64,000 nt of DNA from Tribonema minus. Lineage: Eukaryota; Sar; Xanthophyceae; Tribonematales; Tribonemataceae. The stretch is from positions 868,001 through 932,000 of the forward strand of contig JAFCMP010000146.1 of NCBI GenBank assembly GCA_017506865.1, written 5' to 3'. A program made the translations under genes and the position numbers. The notes under the pieces were generated by a model. The model was not told where the DNA came from. It worked only from the letters and a program-made list of their open reading frames with translations, and ran no database searches. Below, in pieces: positions 1 to 64,000 of the stretch (its first letter is position 1; every line of letters starts with the position of its first letter).

Positions 1-162
1 AATGAGCAGTGCAGCATGCCGCATGCGTTTTTTTTGTGATCTCTGGGCTGCATGCATGTCTGGGTTGGCTGCATGCGCTCACGCTCACGCAGCCACCACC
101 CACTCTGTCACGAGCGTCATATCTGAAGTTGTGCACGTGTGTACGCCCGTATGCAATGCCAG

Positions 163-3100
163 GTGGGAGTGGCGGCAGAGAAAGAGTACGGGCTCGAGCG
201 CGCTCTGGCCAACATGAAGGCAAGCGACTGAGTGGCTGAGAGCGTTGCACGTGGCAGCCTTTGCAGATTTTAATTCAGATGCTGCTGAAGGCGCAGAGTC
301 TGGTGCTCAGTGACCTACAACAGGTTTCATCATACTAGTGAGTTTATTATTCTTTGCACGGTAATGCTGAAGTACTGTGATAGCGAGACTGTGCGTGCGC
401 ATACTATCTGTGGTTGAATGAAAGAGGGGTCTGGTACGGCTAAGACCACTGGTACAGCTCAAATTGTGGGTTGTGTGCTCACTCAAGTGGGCGCTAAGAG
501 CAAGCAGAACATCAACAAACTGCAGATAAATAAGTTGAGGTCGACAGGGCTTCTCTCATTGGCATACAGGTGGACGTCAGAGTGAAGCCAACGCAGAAAA
601 TGATTTTACGTCACGCATGTCCTTACGAGCATCAGAACAAATGGCAAGAAAACGGAATGTTGCGACAATGAGCACGATCAAAACTACTACTACTAACAGC
701 CTTCAACTGCTACCGCTTCTACTACTCGGTCTGCAGGAGGAGTGGAGGAGCGTCGAGTTTGAAGTCAAGCCGTACAAGGAGACGGGCACGTGGGTCGTAT
801 CGGGCGTCGATGAGATCATCGCGCTGCTTGACGATCACATCGTCAAGACGCAGACCATGCGCGGATCGCCATACATACGGCCCATCGAGGCAGAGTGTCG
901 CGCCTGGGAGATGCGCCTCAAGTACGCGCAGGTACATGGTGGCCTCCATTTGTATTCTTACGTACTTGTTTTGTACTTGTTTTGAACTCTGATGCACTGA
1001 CCATGCGCGGCTCGCCGTACATACGGCCCATGGAAGCGGAGTGCCTCGCCTGGGAGATGCGCCTCAAGTATGCGCAGGTGCACGGATGGCCTTTGGTGTT
1101 GTGATGTACTTGATGTGTACTGTTTCGAACCCCTGATGTACTGGTCCATCGACGCAAAGTGCCGCGCGTGGGCCTCAACTACATGTAGGTACATTGATTG
1201 CCTCTAGTGTTGTGATGTCAGACTTGTTCTGTACTTTCTTTGAATTCCTGATGTACTGTACCCGGCCCATGAAGGCAAATCACGCCTTGGGAGGTGCGCC
1301 TCGAATACGCGCAGGTACCACGGCACTTGAATCCAGTGCGCACCACTGATGTACTTTTAAGGTGCCGAGATATATAGACGTCTGCGGTTGGATCGGTCGA
1401 CACCGTGCCAGCGTGCTGAGCACTGCTGACGAACTGCAACAGTCTGTGCGCAACGCCCTACCAGTCAAGTTGTAACTCTGCTGAAATGCTGAAAAACGCC
1501 GCTGGCCCTGCTCACATGCTGCTATGCACACAGGGTCTGGTGGATGAGTGGGTTGCCTGCCAGAGGACGTGGCTCTACCTGGAGCCCATCTTCTCGTCGG
1601 AGGACATCATGCGCCAGCTGCCAACCGGTGAGCGCTGCTGTTTTGTTGATGTGCTTCGACAGGAACCGCATGTGTTGCATGAGGTGCCATGGCAGTTTCA
1701 CAACTGCAATGCGTATACTTGCTCATTGGGGCACATCAAGCCATGTGTTCTGATGTGCCACCTTCATCCCTGCACATGCTCTACATTGATGGTGCGAGCT
1801 ACCATCTGTGTGCTGTACTGCTCTCACCACAAACGGCCCCGGGCCGGATTGTGAGCTGTTTATTCCCATGCACACACATGCGCATGTAATATGCATACTT
1901 GAAAGTGTATGTGCTTCATCACAAAATACACTGATACGGTACCGCTTCCGTGCAGAGGCCCAGCGGTTCAATGGTGTTGACGCACTCTGGCTCAAGACAC
2001 TTGAGTTCAAAGTTTCGGCGATCCTGGCAAAAAAATGGAACTTGCACATGCATCAAAGAACATGATTCCAACTACCTTACTATACTCGTTTTGTGCAGAG
2101 GCCCGGCGGTTCAACGGCGTCGACGCCCTCTGGCGTAAGACACTCGAAGACACGCACAAGGACCCCAACTTCATGGCCCAGGCGGATCCGGACAAGAAGC
2201 TGGAGGAGAAGTTCAAGGCCGCCAACCAGAAGCTGGAGGAGATTCAGAAGGGTATGTAGTAGGCATACTGCCATGTGTATGTGTGTCTTGCGATGTTATT
2301 TGTTTGATGTTGGCCTGAAGGAGTTGAGCCTGGCTGCTGCAGACCGTGCACATGCGCAGGGGGGCCATGATGCACATGTGCAGGGGGGGCATGATGTTTG
2401 CATGAACCAGCTGACACTGCAGGCGCTTGAAGTCTTGGAGCTGTGACACGCATACCTTTACACGCATATGTTATGACAGAACAGGGGCGGCGCTCGATCA
2501 GAGGCCCCGCACAAATCAGTTCGAGGACCTGGTGATGTACTGCAGAAGTGCACATCTCCACTGACGTGCACCTAGAAGTTTATTTATGCTGTCCTCGCTC
2601 CTGTGTCGACTGGCAGGCCCAACAACCAACCTCACAGGACACAGCTGACGTGCAGCATTTCCCCTTTCCTATCTCATAGGACGTGAGGCTTCTATGCTTT
2701 GGAAGGTTGGCCTTCCAATCCAAACCAAACACCTGGACTTGAACCCTATAGTACGACACTGCGTGCCTTGCAATTACTTGAAGTACAAGACTGTAAAACT
2801 CAATTTAAGCACGCCAGTTCTGACAGTACTCAACGTGTCTGTTGCTCCCTTGCTCCGCCTTGTGCGTGACAGGCCTGAGCGACTACCCTTCAACTACACT
2901 GCTGCAAAACCTCATTATGCTCACTGTGGCTTACAGTTTCTGACAGCAAACACTGTGTTCATTTCTCCCTTCACCACATTGCGCGTGACAGGCCTCAGCG
3001 ACTACCTGGAAATGAAGCGGCTGTACTTTCCACGCTTCTTCTTCCTCTCCAACGACGAGCTGCTGGAGATTCTCAGTCAGACCAAGGAGCCACGCGCAGT

Positions 3101-5651
3101 GCAGCCGCACCTAAACAAGGCCTTCGAGGGCATTGCCAAGTGCAAGTTCGAGTCGGACTTGAAGATCACGCAGATGATCTCCGCGGAGGGCGAGGTGAGC
3201 GGAGTGCACTCGGAGTACACATGGAGTGCGGCATGCACGTGGGTTGTACTCATACAAGCTCTTCAAAGGGCATCGAGTGCAAGTTCAATATGAAATTCAA
3301 CATTACCCGTGGTGACCTTTGCGTAAGGCAGGCTGTGTTGAACACACGTCAAGTTCAAACCGAGCAAACAGGGTGTGGGGCAGCTAGAGAAGCCTCATGA
3401 GGGATGCGCAGATTGTTTGGTGCATGGATTCAGTAGTCTAGAGGGCCTTGAAGCAACCACACACGTGCACAATAGCAAGATTTGCTGACTGACTTGCTTG
3501 CATTGAATCACCATTGCTCAGCAGTTGCTGCCACCAACCCGCACGCGCCCCGCTACAGGTGGTAGCCCTGAACAGCTTCACGTCGTTTGCTGCATGGATG
3601 TAGTATAGAGCATTCAAGCATCTAAACATACGCACAGAAGTAGGAGCAGTGACATACGTGCTTCTATGCTTCAGATTTCAATCACCAGTGCTCAGCAGCT
3701 GCCTCAAACCCGCGCGCACCGCTGCAGGTGGTCGCCCTGAACAGCTTCGTCGACCCCGAGAGCGCCAGCAACAAGGGCAACGTCGAGCGCTGGCTGCTGG
3801 AGCTCGAGGGCATGCAGTGGCAGTCGGTGCGCACGCAGACGGTCAAGGCGCTGGAGCAGTACCCGCGACAGCCACGCGAGAAGTGGGTGCTGGAGTGGCC
3901 CGCGCAGGTGGTCCTTGCCATCAGTCAGGTGCGTCACCGCGTAGCACTTCTTTGACTCAGTAGTTGAAGTACGTGTGGTGAAGCGCGGTTGTGGTGGTCA
4001 CAGGAGTCCACGGTGCTTATGGTAGCAGCACTTGCGGAAGCTGTGGGGAAGTAGGTGCTGGAGTGGCCCGCGCATGTCGTCTTGACCATCAGTCAGGTGC
4101 GTCACCGCATAACACTCCAAAAGCACATAAGTTGAAGTAGCGGGTGTGGTAGAGTGCGGCTGCGCTGATCGAAGGGAGTGCGGTGTGCTTGCTGTAGCAG
4201 CACCAGAGCCATCTGGAGTGGCCACAAGTCAGGCGCGTCACACATAGCACTTCATTACTTGGAGTAGTACTTTGTGGGTGTGGTAAAGTGCAACCGCGTT
4301 GACCACATTCATAAACACAGGCCTCATTCGTGAACACAGGCCTTTGTTCCCATGCATCTGTCCGCGTTTCAGGTACTGGTCGCATGAGGTGACCAATACC
4401 CGCAAACGCATGAATCCACACGTGAACAAATGAGTGAAACACGATCACAAACGCACGCCTTGTTCTGAAGTGTGAACACTTGTGTTCGTACTTCTGGTGT
4501 ACTGGACGAGAGAGGTGAACGACGCCTGCGTGCATGAAACCACGCATGAACGCATGAGTGAACACGATCATGATTGCAAGCCGCTTGTTCCAACGTATTC
4601 ACGCCTCAGGTGTACTGGACGCGTGAGGTGACCGATGCCATAGGGCATGGATAGCCATAGGGCAATTCAGACGTGAAGATACACGAGTGAACACACTCAT
4701 GAACGCACATCGTGCGTGCCGCTCGTTTCATGCGTTCACGCCTCAGGTGTACTTACTGGACGCGCGAGGTGACCAACGCCCGCATGCATTAATTCACGCG
4801 AACTCATGAGTAACACGATCACGAGTGAACCCGTTCATGAACACACCCCTCTTCTCATGCGTCCACACCTCAGGTGTACTGGACGCGCGAGGTGACTGAC
4901 GCCATAGGGCGCGGCAGCGGCGGCCTCGCCAAGCTCGAGAAGCAGCTTAATAAGCAGCTTCGGGACATCACGCTTCTCGTGAGGGGCCCCCTCTCCGGCC
5001 TTGAGAGGAAGACCCTAGGAGCGCTGTGCACCATTGATGTTCACGCGCGCGACACTGTCACGCGCATGGTGGAGGCGAGCCATATCTTCAACTCGTACAT
5101 TCACCACTTTTGTCAATGCATGCTCAGGAGTGTGGAACAGCCCAGTCGATGCGTTAAGCTTGCTACGTGAGTCTAAATACCACCTGCAATACAAAATTGT
5201 TGACACAAATTCTCAGAGGAAGGTCCCTCAGATTGCTATGCGCCATTGACGTCCATGCGCGCAACACCGTCACACGCGGGAACCGCAACTTTTGCTTGCA
5301 CTTTTGCAACACCGCAACGCATGGGGAACTGCAACTTTTGCGTGAAGTTTCGTAGAAAGCTTTATCTTGAATCCGCACGCCCGATGCGCTGCACAGCATC
5401 AGAGGTCGAAAGATGATCCGGCTGCCCGCACAAGCTACAATTTGAGCTACTGCAGGGCCTCACTTTGTTATTCCTTTCAATAAAACTGAACTTTACAACT
5501 TCACTTCAATGCTTAACAGGCCGACGTGCAGCGCGAGGACGACTTTGAGTGGATGAGCCAGCTGCGCTACTACTGGAGCCAGTCCTGGAAGGACGGTCAG
5601 GCCGTCAAAGCCGGCGAAGACACTCTGGTGGCCAGGATCGTCAACGCCAAG
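163..5651 (+). other. Dynein exons 1-8: linker (DHC N2) region
   Basis: These exons give window residues 1-412, the mechanical linker that swings across the AAA ring. Landmarks: KEYGLERAL in exon 1, TQTMRGSPY in exon 2, [14 protein letters not shown] in exon 3, [16 protein letters not shown] and VQPHL in exon 5, [13 protein letters not shown] in exon 7 and QLRYYW in exon 8. Exon 1 was too short for a simple open-frame search; its frame joins exon 2 in phase 0 through a GC donor at 220. Exon 7 also appears to end at a GC donor (5075). Introns 220-736, 932-1533, 2252-2991, 3195-3727, 3929-4873 and 5075-5519 contain degraded partial copies of neighbouring exon edges but no other gene. The run at 4370-4900 repeats the start of exon 7 several times. 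Confidence 0.9.
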
Positions 5652-8600
5652 GTGACTCTCTTACTTGATGCACGCTTTGAAGCATTTGTAATCGTTTTTT
5701 TGTGCTGTGGTGGTGATGTGCCTGCTGTCGTGTGGAGATCGCAACAGGTGCAGTATAGCAGTCGCACGCAGCTGAGTTGTGGTGATGAGCAGTGCTACAG
5801 AACTACTGAAGGTTCAACAATGAAGTTTGCAGGAAAGGAAGGGTGCAGCTGGCGGCTTTGCAGCACGTAGCACCACCAGTTTTTGGTTCACAACTCACTG
5901 TGGTGCTGCTGCTCTGCATGTACACTTGCACTTCAACCAGAGTACCCAAGTGTCTGCGGGACTTTGCATTGTGCGTTTCAGCACTACCATCAGCTGCAGT
6001 AGTACCTGCTGTGTTGAAGTATCAAAGTGCATTCGTGACCTGTGCGTACTGCACTGGAATGGCATTGCTTGGCTAGCGTAGCACCAGTATGACCTTCCAT
6101 ACCTCGTATTCATTATTGACTTCAGGGTTGGAGGTTTATGACGACGGTGGCGGGTTTAAATCTACTGACCATGCACTTGCTCGCCCCTCCACTGACAGTG
6201 CTTGTACGGCTACGAGTACCTGGGCAACACAACGCGGCTGGTCATCACCCCCCTTACTGATCGCTGCTACCGCACCATGATCGGCGCGATTGACCTGCTG
6301 TACGGGGGTGCCCCGGAGGGCCCCGCCGGAACTGGCAAGACCGAAACTGTCAAGGACCTTTCCAAGGCAAGCCGCGCGAAGATGTGCCCGTTTCCTCCTG
6401 CATGTGCGTGCAGTTGCTATTTGTACCCCTGCATGGTATGAACAACATATTTGTTGCATCCCGTGTTGTTGTTATGACAGTGGATGTGCAACGGCGGAAT
6501 TCGTGAGAGCATGGTTCCGTGGCGACGGTTGAGATCTTGGTCCCTCGCAATGTGCCGATTTGGTCTGACGTGCTGCAGACAGACATCACTGCTTTCCGCG
6601 CTGCATGTGTGCACGTGAAACAACACTGGCATTGATCAGCCATGCCTGCCCAGGTCATTGCTATTTTTACGAGTGATTGCCTGAAGCGCTCCCTCGCCCC
6701 GACTTCTGGTTCGTGATTGTATTTACTGACTGAGGGACCCAGCTCAAATGTTCTTCTCGTGAAGTTTGTATATGAAATGTACGACCATTTCCTCTTGCTG
6801 CATCCGCTGTGCACCGGCCGTGGCGATCCAGTGCGTAGTCTTTACCTGCTCCGACGGCCTCGACTACCTCGCCACGGCCAAGTTCAAGTTTTCAGTTGCT
6901 GCAACTCATTTCTGGCGTTCTGCTCACAAACTCCATCATTGACACCGACAACCATAAATGGTTCCGTTGCCTTGTGCTACGTGCTCATTGCCCCAGGCTG
7001 TAGCAATCCAGTGCGTGGTCTTCAACTGCTCCGCCTCTTTCTTGGCATTTGTGGTCATGACTACCGGCTCTGACGGAACTGTTGCACTTTGATGCATACT
7101 TTGTCTCAGGCGGTGGCAATCCAGCGCGTGGTCTTCAACTGCTCCAACGGCCTCTCGACTATCTCGCCACGGCCAGCTTTCAGTTGCTGCAAGTCATTGT
7201 CGGCATGCTGTTCACAATAGCGATGAATGAATGACACATGAATGACACCAACAATTATTGAGTTGCGCTGCGCGCTCGCTTCACAGGCGGTGGCGATCCA
7301 GTGCGTGGTCTTCAACTGCTCCGACGGCCTCGACTACCTCGCCATGGCCAAGTTCTTCAAGGGCCTCGCGGGGTGCGGCTCATGGTGCTGCTTCGACGAG
7401 TTCAACCGCATCAACATTGAAGTTCTCTCCGTCATCGCTCAGCAGATCCTCACCATCAACAAGGCCAAGAAGGCGGGCCTCGACAAGTTCCACTTCGAGG
7501 GCACGTTCATGAAGATCAACCACAACGCGAATGCGTTCATCACCATGAACCCGGGCTACGCGGGGCGCGCGGAGCTGCCAGATAACCTCAAGGTGAGCTG
7601 ACAGCAGCGCTCAGTAAAGTCTTGCCCGCTTGTTCCTGCATGGAACGCGATGACAATTCAGTTCTCGCGTTTGCACTGTTGATTCTCGGCGTGTTGCCAC
7701 TCTACAACTGCATGCATTGCGGTAATGCCGAGCTGCCGGATAACCTCAAGGCAAGCTGACAGCAGTGCTCAGCTCAGTTTTTTTCCACAGTCGTTCCTGC
7801 ATGGCGAACCCTACGACAATTCGGTTCTCGCGTTAGTGCATGTAGTCTTGGTGTGTTGTCACCGTACAAGCGCATGCATTGTAGTAGGCTCAGCTGCCAA
7901 GGCAAGTGCGCAGCGCTGCTCAGCACTGCAGTGCTCAGGTTGTCGCAGCTGAGCCCTGGACTGTTGTAACTGCGAGGCGCACCATGCAAGGGGTTTGTGA
8001 CTTGCGTAAGCGCTCTTGGCCGCAGCGCGTGGCACATTGCAAACCACAAATGTCATGTACATTGACATTGAAACATGACATTCACATGCCGTGTGAGGTG
8101 TGTGCCAGCAAGGCTCAGTCAGCAGCATCGCTGACCACAGTGTTTTGCTGCACGACCGACCGCACCCCCGGTTCGCTGCTTGCACGTGTACCCTGCGCCA
8201 TCATGGCCTTAGACTACTCCCTCACTGCAAAATCCTGGCACCAGTCCACAACTGTACACGCCAGTACACGTCTGACCTGCATGGCTTTGTTGAGCGCTGC
8301 GCAGGCTCTGTTCCGTCCCTGCGCCATGATGGTCCCCGACTACTCGCTCATTGCGGAGATTCGGCTGTACTCGTTTGGCTTCGAGAGCGCAAGGGAGAAC
8401 GCGCAGAAACTCGTTCGCGTCCTGCAGGTATGTTTGCCCCTGCAACTGTTTTTGTTCATCCGAGGAGGCTTGCTGTAGGCATGCTCCGCACATTGCTTTC
8501 ACACGAGTGGGCAGCAAGGCCATTGATGCCAATTCCGATGTCGTTGCAGTACTTCAAGAACAAGATGTAGCGAGGGCTGTTGAGCGCCGCCTACCTAGAG

Positions 8601-11600
8601 GCCGTCCAGGATTATCGGCGCTGATGCATTGCATGTCGAGGCTCGCAAGGCCTTCTTTCGAGTTGGGCGCGCAGTGCGCTGTCATCGGGTGAGATGATTG
8701 CCTGAGCGCTGACACGAAAAAAAAATCACTATGTGGGCGTTGCAGCTGTTAATTGTGAACAAACAGCTGTTCAACCATGAGCATTGCAATGGTGGACTGA
8801 TATCATACAGGGGGCTGCCGCTGCGCTGTAACCCGAACCCTAACCCTAACCCACCCATCCTCGCCGTTTTCTCCAGACTACAGCACACTACAGTGCACCA
8901 TCCTTCGGTCAATGCTCCGACCCAACAAATGCAAATCTACTGAGCATCTGGCACTTGCCCGTGCATCATGCTGCGGTCTCACCGCCTCCCTCACAGCTGC
9001 CCTCGGAGCAGCTGTGGAGTCAGAAGCACTATGACTACGGCATCCTTACACTCTGCGAGTGCACAGCTACTGAGCGTCTGACGCTTAAATCTCGCATCAT
9101 GCTGTGGTCTCTATGCCTCCTCACAGCTGTCCTCAGAGCAGCTGTTGAGTCAGAAGCACTACGACTACAGCATCCTTACAACTGTATGCACTCTGCAAAT
9201 GCACACTTACTGAGCATCTGACACTTGCCCGTGCATCACGCTGCGCTGTCACCGCCTCCCTCACAGCTGTCCTCGGAGCAGCTATCGAGTCAGAAGCACT
9301 ACGACTACGGCATGCGCGCCGTCAACTCCATCCTGGTGGCGGCGGGCAACCTAAGGCAGCTGCTGGGAGATGACCCCGCGTGGACCGAGCCCAAGATCGT
9401 TCTGCGCTCCATCAACGACGTCAACCTGCCCAAGTTCACAGTTGAAGATCTGCCGCTCTTCAAGTGAGCCATCATCGCCACTGTACATAGGCTTATATTG
9501 ACTGGGGGTGGTGGCAATGTAGGCTTTTTCTGCGAGGTAATGTCAATCCTCCCAACTTCACTGTTGAAGATGTGCCGCCCTTCAAGTGAGCCTTCATGCG
9601 TGTGATCTTCCCTTGCGGCAGTGCTGAATGCAAACGTTAAGCCCCACACCTACGTGCATCAATGAACGATAGCACCGCTTGCTGCAAACTCAAACTTGTG
9701 ATGCAGGGGTATCACGAGTGACCTGTTCCCAGCTGTGGACCTGGGCCAGTCTGACCACGGCGCATTGCTGAGCGCTGTGGAAGCGGTGTACTTCAGTGAC
9801 CAGTACCAAACCCCATGTTGCAATTTGACACCCACCTGCACCAATGAACCATGGCACCTGTTTCACAAACTTATACTTATGCTGCAGGGGCATCACGAGT
9901 GACCTGTTCCCGGGGGTGGACCTGGGCCAGTCCGACCATGGCGCGTTACTGAGCGCTGTGGAAGCGGTGTGCACGGAGGGCGTCCCCGTGGCGCCGGGCA
10001 GGCCGCCGCAGCGGCTGCAGGCCAACTCGTCGTGGATCAAGAAGGTCACGCAGCTGTACGAGATGGTGAGCGCTGAGGCTGCTAATAAGATGGATGTATA
10101 TGGGTAAAGTTCATGCAGCTGCACGAGGTGATGCACGCAAAACAATGGTTGTGTTTCGGAGTATCTGGAGAAAAATGCTGCGGCTGTGGGATCCTCATTG
10201 ACTAAGGCATTGTGTGAAGTTAGTGAGTGATGGTGGGTGTCCCGGTGGTGAGTGCTTGTTGCAACCAGACATGCCCGGCAGAGGGAATGCGTGCGCTGCG
10301 CCAACATTGCCAGTCACATGTGGCCGTGTGACAGCACGGCGGGGTTGTAATGCCATTGCGCACACCCGCATGGCATCTTGTTTGCTGAATGTGCCATGTC
10401 TGTCTGCCATACCGTACTCCCAAATAAATCACTCCAGCTTTGGCAGCAGCCTGAACATCAGATCTAATCTCAAACCTATGTCGTCTACATGCTGCAGGTA
10501 CTGGTGCGGCACGGTGTCATGGTCGTTGGCGAAACCGGCTCTGGCAAAACGGCCACCATTCACGCACTGGCCAACGCCATGTCGCGCTGCGCAGCGGATG
10601 CCGCCGCGGGCGGCACGCCGTCTAATCTGCCGCCAGTGCAGGCAAGTCATGCTTGCCCCAACACCAGCATTTGAGTTCATTTACTCCAATATTCTCATGT
10701 GATTCTTGTTCTGTATACGCCAAAAACAATAAGTGTCCGGTACAAGCCGAACTGTATAACCCAAAAACCAAGAATGTTCACTCTTTGCGTTGTGGATGAA
10801 GAATCAGACACCTTGAAAAAAAAACAGCCATCATTCAAAGAGATTGCCCCCGCATAGGAAGCTGGCACTATGAGCGTGTGTGGAGTACTGCCCTGCTGGT
10901 CCATCAGAATTCATTCCCAATTCCGGTGCCCAGGTCAAATCCGCACCATGAACGCCAAGTCCATCACGAGCGGAAGTGACGCAAAGTGTCGTCTGAGGCC
11001 AATGAGTCTGCTGCGCACTAAGTAGCGCCCTGACGGTTCCTCACCAGTTTCAATGCCCACGCCGTTCCCAGAACCACACCATGAACCCCAAGTCCATCAC
11101 GAGCGGCCAGCCGTGCGGCAACTTGACGAGAAACACACGTACAAGCAGCGATGGCGCTTGCTGGGGGTTGCGCTGACATTGTATCACTTGGAAACTCATC
11201 CTGGGGTGGCGCCCGAGGCCAATGAACCCACTGCCCTCGCCCCTGACCACACCTCTTTCCTTGGTGAAATACGCAATCGTTTTGAGCAGATCCACACCAT
11301 GAACCCCAAGTCCATCACGAGCGGCCAGCTGTACGGCAATTTCGACGAGAACACGCACGAGTGGAGCGACGGCGTGCTGGCCGTGATCTACAGGAACTGC
11401 GCCAAGGACCCCAGCACGGACAGGAAGTGGGTGCTGTTTGATGGCCCCGTCGACGCCGTGTGGATCGAGAACATGAACACGGTGAGCGCGCGTGTGCTAT
11501 TCGCACGTACACTATGTGACGCGCTTGAGCAAAGCTCAAAAGTTGGAAAGAGAACACGAGCACGGTGAGGGCACATGTGCTGCGCACCTTTATCTGCACA

Positions 11601-14600
11601 ATGTGGTCTCTTTGAGCGAAGTTTGCTAGGTACAAGGAGACCTGGGTGGTGCTGCAAGGTTTTTGAGTTTGTGCACATGGGCTTGCCTTCAGAAACGCTG
11701 CCGGGGAGGCCGGTTGCTTGCCGCGTGTACCTGAAAATCATGCAGCATATGCGCCTACTCTCTGCCAAGACTGCGCGACAAACGCAGCGTGCAGGCGCTG
11801 AACGCCAACTATGGCAGTGTTTGCGCTCAAAGCGCTAGGGTTAGGGTTAGGGCTAGGGTTAGGGTCAGGCACCAAATCGAGATTGCCACCACTACGTCTG
11901 CAATGCATGTGACATCGTCTTGTCTTAGCGCTCAGCGATTGAGCTTTTGTGTCAGTGCTCGGCCATGTTGGACGTTCTGTCAGCGCTCAGCAATCAACAG
12001 CTGCCTCAGCATTCAGCGGTGTGACTGCGCCTCAGTGCTCAGCGTGTTGACATATGCCTCAGCGCTCAGCTATAAGTCCATGCCTCAGTGCTCAACAACA
12101 AGAGTGCGATCTGTCTGTTTACAGGTGCTGGACGGCAACATGAAGCTGTGTCTCATTAGCGGCGAGGTCATCAAAATGACATGCTTTGTCTCAGCGCTCA
12201 GCATGAGACCTTTGTCTCCGCACACTCAGTAGTATTATAATAATCTCGTCTTAGCGCTCGGGTGTTAAGTTGTGTCGGCACTCAACAGTTGAGTCTTGCC
12301 AAGACGATTGCGGTTGGTCTGTGTACGCAGGTGCTAGGCGACAACAAGCAGCCGTGCTCACGAGAGGCGAGATCATCAAATCACACTCAGTGGTGTAATC
12401 TTGTTGTTAGCGCTCAGGCGCTGCTTCGTGTCAGCACACTCAACAATAGGATTCTGGCAACACGACTGCGATTGGTGTGCGCGCAGGTGTTGGACGACAA
12501 CAAGAAGCTGTGTCTCATGAGCGGCGAGATCATCAAGATGAGCGACACCATGACCATGATGTTCGAGGCGGAGGACCTGGAGCAGGTGAGTCTGAGTCTA
12601 TGAGTCTCTGAGCGTTGCCGTAGCGGTCATGAAACGTGCTGCTGCGCTGGCTACATAGTGTATCTATGCAGAGGCTATATAGTGCGTGCATGCAAAGACT
12701 GCTGCACATAGAGAAGCATCAATCGGAGCTTGTGCGATTCATTAAACCATGTCAAGACCCTGAGAGAGCGACGCTGCCATGACAGTGTACAGGTGCAGAC
12801 ACTGCAGCAAACTTCATACTTTGAAATACAACACCTTGATGTTTTCATCTCGTCAAACCTTGTCGTCATGCACGGAGCTGACGTGCATGAACGGCACCGA
12901 TGCTGACGAATCATGACACATGCCACCCCCCCCCCCATCACGATCTTTCTGGCAATTCCTCCGCGGTCTGCTCAGGCCTCCCTGAATGATGTTCTCAGTG
13001 CAGCGCTGATGTGCCATAAAACTGCAACTTTACGGACAGAGCACCTTCAGAACCTAGTATTCGCCAAAGCAATAGTGCTAATTCTCTCCACCAGCCCCCC
13101 CCCCCCCCCCCCCACACACACACATTTTCATTTACGCACAGAAGTGACAGTGCACCTTGAGGACATGGTATTTGCCTATTCTTGCCTGTTTCTCACCACC
13201 AGCCTTTTCTGGCAAATTCTATGTGATCTGCGCAGGCCTCCCCCGCGACCGTCAGCCGCGTCGGCATGATCTTCTGCGAGGTGCGCAACCTGGGCTGGCA
13301 GCCGCTGCGCGACGTCTGGCTGGACGGCCTGCCCAGCGCGCTGCAGGAGCACCGCGCGCTGCTGGTGGACCTCTTTGCGTGGCTCTTCCCGCCGGCCGTG
13401 TACTTCGTGCAGAAGGTACGCATCAATGTGCACAGAGTGAGGTCGTGCTGCTGTGTCGTTGCGACGATTCTGGGATGGCAAAGGTGGTGCTTGAGCGGAC
13501 AGCAGTGTTTCCTGGGGAGACTGAGCTGCTGACTAGGAGCACCACGCGCTGCTGGTGGACTCTGACCGCCAGTCAGCAGTGTACTTTGTGCAACAGGTAT
13601 GCATAGACTGGCCTCTGTCAATCCACTTTGGGGAATATGGCCACTGCAACTGGACATGAAGAAGCCACTGCATGAGCAGTGAGGCCGGGGTGAGCACTGT
13701 AGCGATGATGGCCTGCCGCTGCTGATAGCTATCGTTGGCTGCGCGACTGGACAAAAAATTCCGCAGCATTTGTGACTGGTGGAATGATGTGTGTGGGTAT
13801 AGTGGTGTTGGCCAGCAGAACACCCTGGCGCCCAGGAATAATGCGCCACCGACAACCCACAAACGCTCTTCTAAAGTAGTGCTGCGATTTCACACAACCC
13901 CTGGCAGCTGCTTTGTGCTGGCGTATCGGCTGCCATTTTGCCACTTCCTGGCTCCCTCTTATTTCTGTGGTGTTGCTTGGGGCGCCCGCATCTGTGACGC
14001 TCCCATGTGACGCTAAACCTGTGCAATACCCCCATGCGGCAGCCTACTTGCTTGCACTCACAAGCGTCGCACAACACAAAAACTCTCGTGTACTGTGAGC
14101 GCACAGGTGCTGCCGACTCACCCTCTAATTCTCACTTCTATTTTGCTTGATGTGGATATACCGCTGCTCCCAATTTACCTGCCCGCTCTTCCGCATCGCC
14201 CCCCTTGCAGCACTGCGTAGTGTCCTCAATTTATCATCACCATGTAACATACAGCTGCTCCTGACTTACCTGCTGGCTGCTGCGTATGATGTCTCATATT
14301 GCCCCCCTTGCAGCACTGCGTGGTGCCGACGCCTGTCACGGGACAAGAGCTGGCGGCCTCTCTCATCAGGCTCTACGATGTGCTGCTGGACTCCCCTGAG
14401 GGGTATGCATCGGATCTGCCCAAGGTACATGATGCCAGAATGCTGCAATGTCGTCTTGACATCATGTGGGTGCTTGCCACGTGCACGGGGACGGTCCATG
14501 TGGCAGCTGGTTTTTTCAATGCAGTGCATGTAACCCAGCACAAGCCAACTGAATTGACCCAGTGGCTCATGTGATATGCGGCTTTGACTACGGCTTATCG

Positions 14601-17600
14601 ATCATCATTGCCACGCAGCGCCCACCCTTTCTATGTATTGTGACCGTTTCCTTTGCCACGCTGCTGAATGAGCCACCTCTGACTGAGCACTGTCTGCTGC
14701 ATGCAACAGGTACTGGAGGCGCTATTTGTGATGGCCCTCGTGTGGTCCGTTGGCGCGTGCGTGGATGGCAAGGGCAGGGAGAAGTTCCACGGGTACATGG
14801 TGAGCACTGCTGCAAATTGAAACCGCTGGAATGGGAGTGTCGCATTGTTGAGGTTAATGAACATACACGAGCCGTTCTGCACGTGTGCTACACAGTTGGG
14901 AGGTACCAGCCATAGCCAACGTGCTAGCTTGGCTGCATGTCTGCTGTCGCGTATATCAGCATCTGCTGTAAGTCTGCGTGTACCATCTGCAGAGCCAGCC
15001 TATGGCTGCCGGGCTGCGCACCACAAACAAGTACTCAAGTGGCGTTGTCAAATTATCAAGAACACGACGCAGACAATTGAACCTTTCTTACATATGGCAA
15101 ATATCATTTATCTCAGCTGGTCCATGGTTATCTCAGCTGGTCCATGGTGCCTTTGTCAAATACTGATGCTGGCCAAGTCACCCCATACCTCATAGCGCTT
15201 AACCATGGCATTCTTCGTCCAGTAAAAGGGCAATCAAACGAGGCAATTACCTGAGCACTGTTCACCAGCTTCATCCTGCCTCACCAGCTTCAACCTTGGC
15301 TGGTCCTGCTATTTTTGTACAACCCCATACGCTGTTCATGTCACCCACACATGCCAGCGCTTCACCATAGATATTTGTCAATTGAGCAAAAAAGCACTTA
15401 CTATGAGCGCTGCCACCGCACGTGTATTCACGACGCAGGTACGCGTCCTCACCATGACGGGCCTGAAGAGAGCCCGGAGCACGACGACTTCGTCATCAAG
15501 AACAGGGACTGGGCGCCGCGGTTCGCCCCTTGCGCTGTTCAAGTCACCATACATTATTGACAATTGCGAAGAAAAGAAAGCAATTTTACAGAGCACTGCT
15601 GCACGTGCACGCGCCGCAGGTGCGCGTACTCACCATGACGGGCCTGGAAGAGAGCCCCGAGCATGACGACTTTGTCATCAAGAACAGGGACTGGGTGCCG
15701 CGGTCGCCGCAGCGGCCCATCGCGCTGCTGCCGGCGATGGAGGGCGATGCGCTGCTGTATGACTTCAGGTTCGACGCCAAGAAGGGCGTGTGGCTGCCAT
15801 GGCTCGACAGGTGAGGGCGGTTCTGGAAGGGAGCAGGGCGCAAATAAGGACTCAGAGGCTGCAGCGCGGCGTAGTTGTGTTGAGGTCCCCGGCATGCGTA
15901 GCGCTCCTGACTCGAGCGCTGCCTCTTTCCCCACCTGCAATGAGTTTCCGCATACCGTATGCACTATACCACCGCAGTGTGCTCCCTGAGGTGAGTGCTG
16001 CTGCGATTTCCAATCTCAAACCCTCAAAGCAAATTCAACATATCATATGTTTTTACCTACTCGACAGCACTGCTGACTCGAGAGCGCTGCTGCTGCCGCT
16101 GTCACCAACTTTCGCAGGGCCAACAAGTTCAGCATACCGCGCGGCGCGGCGTTCCACAGCATCGTGGTCCCGACGCTCGACACGGTGCGCCACGAGTTTT
16201 TGATGGAGTCGCTGCTGACGCACGGCCACCACGTGCTGTGCACGGGGGACACCGGCACGGGCAAGAGCGTGAGCGTCAAGACCAAGCTCATGCGCGGCAT
16301 GCCGGCCAAGTACACCAAGTGAGTTGTTGAGTCAGAGTCGCAGTGCGCATGTGGCTAGACGTGCGGCGAGGCAGTGCAAGTGTTTCAATGAATGTTGAGG
16401 AGCGACACGAGTATGGCATCGGCGCCGTGCCAATGGTTCTTGTGCAGGTAGAGCATATGCGAGGTGAGCTCAGAGTCAGATGCAGAGTGCAGGGAGTTGT
16501 TTTACACCTGGTTGCCTTCAACATAAAAATGGTACCTGCACTTTTCACGGTGTGTGCATAACACCAGCGACCTTTGAGACCAAGCAGAGACGCGGCGTGT
16601 CTCACTGTATAAAGAGCTGTAGCATGACAGCACAGCAATGATTTCTTATAGGTAGGGTTAGGGTAGAGGATGTGAGCTCAGCACCCAGCGCACAGAGTGT
16701 GGCGCGAGCAAGCAAAATAACCACTATACTTCAAGTCGGCAACCACAAAAATAGTTTTCAATACAGCATTGTCAATTAATGATACTGTGGGACCAATCAC
16801 ACTTGTCCCTCTGGTTGCTTCCATTGCAGCATCATGCTCAACTTCTCTGCCCAGACGAGCGCCAATCAGACGCAGGACATCATTGACTCTAAGCTGGACA
16901 AGCGCAGAAAGGTGAGCACTGTCGCTTCCAATGTTGATGTTGTGCAGACGTGCATGCTCCGATGAACTGAATTTTACCTGTGTAAACTGGTTTGCTCTGA
17001 TGGACTCACTTTTTGCGTGGTGTCATACCAAACCCTGATGAGGTGTGTATCAGAATGTACTATATCGCCTGCCTCATGGTATCTGTCGTGGCCGCTGGTA
17101 GGCTGGTTCATGGGTCAATGCCATACATACTGTTGTCGCATCGACACTTAACTTGGGCGCTTCGGGGTGACTGTTCATGTCATGTACTCAACGCTCCACC
17201 TTCATAGTGTGATCGTCTGATCACTGCTACGTGCTTCTTTCTGCAGGGTGTCCTGGGCCCTCCCCTGGGCATGACGTGCGTGGTATTTGTGGACGACCTC
17301 AATATGCCTGCCAAGGAGGAGTATGGGGCGCAGCCGCCCATTGAGATCCTGCGCCAGTGGATGGATCACGGCGGCTGGTGAGTCACCATTTGCAATTGGA
17401 GTCAAGCCATCATGTGAAGTTGACGTGCCACTGTGTGCTGCTCGCTTGCCGCGTGAGCAAGGTGATTGGCTGCGTGCACAAATGTTGTTCTGATGGCCAC
17501 TATCCGGTCACGCAGGAGCTACCGCTGGAAGTGCTACGTCCTTCTAGCTGCGCGGCCCTTACATACTGCCGCTGTAACCAACAACAAGCTTGCTTTGCAG

Positions 17601-20600
17601 AAGAGCAGAAGAACATTAAACTGAAATTGAGGCATCAACCTGTGCCTCTCGCAGAGTTAAATGTTAAATTGTTACAAAAACCATCACTGAGTTTCGCCGG
17701 TGTCCTGGCGCGAATGACGTATGATTTTTCAACCCTGCTTGCTACCAATCTTTCACCCCATTGGAACCAAAGTCCGCCGCAAACAACCAGCCATCGTCCA
17801 CTGTTGCTCAGCACCATCGCACTGTAAGACCTGCTTGCAACGCACGGGTTGTGTAACTTCAAGTGTGGATGCTGCGACTGATGGCACAGGTACGACCGGA
17901 AGGAGAACACCTTCAGGCAGCTGGTCGACATTCAGTTCATCGCCGCGATGGGACCCCCCGGCGGGGGGCGCACGCGCATCACGCAGCGCTTTGTGCGCCA
18001 CATGAGGTGAGCGCTGCTGTTCACAAGTACCTTCGAGTCACCTACTTGAAAAAATGAAGCAGTCATACGAAGCTCCAAGGCGCTGATTATGTGAAGCTTT
18101 AAGTTGACATGTGCTTCTGAAAGAAGTGCGGCATTCTAGCTGAGGCCGGCATCGCGCATCACGCAGCGCTTTGTGCGCCACATGAGGTGAGCGCTGCTGT
18201 CTGCACATAACTTCAAGTGAAGGGCTTGAAGTTGAAGTGCAGCACCTGGCTCTAAGGCGGGCACTCCCCTTGCACTGGTTTGACGCAACGTCAAGCGGTA
18301 GCACGCCGCAGTGCATGCTGATCATGCAGCGCTTCGTGCGCCACATGAGGTGAGCACTGCTGATGGTACAATGCGTCAAGGTGCTGACAATACAGATCTT
18401 TAATTTGACATGTGCTTCTGAAAGAAGTGCGGCATTCTAGCTGAGGCCAGCATCGCGCATCACGCAGCGCTTTGTGCGCCACATGAGGTGAGCGCTGTTC
18501 TTCACATGTAACTTCAAGTCATGTACGTTAAAAGATGAAGTGTGACTTTCCTGCAAGCGGCAGTGCGCCGCAGCATGCTGACCATGGCAGGGAGCTTGTG
18601 TGCGAGGGTTGGTTGGTACGTGCGTTTTCTGAAACGTACTCCGCAGCTACTTTGGAATTGCGTTGGGCAAGTACCATCATACCAATCCTCTCTAAAACTC
18701 TCCATGGCCTGGAGTATAATGCAGCTGACATAAGAAACACATGGGTGAAGCAACAGAGCAGAAAATGTGCTTCTGGAGTTTAACTTGAGATCCCTTCTGG
18801 TGATTCAGTAACAGACTGAAATGAGGATACTCTCCCATGTCAGAGGACCAGTTGTTGAAACCATCATGATGTGTGCATGGCCCATCGATGCACGCCACGT
18901 CCGCAAGTGCCGCGTCAGCTAACCCTAGCCCTAGCCCTAAAACAGATGAACGCACCTGCCGGCAGTTGAACCAGTGTACATATGCACCTGACTGGCACCC
19001 TGCACACACACACCTGCCTAGCCTTATTCGCGATTGCCTTCTGCTCTACCACCCCCTTGTGTGGTCACATGCAGCGTTCTGAACTTTGTGCCGTTCAGCG
19101 AGGCCAGCCTGCAGCGCGTCTTCGGCACCGTCATGGACTGGTTCCTCCAGGTGACATCATATGCTGCAAAGTACACATAACTGTATTATGCCTAGTAGTT
19201 GTATGTTTCGTGATCACGTGCGTGGCATGAGGCACTGCGTCAGAGACGTGCGCCGTCCTTGTATGTAGCAGTCTTCAATGGAAGGGATCACCTGAATGTG
19301 TTGGGTGTACAGAAGCTGACCACAGCAATGTTTGGCATTGATCGGTCACATGTTGTGTCATACGGTATGTGACAAATAAATTTCAGGGTGCTTCTCTGTG
19401 TGTTCACTTGCGCCCCCCCCCCCCCCCCCCCCCGGTCCCCCTTGCCCATCCAATGTGTGCATCCCTTGCCGCCAACAGGACGGCTTCTCTTCAAATGTAA
19501 AGCACGTGGGGTCGAGTGCTGTGACGGCTACCATTGGCGTCTACAATGCCATAGCCGAGAACCTACTGCCTACGCCCGCCAAGAGCCACTACACCTTCAA
19601 CCTCAGGGACTTGTCCAAGGTAATGCTTGTCTGCGCTGTGATCAGATCACCTCTTAAAAATAAGAGTTACATAACGAATCAAAAGACAACCCGTTGCTTC
19701 GTTAGTTGTTCGGTATTCGTTATACAACGAATAACTTACGACAGCCTCTGAAGGTGATTCGTTGTTTTCGCAATTCTGAGAAATGCCCCCCTGCAGCTCG
19801 TTGCCGAGCTTGTTACGCGGTGTAAAAAGCGAAGCCTGCACGCATGATGTTGCGCTGACGTGCCAGCAAGAGCAGCACCAGCACAGCAGCACATCTCCAT
19901 CACCAAACCCGGGATTGTGTTTGCCAGCCTCGCCCAAAAGCACGCACGGCAGAGCCGCGCACGAAAGCACTCGCCGAGTGCTTGCTTCATGCTGGTTGGC
20001 AGCAACACACGCCCGAGCTTCATGGCATTAATATTCAGACTTGTGGCCACCGGCTTTGTAGCGTGAAGGCTAGCCTTTGCTTGCACACCGAAGTGGAACC
20101 TCAAGTAGGGTTGGGTTCGGGGGGAAAGGGGTTTAAAACCGTGACCTCTGCTGGTTCTTTGAAAAATGCCATGCTATGATTTTACAGGCTATATAACTGC
20201 TGAAGACAAGATAGGTGCAGCCACAATACATGGAACTCCGACAGGAAGAACTTGAAGGAGCTCTATCACCCTTGGCCCATTTGTTGGGTGGCGGTAAGTG
20301 GAATTTGCTACTTAGTGAAACCATCAATATTAATCAATAACAATAAAATAGCGAACAACTAACGAATAACTAACGAATGGTCCAGCAAGCATAACAAACA
20401 ACTAACTATTGCAATTGTTGCGCAACTCTATTCAAAATACTCTTGTGCTCTTGATGCACCAATCCGTACTCAGTGCTGGTGCATTGGCGCGGCCAACTGC
20501 AACGCATTGCAATGGGTGAGTAGCTTCGCGCTCAATCGCCTGCTTGGCAGCGTTGCTTGCACAGCTCTTGTGCTCAACCACATGGTTGCTGACCACGCGC

Positions 20601-23600
20601 TAGTTTGTGCTCCAAAAACACTTTTTCGTCCAAGCCTGAACCGCTTGATTTTGATCAGGCTTTGTCAGCGACAACTGCCTGCATCGCTGACAACTGCCTG
20701 TATGCCCCAACCACTCTGCCCACGTTTATTCGTTTGTGCGAGCAGGTGTTCCAGGGCCTGCTGCAGGGCAGTCCGGCCCTGATCGTGGAGAAGGAGCAGC
20801 TGATACGGCTGTGGGCGCATGAGTGCCTGAGGGTTTTCCGCGACAGGCAAGGCTTTCTTTGCCAACTACTCGCCCATCTGCCCTTCTCTCAATCCGCATC
20901 TCAATGTAATTGTTGTTTACTTTTGAAGTACTTGAAGTGTCTGCCATGTGCGGATCCTGTGAGTGTTGGGACATCTGCTCAGTATGGCATGGCAAAGGCC
21001 AGGGCTTTCTGTTTATGACCACGTTGCTTGCCCTGCGCTCATGAGCATATTGTGCGAGTGTCACTTACACTTGTGGCGTCTGCTCATTACTGCACAATTG
21101 AAGATGCCCCTCGCACCGCCATTGGCAGCACCGTGCTTGCCTGGTAACAACTCCATGCAAAGCTCGCACAAGTACCACCCAGCGACTGCAGTACTCATGC
21201 TTGATCAGCAGTGACTGCAGCGCCCCACCATAATCCTGACCCTAACTCTAATTTTGACCCTAACCCTAGCGTCATGTAACCGCCGCGTCATGTAACTGCC
21301 GCGTCATTGTCTTCATTGGACAGGCTGGTGGACGCTGCGGATCACTCCTGGTTCGACAAGATGCTCCGCACCATGGTGCAGGCACATTTCGGCATGGACT
21401 GGACAAGGTCAGTGTTATTCACAACTTGAAGTAAGTACAGTACTTCGGAGCATGATGGTGTGTCACCTGAACAGCGACCGCCCAGCATCAAGGTGTTGCT
21501 GCTGTGATGCCCATCCCGTGCGATATTGTGGTTACCATGCACCTCATACATACCGATGTTGTGGCTACTTGATACCTTGAAGTACCTCATACATACAGTA
21601 TGACCCCACAGCAACTGCAGTTACGAGGCGCTATTAGCAGAACAGCAAGTTCAACATTGCTCAGCAATACCAAGCATGCTATCATACCCCCGCAGCAATC
21701 GCGTCCGCGGCGCCAACGAGGCGCTTATTTACGGCAACCTCACCATTGCTCAGCGCCATAGCTTCTTCGAATCATACATGCCTTGCACCTTAGCATACGT
21801 ACCGTATACTGTCGCAGCAACCGCGTCCGCGGCGCCAATGAGGCGCTCATCTACGGCAGCTTCACCACTGCTCAGCGTGCCATACCTTCTTCGACTCATA
21901 CATGCCCTACACTTTATCATACATACCCTAACCCTCATTATACATACCTGCAGCAACCGCGTGCGCGCGCCAACAAGGCGTTTATCTGCGGCACCTTCAC
22001 CAATGCTCAACGCTCTACCTCATAGATGCCCTAGATTTTAATGGAAACCAATCAAAAGATGGTAGAGCTCTACATAGGTGGCAAGGTGCGGTTAGCCATT
22101 AAATCGAATGCCTTCCACCACTAACCTTATCATACACACCCTATACCCCAGCAACTGCGTCCGCGGCGCCAACGAGTTGGCGCTCATTTACGGCACTTTT
22201 GTGACACATACCCTAAACCTTATTACGCATACCCTTTACCCCCGCAGCAACCGCGTCCGCGGCGCTAACGAGGCGCTCATCCACGGCAACGCTCAGCGCT
22301 AACCTTACTTCTCATACATACCCTCAACCTCATTAAACATACCTGCAGCAACCGCGTGCGCGGCGCCAATGAGGCGCTAATCTACGGCAACTTCAGCGAC
22401 CCCAAGGGCGGCAGGGTGTACCAGGAGCTGGCCGACCATGCCGGTCTGGTCAAGGTCATGGAGGACTACCTGGAGGATCACAATGCCGTCACCTCGAAGC
22501 CCATGTCGCTCGTTCTCTTCCAGGTATGCATGTATGCTTTGTGTGCATATGCTATGTAGTATTCTTATTCAAGCAGGTCTAGAGCCCAAGTTCAACATTG
22601 TGCGACTATCTGGACGACCACTTCCCCGTCACCTCGAAGCCCATGTCGCTCGTTCTCTTCCAGGTGTGCACGTATGCTATGCATGAGGCAACATGAGGTA
22701 TTCTGATTTGCATCATGAGGTCCAGCGACCAAGTTCAACAAATTGTGTATGGATGACTACTGGAGGATCAAAATGTGCCGTCACCGCGAAGCTCATGCCG
22801 CTCGTGCTCTTCCAGGTATGCATGCATGCTATGCGTGCATGCATATGATATATATGACTATAATATGAGGCATCAACAGGTATTCCGATTTGCATCATGC
22901 GGGTCTCGCGACCAACTTCAACTCTGTGCCATCCCTGCGCTATACTTATGCCTTTGCTGCTGACCCACGACAGGGCCAGCATTCGCGTGTTCCTTGCCGT
23001 CAGCACATGAATGAATTACAGCGTGGTTCCATGTCTGTGCGCATGAAAGGTGCTACAGTCAGCTCCTGTGCAGCCAGGCGATCGCTTTGACCGCATTGCG
23101 TTCACCCGCTGCAAGCATGTGCAGGCCGCCGCAAACATCGCGGCAGGAGCGCATGACTGATCACGCAAGCGGGCCCTCACGCCGGGCGCAAATGCTCAGT
23201 TTCTGGTTGGTCTGGCTGCTGCGCTGCAGCGCGCAGGTCCCGTGAAGTGCCCATCAGCATTGCCGCGAGTCATTCATCGACACAACCTCTGTGGGCGGGA
23301 GCCCCTGCTGACCCATATTGTTTTCTTCGCTGCCGCTGCAGAACGCCATTGAGCATGTCGCGCGCGTGAGCCGCGTCATCAGGAAAGGCTTAAACTGATC
23401 CATGAGTACCAGGATACATACCCTGCATGAACGGGCACATGCTTGCTCAGCAGGACCTAATTCTACCTAATGTTGCGCTCTGCGCTGTCAGCGGGCCTTG
23501 CTGATCACTGTCAATTTATCTGTCGTTGCTGCAGAACGCCATTGAGCACGTCGCGCGCGTGAGCCGTGTCATCAGCCAGCCGCTGGGTCACGCGCTGCTG

Positions 23601-26600
23601 GTGGGCGTTGGCGGCAGCGGCCGCAAGTCGCTGACCACGCTGGCGGTAAGTTGAAGTTTTCACTGTGACAGGGCGTTGACTGGCACTGCATAGCAATGAG
23701 GGAGGGCCTGCACCATTGTTGCAGCGGCCGCAAGTCGCTAACCACGCTGGTAAGCTGAAGTTGAACTTGCATGGCGACAGTTGCTCAACTGGTACAGCGT
23801 TGCAGTCAGGGAGGCCTGTGTGACTGCCGCATTGACTGGTGTGCGGGCTGCACCTCACCCGCCCCACCCTAGCCCTAACTTCAATGCAAAACCTGAGTCT
23901 ATTGGCTGCAAGTTGCTGACCACGCTGGCGGTAAGCCTGAATTTGCACTATGACAGGTCATTTACATTCTGGTGTTGCGCAGCAATGAGGGAGGGCCTGC
24001 GCAATTGCTGCACTGACTGTTCTTGCTCTGACGTGCGGTTTCAGCTGCTGAAGGCGACCACTACTTAGGCTCTTGAAGTTGCGTGCCTTGCGACGAGCAG
24101 ATCTGCAGGGGCGATCGCCACTATGAGCATCTGGCACTTCACTGGGCCGTTTTAAAATGGTCACTGCTGCAGGTGTGAAGCAGCACCAAATTCGAAGTGT
24201 GGTGCTCTGGCCGCTTTTGCGGTCCGTCAAATCGCTGTTGCAGCCTGAGCGATGCCACGCAACACAGTCTCGCGCACAGGCTAGCAGGCCGCTGCTGCTT
24301 CAGCGCTGTTTTTCATGCCCAACTTCAACTTGATGTTGCTCACCGCCGCATGCGCGTCACCGCCGCTGCAGGTCAGCATCGCGGACTTCAAGCTCTTCCA
24401 GATTGAGATCTCTAAGTCGTATGGGCCTGCGGAGTGGGCGGAGGACTTGCGGCACGTTCTCAGGCAGGCGGGCGCCGACAACATGCCCACAGTCTTCCTG
24501 GTCGATGACACGCAGGTATGCATGTATGCGCTTTCATTGATCATCGCTTAGGGCGCAACATTCCTAACCCTAACCCTGACCCTAACCCAAAAATATGGTT
24601 TTGCCGTCGCCAGATGTATATCACTCCGCTGTGGCCCAGTGGGTTCGGCTTGCTTCTTTGCATCACGTGTGAGCATTATACTCGCTATTGGTGTAACCTG
24701 ATTGCGGGAATACATGCTGTGATGTTCTGTACGCTGGTGAATTTCCTTCTGTCGCATAGCGAAGGCGATCATGTGCATTGCAGCCAGCAGGCAACGCCCT
24801 CTGCAGAACTTTCTGCGTCTTGTTCGAATTCAAACCCACTTACAGTAGACGCTGACCATGGTTTCTCTTGCCCCTTTTGTGCTGCCAGATAATCAGCGAG
24901 GCATTCCTCGAAGACATCAACGGCATACTCAACACCGGCGAGGTGAGTACACAATTTCAAGGTTGAAGCTGCATGTGACACTATGATAGCTTTGATAGCT
25001 TTGCTGGATGGCCCGCGCAGGCTTTGTCAACAACAAGTGTTGAAGGCGTTGTGAAGCAGATGTTTCAGCACAAGCTGCTAGGGCCTGTCAATAATGTCAA
25101 TGCAGTGCAGAGTAGAGTGCGCAGTAATACCATTCTGCGTGCTGTCGCACGTCAGGTCCACGTACTGTTTGCAGCAGAGAGCCTCACCACTTCACGGAGT
25201 ATCACTCTTCAAAATCCTTTGCCTTCTGCTGTGCTCTCTAGTAAACAATTGAATGCTCATTGCTTTCAATGCACTTGTCAGCGCGTCACAAAAAGTCGTC
25301 AACTAACTGTCACTCACATCGTCAAGTACACGCTCGTGCTGCCTGTGTCTGCGACAGGTGCCCAATCTGTTTGCGGGTGAGGATTTGGCTGCTCTGCAGG
25401 AGGCGCTGGCCAAGCCCGCGCAGCAGGCCGGCATCAACAGCGGATCGCCCGCGGAATTGCAGGTATGGTACTTCGAAGTATGAGTATGAGCATGTGCTTC
25501 TAAAGGACATTCATGTGTGTCAATACATACCTCTGCGTGCAAGTCACGCATGATGGCCGCTCGCACAGCAGGCGGGGGGGATCGCCTGCGGAAGTGCAGG
25601 TATGGGTATGTATGTCTAGGACATCACGTTTGTCGATGCATACCTCTGCAAGCAGTTGGCATGCGTGCATGCAGCAGGCCGGCATCAACAGTGGATCGCC
25701 CGCGGAACTGCAGGTATGAGTGCTGTAAGACATTCACATGCATACCTCAGGATGTACATGGTACCTGTGAAATTGGTGCTCAGTGCGGCAACGCCGGCTC
25801 AACTGGCAGGCATGCGCCTCAGGCCTTGGTCGTACACAGTGCGCTTGGCGTCTTGTACTCTGAAGTACATATTTGTATATATTTAAAAAGCCTGACCCTG
25901 TTGTGGCCGTGTACGTGCGCTCATGTGATGCGCGTGGTGTGCCTGTTTGCCATTGCCGAGCGCTTCTCATACTCCTCCGCAAGCCCTACCGCTTGCAGCT
26001 CTTTGCGCAGCACCTTCCCACCAGCTCTACTTCCCATAGCTGAACTGGGTCGGCTTGCCAATCCTTCAATCACTGACTGCTCCAGCACCCTGTCCGCAGC
26101 TCAATTCACAATTAACCCAACCCTCACCCTAACCCTAACCGTAACCCAAATCCTGGCCCCAAATCGCCAGGTCTTCTTTGCGGAGCGCGTGCGCACGAAC
26201 CTGCACGTCGTCCTGTGCCTCTCGCCGATCGGCGAGGCCTTCCGCACGCGCCTGCGCATGTTCCCCGCGCTCGTCAACTGCTGCACGATAGACTGGTTCG
26301 CGGCGTGGCCGCGCGACGCGCTGCAGGGCGTGGCGCGTCACTTCCTCGATGCTGTTGATCTGGATAGTGCAACGCGAGATGGCGTCGTCGAGATGTGCGT
26401 CGACATGCAGCAGCGCGTCGGGGACATGTCGCTGGTGAGTCTCGCGCTGTTGGCTGAGCGTTGCTGACGGCGCAGTGGCTGTGGCCGTTGGTTGCTAGAC
26501 GCGGCTCTGAGTAGTATATTAACAGGTTTGTCATGACGCGCGACGGCGTTGTTGGGATGTGCATCGACATGCAGCAGCGCGTTGGGGACATGTAGCTGGT

Positions 26601-29600
26601 GAGTTGCATCATTGGTTGAGCGTTGCTGACGGTGCAGTGGCTGTGGCGGTGGCTGTTGAATGCTACACAGCTGCCTTTGATTCATGATTCATATACTTGA
26701 GTGTGCCGCGACGCGCGACGGCGTCGTCGAGATGTGCGTCGACATGCAGCAGCGCTTTGGGGACATGTCGCAGGTGAGTCGCGCGCCGAGCGCGTATGCG
26801 TGTGTGCAGCAGCGGCGTCAGTTGAGCGCTGCTGTAGACCACTGCTCATGATGGGCTTCAAGTACTGGAAGGGTGCCGCCACGCGCCATGGCGTCGTCAA
26901 GATATCTGTGTGTCGACATTTATCCGCACGTCAGGGACTTGTCGCTGGTGAGTCTCGCGCTGAGCGCTGATGTCAGTTGAGCGCTGCTGATGAGCGCTGC
27001 TCACTGCGCGCTGCAGTGGGCTGCCTATCAACGACTATTTTGAGCAGTGGCAATAAATAAGGGTTACGATCGGGGTTAGAGTTAGGGTTGTACGCCATGC
27101 TCACCTGTTACCGTATTGCATGAATGGTGCTGGTTAGTGCGGCTCTTGCGATTTGCAGTGACAAGAAGCTTACACACAATGCTGACACGATGTGGTTCAC
27201 ATGTTTTTCACACCTGTTAGATCAGCAAACAACGCACTGAGATGGGATGATGATGCTGCAGTAGTTACCATCACATGCCAGTTTTATGCCAGTTGTCAGC
27301 ACAATGCTTGTAAACAACAACTACATCCTCATTGCACATCTTGCACTCTGTAGTGTGTGAAACAGCTTGCTGGCAATACAGTTACGTGATTGAGTATGTG
27401 GCGGCTCCACAACACATTCCAATACATACCCCCATGTCATGATGCTGCTTGCCTGCCTACCCAGCAATACCACAAGGAGATGGGCCGCTTCTACTACGTG
27501 ACGCCCATCAGCTACACTGCGATGAGATGTCCTGCTTTCAAATTGCATGCCGGCATAACATGGCAGCCTCCACTTTAGTGTTCAAACTCATGCTGCACGG
27601 ACGTGAGCCTGTGTGCACTTCTTGCTTGCTGAAGCGCCTGTAATAATAGCAAGGGTTAGGGTTAGGGTTAATTGAACCCTACACACAATAACTTAGTCTC
27701 TCACATGCCAACACTTCCCTGCAAAAACTCTGCCTTCCTACACAGCAATACCGCAACGAGATGGGACGGTTCTACTATGTCACGCCCACCAGCTACCTCG
27801 AGCTCATCAACACCTTCAAAAACCTGCTGCACAGGCAGAGACGCAGCGTGTTGGACAGGAAGGAGAGGTGCGTCACGGCGGTCGGCTTTGAAATACATTG
27901 TGCAAAGAGCTAGTCGCAAGTGGCCAGTGATTATCATTGTGGCATCTGCATGACACATGGTTGCTGCAGTTTGAATTCGAACATGAAGTTCAGGCAGGTT
28001 CTCCTGAACGCTACTTAGGTGTCAATTCTTGCAGCAGTCACACAGTTTTATGCTGCCAGGACCTGGCTATAGCCACCCTGGCTGTGGCAAGGGCGCTCCT
28101 TTTGCGCCGTCATCATACCTACAGTATCACAGCAAAGCAGAGATCAGCAGTATGTTTGGCAGCCTATCAAGTCTTTGCTCAACTCTGCGGCGCCTCACAC
28201 CTACTGGCGCTCTGCAGGTACGACAACGGCCTGCTGAAGCTCGCGCAGACGGAACTTCAAGTGGAGGAGATGCAGCGTGACCTTGAAGTTCTGCAGCCCA
28301 AGCTGGTAGAGGCGACCGTCGCGACGGATGCTCTGCTCGCACAGATTGCGCGTGACACTGAGGTTGCCAACCAGAATAAGGCCGCGGTGGAGGCGGAGGA
28401 GGTCGTGTGCACGGCTCAGGCGCAGGTGCAAACTTAAACATGTAGTTATGCTTACCTTTACTACCAAGCATTTGTATGACATGTGGACTCTGAAGCACAA
28501 TGTGTGCGTCTTGATAATTGCAAAGCTCCAGTGCAGTTGGTAGGCAGCGATGAGATGGAAGCGCCCCCTGAAGGGATGTTACCCACAGGGGTCTGGCGGC
28601 TGATGTCTTCTTTGAGCATCAATAACTTTAGTCTGGGCAGCAAGCGCACATGCTGCGTAAACCATTTGCGATAACATCCCTCATGCAACTTTGTCATGCT
28701 CGACCATGCCCAGCCTTACTTACGCGCCCCCGACATGCTGCATTGGAACTGCCAGTGACACACAGCGTCCCTTGCAGTGCATCATCACCAGCTCCATTCA
28801 CACTTACTTGTCTCTCACATAGGCCCTTCCACCCTTGCCTTCAACTTGAACGTATGGTGAAGTTTACTACTAGCAAAGCATTTATATGGCATGTGTACTT
28901 GACGCAAAACATGTGTGTCTTGATGATAGAAGACCTTTTGAAACACCCTCGCATCACCCCACTTCTGAGCCCTAACCTCCTCTTGACCCGGACTTTAACC
29001 CTGACCCTAACCCTGACCCCCCATTCTCTGCAGGCACACTTTCTTTCTCTCTCACACTTCCACCCTTGCCGCACCCCGCTTTAAAAACCTCCTTAGCATT
29101 TCTGAATTCTGACCCCTAATACTTGCAGGAAGCACACGCGCTCAAGACATCCTGCGAGTCGGACCTTGCGGAAGCCCTTCCCGCGCTCGAAGCTGCCATC
29201 ACCGCCCTCAAGAGCCTGTCCAAGGGCGACATTGTTGAGGTGACACTGCTGCGATAGTGTTTTCCAAAAAGAAGGTTATAAATCTGAACTATTCGTTATC
29301 CTAAAGATGGTGAATAATAAGTAAACTGCAATGGATGCACCTGATTCCACCACATAGTTGCTGTGGCATTTGCTTACGGGCAAGCATGGTGGTGGTCGTG
29401 GCTGACAAGTCGTGCCCGCTCAGAAGTGTGTGCGCTGCCGCTCATTTTCCGAGCTCATCAGCTGCATCACACTGCGCTGATGTCGACGCAGCTCCCCATC
29501 TGCAGGCACTCACAGCTTCAGGCGACACTGCATGGCATTTTGGCGCACACAGTGTACTGCGCATGGGCAGGATGTAGCTTACTGTAGGCCCAGCTATCAG

Positions 29601-32600
29601 GCACTGGCGGTTTTCGGAAGGCTGGAGTACCCATTGGCTTATGTTGCACAGCCCCAGCATAGGCAGGCTTGCTGCTGCTTCGTGGTGCTATGATGCTGCA
29701 CAACCATGGATGCTGTCACACCTCGCTATTAGTATCGGATGCTGTCAGACCTCACTATTGGGGTCACATTGTCATGCTGCGCGCAAAGTGTAAGCTTGTA
29801 GCGCTGCAAGTTTGACTATATGCGGCTCATTACGATGCCTGCTTTATTGAAGTCGCTGCTGTGCTGCTGCATCTAACAGGTCAAGGCCATGAAGAAGCCC
29901 CCCAAGGCTGTCAAGATGGTCATGGAGGCGGTGTGCATCATGATGAGCATCAAGCCTGAAAAGGTATGTACAAGAGTGCGTAGGCATTCTGCATCAATCA
30001 AGAGGCCTGTGTCATGCCTGAAGAAAGCCAGTGTGTGCACACTGTGATGAATCTCTTGCAGCCTGCTCTATGTTGCATGTTGCCTACGTTGTTGCGCGTT
30101 GACAGCATTTGCAGATGGTGATAATAGGCATGCTAACGCGGGGCGAAAGGGAGGGGGGGGGGCAAAAGTTTTTGAAAAGTAGCCCAAACAACATAAAGGC
30201 ATGGGTCACATGCTGACGCATCGCACTAGTGTTAGGGTCTGATCAAAGGACACGTGATAGAGCGTACTCTCTATCACAGTATCCCTTGTTTCCACCACCT
30301 GCACTGCAAGTTGTACCCCACATAGTATCATCGCTGCGTTCGGTGCCAGCCATCAACTCACCATCAAACTCACACAATACCGTGTAGCCATGCCAGACCA
30401 CTTGGGCACAAGCGCTCACAACTTCAACATGTACTGCTTCCGCATCGCGCAGATCAAGGACCCAGAGGGGGGCACCAAGAAGGTGGAGGACTACTGGGGG
30501 CCCAGCCAGAAATTTCTGCTGGGCGACTCGCGCTTCCTGCAGAACCTCATGGACTACGACAAGGACCACATGGATCCCAACACGATTGAGCAGGTACTGT
30601 GAGCAGTGCATTACGAGAAGGATCATATGGATCCCAACATATTGAGCATGATTGAGCAGGGACTGTGAACAGTGGACTACGACAAGGATCAGGTACCGTG
30701 AACAGTGGACTTCAACTCTGGTAGAGCAGGCACTGTAGACGTTACACTGCAGGGGCCTGCGTCGGTTCGAAATACGTGTTTCGGGGTGCTGCTTATTATA
30801 ATAATAGCATGGATCCCAACATGATTGAGCAGGTACCGTGAACAGTGGACTTTAACTCTGGTAAAGCAGCTGCTAGAAGTTATACTAAAGAAGTTTGTAA
30901 TGCAATAATCCGTGTCACATGGATTCCAACATGATTGAGCAGGTACTGTGAGCGGTGGACTTCAACCCTGGGAGAGCGGGCACTCGACAAGTCGCAGGGG
31001 TTTGCACTGGGTTTGAAAAGGCCACGAACGAACTGGGTGTGTTATTGTTGTTTTTTCATGTTCCTGAAGTGCTATGCGTTATGATCTACAACCGACGCCT
31101 TTGGGATGCTCAGGAAGCATCAGCAACCACAGACTGTGTCCACACAGTTATCGCGCAGAGTAAGCGTTGATGAGCGTGCAAGGCTGGCAATGTCAAATAT
31201 TTCAAAATGAATTGCTCATTCTGACCACACGTTTGTGAGGCCAGCGAGCTCCCAGTGCACACATTACTTATGATCGCCGGTGATGCAGGCGCAATTAAGT
31301 ACCAGCAACTGCAACTTCCAGCGCGCGCACATCAAGTTGACGATGGCGGTGATGATCAACGCGTCTTTGCCGTTGCCATCTGTGCCTGCCCAGGTCAAGG
31401 CGTACACCACAAACCCCGAATTTGACCGCATGCACCGGTGAACAAGCTGCCACCTTGAAACCTAAATACGCTCGCGAGTCACGCACGTTGACCTCTCCAG
31501 ACAACCCTTGTGATGCTGACCATGAACCGCTTGGGCACTCTCTGTGTGCCCTCTCTGTCTGCTCAGGTCAAGGCGTACACCACCAACCCCGACTTTGACC
31601 CCGATAAGGTCAGGCACGGCTCCGTGGCCGCCGCCGGCCTGTGCAAGTGAGTCCAGTGGTTGTCTGAGCAAGACTGACTGCAAGAAATGCTGAAGTTATG
31701 CATATTTTGGCGCGTGTGATGTGAAGCGCTCTTGCCGCGTAATGAGATGTAGCCTGGCAATCGACACCTGGCGTCATTGCCGCGTCAAAGGGGTTATTAC
31801 GGTGCTGGTTCAGCACCGCAGTATGCGCTTTAACGCTGCACGCACTGCAACACTCATCATTCGCCGTTGCCGCTGCTTGATCCCTGCTTCAGTGTGGTGA
31901 CATTTTTAATGCCTTTGCTGCACATGTCGTGGGTGCATGCTTGGCGGCGTACGATCACATGGCGCTCACTGTGGGGTCAGCGATAGACCCCGACTCTAAC
32001 AATGCACATTCAAATCGAGTATGCACAACCCCTTGCGTCGCAGACGCTGCGAAAGGAAAGACTCGCCAGTCGCCAATTGCTACCGCTCGCTGAGGTGACA
32101 TGTGCTGCTGCCGCTGCCGCCGTGCCGATCACCAGGCGGACGCTAGAAATGGAAACTTTGGTGTTGCAAAATTTCTGCTGCTCCACCCAATTTGCTAATT
32201 CCCTGCTGCGAACATTACTGATGCCCCTGCTAACGTGTCAACGCCCAGGTGGGTGCACGCCATGGTGGTGTACGACCTCGTGGCGCGCGTCGTCGGGCCG
32301 AAGCTTTGCTGGTGTGACACGTGCTGCCGCTGCTACTGCTTCACCCAATTCACAAATTTGCGGCGACTGCTACTCCTCTCCACATATGTTAATTTCTGCT
32401 GACATTCGTAATGCTCCTGCACATGTGTCAACGCTCAGGTGGGTGCACGCCATGGTGGTGTACGACCGTGTGGCACGCGTTGTGGGTCCGAAGCGCGCCG
32501 CGTTGGCGGAGGCGGAGGCCACGCTGTCCAAGGCCATGGGCGAGCTCGCAGAGAAGCAGGCCATGCTCAAGGACCTCATGGACAAGCTGGCGGCGCTGCA

Positions 32601-35600
32601 GCAGCAGGTGAGCAAATAATCATGGATGTTATGCAGAGGGTTTGCATGTGGGTGTTGGTGAAAGCAGCATGGCGGTAGGTAATACTTAATCATGGACTCT
32701 ATGATAATAGTCATGGACTTGATGGTAACAAGGGTCAGCACACAATTGTAGACCTGATGAAAAGGGTGACGACCTGACCGAAGCAGGTCCGCATGTGGGT
32801 GTTGCACATGTTAGCGTGGCAGCAATACTTAATCATGGACTCTATGATAATAGTCATGGACTTGATGGTAAGAAGGGTCAGCACACAATTGTAGACCTGA
32901 TGAAAAGGGTGACGACCTGACCGAAGCAGGTCCGCATGTGGGTGTTGCACATTTTAGCGTGGCAGCAGTGGGTGGCAATTTATACGCCGTTGCTGTAGGC
33001 CTTGCAAATTGGCGGCCAATCTTCTCGTGGGGAAGCTGACGACCTTGCACAAGCAGGTCTGCATGTGAGCGATGCGCAAGATGGCATTATGGCCATCAGT
33101 GTTGCTGTAACATTCAACATTGCGTTGTCTGAGATAACGTGCCTGCGGTATTGTGTTGGCAGCACACCTTGTACATTTTTCTGACACCAGCTCATGATAC
33201 TTCGTACTACTAGTTGTCATATACTTGCCCCAAGGAAGGCCGGGCATCCCGTGTGTTCCTAGGTTTGAGGCCTATGCAGCAATCTACTTTGAACTTCTGG
33301 TACTTATGTAAAAGTATACAGCAATGCTACAAGCCTGATTCTGCTTCATGGCTCACTGGAGTGTCAACTTCAATCTCTCTGAATGATGCAGCTCTCCGAG
33401 GCAGAGGGCCGCAAGGCGACGCTCCAGGAGCAGGTGACGGACTGCAGTAACAAGCTGCGTCGCGCGGAGCAGCTGATATCGGGCCTGGGCGGCGAGAAGG
33501 CCAGCTGGAGCAGGCTCTCCGCAGATCTGCTGGAAAAGGTAATAGGTGTACTTTCTTGAATGACTTCAAGTTTCATGCAGCAGTGCTCTAGACTGGGCGG
33601 CGAGAAGGCCAGCTGGAGTCAGCTGTCTGCAGATCTGCTCGAAAAGGTACTTCAAATGACACTTTCTTGAACAACTCGAGGTTGAATGAAACATCGCTCA
33701 GGTTCTAATCAACATTTCTGTCACGTAACAAAATAAACCCCGCTGCAAGGAGGCTCAAGGCTCGCTGGAATAGGCTCTCCGGGGACCTGCTGGAAAAGGT
33801 ACTTGGAGGAATGTACTTCAAGTACGCCTTCCCTTGATGAAATTGACGCAGCATACAGCACTGCTCAGGCTCTCATCAGCTTGAATCCACCTGATGCAAG
33901 AACGCAGCGGCTCATGGGCTGCTCTTAGGCCGACTGTGAAGGGGACCAAGTCAGGGCCTCCGCAGATTTGGTTTAGTGCATCAGCCACAAACTACCTGTG
34001 TAGTTCTCTGTTGCAGGTGCGTGCCCATTCTTGCTGGTCCACGCTACACCAGTGTGATACCCAATTTATTCATACTCGTGAGCCCATTTCAGTTTTGTAA
34101 CCTCTGTCGCAAACATGCCATGCTCTCACGGACCGCACCCCCCTTCTGTGCCCCCCATCGCCCCCGCGCACCACAACACCTTGTCAGGCGACACCATGCT
34201 AGCGGCGGGCTTCATTCGTCAGCCCTCGAGTCAGTCATCTGCTGCAGCTACGCGAGTGCCTAGTCCTGCTGGACTGCACCGCGCCATGCAACAACATTGT
34301 TGACAATGCGCGCGCTGCCGCTCCACCCCAGTCGCCTTGCACTCTTCTCATGCACCCTCTTGTCCCCCCCCCTCCCCCCCCCCCCCCCCCCCATATTCCC
34401 CTTCTGCATCCTCTACCGCAAGAAGCCTCACGCACTTGCTTGGTGGTGCTTGTTCCCCCCCCCCCCCCCCCCTGCACGCCCCCCCCGTGCAGTACAACAA
34501 CGTGACCGGCGACATCATGCTCGCTGCGGGCGTCATCGCCTATCTCGGCGCGTTCACCAGCGCGTACCGCGAAACCGCCGTCGCGCAGTGGTCAGCATTG
34601 CTCGGCAGCAAGGGCATCGCGTGCAGCGAGAAGTTCGCGCTGGAGGCGACGCTGGGCGACTCCGTGCGCATCCGCAGCTGGGTCATCGCAAAGCTGCCGA
34701 ACGACTCGTTCTCCATCGACAACGCCATCATGCTCACCGAGAGCAACCGCTGGCCGCTCATGATCGACCCGCAGGGGCAGGCCAACAAGTGAGCGTCCAC
34801 TCTGTCAACTTCAACACTGCGCTTTTCAGTTGTGTGCCTTCACCGCATGCCGTTCGGTCTTTCTGTCGGTGATGTGCGGAATTACGGCTGCAAGCCCGTA
34901 CACGCCAGGTGGCGTGGTCTCGGTACTCCTAAGTATTGTGCCGATGTGGAGTCACTGGCCGATGGGTATGCCGGTGCTTGCCACATTGGTGTGCACCACC
35001 CCTGATGTGCAATTTGCCTTTACTCTTACTGCACATAGACTTGAAAGCATTTGTTTGTTTGCACTTCGACCCTTTGACCATGATAGCGTCGGCGACACAA
35101 TACACCACAAACGGTACCTGCGCTGCGCTCGTTTATGTGCTTGTCAACACACTGTAAGGCGCACAGATTGGGCTTAGCTCATAGGTGCACCCATTTGACA
35201 GCTGTTTTGAAAGGTGCCATTAAATTTGAAGTCCAGTTGAGCGTTGATCATGGCGCTGCTGATTCCTCGTACTCATCCCCGAGAGAAGTTGCCATGTGTG
35301 TCGCAGTGCAGGGGCGTTGAGCAAATGGAGGACGTGGACAGGGCCCCCTGCGCTAGTGTGCTCACAGCTCACACTACCTTTCGCGCACGCGCTTGCATGC
35401 ACGCAGATGGGTGAAGCGCATGGAAGAAGCGCATCAAATCAAGGTCGTCAAGCAGAGCCAGGCCAACTTCCTCCGCACCATCGAGAACGCCATCCAATTT
35501 GGCTCCCCGATCCTTCTGGAGAACGTTCCTGAGTCGTTGGACCCCGTTCTGGAGCCCGTTCTTCTGAAGCAAGTCATCACGGTTGCTGGCCTCTCTACGA

Positions 35601-38600
35601 TACGGTTGGGCGACAACCCAGTGGAGTACGATCCGAACTTTCGTTTGTACATCACCACCAAGCTGGTCAACCCGCACTACCCGCCGGAGCTTTGTGTGAA
35701 GGTGGGTCCATTTGTTGATGTTTGGCTTGTCCACTCCAGTCACCTGCTGCTGTGTGGGCGCTATGAAAGGCGTCAATGACCAGCAACACACCAGCGCCTG
35801 GCCAGTTTCAATTTGTGCATCACCACCACCAGACGGGTCATGCACAGTGTCCGTTCGAGTCTTGTATCTCTTGGGCCACATGCGGAGCTCTGCTCTTGAT
35901 TTGCTGCGAGTGTACACTGAATCAGTCCACCGAACGCGCATACTTCAATACATACACATGCCTCGCTACGGCAAGACTCGCAAAGACCGCCAGCTCACCG
36001 CAGCGTCACCTCCTGCGCTGCCCAGGTGAACTTGCTGAACTTCATGGCCACGCAAGAAGGGCTCGAAGATCAGATGCTGGGCATTGTCGTGGCCAAAGAA
36101 GAGCCAGAACTAGAGGCGCGACGCGAAGCCCTCGTGCTAGAGGACGCGGGCAACAGGCGCATTCAGAAGGAAGTTGAAGATACCATCCTCGATCTGCTGC
36201 GGAACAGTCAGGGGAACATTCTGGACGACGAGGTGCGTTCCGCGCGGAAGCGTGCTGCTGCGTGCGCTGAGTGCGGTCCTGCCTACGCGGTCGATGAAGC
36301 GCAAGGGCCACAGTGCCCCATGCTGAGTGTCTTTGTTGCGCAAGGACCACGATGCTCCATGCTGAGTGTAAACCTGCCTGCGTGAAGAACGTAACAAATC
36401 GGAGGGGCCACGCCTGCCCCATTCCTGTCCGTGACTGTCGGCATCACGGTCTGCGAGCTCTTAAAAAACAGTGCTGGTTGCAGAGCGGTGACTTGTCGCT
36501 TCCGCTGCGGCGCTGCACCCTACGACAGGTCCTCATCGACACCCTGGCGCAGTCCAAGGTGACCTTCAACAACATTGAGCGCAAGGTCAAGGAGGCGGCC
36601 AAGACGCAGGAGACGATGGCGCGCACGCGCCGCGGCTACGCGCCCGTCGCGTTCCGCGCCTCGCAGCTCTTCTTCTGCATCGCCGACCTGAACAAGGTGG
36701 ACCCCATGTACCAGGTACGAGCAGTTGGTGGCAAAGTTCAAGACTAAGTTGAAGTAGAGTTACGCACTCGTCGCGATCCGTGCCTCGCAGCTCTTCTTCT
36801 GCATCGCGGACCTGAACAAGGTGGACCCCATGTACCAGATGTGAGCAGTTAGTGGAGAGCTTCAAACCAAAGTTGAAGTAGATATATGCACCCGTCATGT
36901 TCGGTGCCTCGAAGCTGTTCTTGTTTTGCATCACTGACCTGAATAAGTGGAGCCCATGTACCAAATGACCAGCTGGCCGCATCACCACTCTGTACTGTGC
37001 ACTTCAATCATTGACAACACATTGTTTTCTCTCCCTACTGCAGTACTCCCTGGAATCAACCTGTACGAGCTCACATGTACTTTCCCTCATGCCCCCCTCT
37101 CACTGTGCTGCACTGTGCTGCAGTACTCCCTGGAGTGGTTCATCAACCTGTACGAGCTCGCGATCGCCAAGGCCTCCGAGGACGCAGCAGTGCTCGCCGC
37201 CAGCGCCGGCGCCACAGCGAGCATCATCTCTCTGGAGGAGCGGCTGTCGCGGCTCAACGAGTGCTTCACGCACTTGCTGTACGCCAACATCTGCAGGAGC
37301 CTGTTTGAGAAGGACAAGCTCCTCTTCAGCTTCCTCCTTGCCGTGAAGGTGCGCGACATAACCTGCAAACGCTGCATATGCATGAACTAATTGAAAACTT
37401 TCCCAAGGGTAATAGGGTTAGGGTTAGGTTAAGGGTTAGGAGACAGGTTCGGGTTAGAGTTTCAGGGTTAAGGTTAGGGTGATGGGTGAAATGTTGAGGT
37501 TAGTTAGGTTAGGGGTGGGGTTCGGGTTAGGGTTGCTAAATGCGCCCCCCCCCCCCCCCGCCCCCCCATGCTCACGCAAGCGGCTGTAATGGTGACATAT
37601 TGACAACAGAGCGACATTGTGCAGCTTTCATGTCAGCAAACACTTTCTTCCAAAGTATGCTTCCATGTCAGCAAACGCATATGCTTGTTGTTACAGTATT
37701 GTGAACCGGCAAGTGCATGTTCAGCGGCTTCAGCGGCTTGGTGGCTCTCATTATGTACAATCTCCACACAGTGGATGCTGTTTGCGCCCAGCTAACCGCA
37801 TGTGAGGGATGACCAGAGGTATCTCTCTCTGTCAAACCTCTAGTTGTGATGATTCACGCTGTCTCCAAGGAGGCAGAACTGCAGAAATCAAAAACTGCAA
37901 ATCGACTGCACAGAGGCACCTAAGCCTTGACGCAAGACTCGGACAACCAATCCACCATTTCTCTCCTTCAAGAACTGTCAGCGCCACACTCTGACACTGA
38001 CACATGCCTGTCTTCAACTCTTGGCACGTCACACCCTGGCACTGATACATGCCTGTTGAACACGCCCTTGTAGGTTCTGGGCGGCAGCGGCAGGCTGGAT
38101 GCTGGCGAGCTTCGTTTCTTGCTGCAAGGCGCCACCACCATGGACCTAGAGAGGCCCAATCCCGCCCCCAAGTGGCTCTCTGATAGGTCCTGGGGGGAGA
38201 TCCTGGCTCTGGGCAGGTGAACTACTGAGTCTACATTGCGTCATGTCGAAGTGGTTTTCAACGTGATGGTAGATATAACAGAGACAGTGAGGCCGCAGAC
38301 TGTTCACCTATGACAAACGCCCACAGTTGACAATGTTATCAAGCAAAGCTTCACATGAAAGGATCACCTGCACTGATGTAGATAGATAAACTCAAAGCAT
38401 TGCAGAGGCCCTGACGGATGACAATCTTGCCAAATGTGGCTGCCTTGTGCAAGCCTTGTGAGAAACGTGTGGCAGCATGATGAAGCAACTACCGCAAATT
38501 GGCGTGCTTTTGCAAGCGCACCTCCTTTAACCCAGCACTGTAACTGGAGGCCACCCATTGCTACACATGCCTCACATCACACCCTCGCAAGGTTAACCTG

Positions 38601-41600
38601 CCCCTACTGATTTCGGTTACACATGTAACTGTTGCAGGGCCGGCACAATGATTGGCGTGGACAGAGACATAGAGAGCAGGCTGTCTGAGTGGGAAGCTGT
38701 GTTCTGCGACACAAGTCCCGCTGCGCGGTTAGAAGCCCTCGTGGGGGAGCGCTACCACCGGTTCCAGGTAGGGTTAGGGTTCGGGTTCGGGGTTAGGGTT
38801 AGGGCTCACTGTGGTTTCAGGTAGGATGAGTATTAGGGTCGGAGTGGGCATGCATTCACGTAGTAGCAGCGTACACGTGACGTCGTTTAAATGTATGATA
38901 TGTTGTTGAGCAGGGCATGTGCGTTTCGGGCGTGTGATTCGCTTGCGGACACCGGTGCGGAAACGGTTTTGCGCCTGCTCAGAGCCCTTGGCGATCAGCC
39001 ACAACAAGACGGCACATGTAACTGCTGATGTAGCGCATCAGCACCGACCCGCGACAGTCTTCGTCCAGCATTACAGTGATGAGGTACTGACATAGTGCAG
39101 TACTACGGTAAGTCGCCTTGCAGAATCTTGTATGTACACGGCTTGCATGTGCATCTCACCCTGTCAGCACGCCCTGCGCCGGTGCTGCGCGTCATTGCAC
39201 TGCGCTGGAGAGTCACCTGACGTCTGTTGGCACGTCACCTGCGCTCTGCATCACTTCAGGCTTGAGAGTACAAGACCTGCATCAATTGGACTGAGAGGTA
39301 CAAGACCTGTGTTGTCGGTGTTGCTGATGCCTGCGCCTGCTGCGCGCTCCCGCGTCGATGATGCTCACACTGCACCGCATTGGCCCTAAACTTATCATTT
39401 GTTTTCTTGGTGTTATGTGCAAATTGCAGCGCCTGTGCCTGCTGCGCGCGCTCCGGCCTGACATGGTGGTCCCAGGCGTCATGTCGTTTGTGGCAGCAGA
39501 GGCAAGTGAAACGAAAACATGTTACACATGGCATGTGGACAGGGCTTTAAAGCAGTTGACGCTGCTGCTGCTGCGCATGCGTACACTTGCCCAGCAGCAT
39601 CCTCTTGCATTTTTGCATGATGAGGCATGTGTGTCGGAGGCAAGTCATGAAGTTGTTGCTGTGCTTGGAAGTACAGTACAGTACTTGAAGTACATGGCAT
39701 GCCGAGAGCACTTAAAAGGGATGACTGCAGCTGCGTATTGCTGCGTGTCGACAAGCCTGCGCGGCAGCATCTTCTTCTTGTAATCTCAAGTCAAGCATGG
39801 CATTGGAACGGCCTGTTGTCGACATCCAGCGCGTGCAAATGCATACATGTAAAGTATCGGCGCTTAAAGCGGGAAAGGTGATGTCACTGCGTGGTCAGTG
39901 GCCGGCGCATGGCAGCTGCCCCTGATGCGCAGCGCATTTCACGGGCTCATTGTATGGTTGAACATTAAACTCGGAGTAGTACAGTCCACATACTGCTCGT
40001 TAGCACCGAGAGGTGCGGCAGCACTCGCGGTGGCGCTGATGGTGGCGAGGGTGCATCAGGCAGCAAGGGGATGGGAGATGCTGGCTGTGAGCAGGAGCTG
40101 CGGAGTCGCGTGTGGTGAGGATACGGCTTTGGGCAGCAGCAGGGGATATTGGAACATGGGGATACGGATAGCATCAGGGCACACTGTAGATCGTTTGCTT
40201 GAACACGCAAGAAAGAGAACCTCGGCCAGGCACGTCAGCGGCGTGCTTAGGCAAGGAATCGAGGACCGGGCGCCTCTGGCCCAAATGTATACTAGAGGCA
40301 TAACCGCGGTCCTCCGGCGTTTTCGCTCAAGAGATGGAGACATCGGCTACGATAGGTGTGGCTCAGACTGGGTGCCGCTGTGTCTGCCCCCCATGAGTCT
40401 AGTACAAGCCTGCAACGCAGGGCTCTAAGGGCCCGTCCGATTTTAGTTTTTTGCATTCTTATCCAACGCATCAAGCCCACCTTGGGGCTGCTATAAATAC
40501 AAGATCATAAGTACAGAAGTATATTATACCTGCAGCCCTGATAGCTGAACAACCTCATGCGCTCAATGCTCAGAGTGCCACAGCTTGCTGTCAGCAGTGC
40601 TCAGCATCCGGAGCTGGCTGTTCAAACGCACGCGCTCAGTGCTCAGAGCGCCACAGCTTGCTGTCAGCAGTGCTCAGCACCCAATGCTGGTAACCTGACC
40701 GACGACCTCGAGAATGCTGCATGGCACGCTTTGCAACAAAAGCTGCCATGAAGCGGTCGCTGCCTCTCACTGCAAGCTGACCCCCGCTTTCACTAGGCGA
40801 ACCATTTCCTCGCCTCACCGCATCCCCCCCCCCCCCCCCTTCTCGCCCCCTCACTCCCCCCCTGCAGATGGGCTCCAAGTACATTGAGCCGCCGCCCTTT
40901 GACCTGATGGCGTGCTACCGCGACTCCACCTGCTCCAGGCCGCTCATCTTTGTGCTCACGCCGGGCGCGGACCCCATGACTGAACTGCTTAGGGTCGCTG
41001 ACGAGCTGGGGTTCGGCGGGAAGCGCATGGCATCCATCAGTCTGGGGCAGGGGCAGGTGCGTGCAATGAACGTTTTCAGCGTGCATGTATGAGCGTGGAT
41101 TTGAGACAAAGCCAGACTTGTTTCGCAGCAGAGCAGGCGGGCTGTTCGCACGCTGCATGTGTGGACCGGCACTTGCTTCTTTAGTGCCTCGCAGGCTTTT
41201 GCGGTATATACTGCACTGTGCAGGCACTCGTCGGAATGTGCACGCGCTTTGAGTCGACTCTTTGTAGAAATTTGTTTTGTCTTGTGTTCTCTTAGTACTG
41301 AACGTCTGTTAGAAGTGAGTGCATTGCATTCCGCCTCCGGCTACCAGCGCAGCTGGTTCAACTGCCATCATGTAAACGCAGTGAGCATGCAACGGCTGCA
41401 CCAGCCATCATACTCCAACACCCACGCTTTTGACACTTGCCGTGCCTTGTTGAGCACGGGCTGCGGACGGTAAATGTCACCAACTTCAAGTTCATCGCCA
41501 CTTGTGCACATACTTCAGGAAAGCGCAAATCGCGCCAATCTCACTCACACTTTGCTCTTCAAAGCGCCTACTTGAAGTTTATTGTGCAGTATTGATCCGT

Positions 41601-44600
41601 GTCTCTTCCGCGCGCCGCATCGCACAGGGTCCCCTGGCGGAGAACGCCATCACGGAAGCGGCGGACGGCGGCACGTGGGTGTGCCTGCAGAACTGCCACC
41701 TGTGCATCTCGTGGATGCCGACGCTCGAGCGCATCTGCGAGGAGCTCACGCCGGATCGCGTGCACGAGTCGTTCCGCCTGTGGCTCACGAGCGAGCCGTC
41801 GCCGCACTTCCCGACGTACATTCTGCAGAACGGCGTCAAGATGACCAACGAGCCGCCCAAGGTGCGCAGTCATTAGAGTTGAAGTTGAAGTAACAATATT
41901 GAAAAACTGGAATTTGAAGTTGCGACCCGAGCGAGCCGTCGCCGCACTTCCCGACGTACATACTGCAGAACGGCGTCAAGATGACAACGAGCCGCCCAAG
42001 GTGCGTCACCGCCCTTGAATTGAAGTTGAAGTTGAAGTATTGACATGAGCGAGCCGTCGCCGCACTTCCCGACGTACATACTGCAGAACGGCGTCAAGGT
42101 GACCAACGAGCCGCCCAAGGTGCGTCACCCCACTAGAGTTGAAGTTGAAGTATTGACATGAGCGAGCCATTGTCGCACATGCCCACGCATTCTTGTATTG
42201 CAGAATGGCGTTGAGATGGCCTCCGAGCCGCCCAACGAGTCGCGACTTCTGGAAATCACTACAGGGTCTACTCTGTAACTTCAGCCAAAAGCGGAGCTGA
42301 TGTCAAGTTGCTGAGCTGAGTGCCCTGCTAATTGGGGGCAAGCACTGGTTGAAGTGACGTGCAATGTCAACTGTGTCGCAAGTAATTTGAAGCCGCCTCG
42401 ATTTTGCAAGGCGTGATCACGCCTAACACAAACGTATGGAAGATGGCATCCCCACACGATGCAGCACACCAGCACTTGTGCAGTGCATCCCCTCCCCCCC
42501 CCCTCACCTCAATACTATCAAACCTCAACTTAAATCCCCCAAACCTCACCCCCATACCACCAGACCTCAACTTCATCCCCAACGCTTCACCTCCACCCAC
42601 TTCCACACGCATGCGCGCCAACCTCCTCAGGGTTAGGGTTAGTCACCACCACACCGCCAAACCTCAACTTAAACAATGCCTTGTCGAACTTTTGCACAGG
42701 GCATATGTGCAAACCTCCTTAGAGTTAGGGGCAGGTCACCCCGATACCGCCAAACCTCAACTTCAACAATGCCTCCACGTACTTTCACACGCAGGGCATG
42801 CGCACCAACCTCCTTAGGGTTAGGGTTAGGTCACCCCCATACCGCCAAACCTCAACTTCAACCATGCCTTATCGTACTTCCCACGCAGGGCATGCGCGCC
42901 AACCTCCTGGGCTCGCTGTACAACATCGAGCGCGACTGGTTCGCGGGCTGCCAGCGACGACGCGAGTTCCAGAAACTTCTGTTTGGGCTCTGCTTCTTCC
43001 ACGCCACCGTGCGCGAACGGCGCAAGTTCGGTCCGCTGGGCTGGAATATTCAGTACGTGTTCTCTGGACCGGACCTTCGCATCACCATGGATCAGGTAAG
43101 GCCGGCGAACCCTAGCTGTGAACCCTAAAAGCATGCACCTTGCCTGGTTGTTGCATGGTGTAAGGCGCACTGTATTTCAGTGGCGTGTGCGTCAGTTACG
43201 CGCCTTGAAGGGGTGATGTTTCGCACTTGTAACACAAGTCACTTGCACTCCTGGGTGGGCTATTTAGACAGTTTATGCCTGCACGGGCCGTTTGGCAACA
43301 ATCAAGCGAAGGATGCATTACCGTTGTACTGAAGTATACATATAGTAGTTCAAGAGCGTATAATGGCACTGGATCAACTCTTGGGCAAATGGTGGACAGT
43401 AACCTGCTGCAAAGTGCATGCGCTCAAGATGGAACCTTTGCGGAGCTGTTGCTGCACCGCCCATGCCAGAATGTACCATTGCCAGCCAGTTCAATGGCAT
43501 TCAGCCCCACCATATACAGACCGCATTTGCTTGAAACACCACAACATTATTGTCATCTGCGTGCTGCTCTCTCCGTGCCCCCCCGCAGCTGCGCATATGC
43601 CTCGACTCGCTGCGCCATTGACAGCCAGCTCAATGGGAATCAGCCCCACCATGTACTTGAAGTACATACTTTTGCTGGAAAACCACGACATGATTGTCCT
43701 TATGCTGCACTCTGCGCCCCGCAGCTGCGCATATTCCTCGACTCGCTGCTCCGGTGCGTGCCAGACCTTCTCTCTGTCGGCAAAATCCACCCATAAACAA
43801 TCTATTTGCCGTATAGGTACATACTACTTTTGCTGAAAACACCACGACATGACTGTCCTTTTGCTGCACTCTTTCAGCTGCGCATATTCCTCGACTCGCT
43901 GCGTGCGGAAGACCCCGTGCCATATGCTGCGCTGGCGTACCTGGCGGGCGAGTGCAACTACGGCGGCCGCGTAACCGACGACAAGGACCGGCGCTGCCTC
44001 GTGAACGTCCTCAGCGACTTCTACTGCGCCGACATACAGCGCGACGACTACAAGTGAGCACAATTCTGTACCGATTGTGATATGATGGCACTGTTTGACT
44101 CGTGACCAATGACTGCAACAGCGGCGACCACGGTTAGTGATGGAAGGCACTTGCGGCTAACCCCTCCTTGTCACCTAGAGCTCTACGATCTTTTGATTTG
44201 TTTCCATTAGGTAAGCAAACAGATAATACGAAGTTGTGGTGTACTTCAACTACGACTGAGTGCATCACAGTACCGCATCTAGCGGTTGTGACTACAAGTG
44301 AGTGCCCCGCAGTACTGCCGCTAGAAATACTGCAAGAATGCGCAGTTCAGAGGTCCTGATGCCGCTTGCCTAGCCTGCTCGGTTGTCAGTGGCAGCGACG
44401 CTCACTTGTCAAGTGAGCAGTTTGCCACCTCTCCTGTTGTAGTTTCTGCAGTTCACTGTTGACTGACCCCAAAAACTACTCTACTGTCACGTGAATGTAC
44501 CGATGGAGACTTTGTGCGACTAGTCCTCTTTCTGTGAGGTACCGCCTCATAGTCGGGTGCACATGTGGCCCTTGCGGCTCACAGCAGAGCGCGTGCAACA

Positions 44601-47600
44601 GTGCAGAAAAGCGTGTTGCACGCCTGCGTACCTAGGTACGCGCGCCAATGTGCCATTGACGTGGTACAGCACGACCTCTGGCGCTTTGCTGTCCGAAAAT
44701 AGAGCTGCGGTCCTCTGCACGACACCTCATTGCAAACGCTGCAATTCACACTTCATTAGGGCTGGTATCAACTTGCCCGTTTCAGCGCTCACATGACAGC
44801 TCACGGCAAGCTTATCTTGCATTATGACATCATTGGTTCACCATGCTTTCTTTCATTCATGCTGTGTTCCCGTACAATAGGTTCAGTCGCAGCGGCACGT
44901 ATTTCGCGCCTGCGCCGTCACTGGAGGAAGGAGCTGATGACCTGGCCAACATGGTGTCTTATGTCAGGGGCCTACCATACAGCGAGGGGCCTGAGGTGAG
45001 CATGTGCTCGCATTTTTGGTACTTTAACGAAGACAATGAATGTGTTGGTTAGTCTGGGCTTGCTTACGCCCCGCTTGCCCCACGTGGCACGCGTTGGCAG
45101 CCATTAACATGTCAGTAATGGTGTCAATCAATCAGCTTTATTGACGTTTGTGCTGCACAGGTACCAAAATTGATCAACATCGCAATCTGTCTGAGCTTGC
45201 ACCTCACTCGCCCCAGGTGGCATGCAGTGGCTGCCATCATCATGCCAGTTATGGTACTTCCATCAATCATCCCTTAGTAAGCTATATTGAAGTGTGTGCT
45301 GCACAGCGACAAGTCCACTGCACGTGCACCAGAACGGTTGACAGCTCAAAGTGCGCAGCTGAGCAATGCTGCTGTGCAGTGAATGTAACATACATGGTGG
45401 CGTGACCATTGCGTGCACGCACGTCCATGCAATGCACAGCGCTCAGTCACCCAACCTCAACTTGAACTTCCTCACATGTGAGCGCCGCCTTCGCGATCAC
45501 CGTAAACCACCTATACCCTACATGCCCCCCGCGAGCCTGACACCCACGTGACACACCCCCCCGCGCCCCCCCCCCCCCCCCGCCGCGCCGCCGCAGGTCT
45601 TCGGGCTGCACGACAACGCCAACATCTCGTGCGCGCTCGCGGAAACGAACGCGCTCCTTGACACAGCGCTCAGCCTGCAGCCGCGCACGGCCGGCGGCGC
45701 GGGCAAGTCATGGGACGAGACCCTGGGCGAGCTGGCCAACGACATTGAGCACCGCCTGCCGAAGGACGGCGCGCCGGCGTTTGATGTGGAGCGCGCGCTG
45801 TTGGACTTCCCCGTGCTGTACTCGGAGAGCATGAACACGGTGCTCACGCAGGTGAGGCGCTGGTCTGTGTGTGTGTTTGATAAGAGCGGCAGTGATAATT
45901 GAGATCAGAGTGTGTGCAGCACTGCTCATATAGTAGTCTGCTGATCCACGCTGTTGCTGTTGTGGCTGCGCTGTGCCTTGCTGGTGCTCGTTGGAGTGAC
46001 CTCCCTCTGCTTCTGAACAAATCTCTCCTTCTGCTACCGTGCGGTACAATGCCGTACAGTGGCCCACATGCTTGTGCGATGCCTCGCACTGAGCAGCCTC
46101 CTTGTTGCTGTAATAAGACATAGCTGAAGCCATTGTGTCCGCTGGCTGCTTGCAACACTGCCGTGCATGCCAACACCGCTGATCACACGCATGTCCGCTC
46201 TGCAGAGCAGCATGCGCGCAACGCCTGCGAGCAGCAGACTGACCGCTATACCCCCCCCCCCCCCCCCCCTTGGCGGTCCTCACTTCATACCCTTTTGTGC
46301 ACAAGGCAGACCTGCACGCCACGATCAAGACAAAAGACCTCATCCTCACCTCCCCCCCCCGCCCCCCTCTCCCCCCCCTCTCTCCCCCCCCCCTCCCCCC
46401 CCCCTCTCCCCCCCCCCCCCCCTCCCCGCCCCCCTCAGGAACTCCTGCGCTTCAATCGCCTCGTGTCTACCATCACCGCGTCCCTCGTCGCCGTCAAGAA
46501 GGCCATCCGCGGCCAGGTCGTCATGTCCAGCGAGCTCGAAGCCATGGGCAACGCCATGGTCACGGGCAAGGTGCCCGCCATGTGGGCAGCGGTCGCCTAC
46601 CCCAGCCTGAAGCCCCTGGGGTCCTGGGTAACCGACCTGCTGCAGCGGCTCGAGTTCCTGGAGCGGTGGGTCGCGGCGGGCGCGGCGCCGAGCGTGTTCT
46701 GGATCAGCGGCTTCTTCTTCACGCAGGCGTTCATCACGGGGACGCTGCAGAACTACGCGCGGCGGCACTCCACGCCCATCGACCAGGTCGCCTTTGACTT
46801 CCGCGTGCTGACGGCGGACGAGGAGGTGCGTGCTGCGCTCCGCAGTTGAAGTTGTACAGCTGTACAGTTGAAGTGACGAGTGCTTTCCAGCGCCGCAGTG
46901 GGGCGCGCAGCGCGCGTCTCGTACAAGCTGGTCGCTTGTAGTTCACAATAAGCTGCATTCAGAAGTGCACCATCATCGTGGATGTGGTCACTAAATCACA
47001 TGCGCCGCTTCCTTGTGGGGTCAATGCATGTTGCTTACCGTGGTGTTGCTGATTCACCATCTGAACTGCTGATGATGACGACTGCATGAGAAAGACAGCA
47101 AGACAAAGAGGCCAGCTTGCCTGTAAGTGCCCACCTCTCCTTGAGCCACATTACGCGCAGGCTCTGCCCTCTCATATAGAAGTATGCACTTGCGGCAGCA
47201 AAAAGCAGCACTCAACAGCCTCTGCCCCCCCCCCCCCTCCCTCGCAGGCCACGGCTCAGGACACCGGCGCGGAGGACGGCGCGTACGTGCGCGGCCTGTA
47301 CATGGAGGGCGCGCGCTGGTCGCGCACGCGGCACGCCATCGCCGAGTCGGCGCCGCGCGAGCTCTTCACGGCGGTGCCGCTGCTGCACCTGCTGCCGCGG
47401 CACAAGCGCGACATGGCGGCGGTGGGGGGGTCGCCCGCGCTGTACACGGGGCGCGTAGGGGGGACGAACCACGCGTACGAGTGCCCCGTGTACAAGACGT
47501 CCGTGCGGCAGGGGACGCTGAGCACGACGGGGCACTCCACGAACTTCGTCATGTTCATCAACCTGCCCATGGCGCCGGCGGACACGCAGAAGCACTGGAT

Positions 47601-47640
47601 CAAGCGCGGCGTCGCCATGCTCACGCAGCTGGACTTCTAG
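163..47640 (+). CDS. Axonemal dynein heavy chain, inner-arm DNAH3/7/12-like, 5' partial, 58 exons
   Basis: Force-generating ATPase of an axonemal inner dynein arm. I placed exons by protein similarity to dynein heavy chains, splice sites and phase: 163-219, 737-931, 1534-1627, 2099-2251, 2992-3194, 3728-3928, 4874-5074, 5520-5651, 6199-6366, 7287-7592, 8305-8427, 9267-9463, 9888-10065, 10498-10641, 11290-11481, 12487-12585, 13236-13415, 14314-14424, 14710-14799, 15620-15810, 16118-16318, 16830-16911, 17247-17377, 17890-18006, 19075-19150, 19479-19619, 20746-20846, 21324-21407, 22349-22523, 23535-23645, 24372-24515, 24889-24942, 25358-25462, 26171-26434, 27746-27867, 28218-28425, 29129-29239, 29880-29963, 30453-30593, 31567-31646, 32439-32607, 33392-33538, 34493-34788, 35407-35701, 36026-36232, 36529-36714, 37124-37348, 38074-38216, 38638-38767, 39430-39501, 40868-41056, 41628-41861, 42889-43095, 43878-44053, 44881-44995, 45597-45851, 46439-46825, 47248-47640. 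They total 9573 nt, one open frame, stop TAG. Full-length family members are about 4000 residues, so roughly the first 800 residues lie upstream. Boundaries between exons 19 and 20 are the least certain; a short exon could be missed there. Confidence 0.95.
857..1314 (+). repeat. Exon-2 edge and three degraded copies
   Basis: The end of exon 2 (857-931) is repeated at 1003-1077 (nearly intact, ending again in CAG|GT), at about 1145-1188 and at about 1262-1314 (ending GCGCAGGTAC). Decay increases with distance from the exon. Confidence 0.85.
6816..7360 (+). repeat. Three degraded copies of the start of exon 10 upstream of it
   Basis: Copies of the segment reading GTGGCGATCCAGTGCGTGGTC lie at about 6816-6890, 6994-7045 and 7110-7180 before the true exon start at 7287. 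The second and third still have a CAG acceptor in place. They have frame-breaking changes. Confidence 0.85.
8829..8852 (-). repeat. Short CCCTAA tract
   Basis: CCGAACCCTAACCCTAACCC in dynein intron 11; telomere-type units in minus orientation. Confidence 0.85.
11836..11869 (+). repeat. Short TTAGGG tract
   Basis: Five imperfect TTAGGG/CTAGGG units in dynein intron 15. Confidence 0.85.
12125..12540 (+). repeat. Exon-16 5' edge with two upstream copies
   Basis: CAGGTGTTGGACGACAACAA and the following GTCTCATGAGCGGCGAGATC recur at 12122-12179 and 12329-12380 before the true exon at 12487. Frame is lost in the middle copy. Confidence 0.85.
16118..19619 (+). other. Dynein exons 21-26: AAA3
   Basis: Window residues 1072-1321. 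Exon 21 has the P-loop GDTGTGKS. Exon 22 has [12 protein letters not shown] and SKLDKRRK. Exon 23 has the Walker B segment [11 protein letters not shown] followed by [13 protein letters not shown]. Exon 24 has [10 protein letters not shown]. Exons 25-26 carry FGTVMDWF and the FNLRDLSK motif. These motifs are the strongest signature of the DNAH3/7/12-type inner-arm group. The 3' end of exon 24 (ITQRFVRHM and its donor) is repeated three more times in the intron at 18150-18199, 18327-18365 and 18450-18500. The long intron 16319-16829 has a TTAGGG tract at 16652-16668 and no gene; 16912-17246 and 17378-17889 also show nothing else. Confidence 0.93.
17966..18500 (+). repeat. Exon-24 3' edge with three intronic copies
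   Basis: CGCAGCGCTTTGTGCGCCAC plus ATGAGGTGAGCGCTGCTG recurs at 17983-18019, 18163-18199, 18329-18362 and 18463-18499. The copies include the donor site and first intron bases, so the duplicated unit crossed the splice junction. Confidence 0.9.
19700..20364. mobile_element. Candidate MITE-like insertion with terminal inverted repeats in dynein intron 26
   Basis: CGTTAGTTGTTCGGTATT at 19700-19717 and its inverted counterpart at 20347-20364 match at 17 of 18 positions, about 665 bp apart. Both lie in AT-rich sequence with repeated AACGAATAAC words, unlike the surrounding intron. The interior has no transposase-like frame. Extra ATAACGAAT words outside the repeats leave the exact ends open. Confidence 0.45.
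21691..22394 (+). repeat. Six-copy array of the exon-29 5' edge
   Basis: CAGCAACCGCGTCCGCGGCG and the following 25 bp recur at about 21691, 21813, 21949, 22148, 22243 and 22345; the last is the true exon. Each copy is preceded by TCATACATACCCT-like sequence, so the repeated unit covers acceptor and exon edge. Confidence 0.9.
24562..24589 (-). repeat. Short CCCTAA tract
   Basis: Four CCCTAA/CCCTGA units in dynein intron 31. Confidence 0.85.
26113..26149 (-). repeat. Short CCCTAA tract just upstream of exon 34
   Basis: Imperfect CCCTAA units end about 20 bp before the acceptor of exon 34, so the tract occupies the branch-point/polypyrimidine region. Confidence 0.8.
26370..26952 (+). repeat. 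Exon-34 3' edge with three copies
   Basis: The segment around GATGGCGTCGTCGAGATGTG and GGGGACATGTCGCTGGTGAG recurs at 26533-26604, 26704-26780 and 26878-26952. The second and third copies end in CAGGTGAGT or CTGGTGAGT and could be decoy donors. Confidence 0.85.
30562..30953 (+). repeat. Exon-39 3' edge with three copies
   Basis: GGATCCCAACACGATTGAGC then AGGTACTGTGA recurs at about 30628-30667, 30808-30843 and 30918-30953. Donor-like AGGTAC is kept in two of them. Confidence 0.85.
32239..32490 (+). repeat. Near-intact second start of exon 41
   Basis: About 60 bp beginning CAGGTGGGTGCACGCCATGG occur at 32247-32307 and again at the true exon 32436-32496. The upstream copy keeps acceptor and frame for 20 codons before diverging. 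Confidence 0.85.
32681..32966 (+). repeat. 143-bp tandem duplication in dynein intron 41
   Basis: Two adjacent copies, 32681-32823 and 32824-32966, begin AATACTTAATCATGGACTCT and differ at only a few bases. They are not exon-derived as far as I can see. This is the youngest-looking purely intronic duplication in the gene. Confidence 0.9.
33480..33802 (+). repeat. Exon-42 3' edge with two copies
   Basis: The GGCGGCGAGAAGGCCAGCTG segment through GAAAAGGTA recurs at 33596-33648 and, more decayed, at 33752-33802. The first copy keeps an intact donor. Confidence 0.85.
34493..37348 (+). other. Dynein exons 43-47: AAA5
   Basis: Window residues 2022-2424. Exon 43 has the start [19 protein letters not shown], then [10 protein letters not shown] and [13 protein letters not shown]. 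Exon 44 has [22 protein letters not shown] and LYITTKL. Exon 45 has [23 protein letters not shown]. Exon 46 has [12 protein letters not shown] and exon 47 [13 protein letters not shown] plus [13 protein letters not shown]. This ordering matches AAA5 and its extension in other axonemal heavy chains. Intron 33539-34492 has two poly-C runs just before exon 43 and a decayed copy of that exon at about 34185-34260. Introns 34789-35406, 35702-36025, 36233-36528 and 36715-37123 have no other gene; the last contains two copies of the end of exon 46 and one of the start of exon 47. Confidence 0.93.
36637..36965 (+). repeat. Exon-46 3' edge with two copies
   Basis: CGCCTCGCAGCTCTTCTTCT through CCATGTACCAG recurs at about 36762-36840 and 36895-36965. 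The first copy is nearly perfect over 60 bp but its donor GT has become AT. Confidence 0.85.
37407..37535 (+). repeat. Long degenerate TTAGGG tract
   Basis: About 130 bp of imperfect GGGTTA units on the plus strand in dynein intron 47, followed by a poly-C run at 37542-37567. It is the longest interstitial telomere-like tract in the window. Confidence 0.9.
38767..38805 (+). repeat. TTAGGG tract starting at the donor of exon 49
   Basis: The donor of exon 49 is itself part of the tract: CAG|GTAGGGTTAGGGTTCGGG. The telomere-like sequence begins at the first intron base. Confidence 0.85.
39898..40512 (+). mobile_element. Possible retroelement 3' end inside a dynein intron, with an unrecognised 176-codon frame
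   Basis: The frame at 39898-40428 (for example [20 protein letters not shown] and [20 protein letters not shown]) has no family I recognise. It does not fit dynein: exons 50 and 51 join directly across this intron. Downstream, 40444-40512 ends in CTATAAATACAAGATCATAAGTAC, close to the 3' terminus of the retroelement at 57.2-59.3 kb, with a similar GCAT…CTTGGGGC stretch before it. This suggests the 3' part of a related element. I could not find the nuclease motifs in it. Confidence 0.4.
41785..42236 (+). repeat. Exon-52 3' edge with three copies
   Basis: GAGCGAGCCGTCGCCGCACT through CCGCCCAAGGTGCG recurs at 41930-42007, 42047-42127 and 42160-42236. Each copy is followed by TTGAAGTTGAAGT words except the last. 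The first copies carry single-base deletions that break the frame. Confidence 0.9.
42610..42910 (+). repeat. Composite repeat: exon-53 start fused to telomere-like tract, about 90 bp period
   Basis: Three units before exon 53 read GGCATGCGCGCCAACCTCCT-like, then (T)TAGGGTTAGG, then GTCACC…ACCGCCAAACCTCAACTT. They lie at about 42608, 42700 and 42795, and the true exon follows at 42889. The exon copy stops exactly where the TTAGGG tract begins in all three units. Confidence 0.9.
42889..47640 (+). other. Dynein exons 53-58: C-terminal domain
   Basis: Window residues 2681-3190. Exon 53 has [11 protein letters not shown] and [25 protein letters not shown]. Exon 54 has [19 protein letters not shown]. 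Exon 56 has [12 protein letters not shown]. Exon 57 has [19 protein letters not shown] followed by IDQVAFDF. Exon 58 has [18 protein letters not shown] and [13 protein letters not shown], typical of inner-arm heavy chains, then stops at 47638-47640. The full C-terminal extension is present. Exons are longer and introns less echo-rich towards this end. Poly-C runs lie just before exons 56, 57 and 58. Introns 41862-42888, 43096-43877, 44054-44880, 44996-45596 and 45852-46438 hold echo copies and simple sequence but no other gene. Confidence 0.95.
46346..46438 (+). promoter_or_regulatory. Very long C-rich polypyrimidine tract at the exon-57 acceptor
   Basis: About 85 bases of C with a few T and G, ending in CCCCTCAG at the acceptor. 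Similar C-rich tracts precede exon 43 (34447-34490), exon 51 (40826-40866), exon 56 (45555-45596), exon 58 (47225-47247) and exon 7 of the protease (54188-54211). They probably serve as the polypyrimidine tract. Confidence 0.7.
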
Positions 47641-48032
47641 CGGCGCGGCGCGCTAGTGATTTAAATGAAAGTGATATGAGGTGTATCCGCGGCGGTCTGA
47701 TGTGCTATAGCGCTTCGTTCGGTCTACATACCGAATACACTAGACAAGTGTCATGCTGTACGTCGCGAAAAATGCGCCCAGGGTTAGGGTCAGGGTTAGG
47801 GTTAGGGTCAGGGTTAGGAGGTAGTGGCTGGCCGCAGCATGTGCGTGCAACGACCTTGACGTGCTCCAGATACCATTTGACCATGTTCAAACGTCTGACC
47901 CTGTGTGTCCAGCTTCGAAGCAAGTGAGCTCCGAGTTTGAATGAACTTGGACCAGAAATTTCATTGCCGGCAGAATCTGAGCAATTGCGCCGAATCGCCT
48001 GCTGGGTTCGCGGAGACAGACAGAGGCGCGCT
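47641..48032. other. Intergenic spacer between dynein and metalloprotease genes
   Basis: This 392-bp gap must hold the dynein 3' UTR and the protease promoter. It contains an interrupted TTAGGG/TCAGGG tract at 47777-47819. I see no clear polyadenylation signal or TATA box and no open frame with a recognisable product. Confidence 0.6.
47777..47819 (+). repeat. TTAGGG tract between the two genes
   Basis: Seven units of TTAGGG/TCAGGG about 140 bp after the dynein stop codon. Confidence 0.85.
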
Positions 48033-51000
48033 ATGGAGGGATGGCGATGGCGGCTACACTTGATGTTCGCGCTGACATTAGCGTACTGTAATCAAACTTT
48101 TTCAGCGGCTGCAGGTGCGTGCTCCCATTTGGCGTACTTCCATAATGTCACCACAACAAGGTGTTTTTTTTTTGTGATGGGCCGCCGTTGGCAACACATG
48201 CAAGCGGCGAGTGACCATGAGACGATCAGGGCCAGCTTGCTTACCGTGAGTGTTGTTCGCAAATTGATGCAACTTTGCCGGTTCTGCTGAAAGCTGCCTG
48301 CGCATGGTGCATCACGCTATGGCTGCACAGGCTGGACCCGAAAGAAGGACAGGGGCTTCGCAGTGTACTACGCAGTACTCTACGCTAGATGCAACATGTG
48401 CCACCAGAATTAATCTATTAGCGTTGCTGCTGCTCTGCTATATACTTCTAAAATCAGTGGTATATGCTAGCAAGATGCAATCATGGGGGGTCGACAGCCG
48501 TGCAAGTACGTGTCGCCCAAGCAGCTGATACTTTGCTGAAGCACTACCCTTGTGATGCTTGCCAAGCAATTAGGACAGCAATTGCAAAACGGCAGCCATG
48601 CACACGAGCACGTCTGCAGTGTCGATGCAACGTGCAGTGCTGATGCAAATCAGTGCAGTAGCAGCAGGCGCCTGGCTCTCAAAATGGCGGGCAGTAACTC
48701 CAGCTGCAGAGCAGTGGCAGCAGCAGCATTCAGCAGCATTCAATGTTGGCAACGGCAGCAGTGATGTATACGTTGCGGACAAGGATTGCAATTCACTGCT
48801 GGTGCGCATGCTGCTGCAGCTGCCGCCGCATTCTACAGCAAAAGCGAATATGGTCAGCTGGCTCATGCGAAAAATTGATCAATCGCGGTCATAGTCATCT
48901 TGCAACGGCGTGGGTCAATCGGTCAAAGATCACCATTCCAGAAAAAGCGAGAAGTCTTGAGTGAGACATCGGTGCCCCTCTGTGTCAGTCAGTGAGCCGA
49001 GCCTGTCACCCTTTCTCACAACAGGGGGGGCATCGGACGCGGCAGCAGCGGCTGCGGCAGCGCCACCAGTGCTCCTCAATGCTCCAGCGCAGGGGCGTAT
49101 TGGTGATACGGCCGTTGGCAAATGCCTCGGTACCGATGGCACGCCTGGTGGCAGGTGCAGGGCGCAGGTTTACGAGCCGCTGGCTTCAAAGCTTCCCGTC
49201 AGCAATGTTGAAGGTGGGTGCTGCTGTGGCTGAGTCTGGCGAATCTGGATTCAGATGTTGAAATTTGAAGTGCGTCTGAGTGTAACAAAAGACTTGAAGT
49301 TTTCATGATGTCTGCATGCAGCAGCGCTCCTGACAAGTGTGTTGCTGCATCAGTCAAAAAGTGCAGCGACATTTGTCATTGGCGCTTGTCTTGTCAAACG
49401 CTTGGCAAAGTCATCTGTCTCCTCAATCCCTTTGGTCTGCTTGTGGAGCACACATGCAGTTGCAGCATCCTGGTGCTGGCCGCTCAATCAAGTGAACTTG
49501 CCAACGGTATTCATGCAAAACCACTGGGGAGAGTCACCTCGTTTGCTGACGTATTAATACCATGGCTCCACCCCTTCGGCTCCCCCCCCCAAATCAAGCC
49601 TGTACCTGCGCCATAAACCCCCCATTCCCTCGCCACACTTCCGTAACCGCCACGTAACTGCCGCAACGCGCAGTCGCGCAGGCGCAGCGCGGCACCCTCA
49701 GCTGTGAGGCCTTCGCCGCGGCGGCACGCGCCGGCGCCGACACCCTGGCCTTTGGAGCACTGGGCAGAGTCATCAGCGCTCAGAAGGACCACTTCCAGGC
49801 CCTCGCTGCCGCACCTGTCCTCGCCAACAGCACGCTGCCGCAGGCGGCGTTCGGCGGCCGCTACGTGTGGACGGGACGCATGCGTGGCAGCAGCAGCGGC
49901 AGCGGCGGCGGCGCCCGCGGCGGCGGCGCCGTGACGGTCGTCTGGGACGACGCGTGCAGCGCGGACGTCTTCCGCCTGGACGTGGCGCTGCCGCCGAGCG
50001 CTGCTGATGGCGCAACTGCCACGCGCGGCGCGCGCGTGCGCTCCATCACGTCCGTCCCGTGCTCAGCAGGCGGTGGCGGCGACAACGCGGCGGAGGGCTG
50101 CACCTGGCTCGCGGAGGTGGCGCACGAGCCGCTGCCGGTGCCCACAGGCACAGTGCCGCCGCCGCCGCCGCCGCCGCACCGCCGCCACCTAGCCGCAGCG
50201 GCGGCGCGCGACGCGGATGTGGCGCTGCTGCGGCGCGTCATGGAGGGCGACGCCGCCGCGCGCGCGCGCTTCCGCCGCGGCGGCAGCGCGCTGCCAGCTG
50301 TGCGCAGCAGCGGCGGCGTAGTCATGCCGTTGGGGCGGCGCCTCGACGACGGGCGCACCGTGCGCGTGCTGCTGCTGTACACGGCTGCGGCGGAGGTGGC
50401 CGTGGGCGGCAGCGCTCAGGCCGTAAGCGTCATCGCCGCGGCACAGGCGACGGCGGACGCAGTGCTCGCAGGCAGCGGCCTCGCGTTCCGCCTCGAGTTC
50501 TGGTACGCGCGCGTGGGGTACGTGGAGGCGGCGGCGGAGGACGCGGGGCTGACGGCGCTGGGGGATCTGCAGGGGGGTAGGGTGCGCGGAGCGCTGCCGT
50601 GGCGCGACGCGTACGGGTTCGACCTCGTCCAGATGATGATCCATACGACCAAGTTCTGCGGGTGAGCACTGCTGCTAGGAGTAGTAGTTGGGTAGGGATG
50701 GGCTGTGTTTGGTCGTACACTGTGTGCGCTGGGCGCCATTTGCTGACAGTATGGTGCATGTACTTCATATACCCTGCATGAGACAGGGTTCTTCGCCCCT
50801 CAAGCGAAAATACATCAAGGTAGTACTAGGGTAGGTATGCATTGTGTGGCGGTTTGGTGTGTCAGTGCTCAGGGGGCGCTGGCACACGGTGGGTTCAAGG
50901 GGCGTCTGTGAGTGCGGCAGTGCAAATGACGCACGGCGCTGATGTGCGAGCGACTATCAGCAGAGGCGTATGGCACTCCACTTGCGCATACATGGGAGGT

Positions 51001-54000
51001 GCTGATGTCCACAAGAGTAGTGCTCGTCAGTGTCATGATGACTCCGAGCAGCCGCATGTAGCGGAACATGCTAGGTGCAAATGCATAGCTGGCAATCTCA
51101 CCAGCAGCACAAGAAGCGCCGGCAGCAGCACCAATAACTACACTGCTGCACTCCTAAGTCAGGAGTTGCTGCTGCTTCTGTGGCTGTTCTGCCGTACTCA
51201 AATATGTTGTTCTTCGTGTGTACGTCATTCATACCTGCATACACATGTCATGCTCGCCTGTGTTGCATGTATGCCATCGTGCCTTACGCCAACCTTCACC
51301 TCAAGCCTGTCGTGCTACCGCCGTCGTCCTGATGCGCTGCTTCAGCTGCGCTGCAATGCCCGAGCCAGACTGTCATTTTGCAACGCTGGTATACGCTTGA
51401 CACAGCACAATGGCATGTGCACACGAGTTGCATATTTTGCTTTTTTCACGGGGTTTCTGCCCCTCAAGCGCAATAATAAAGTACTGCTCCATTCTCCACT
51501 TGCACAATGGCCGCCGCTGCTGTGACCGTCCCGCTCGCGCAGGGTTGGCTATCTGTCGTACCCGGGTAACCCCTCCTTCTACGCAAACTACGCGTTCAGC
51601 ATAGTGGACATTGGGTGTATGGGCAGTAATCCGACCATCCACATGCACGAGATTGGGCACAACATGGGTGAGACTCAGACTGAGACCAAGTATGCTTACC
51701 TACCCCACCCCTACACAAGGGAGGACTTCTGATGGGACCGCTTATTGTGCGGACAGTCACTGTATTACGGTTCACATGCAGTTGTTGCAACCTGGGACAA
51801 CCCGGGACCCTGTGCAAGACAACGGAGTTGTATTGCGCTTATCCATCTGCCTGTTTCCATCTGCCTGTTTGGACAGCAATATGCGTATGCTAGAGGTACG
51901 TACTTTGAAGTACATGTACGTTAAAGTATGAAGTTGATGTTGTAGACGCAACGCTGTCGCACCCGCTGGCAGCTGCACATGCAGGTGTGCATGGCAGATC
52001 TGTTTGGTGTGCTGGCGTAGGTTGGTCCTGACTGAACACAGTTGATTTGCATGTGGCGGCATTGTGCGGCAGCACTATACTACTGATTGAGGTTTTGCAT
52101 CAACTTGAAGTTGTGCAGGCCATGGAGTTTCATTGGCGTCTCCTGGCCTATAGACGGCCTAGGCAGCTGCGAAACATACTGCTGGTTCAACTGGATGCAT
52201 TGCCTAGCAGGATAATGTTCAAATAAACGCTGGACTCGTATCCTTTGCTTGCGGCTCGGGAACCCTTTGAGATACGCAAGTTATGCAGCTCCTAACTCGT
52301 GCAATGCGTGCGCGCACAGCGCAGCTTCAAGCTCAGCTGAACGCGCGTGGTACCTCTACGCTCAGCCTGGCCAGACACAGATGAGTCTCCAGAAAGACTT
52401 CGCCCACTGTTTTATCTTCTCACGCACGCGTTGCCTGCACCACACAGGCCGGTCAGAACTGGCCAAAAACGCCCCCACCTCACAGAACTCTACTCATGCG
52501 GTCACACAGCGCACACCTCTGCGCATCTCGCACTCACAATGCCTCGCACCGTCCCACGCAGGCGCCTACCACGACCGGGTCACCGACCAGAACGTCAGCC
52601 CCCCGCCCGGCTGGCCCTACGCGTGGGGCTACCGCTACTGCGGCGCGACGGCCAAGTTCAACACCATTATGGCGTACCCCGACCGCAACTGTGCGGGGAG
52701 AGTCACCATTCCGTACTACTCGTCCCCCGCGCTTTCGTACAATGGCAAGGCCATCGGCACCGCAAAAGCTGACAACGTGCGGCTGCTGCGCGAGACGTCG
52801 TACGTCATTGCGAACTACCGCGTGAGCGCCGCCGACGTGGCAGGTGCGCTGCGCGGCCTGTTGTGCCTTGTACGGATGCACCATCGCGCTAGCGTGCGCC
52901 TCTCACACGAGGCTGTGTCTGCCGTTGCTAACTATGCACTTAAGGAGCTGTGTTCACAGAGGCCTCAGGGACGCCGGGGTCCTATGCATACCTACGGTTT
53001 CGTATGCAGCCGCCTACTTGTAGTCTGCACTGCGCTTCTTGAAAGAGCTTGGACACCAACTATGTACTGTGTGAGCCCTGCCTTGCTGGCAGGTGTGCGC
53101 GGTCGCACTTGAGTTTTGGTGTCGCGCAGAACAGAGTGCATCCTGGCACGCATGCAATGACTGTACTTCTTTCTCAAGTTTGGACACTGAGTGGTGCCGC
53201 GGCCATTCTGCTGCTACGGCTGCGGCCCTGTGCTGCAGCACATGCCGCACCGGAAGTCATTCCATTACGTTCACACACCTGCACAAGAGCAGTATAGAGA
53301 ATGCTCAAATGCTTCATCTGACCAGGCACGCGCACTGCTCTTGCAGGGACCGTGTTCGATCTGGGCCCTGACATGCTGCCGGCCAACATCGTCACCACCG
53401 TCTGCCCCCCCCGCGCATTTGTGACCGCCATCAACATTCGCTCCGGCGGCTGGGTCGACGGCATAGTCTCCATCGTGTGCAAGGACGCGGCCACGGGCGC
53501 AGCAACAACGCTCAGCATCAACGCGGGGGGTTCAGGGGGCACGTTCAGCGCTGCCGCGTCATCGACCGGATTCACCGGGGTCAGCGCGGGCAGCCGCAAC
53601 GGCTACCTATCTCAGCTCGTTTTGACGAAAGTCAGCGGTTCCACGACGAAGGTGTTCGGGAACACGGGCACAGCTGGATCGACTGTGAGCTGTCCTTCGG
53701 GGGCTCAGATTGTGGGGGTGCGGACCTCACATTCTGGGGCGTACGTCGACGCCTTTGGGGCGGTGTGCAGCAGGACTGGTGAGAGCGTCTGCTGCGTGCT
53801 ATGGATCAACTGCCTGTACTTGTCGCATGTACACGCGTACCACTGTGCTCCTCCTCAATCGAAGAAGCCTGCATGCTGGCATGGGGCGATCGCTGCATCG
53901 CACGGTTCGTGCAGAGACGTGCAGGACAGTGCCACATACTGGTGGTGAAAGCAGCAGCACGAGCATGTAGTGCGCGCAGTTTGCGACCGCAAGGCTCGCT

Positions 54001-54708
54001 TCGCCTGCTGCACCTGAAAATGTGTTACACCACTGCCAGCAGTGCATGTCACCAACCATGATGCGTCATGAGCCCATCCCTGAGCGTTTGCGGTAAAACC
54101 TGAACCCCAATGTTATAAGTACTGGAACGTCAGATCATGGCGCACCAAGCAGCCACACACTGCCAGGCCACAACATCCACTGCAACTACCCCCCCCCCCC
54201 CCTCCGTGCAGACAAACCCGTTCAAACCGACATGGGGCCCGACAAAGCCGCAGCCAACATCACCACCACCCTCTGCCCGCCGGATTACATCGTCACCGCA
54301 GTCTACCTGCGCTCCGCCACACGCCTCAACGCCATCACCTCCATCGCCTGCACGAGCCTCTCCAGCGGCGCCGCTGTCACAACGCTCAGCATCAAGGCCG
54401 GCGGCACCGGCGGCAGCTCCGCAGTAATCAGCAGCGCAACGGGCTTCGATGGTGCCAGCTCGGGGATCTATACCGTTGGTGGCCGCAGCTTTGCGTCGCG
54501 TCTGTACCTTACCGCCGACAGTTTCGCCTCCAAGGCGGGGGGTACGTATGGTACCGAGGGGACCACCGGCCGCCGGGCCAGCTGCCCCCCAGGAACGAAG
54601 ATTGCGGGGCTGCGCGTTTCTTCGACGACGGTGTCGTACGGCACGTATGTGGACGCCTTCGGTTTTGTCTGCAGCGATGCGCTGAGCACTGCTGCAACGG
54701 GCGGGTAG
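48033..54708 (+). CDS. Secreted metzincin zinc metalloprotease (M72/reprolysin-like) with two lectin-like repeats, 7 exons
   Basis: Exons 48033-48114, 49025-49213, 49674-50661, 51543-51667, 52562-52843, 53347-53778 and 54212-54708 join in one frame (2595 nt, 864 residues plus stop). Residues 1-27 are a signal peptide (hydrophobic LHLMFALTLAYC), so the enzyme should be secreted or on the cell surface. Residues about 30-315 look like a propeptide with Ala/Gly-rich and poly-Pro stretches. The catalytic domain starts at VRVLLLYTAAAE (about 318). The zinc motif HEIGHNMGAYHDR (HExxHxxGxxHD) is built only when intron 51668-52561 is removed. The Met-turn follows as TIMAYPDR. Residues about 556-699 and 700-864 are two related repeats with an N-terminal CPP motif, a central GGxGG and a C-terminal YVDAFGxxC, resembling jacalin or vitelline-membrane (beta-prism) folds. 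Exon 2 and the start are less certain than exons 3-7. Substrate unknown; cell-wall or matrix remodelling is a guess. Confidence 0.88.
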
Positions 54709-56160
54709 CGCGGCTCTGAGTGCGCGCGTGGAAGCGATGCCTCGCGGAATGCGTCTGCGTTAGCGGTGAGTGAGGTGACGTGCGGCAGAGTAAGTGGTTT
54801 TGCACTGCTGCACACAGAGAAGCGTGCGCCAACGCGTAGGCTGCTTGAGATGCCGAAGAAGCACAGTTGCATAAAGCATAGGCGATGTACTCCACTTGAA
54901 AACACTTCCGAAGTATGCAGATAGGTCCACCGCAATCACAACGAGCAGACATTGCTTATCTGCAGCTGGAACGCTGAGTGCTGCTGCACGCAGTAGACCA
55001 GAAGCTTGCCATGGACACGATGCACAAAGACACCATATGGTCTGTCACATACCAGCTATGAGTCAGATGCCGTCAGCGCCGTGTCTGCTCACCCAAGATT
55101 CTTGACCAGCACACTGTGAAGTACATGAGGCTTTCAGCAGGACATCTCCATTGTGCAACTTTTGCAGGCAATCGTGCGTTGGCACGCCATCTGCCTCAGC
55201 TTTCACGACATGTACGACTCCACAAGTGCTTCAGTCTGTGTCCTCCTGAAGTCCCAGACTTAGCCATGGCACTGCGGCTCTGCGCATGCCTCCGCTTCAC
55301 TAATTGTGTGCATTCATGGGCTCATTGCAGAGCTCTAGTGCGTTGCGCGTCTGTTCAATTTCCATGCGACGCATGACTCACACTCAACATCATATACTGA
55401 GCAGTGCTGTCATCATGTATGCTAACGCTGCAGATGCGCCGCCGCCGTGGCGAGTGCCTGGAAGACACCTTGCAGCCTTGGCTGCTACCGAAGCCGCTCA
55501 AACTGCAGCGATTTCAGACTACTGAATCTCAACGCCTACTGCTAACGTCACTGCGCTGCATCGTGGAAGCGAGCCTTAGGTTTTAGCTTTAGCCCCCGTA
55601 CTTGTGAAGTGCCACTCCATTTGATTTTTTATGATTTTAAATTCCTGCGTCAAGACGAGTGAGTATCGATGCGGCAGGTATGCCCGCATGCAAAACGTCA
55701 TCACACACGCCCCTTATACTCCCTGTAGATTACACCACTGGCAGTGCAGTGTGATGCCAACAATTTGATGAACATTTGTTACGGGACCAGCGTTGCGCGG
55801 TATTGGTAATCTTTAACATGCTGACGATAATAATACCAGGAGGTGCACACAACAAGCGCGTGCATATATTGAATCGTGCTGCTTGCTGAGCTTGCTGCTG
55901 GTCCGGCTGTAGCCTTCTACCACGAGGCCTCGCCCACTGGTATTTCGTATAAAGCCAACACATGCAGCATATGGGATCCGAGATGTCAAGTATCCCGAAC
56001 AGCGAATGCAGCCGGTAAGTTGATGTATATATATGCACATGTGTGCATGCACGGCAGAAGTTAATGCGTATGCATACATTTGCTCTGAGATGCGCTCCAC
56101 AAGCCCCTCATCAGCAGACTAGACACTCTCAAGTGACTGCATCACCATTGGGCGGCACGC
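54709..56160. other. Gene-poor region after the metalloprotease gene
   Basis: No recognisable coding sequence on either strand. Open frames are short and have no conserved motifs. GC content is lower and more even than in the exons. The first part should contain the protease 3' UTR. A segment at 55430-55530 has exon-like base composition (PPPWRVPGRHLAALAA), but I could not attach it to any gene. Confidence 0.5.
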
Positions 56161-56312
56161 ACGCCGACCATGGGCTCCGATGACCTGCCCCCGTGTCATC
56201 AGCAGCGCTCAGGCCTGGAGGCGCAGCGGCAGCAGCAGCGTCCCAGCAGAAGCTACGCGTGCACACACTCCGAAGCGTTGCCGCCACCGTTGGCATCAGC
56301 GGGCCGCAAACC

Positions 56313-57101
56313 TCAGCGCGCAGCTCCGCGGACTGCTACAGTATCTGCAGCTGCTGGCTGATCGTCCATGTTCATGAGCGGCCTCGCAGCGGTACGGACG
56401 GAAGGCATCGTCATGCACCATGCACAGCGGCTGCTGCTGCCGCCGCCGCCGCTGCTGCCGCCGCTGTTGCTACTGCTGCGGCAGCCGCCGCCGCCGTCGC
56501 CTCCGCTGCCGCCGCTACCAGCAGTGCGGCGCCCGTCGATGCTGCTGCTGCTATGTACTGGTACTGTTGCTGCTGCCCTCGCTGCCATCGCCGCTGTACT
56601 GGTACTGTTGCTGCTGCCCTCGCTGCCATCGCCGCTGCTGCTGCTGCTGCTGCCGCCGGCACTGCTGCTGCCGCTGCTGCCGCCGCCGCTGCGCACAATG
56701 GTGCCGGCGGCGACGCCTGTGAGCACGCGCATGAGGTAGAGGACATCGCGCTGGGTGATGCACCCCCTTGTGAGCACACAGCGGATGATAATGGTCACCG
56801 GGATATTCTCTGGGCATTGGTGCTGCTGCCAGTGCCGCTCCCGCTCCTGCTGCTGCTGGAGGTTGTGCAGCGGCGGCAACGTTTGCTGCAGTGGTGACAG
56901 CAGGGCGGCGGCTGCTGAAGCGGCGGCGGCGGCCGTGGCTGTGCGTTTGGTTCCTGGGGCTGTGCTGCGGGGCTGCAAATTGCAGATGAGGGGGCTGCAG
57001 CCATGGCCGTGGGCCTGTTGCACACTGGCAGGAGGAGCCGGCTGGAATGGCACAGATACTACTAGCAAGCGATTTCGTCCGCGGTGCCATCTGTATGACA
57101 C
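56313..57101 (-). CDS. Hypothetical low-complexity open reading frame
   Basis: A 262-codon frame opens on the minus strand across the trinucleotide-repeat tract. Its middle (CPENIPVTII, then ITQRDVLYLMRVLTGV) looks more protein-like than the rest. The C-terminal half is Ser/Gly/Ala runs produced by GCT/GCC repeats, and the N-terminal third is Ala/Gln-rich. Overlapping frames on the plus strand are also open, as expected in this repeat. I do not recognise a family. It could be an exon of a real gene, or only a by-product of the repeat. Confidence 0.2.
   Translation of the reverse strand: MSYRWHRGRNRLLVVSVPFQPAPPASVQQAHGHGCSPLICNLQPRSTAPGTKRTATAAAAASAAAALLSPLQQTLPPLHNLQQQQERERHWQQHQCPENIPVTIIIRCVLTRGCITQRDVLYLMRVLTGVAAGTIVRSGGGSSGSSSAGGSSSSSSGDGSEGSSNSTSTAAMAARAAATVPVHSSSSIDGRRTAGSGGSGGDGGGGCRSSSNSGGSSGGGGSSSRCAWCMTMPSVRTAARPLMNMDDQPAAADTVAVRGAAR
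56425..56700. repeat. GCT/GCC/GCG trinucleotide-rich tract
   Basis: About 275 bp made largely of imperfect GCT and GCC triplets with a duplicated inner block (TGTACTGGTACTGTTGCTGC at about 56553 and 56595). All three frames on one strand read as homopolymeric Ala, Leu/Pro or Cys/Arg, so coding potential here cannot be judged by frame length. Confidence 0.85.
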
Positions 57102-57232
57102 TTTGGTTTTGTACTACACTGGTGTGATCAGGTGCATCATCTCAGAAGCGCAGCGGCCGCCAGTGCTCTCATGCACGTGTGCGTGCCTGCCATGGCGCAA
57201 CGATATCCCACTTGTTGCAGTACCAAAACCAA

Positions 57233-57395
57233 TGTCATGGCGTACACACGCGGAGCGCGAATGCTGGGCTGTGTTGCAGCGCCGGTATCCAAGCTCCTAG
57301 GGCACAACGCAGACTAGGCTGCTGCGTTGACGCAAGCTTTTCGATTGCATAGGCAACTCGGCCTCCCTTGGGCCTTTATAAATACAAGTCCATAC
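57233..57395 (+). mobile_element. 5'-truncated 3' fragment of the retroelement, flanked by a 13-bp direct repeat
   Basis: These 163 bp match the last coding segment and 3' end of the element found downstream, but on the opposite strand. They encode the conserved C-terminus (VMAYTRGARMLGCVAAPVSK, then LLGHNAD, stop at 57315-57317) and end in TATAAATACAAGTCCATAC. The insert is bounded by perfect copies of GTACCAAAACCAA at 57220-57232 and 57396-57408. That is the pattern of a target-site duplication left by target-primed reverse transcription with 5' truncation. There is no poly-A tail. Confidence 0.8.
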
Positions 57396-57760
57396 GTACC
57401 AAAACCAAAACTCAGTGGTAGACACTCACACTGCAACTTGAATGACAACGAGTGCAAATGACGGCTTAACTACTAGTAGACGCATGAACTGACCGCGAGC
57501 GCTCCGCACAAGTGCCGTTGATTTGCACTCAATTGGGTATCTGCGTGTTGACGTTTGACGAGTGTAGTTTGTGTGCTTCAGTAGTACCGTACGTATGGAC
57601 TTGTATTTATGAAGGCCCAAGGGAGGCCGGGTTGCCTATGCAATCGAAAAGCTTGCGTCAACGCAGCAGCCTAGTCTGCGCTGTGTCCTAGGAGCTTGGA
57701 TACCGGCGCTGCAACACAGCCCAGCATTCGCGCCCCGCGTGTGTACGCCATGACGCGCTC
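57234..57760. repeat. Inverted repeat formed by opposed retroelement 3' ends
   Basis: The plus-strand fragment ending at 57395 and the minus-strand copy starting near 57593 are tail to tail, so their last roughly 165 bp form an inverted repeat separated by about 190 bp. The spacer 57409-57592 has no recognisable feature. Confidence 0.75.
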
Positions 57761-58294
57761 CGCCAACTCCCGCGCCAGCGACATGCTCAGCTCAATGAGG
57801 ATCTGACGCTTAGCTAACCCGGCCTTGCGTAACACATCTGCCTTCCCCCCCCCTGAGCACAGTGCTGAATGCATTGCCAACTCTTTGACAAAAAGTCTTG
57901 TCTGCTTGCCCAGCCGTCCGTACGACTCCTGCACGAATGGCACAAAAGCCCAAGACGACGTCAAGGTGCCCGGGCCGGTGTGGTGCTTGACCTTCGCGTC
58001 CTCCCCCACCCCAGCAGCATAGCCGTCCGTGATCGAGGCATTTGTTTTGCCTGTCAGGTACGAGCTCGCTGTGGGCGCGCGCTCGCTTGTGTCTAGCACT
58101 ATTCCCTTGTTACGGTATGCACTGCTAAAGTGCAGACACCCTGGGTCAATGACTGTGTCCTCCCGATACCCCGGTACCTTGAAGACGCTAGCATCCTCAA
58201 TGCGGACAATAGAGACATGGTGCTGTCTCAAGAACCGTACTGTACTTTTTATTAATTCTCGCTCAGGGCGCGAAAAAGCCCAGATGATTGGCAT
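57671..58294 (-). pseudogene. 5'-truncated retroelement ORF (restriction-like endonuclease end), copy 1
   Basis: A 207-codon frame whose last 186 codons match the C-terminal nuclease domain of the long element's ORF2 (LRQHHVSIVR, VPGYREDTVIDPG, GIVLDTSERAPTASSY, AKVKHH). The first 20 codons (starting MPIIWAFSRPERELIKSTV) do not match the long copy and probably come from another subfamily or flanking DNA. No reverse transcriptase remains, so it cannot move on its own. The open frame is intact, so it could still be expressed as a small protein. Confidence 0.75.
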
Positions 58295-58510
58295 CTAGCT
58301 GTAAGGAATCTACATGTCGTATGACAGTATGAAAGTGTCGAAACGACAACCACTCAAACGCCGCCGCCGCCAAATGGCATCTCGGGGTCCTCCCCTACGT
58401 CCTCCTCCATGTGCCCCCCCCCCCTACTGTACGTATGGACTTGTATTTATAAAGGCCCAAGGGAGGCCGGGTTGCCTATGCAATCGAAAAGCTTGCGTCA
58501 ACGCAGCAGC

Positions 58511-59134
58511 CTAGTCTGCGCTGTGCCCTAGGAGCTTGGATACCGGCGCCGCAACACAGCCCAGCATTCGCGCTCCACGTGTGTACGCCATGACGCGCTC
58601 CGCCAACTCCCGCGCCAGCGATATGCTCAGCTCAATGAGGATCTGACGCTTAGCTAACCCGGCCTTGCGTAACACATCTGCCTTCCCCCCCCCTGAGCAC
58701 AGTGCTGAATGCATTGCCAACTCTTTGACAAAAAGTCTTGTCTGCTTGCCCAGCCGTCCGTACGACTCCTGCACGAATGGCACAAAAGCCCAAGACGACG
58801 TCAAGGTGCCCGGGCCGGTGTGGTGCTTGACCTTCGCGTCCTCCCCCACCCCAGCAGCATAGCCGTCCGTGATCGAGGCATTTGTTTTGCCTGTCAGGTA
58901 CGAGCTCGCTGTGGGCGCGCGCTCGCTTGTGTCTAGCACTATTCCCTTGTTACGGTATGCACTGCTAAAGTGCAGACACCCTGGGTCAATGACTGTGTCC
59001 TCCCGATACCCCGGTACCTTGAAGACGCTAGCATCCTCAATGCGGACAATAGAGACATGGTGCTGTCTCAAGAACCGTACTGTACTTTTTATTAATTCTC
59101 GCTCAGGGCGCGAAAAAGCCCAGATGATTGGCAT
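58511..59134 (-). pseudogene. 5'-truncated retroelement ORF, copy 2
   Basis: Second tandem copy of the same 207-codon frame. I see one amino-acid difference from copy 1, Ile for Met in the segment LIELS-I/M-SLARELAER. It ends with the same LLGHSAD stop as copy 1 and the long ORF2. Preservation of the frame in both copies reflects either very recent duplication or selection. Confidence 0.75.
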
Positions 59135-59350
59135 CTAGCTGTAAGGAATCTACATGTCGTATGACAGTATGAAAGTGTCGAAACGACAACCACTCAAACG
59201 CCGCCGCCGCCAAATGGCATCTCGGGGTCCTCCCCTACGTCCTCCTCCATGTGCCCCCCCCCCCTACTGTACGTATGGACTTGTATTTATAAAGGCCCAA
59301 GGGAGGCCGGGTTGCCTATGCAATCGAAAAGCTTGCGTCAACGCAGCAGC

Positions 59351-62300
59351 CTAGTCTGCGCTGTGCCCTAGGAGCTTGGATACCGGCGCCGCAACACAGC
59401 CCAGCATTCGCGCTCCACGTGTGTACGCCATGACGCGCTCCGCCAACTCCCGCGCCAGCGATATGCTCAGCTCAATGAGGATCTGACGCTTAGCTAACCC
59501 GGCCTTGCGTAACACATCTGCCTTCCCCCCCCCTGAGCACAGTGCTGAGTGCATTGCCAACTCCTTAACAAAAAGGCTTGTCTGCTTGCCCAGCCGTCCG
59601 TACGACTCCTGCACGAATGGCACAAAAGCCCAAGATGACGTCAAGGTGCCGGTGTGGTGCTTGACCTTCGCGTCCTCCCCCACCCCAGCAGCATAGCCGT
59701 CCGTGTTCGAGGCATTTGTTCTGCCTGTCAGGTACGAGCTCGCTGTGGGCGCGCGCACACTTGTGTCTAGCACTATTCCCTTGTTACGGTATGCACTGCT
59801 AAAGTGCAGACACCCTGGGTCAATGACTGTGTCCGCCCGATACCCCGGTACCTTGAAGACGCTAGCGTCCTCATTGCGGACAATAGAGACATGGTGCTGT
59901 CTCAAGATGCGCTGCAGGCACCGCTTTTGGGCAGTGTGTGTCGCGTTGTGCCCCCGTATGTGCTGGCTGGGGCAGCTGATCGCATGCGTGGAGGTGGGGC
60001 TCACATCACTGCACCGCCATGGGCACACCTCGCCCTGTATGCCCCACCCGTCTATGAAGATCGCAATCAAAATCATCGTGGCTGCTGCCATACTGGACAT
60101 GGGCGCCGCACCCGGGCGGTCATTGGCAGTGGGTGGCACGCTCATCCACGCCATTGCCCCGGACGCACGCTGGCTGCGCAGCTGCGCCAGGACCCGTGCG
60201 CTAGCCTGTTGGCGGCGGCGGCTGGTGTCGCGCGAGTCACCAATAGGTGCAGCCTGCGTCGGCTTGCCCACGGCACCAGCCGAGGCAGCCTCTAGGTCCT
60301 CCACCAGGCAATCCTCGTATTGGCGTCGAAGAACATTTGAAAGGCCGGCTTGTAGTCCGTGCGTGAAGTGACCGCGCCGGCGGCGGGGCACTACCTTCCT
60401 GCAGATCTCATCAGCATAGGCCTCCCAGTCGTCGTCGTCGTCCTCCTGCCCGCCGCTGCAGCTGCTTTCTTCCGCGCTAGTTTGTGTTTTAGCGGGCGTG
60501 GAAGGGGCAGCCGCGGCAGCGGCTTGAGGGCCAGGTACGGTCGCCGCCGCAGCGGCCGCCTCGGCGCCAGGCACAATGCCGTGGGTGTGTGGGGCTGGCT
60601 CAGTGGTCACCGTCTCCGTGACGGCAGTTGCGGCGTAGATCGCTTGCACCGCAGTGGGGAGCGTCGACGCTGCGGCCGTCGTATCTGCTGCCCACCGTAG
60701 CAACGATGCTGGGAGCTGCTCGGCCACAGCTGTGCGTGATTTTTCGCCGCCATCAGCTGTCAGCGCTCGCGTAGAGCGTCGCACGGCCTCGATGATTGGC
60801 GGCAGTCCCTGGTCCTCGCGTATTGCGCATGAGTGCTGCGCGAACCAGGTGACTGCGCCGTGTTCGTCAGTGCCGAGCCTCAGGGCCCCTGCTGCCACAG
60901 TGGCATGAATTATTGCCGGCCTCAGTGTTGTGCATGCCTGGGCCGTGTATGCGGCTGGTGCCAGTAGCCCCAAAAGCGGCATGCCCAGACCGCCTCGTCG
61001 CTCCGGCAACCGTGACGCCCGCAGTGGCACTGCGATGTCCGTGAGTTCTGGCGGGCCCAAGCGCGGCAATACCAGCACGCTGCCACTGCTGGCTTCCTCA
61101 TTGTCACCAGCAGTGCAGGCGGCCAGCAGGTGTGACTTCATGGCTGCCGCGGTAGAGCAGCCGTGCAGATGCAGCATGCGTTCGAGCGTCCATGCACAGA
61201 ACCCGTCAAACGCGTGCAACCATGTCTCACTCAAAGCCGTGTCAACGACCCGAGCTAAGAAGCCCATGCGCTTCGTCAGTGACCTGCGTAGAATGAACTG
61301 TGCTGCCTGTAGGTGATGCCGCGCCATTCCAGCTAGCTGCCACGACAATCGCCATGTCCCTGCGTCGACAAGATGCTTGCTCATGGCAGCGTGCACATAG
61401 GCTGGGTGCCCTACCGGTACCCCGACCGACGTAAAGCCCTGACTGGATTCTGGCATGGTGGTGTCCACAAACGGTATGTCAAGGGCGCGCAGGCGTGCTC
61501 TGGCCGCTTCATCAAACACTGTGCCGCGCATGGCGATGGCCAGCGACTTGTCTGGTCGAACGCGTAGGCCCCCTGCCGCCAGCCGGCGGATCACCTCTGC
61601 CACCCCAGCGGCCGCTGCATCGTCGAAGTAGGCAGCTTGCAGCACGTTGAGGTCATCCAGGAAAGCGCAGTGCGGGGCTGGCGGTTCCGCTGTGCTGTGG
61701 CCGTAGGCCGGCATACTGCCGGGCGTCGCATTCACTCCATCAGGGTAGAAGAGTAGGAAGGCCGCTGCCACTGCAAAGTACAGCGGCCCTAGAGGGTCCC
61801 CTTGCTGGCACCCTAGGTGGGAGCAGATAATGCGAGCTTCACCGTTCACCTCCACCCGCATCTCTGGGGCAGTGTCACCACAGTATACGGACTCAAAGTG
61901 CGGGAGCAGCTCCGGACAGAAGAGCATAAGCCCCCGCACAATGGCGGCGCGATCCACACTGTTAAATGCGTTCTCACAGTCCAGTTGGATAGTGGTGCCA
62001 TACAGCTCGTGCCACACGCGCGCGCGCGCTGCCACATGCTCGACGCCAGACCGGTATCCTACGCCAAACTGCGACATGGAGGCCAGCAGCCCCGATATCT
62101 TGCCCTTGACACTCCGTGCCGCTGTGGACCCGAGGAGTCTGCGCCAGACACTGGAGCAGGCGATCGGACGCCGCTTCTGTCCTATGCCTGAGAGGGCCGC
62201 GGCGCGGAGAAGCCGTTGCGATTGCTCCGGCAGCAGTTCGGGCTCAACAAGCAGCGTCGTGAACACCTTGGCCAGGTGATGAGCGAATGCCGGTTCCATC

Positions 62301-62659
62301 ACATCTGATTCTGAATCACCAGCTAGTCCTGGCGAGGCACTGCTCACGGGGCGGGTGGCTGCTTTCACTGGTGCACCAGGCCCAGCGGCCATCAAGAGGT
62401 GTTCATAGCGTAGGCCGTCCAGCCCTCCTGCCTTCCCCGCCCCTGCTGCGGACAAGGTCGACAGTATGTCTGCCGCCTCCACCTCGAGGCGCCGTCCGGC
62501 TGCGCTGGCAGCATCCTCAGGCCTATCGCTGTGATCATGTGCCTGACCCGATTCGAAAACAGGACTGCCGCTGCCAGCTGGCCCGGTGGTCGTTGCCACC
62601 CCTGCGCTGTGTAAGCAGTGCCGCCGGGCGTCGCGTACCAGGCCGCGCACTTGCTCCAT
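59351..62659 (-). CDS. Retrotransposon ORF2: reverse transcriptase plus C-terminal zinc motif and restriction-like endonuclease
   Basis: 1102 codons. Residues 78-90 (GGLDGLRYEHLL) and 160-170 (GQKRRPIAC) begin the RT. Motif A is LDCENAFNSVDR (Asp 227). The B-type motif is GCQQGDPLGP (283-292). The catalytic motif C is FLDD (333-336) where YADD is usual; both Asp are kept. A variable Ala/Thr/Pro-rich linker follows at about 650-750. A CCHC zinc motif (C-x3-C-x8-H-x3-C) lies at about 879-896, followed by HxxGHN. The last roughly 185 residues form a PD-(D/E)xK-like nuclease: YRADTVIDPG, GIVLDTSV and AKVKHH. The frame is complete from the ATG, so the RT core may be functional. The true start may lie upstream if the frameshift with ORF1 is real. 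Confidence 0.88.
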   Translation of the reverse strand: MEQVRGLVRDARRHCLHSAGVATTTGPAGSGSPVFESGQAHDHSDRPEDAASAAGRRLEVEAADILSTLSAAGAGKAGGLDGLRYEHLLMAAGPGAPVKAATRPVSSASPGLAGDSESDVMEPAFAHHLAKVFTTLLVEPELLPEQSQRLLRAAALSGIGQKRRPIACSSVWRRLLGSTAARSVKGKISGLLASMSQFGVGYRSGVEHVAARARVWHELYGTTIQLDCENAFNSVDRAAIVRGLMLFCPELLPHFESVYCGDTAPEMRVEVNGEARIICSHLGCQQGDPLGPLYFAVAAAFLLFYPDGVNATPGSMPAYGHSTAEPPAPHCAFLDDLNVLQAAYFDDAAAAGVAEVIRRLAAGGLRVRPDKSLAIAMRGTVFDEAARARLRALDIPFVDTTMPESSQGFTSVGVPVGHPAYVHAAMSKHLVDAGTWRLSWQLAGMARHHLQAAQFILRRSLTKRMGFLARVVDTALSETWLHAFDGFCAWTLERMLHLHGCSTAAAMKSHLLAACTAGDNEEASSGSVLVLPRLGPPELTDIAVPLRASRLPERRGGLGMPLLGLLAPAAYTAQACTTLRPAIIHATVAAGALRLGTDEHGAVTWFAQHSCAIREDQGLPPIIEAVRRSTRALTADGGEKSRTAVAEQLPASLLRWAADTTAAASTLPTAVQAIYAATAVTETVTTEPAPHTHGIVPGAEAAAAAATVPGPQAAAAAAPSTPAKTQTSAEESSCSGGQEDDDDDWEAYADEICRKVVPRRRRGHFTHGLQAGLSNVLRRQYEDCLVEDLEAASAGAVGKPTQAAPIGDSRDTSRRRQQASARVLAQLRSQRASGAMAWMSVPPTANDRPGAAPMSSMAAATMILIAIFIDGWGIQGEVCPWRCSDVSPTSTHAISCPSQHIRGHNATHTAQKRCLQRILRQHHVSIVRNEDASVFKVPGYRADTVIDPGCLHFSSAYRNKGIVLDTSVRAPTASSYLTGRTNASNTDGYAAGVGEDAKVKHHTGTLTSSWAFVPFVQESYGRLGKQTSLFVKELAMHSALCSGGGKADVLRKAGLAKRQILIELSISLARELAERVMAYTRGARMLGCVAAPVSKLLGHSAD

Positions 62660-62670
62660 TGGCGTATCGA

Positions 62671-64000
62671 CTACCCCGGCCGGGTGCCAGTTTCAGGGTG
62701 CTTTGCTGCCAGCACCTGTGCCGTGACCTCGTCTGCTGGGGCGCATGCTTCACGCGCCTCTAGTCGTGCGGCAGCCAAGCCTACCCCCCGTCGCTTGCCT
62801 GAGAGGGCAGCGCATGCTGTTTGCTGCCTGGAGTCAGCCTCCGTCCAGTCGGCATCGAAGTTCGTTTGTGCCGACGCCATAGCTGCGTTGTTTGGTTTGG
62901 GGGCCCGCAGCGCCGCTGCTGCTGACAGCGTCTTTCTCAGTAGCTCCGCGAAGTCGCCAGACAGCAACGCTGCCAGCCGGGCCGCAGGCGGCATACCGGT
63001 TCCCTCCGGTTGCCTACCAAAGGCCATCGCTGCTAGCAGGTGCAGCAGCCTGTAGCCGCGCTGCACTAGAGTCTGAGAAACCTGATGAGCAAACGCCCCG
63101 GCACCATGGTGGAGGCGCACCCGTGCCGCCTCACGTGCACTGTCTGTGGCGTCCGCCAGTAGTCGTGTGGCGTGCTCCACTAGCCGTGCCCACTGGGTGC
63201 ACTGCAGCTGAGTGCGGAAGGGGTTGGCAGTCGTGGTGAACCGCAGCAGCAGTAGATCCGCCTCATTGGTCTGGTCAAGTGCGTGGACGACCGAGGGCGT
63301 CGAGAGGTCCCAAGCCAGGGATGCTCGTGCCTGGGGCTTTGAGGGCCTGCCACTGGTGGTGGTGGTCGGGGGGGGCGGTGACGCGGCATCGTCCGGCGGG
63401 TCCACGTCCATGTCCGCCCATCCCACGGCCGTCCCGTGGGGGGGGCTGCTGTCCTGCAGCCTCAGGCTGTCAGACTGAGTGCGGCTGCCGGCGCTGCTAG
63501 GCGGTGCCGCAGCAGCTGCCGTTCGGCGCCGGCGTTGCGCGCCGGTTGCCGTGGCCGCCGGGCGTTTCTTGCTAGACTTTGAGTTGGCAGCGCCACTAGC
63601 CGGCACCGCCGGTAGTTTTGGAGGTGTCGCTGCGGCAGCCCCCGCCGCCGCGGCCGCGCCGTCGCTACCCGCACCCCCGCCCTCGGACTGGCCCGGGGGT
63701 ACTGCCGGGCGTGCGCGCGTAGGGGCGCTTCCATTCCGTCGACACGTGTGGCATGGCGAGGTCAGCGCGCATTGCCTCTGCCCCGCGCTGGCTGACATAT
63801 GGACCAGGCCGCAGGCACCTGTGCATGCACTCAGCTTCCTTACCGCCCGTAGGAAGTCTTCTGCCGTGCAACCATACATGGTGCTCATCTCCTGCACATG
63901 CTTGGCATGGTGTGCCCCAGTGCTGCAGGTACTGCTGCCTGAAGGGGCACGGTCACCGGATGGGTCGTGATCAACCTGCTGCCGGATGCCCTTGGCGTAT
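62671..64000 (-). CDS. Retrotransposon upstream ORF (N-terminal part), open to the window edge
   Basis: The minus-strand frame is open from the right edge to a TAG at 62671-62673, at least 442 codons. Near its visible start it has Cys/His-rich segments (TCSTGAHHAKH, then LSACTGACG and SPCHTC) that may bind zinc. The middle is basic and Pro/Ala/Ser-rich (SKKRPAATATGAQRRRR), suitable for nucleic-acid binding. The end (LAAKHPETGTRPG) resembles the region that precedes the RT in related elements. The stop lies 11 nt before the ORF2 ATG in a different frame. It may be a separate ORF1, or the N-terminal part of one long protein broken by a one-base change. Confidence 0.7.
   Translation of the reverse strand, partial: YAKGIRQQVDHDPSGDRAPSGSSTCSTGAHHAKHVQEMSTMYGCTAEDFLRAVRKLSACTGACGLVHMSASAGQRQCALTSPCHTCRRNGSAPTRARPAVPPGQSEGGGAGSDGAAAAAGAAAATPPKLPAVPASGAANSKSSKKRPAATATGAQRRRRTAAAAAPPSSAGSRTQSDSLRLQDSSPPHGTAVGWADMDVDPPDDAASPPPPTTTTSGRPSKPQARASLAWDLSTPSVVHALDQTNEADLLLLRFTTTANPFRTQLQCTQWARLVEHATRLLADATDSAREAARVRLHHGAGAFAHQVSQTLVQRGYRLLHLLAAMAFGRQPEGTGMPPAARLAALLSGDFAELLRKTLSAAAALRAPKPNNAAMASAQTNFDADWTEADSRQQTACAALSGKRRGVGLAAARLEAREACAPADEVTAQVLAAKHPETGTRPG

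Follow-up and report, generated by a model that had tools for sequence, protein, structure and literature searches.

Intron growth is usually attributed to transposons and untargeted insertions; in the genes described here, its traces are anchored on exon edges and are numerous enough for statistics on one gene at a time. Gao and Lynch (2009) reportedly asked of annotated genes whether internal duplications had produced new introns and exons.

The AGGT model, in which introns are gained by tandem genomic duplication, is set out in PMC3443670, and PMC4974935 and PMC2891723 address the same topic. For the stwintrons of Lipomyces, duplication of an existing intron's functional donor element has been proposed (PMC7138796). 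Introners, which are known in algae, are transposon-derived introns that form dispersed families of like sequence (PMC9860276). Interstitial telomeric repeats are inserted at double-strand breaks, whose repair can leave duplicated flanks; at horse loci plain duplication accounts for a minority of outcomes, 3 of 66 (PMC7215372). In dynein and kinesin genes of Tribonema minus we find that about a third of the tested exon ends have been copied in part, together with the splice site, into the intron beside them, and this exon-edge re-copying points to an unusual route of intron lengthening.

Exon-edge copies in a dynein heavy chain gene

The window, by which we mean the whole stretch of 64,000 nucleotides that was analysed, contains most of the modelled exons of a dynein heavy chain gene that extends upstream beyond the window start. 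Exons were predicted from the genomic sequence with an HMM of coding potential, itself bootstrapped on the window. The resulting model has 58 exons between -4661 and 44053, 52 of which begin within the window; 17 predicted exons of the gene's first model were removed by hand before counting, and every prediction upstream of -4700 was dropped as well. When joined, the exons give a stop-free predicted protein that reads as a dynein (two exon ends were trimmed afterwards), and a 300-residue portion of it has 868 relatives. By two protein searches the genome lies near brown algae and Phaeothamnion, with 83% as the highest value in one of them, and an rbcL search yielded two fragments, on large contigs. 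Among the matches listed for a search of the assembly, the dynein coding part had no other strong match, and no second haplotype of the locus was seen. The gene and the repeats along it (edge copies are called echoes) are as follows.

737..44053, +, dynein heavy chain gene, single-headed inner-arm type, modelled exons and introns; the start is the first clear exon in the window
853..1318, +, donor-edge echoes, exon ending 931, 3 copies
1950..2147, +, acceptor-edge echo, exon starting 2099
2818..3006, +, acceptor-edge echo, exon 2992
3415..3748, +, acceptor-edge echo, exon 3728
3880..4203, +, donor-edge echo, exon ending 3928
4373..4910, +, acceptor-edge echoes, exon 4874, 3 copies
5004..5277, +, exon-end copy near donor 5074 that stops short of the junction
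6795..7355, +, acceptor-edge echoes, exon 7287, 3 copies
7569..7898, +, donor-edge echo, exon ending 7592
8926..9313, +, acceptor-edge echoes, exon 9267, 2 copies
9420..9597, +, donor-edge echo, exon ending 9463
9646..9970, +, acceptor-edge echo, exon 9888
10936..11380, +, acceptor-edge echoes, exon 11290, 2 copies
12096..12541, +, acceptor-edge echoes, exon 12487, 2 copies
13345..13604, +, donor-edge echo, exon ending 13415
14195..14325, +, acceptor-edge echo, exon 14314
15362..15708, +, acceptor-edge echo, exon 15620
17970..18540, +, donor-edge echoes, exon ending 18006, 3 copies
21685..22398, +, acceptor-edge echoes, exon 22349, 5 copies
22458..22922, +, donor-edge echoes, exon ending 22523, 2 copies
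23335..23575, +, acceptor-edge echo, exon 23535
23614..24012, +, donor-edge echoes, exon ending 23645, 2 copies
25420..25721, +, donor-edge echoes, exon ending 25462, 2 copies
26369..27003, +, donor-edge echoes, exon ending 26434, 3 copies
27450..27796, +, acceptor-edge echo, exon 27746
28431..28927, +, intron-only direct repeat, one of the gene's three
30567..30984, +, donor-edge echoes, exon ending 30593, 3 copies
31374..31600, +, acceptor-edge echo, exon 31567
32175..32494, +, acceptor-edge echo, exon 32439
32644..32967, +, intron-only tandem repeat, period 143-147, 98% matches (TRF)
33485..33801, +, donor-edge echoes, exon ending 33538, 2 copies
34161..34536, +, acceptor-edge echo, exon 34493
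36637..36967, +, donor-edge echoes, exon ending 36714, 2 copies
37038..37159, +, acceptor-edge echo, exon 37124
40544..40690, +, intron-only direct repeat
41786..42235, +, donor-edge echoes, exon ending 41861, 3 copies
42546..42908, +, acceptor-edge echoes, exon 42889, 2 copies; the array holds TTAGGG-type stretches
43476..43903, +, acceptor-edge echoes, exon 43878, 2 copies

At a score of at least 34, exon-edge copies are present in the adjacent intron at 40 of the 114 dynein junctions, 72 copies in all, and 63 of the 72 include the splice junction, as the initial annotation had said they usually would. That annotation had also put the number of exons with echoes at 25 or more of 58 and the number of copies at one to five per edge; our counts are 33 of 58 (30 of the 52 starting inside the window) and one, two, three or five copies at 19, 12, 8 and 1 junctions, respectively, and each of the 11 coordinate sets it named contains copies. 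Its further statement that only junction-crossing edges are copied is nearly true, the exceptions being three intron-only repeat families in the gene, among which the tandem repeat at 32644..32967 is a young duplication that includes no exon edge.

Matches of dynein exon edges to non-adjacent introns (0/684) and to the inverted adjacent intron (0/114) were absent. At a score of at least 30, and on an exon model with one exon end wrong, the observed rate was 0.368, compared with 0.0006 for other introns and 0.0004 for shuffled introns, the latter a control proposed with the initial annotation. Exon-edge copying is thus confirmed as real and far above chance. It is also a warning for annotation, since the copies carry splice signals and our exon model initially took several of them for exons.

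Some other genes behave similarly, a point that the initial annotation had suggested checking. Ten loci, namely this dynein gene, five dynein-paralogue stretches and four kinesin stretches, all show the pattern, and edge copies are carried by 97 of their 288 junctions, a biased sample in that the paralogue and kinesin stretches were mostly picked for matches scattered over several pieces and so are intron-rich. In these other stretches, predicted exons that scored below 4 or copied their neighbours were removed before counting. Introns of at least 120 bp were tested. Across the ten loci the junction lies inside 151 of 167 copies, and control comparisons were positive in 2 of 1644 cases for other introns and 1 of 288 for inverted introns. 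When only predicted exons scoring at least 15 are counted, an echo occurs at 1 of the 56 junctions predicted in material that had not been selected, namely the window from 44.5 to 64 kb and two stretches chosen at random; genes thus differ in how far the process affects them. By the same count, 9 of 26 junctions show echoes in the flanks of the window, taken over 10-30 kb before its start and 0-20 kb beyond its end. The upstream stretch is perhaps partly the same dynein gene.

Anchoring, content and decay of the copies

Local direct-repeat families touch an exon edge in 90 of 100 cases. Families with a pair at least 90% alike over at least 40 bp comprise 22 that cross a junction and 1 that is intron-only, and those with pairs at least 85% alike comprise 44 and 2, respectively. 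The exon part of the copies is short (median 49 bp, interquartile range 39-63, 5-95% range 22-83) and correlates with exon length at 0.25. A whole exon is spanned by just 2 of 149 copies, which bears out the initial view that this is not ordinary exon duplication. Echoes are rarer at exons below 90 bp (4/48) than at exons of 160-220 bp (32/77); within the window alone the effect of exon length is marginal (8/36 below 120 bp versus 32/78, p = 0.06). Introns with echoes have a median length of 829 bp (n=73) and those without 500 bp (n=71; p = 4e-9), a difference to be read with the fact that longer introns also give copies more room. Of the proposal that tandem duplication could create or lengthen introns, the lengthening is supported and the creation is not, since the signature of intron birth, an upstream exon end by the acceptor or a downstream exon start by the donor, was found in 0 and 0 of 144 introns.

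Copies differ from their source exons by about 9%; of 43 indels counted in 105 copies, 40 are frame-shifting, and the copies decay as non-coding DNA. The frame-shifting indels rule out a protein-coding role and, together with the 2 of 149 whole-exon copies, whole-exon duplication or mutually exclusive exons. Distances give remainders of 0, 1 and 2 modulo 3 in 26, 23 and 23 donor copies and in 20, 14 and 31 acceptor copies. Splice dinucleotides persist (GT or GC in 66/72, AG in 53/65) at about the level that the identity per site in the exon part would predict.

Some intron bases are copied as well, as had been claimed: in 63 of 88 nearest copies the intron part beats all 80 random segments, and in a minority (19/88), where five or more random segments matched as well, no intron part is evident. 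In orientation, proximity, inclusion of the junction and possession of an intron part, the copies are thus direct local duplications across the splice junction. The two parts have fared differently. Identity between copies is about 0.87 in the exon-derived part, 0.65 in the adjoining intron part and 0.54 at random, values to be read with the fact that detection by the exon part is biased toward high exon-part identity. Gaps occupy 19 of 2390 columns in the exon part and 594 of 4054 in the intron part. At 47 junctions usable for both parts, divergence is 5.4% at codon positions 1+2 and 21.8% in the intron part, and in 10 families unchanged at codon positions 1+2 the intron part still differs by 20.8%; codon positions 1+2 have diverged less than half as much as the intron part in 45 of 61 alignments. 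By gapless comparison, similarity at acceptors falls from 0.91 at -3 to 0.65 at -4, while the intronic CAG is retained at 0.88-0.91.

The nearest copy lies at a median spacing of 153 (quartiles 126-181, 91 junctions), too broad a range for a conclusion about nucleosome-sized units. The claimed decay with distance did not hold up: among junctions with at least two copies at the ten loci, similarity was higher for the nearest copy than for the farthest 12 times and lower 15 times, which is also against a polarity with the newest copy nearest the exon. Telomeric filler, which might mark break repair, is common in the introns, yet as a mark of the arrays it fails (8.3 per 10 kb in echo zones versus 8.5), and where TTGAAGT near donors might pair with ACTTCAA near acceptors, only a mild left-right bias is seen.

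Origin of the copies

Tandem duplication might strike uniformly and decay neutrally, with exonic events purged and junction-crossing ones easier to see by their conserved exon side. Several families are in fact contiguous tandem repeats (e.g. 853-1318, 36637-36967 and 41786-42235), no coding constraint shows in the decay of the copies, and the intron-only tandem repeat at 32681-32967 (98%, TRF) is among the most alike of all. However, when such a process was simulated under the same detection, 55 of 159 families were anchored (22/61, 13/38 and 20/60, or 33-36%) against the 90 of 100 observed, and 24 of 72 among pairs at least 85% alike against the 44 junction-crossing and 2 intron-only families observed; in addition, the exon reach is far shorter than the copy spacing allows. 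Uniform duplication is strongly disfavoured, and we hold it to be very unlikely. The initial proposal of repeated local tandem duplication across junctions survives in that the copies are direct, local and junction-spanning, and is incomplete in that duplication at random sites accounts neither for the anchoring of 90 of 100 families nor, unless something more is assumed, for the higher divergence of the intron part. That the whole pattern is an artefact of assembly or gene model is scarcely credible. The exons are indeed predictions, and several copies were first called exons; but all ten loci agree, the predicted protein is a stop-free dynein with many relatives, and a copy-exon difference of about 9% is due neither to read errors nor to collapsed alleles.

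The greater likeness of exon-derived parts, even between copies, together with their few gaps and the 45 of 61 alignments cited above, could mean that selection keeps the copies as decoy splice sites, regulatory pseudo-exons or alternative exon ends. Yet nearly all indels shift the frame, the splice dinucleotides are kept no better than the neighbouring exon part, copy distances are not multiples of three, and detection through the exon inflates its identity; we consider such selection unlikely. The same likeness, which persists where the exon part is unchanged, and the sharp drop just outside the splice site at acceptors might instead reflect old tandem arrays whose exon part gene conversion, or recombination with cDNA, keeps renewing. 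DNA conversion would be expected to homogenise the adjoining intron bases too, though, conversion by cDNA should not preserve the intronic CAG, and the junction origin of the arrays would go unexplained, so that concerted evolution appears doubtful to much the same degree as selection.

The reading we prefer, with roughly even confidence, is repeated short segmental duplication at exon-intron junctions that lengthens introns and would originate in break repair at exon edges. Each unit takes in some 50 bp at the edge of the exon together with the splice site and, as a rule, some adjoining intron; the copies are in direct orientation and often lie head to tail. As the exon-nearest copy preserves the message, the second copy would be silent inside the intron and decay as non-coding DNA; recurrent duplication would build arrays and the intron would grow, and duplications wholly within exons would be purged by selection. 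The copies themselves, their direct orientation and edge anchoring, the short exon reach, the non-coding decay and the association with intron length are established by the data above. We infer that events may start as breaks in or near exon edges, that the broken exon end may invade the same exon on the sister or homologous chromosome, and that copying may run over the splice junction into the intron before end-joining takes the place of re-annealing. Exons would be targeted because they are the sole conserved islands of homology amid diverged introns, and the copied intron part may therefore be diverged from the start.

What targets duplication to exon edges is unproven. We favour such break repair because the intron part shows divergence also in families with an unaltered exon part, but an exon part that decays more slowly, or one burst in the past, would fit as well. 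With an age for each family, log-likelihood was 1822.8 when the intron part started 12% diverged and the exon part evolved at the full neutral rate, and 1819.7 with the exon rate at one half; plain tandem duplication gave 1797.6. A single past burst, with one age for all families and 47 fewer parameters, reached 1790.3 and is the more economical fit; because it does not distinguish a diverged start from a slower exon rate, the repair step is statistically weak. A more specific version, in which fast-diverging introns leave exons as the only homology islands and exon-started recombinational repair overruns splice junctions, re-inserting edges with the other chromosome's intron, is speculative and rather unlikely as it stands. 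If true, repair anchored in exons would make introns grow as a side effect at about one junction in three of long genes, and each event would leave a readable record. The system offers a direct test of duplication targeting to splice junctions.

Comparison with described systems

As with interstitial telomeric repeats, TTAGGG stretches occur within these introns; they are not enriched in echo zones here. Introners (PMC9860276) resemble the present case in that a mutational process adds intron sequence in bulk. As far as exon edges were compared, the copies here match their own neighbouring exon (other-intron matches, 2/1644). When a 1.5-kb portion of the gene was searched against the genome, those of the 230 matches that were listed were, apart from the gene itself, all to its telomere-like stretch. 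The Lipomyces stwintrons share with our copies the proposed duplication of a donor element, and concern one intron position in one gene, with stepwise splicing (PMC7138796). The copies described here, seen in genomic sequence, affect about a third of the tested junctions, donors and acceptors alike, and take in about 50 bp of exon. In internal gene duplications of the kind Gao and Lynch are said to have surveyed, parts of exons and introns can likewise be duplicated; we know of no systematic junction anchoring with short exon reach in that survey. In the AGGT model, too, a short within-gene tandem duplication leaves a splice-like duplicate and adds intronic sequence. There an exonic piece turns into a new intron; here, with new-intron signatures in 0 of 144 introns, an existing junction is spanned and the old intron grows.

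Exon-edge copies in the introns of a dynein gene

The window lies in a 158 Mb assembly of 554 contigs and carries one long gene model:

From before the window to 44053, + strand: dynein heavy chain gene, predicted exons

Once joined, the predicted exons gave one dynein reading without stops (two exon ends were trimmed afterwards). DNAH7, DNAH12 and DNAH6 were among the best matches of one exon, axonemal heavy chains being nearest. Protein searches were run with segments of two dynein genes. One had Ectocarpus (85% over 56% of the query), Aureococcus (69%) and Phytophthora among its top named matches, the other Phaeothamnion confervicola (83%), Choristocarpus (83%) and Ectocarpus (80%). On these matches the genome was taken as that of an ochrophyte close to the brown algae. 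Long open frames (1377 and 783 aa), seen around G000:C146:533499-534335 and C523:665165-666103, set some other dynein heavy chain genes apart from the intron-rich window gene. Five of its 57 predicted donors have GC instead of GT (5074, 6366, 10641, 20846 and 39501). In its introns TTGAAGT occurs 23 times in the 5' half and 7 times in the 3' half, and ACTTCAA 17 times in the 3' half against 12; given this mild bias, intron ends could pair.

Comparing the window with itself turned up 104 direct repeats, 84 of them spaced 100–500 bp, and 8 inverted ones; 82 of the 94 direct repeats less than 4 kb apart begin inside the dynein gene. Every exon edge of the exon model was compared with its own intron. 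At a score of at least 30, 42 of 114 dynein junctions had a copy, while the rate was 0.0004 in shuffled introns, the check proposed in the initial annotation, and 0.0006 in other introns. At a score of at least 34 there were 72 copies at 40 of 114 junctions, 63 of them including the junction itself, as against 0/684 for non-adjacent introns and 0/114 for inverted introns of this gene. The exon-edge copies that the initial annotation had noticed in the sequence are thus confirmed, and all 11 of its coordinate sets are among those found.

The exon part of a copy has a median length of 49 bp (middle half 39–63, 5–95% range 22–83) that correlates only at 0.25 with exon length, and just 2 of 149 copies span a whole exon, which bears out the view that this is not ordinary exon duplication. 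Nearest spacing has a median of 153 (quartiles 126–181, 91 junctions), and copies sit close to their own exon, at a median of 21% of the distance across the intron. Over the 20 exon bases next to the junction similarity is about 0.9; beyond the splice site it is about 0.7 with gaps allowed, where a different junction of the same kind gives about 0.55; a comparable drop is found between two copies of one junction. The intron part was recognisable in most nearest copies, 63 of 88 outscoring all 80 random segments, while in 19 of 88 it was matched or beaten by five or more of them. Base-by-base reading included twelve pairs, three of them uninformative overlaps aligned with themselves.

Anchoring at junctions and spread over other genes

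Comparison material came from the same genome, as five dynein-paralogue and four kinesin stretches, mostly picked as intron-rich. These contributed 57 of 174 junctions with echoes (exon-edge copies in the adjacent intron), so the pattern recurs in other genes. Together the ten loci had echoes at 97 of 288 junctions, with one inverted match and 2/1644 in other introns. Two random stretches plus the remainder of the window gave an echo at 1 of 56 predicted junctions. In stretches beyond the window on either side, of which the upstream material may still include part of the gene, the count was 9 of 26. Echoes are neither confined to one gene nor present everywhere; the pattern is real and strongly non-random, and it recurs among intron-rich genes of this genome. 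The density of local direct-repeat families, expressed per 10 kb, is 8.6 for the dynein gene, 4.5 over the 20 kb upstream, and about 2 both at 45–64 kb of the window and over the 20 kb downstream. Downstream of the window, two segments about 6.6 kb apart (L012:7228-8437 and L013:3867-5076), both of which contain a period-129 repeat, are 87.7% alike over 1210 bp and are a probable tandem duplication.

The dynein gene has 42 families, of which 37 cross a junction, 2 others touch an exon and 3 are intron-only, so that the claim that only junction-crossing edges are copied holds for most families, not for all. Across the ten loci, 86 families cross a junction, 4 touch an exon and 10 are intron-only, even though the sequence compared is 101 kb of intron and 24 kb of exon. 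Restricting the count to families in which some pair is at least 85% alike over 40 bp gives 44 that cross a junction and 2 confined to introns. When duplications were simulated anywhere, those in coding sequence removed, and the rest decayed neutrally and detected in the same way, 55 of 159 families were anchored on an exon edge (0–38% in smaller runs). Set against the observed excess, the simulation argues that the conserved exon side alone is not sufficient, at least under the simulated rates.

Divergence of the copies and possible templates

At codon positions 1, 2 and 3 respectively, copies differ from their exons by 5.8, 6.9 and 15.3%, and from one another by 12.5, 12.2 and 19.0%; 40 of 43 indels in copies shift the frame, and 23 of the 33 cases in which the exon is unlike all its copies fall at position 3. 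Such a pattern is expected of copies that drift neutrally while the exon itself is under constraint. Of 72 donor copies 66 still have GT or GC, and the acceptor dinucleotide survives in 53 of 65 copies; by estimate, this retention is near the per-site decay prediction. The reported decay with distance from the exon did not hold up, the nearest copy being more alike in 12 cases and less alike in 15.

If both parts of a copy were taken jointly from a single chromosome, the expected divergence of the intron part would be about double that of the exon part at unconstrained sites. At the 47 junctions with both parts alignable, divergence is 5.4% at codon positions 1+2 against 21.8% in the intron part, in a comparison biased by detection of copies through their exon part. 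The two are not significantly correlated (rho 0.13, p = 0.40); families unchanged at positions 1+2 still differ by 20.8% in the intron part, which is below 10% at just 1 of 47 junctions. As judged from these alignments, plain tandem duplication does not meet this contrast. With a free age per family, the best fit has the intron part starting 12% diverged, which beats a half-rate exon part by a mere 3 log units. A single past burst (logL 1790.3, 47 fewer parameters) is more economical and would also account for the near absence of young intron parts; under it, diverged start and half exon rate are indistinguishable. Selection or conversion could produce the same picture. The contrast hints at a diverged homologue as template, only the exons being alike enough for invasion. 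The rarity of echoes at exons below 90 bp (4 of 48) fits exon invasion, with an effect that is marginal in the window alone (p = 0.06) and involves the least certain predicted exons. No second haplotype of the locus was found in the assembly, and any mechanism targeting duplication to junctions remains a proposal.

Telomere-like stretches of the (TTAGGG)n type lie in introns and outside the gene:

37413-37534: (TAGGGT)n stretch
11834-11869: telomere-like stretch
47780-47818: telomere-like stretch

TTAGGG is probably the telomeric repeat, since the 37413-37534 repeat, among the matches listed, hits many contigs within their opening few hundred bases and others at their ends. Across the ten loci 85 such stretches lie in the 101 kb of introns and none in 25 kb of exons, and they are not denser in echo zones than elsewhere in introns; they may point to break repair as a general feature of these introns rather than to echoes specifically. 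Separately, an open frame at 59351-62692 (- strand, 1113 aa, reverse transcriptase domain PF00078) is likely a retroelement, and a direct repeat at 57584-59907 (period about 840 bp, 98% alike) overlaps its edge.

Intron length and related ideas

Introns with echoes have a median of 829 bp (n=73) and those without 500 bp (n=71; p = 4e-9), and copies occur at 4 of 60 junctions in introns below 400 bp against 30 of 50 in introns above 1000 bp. Because longer introns give copies more room, the length link alone does not separate cause from effect. It was also suggested that such duplication could create or lengthen introns; the longer echo-bearing introns agree with lengthening, but none of 144 introns shows the signature of intron birth. 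The reading that fits the echoes best is duplication anchored at junctions, with longer introns as its effect. Among titles and abstract openings in the open-licence literature we found none describing copied exon edges at a sizeable fraction of junctions; the closest ideas there are intron gain by tandem duplication (PMC3443670) and the donor duplication behind stwintrons (PMC7138796).
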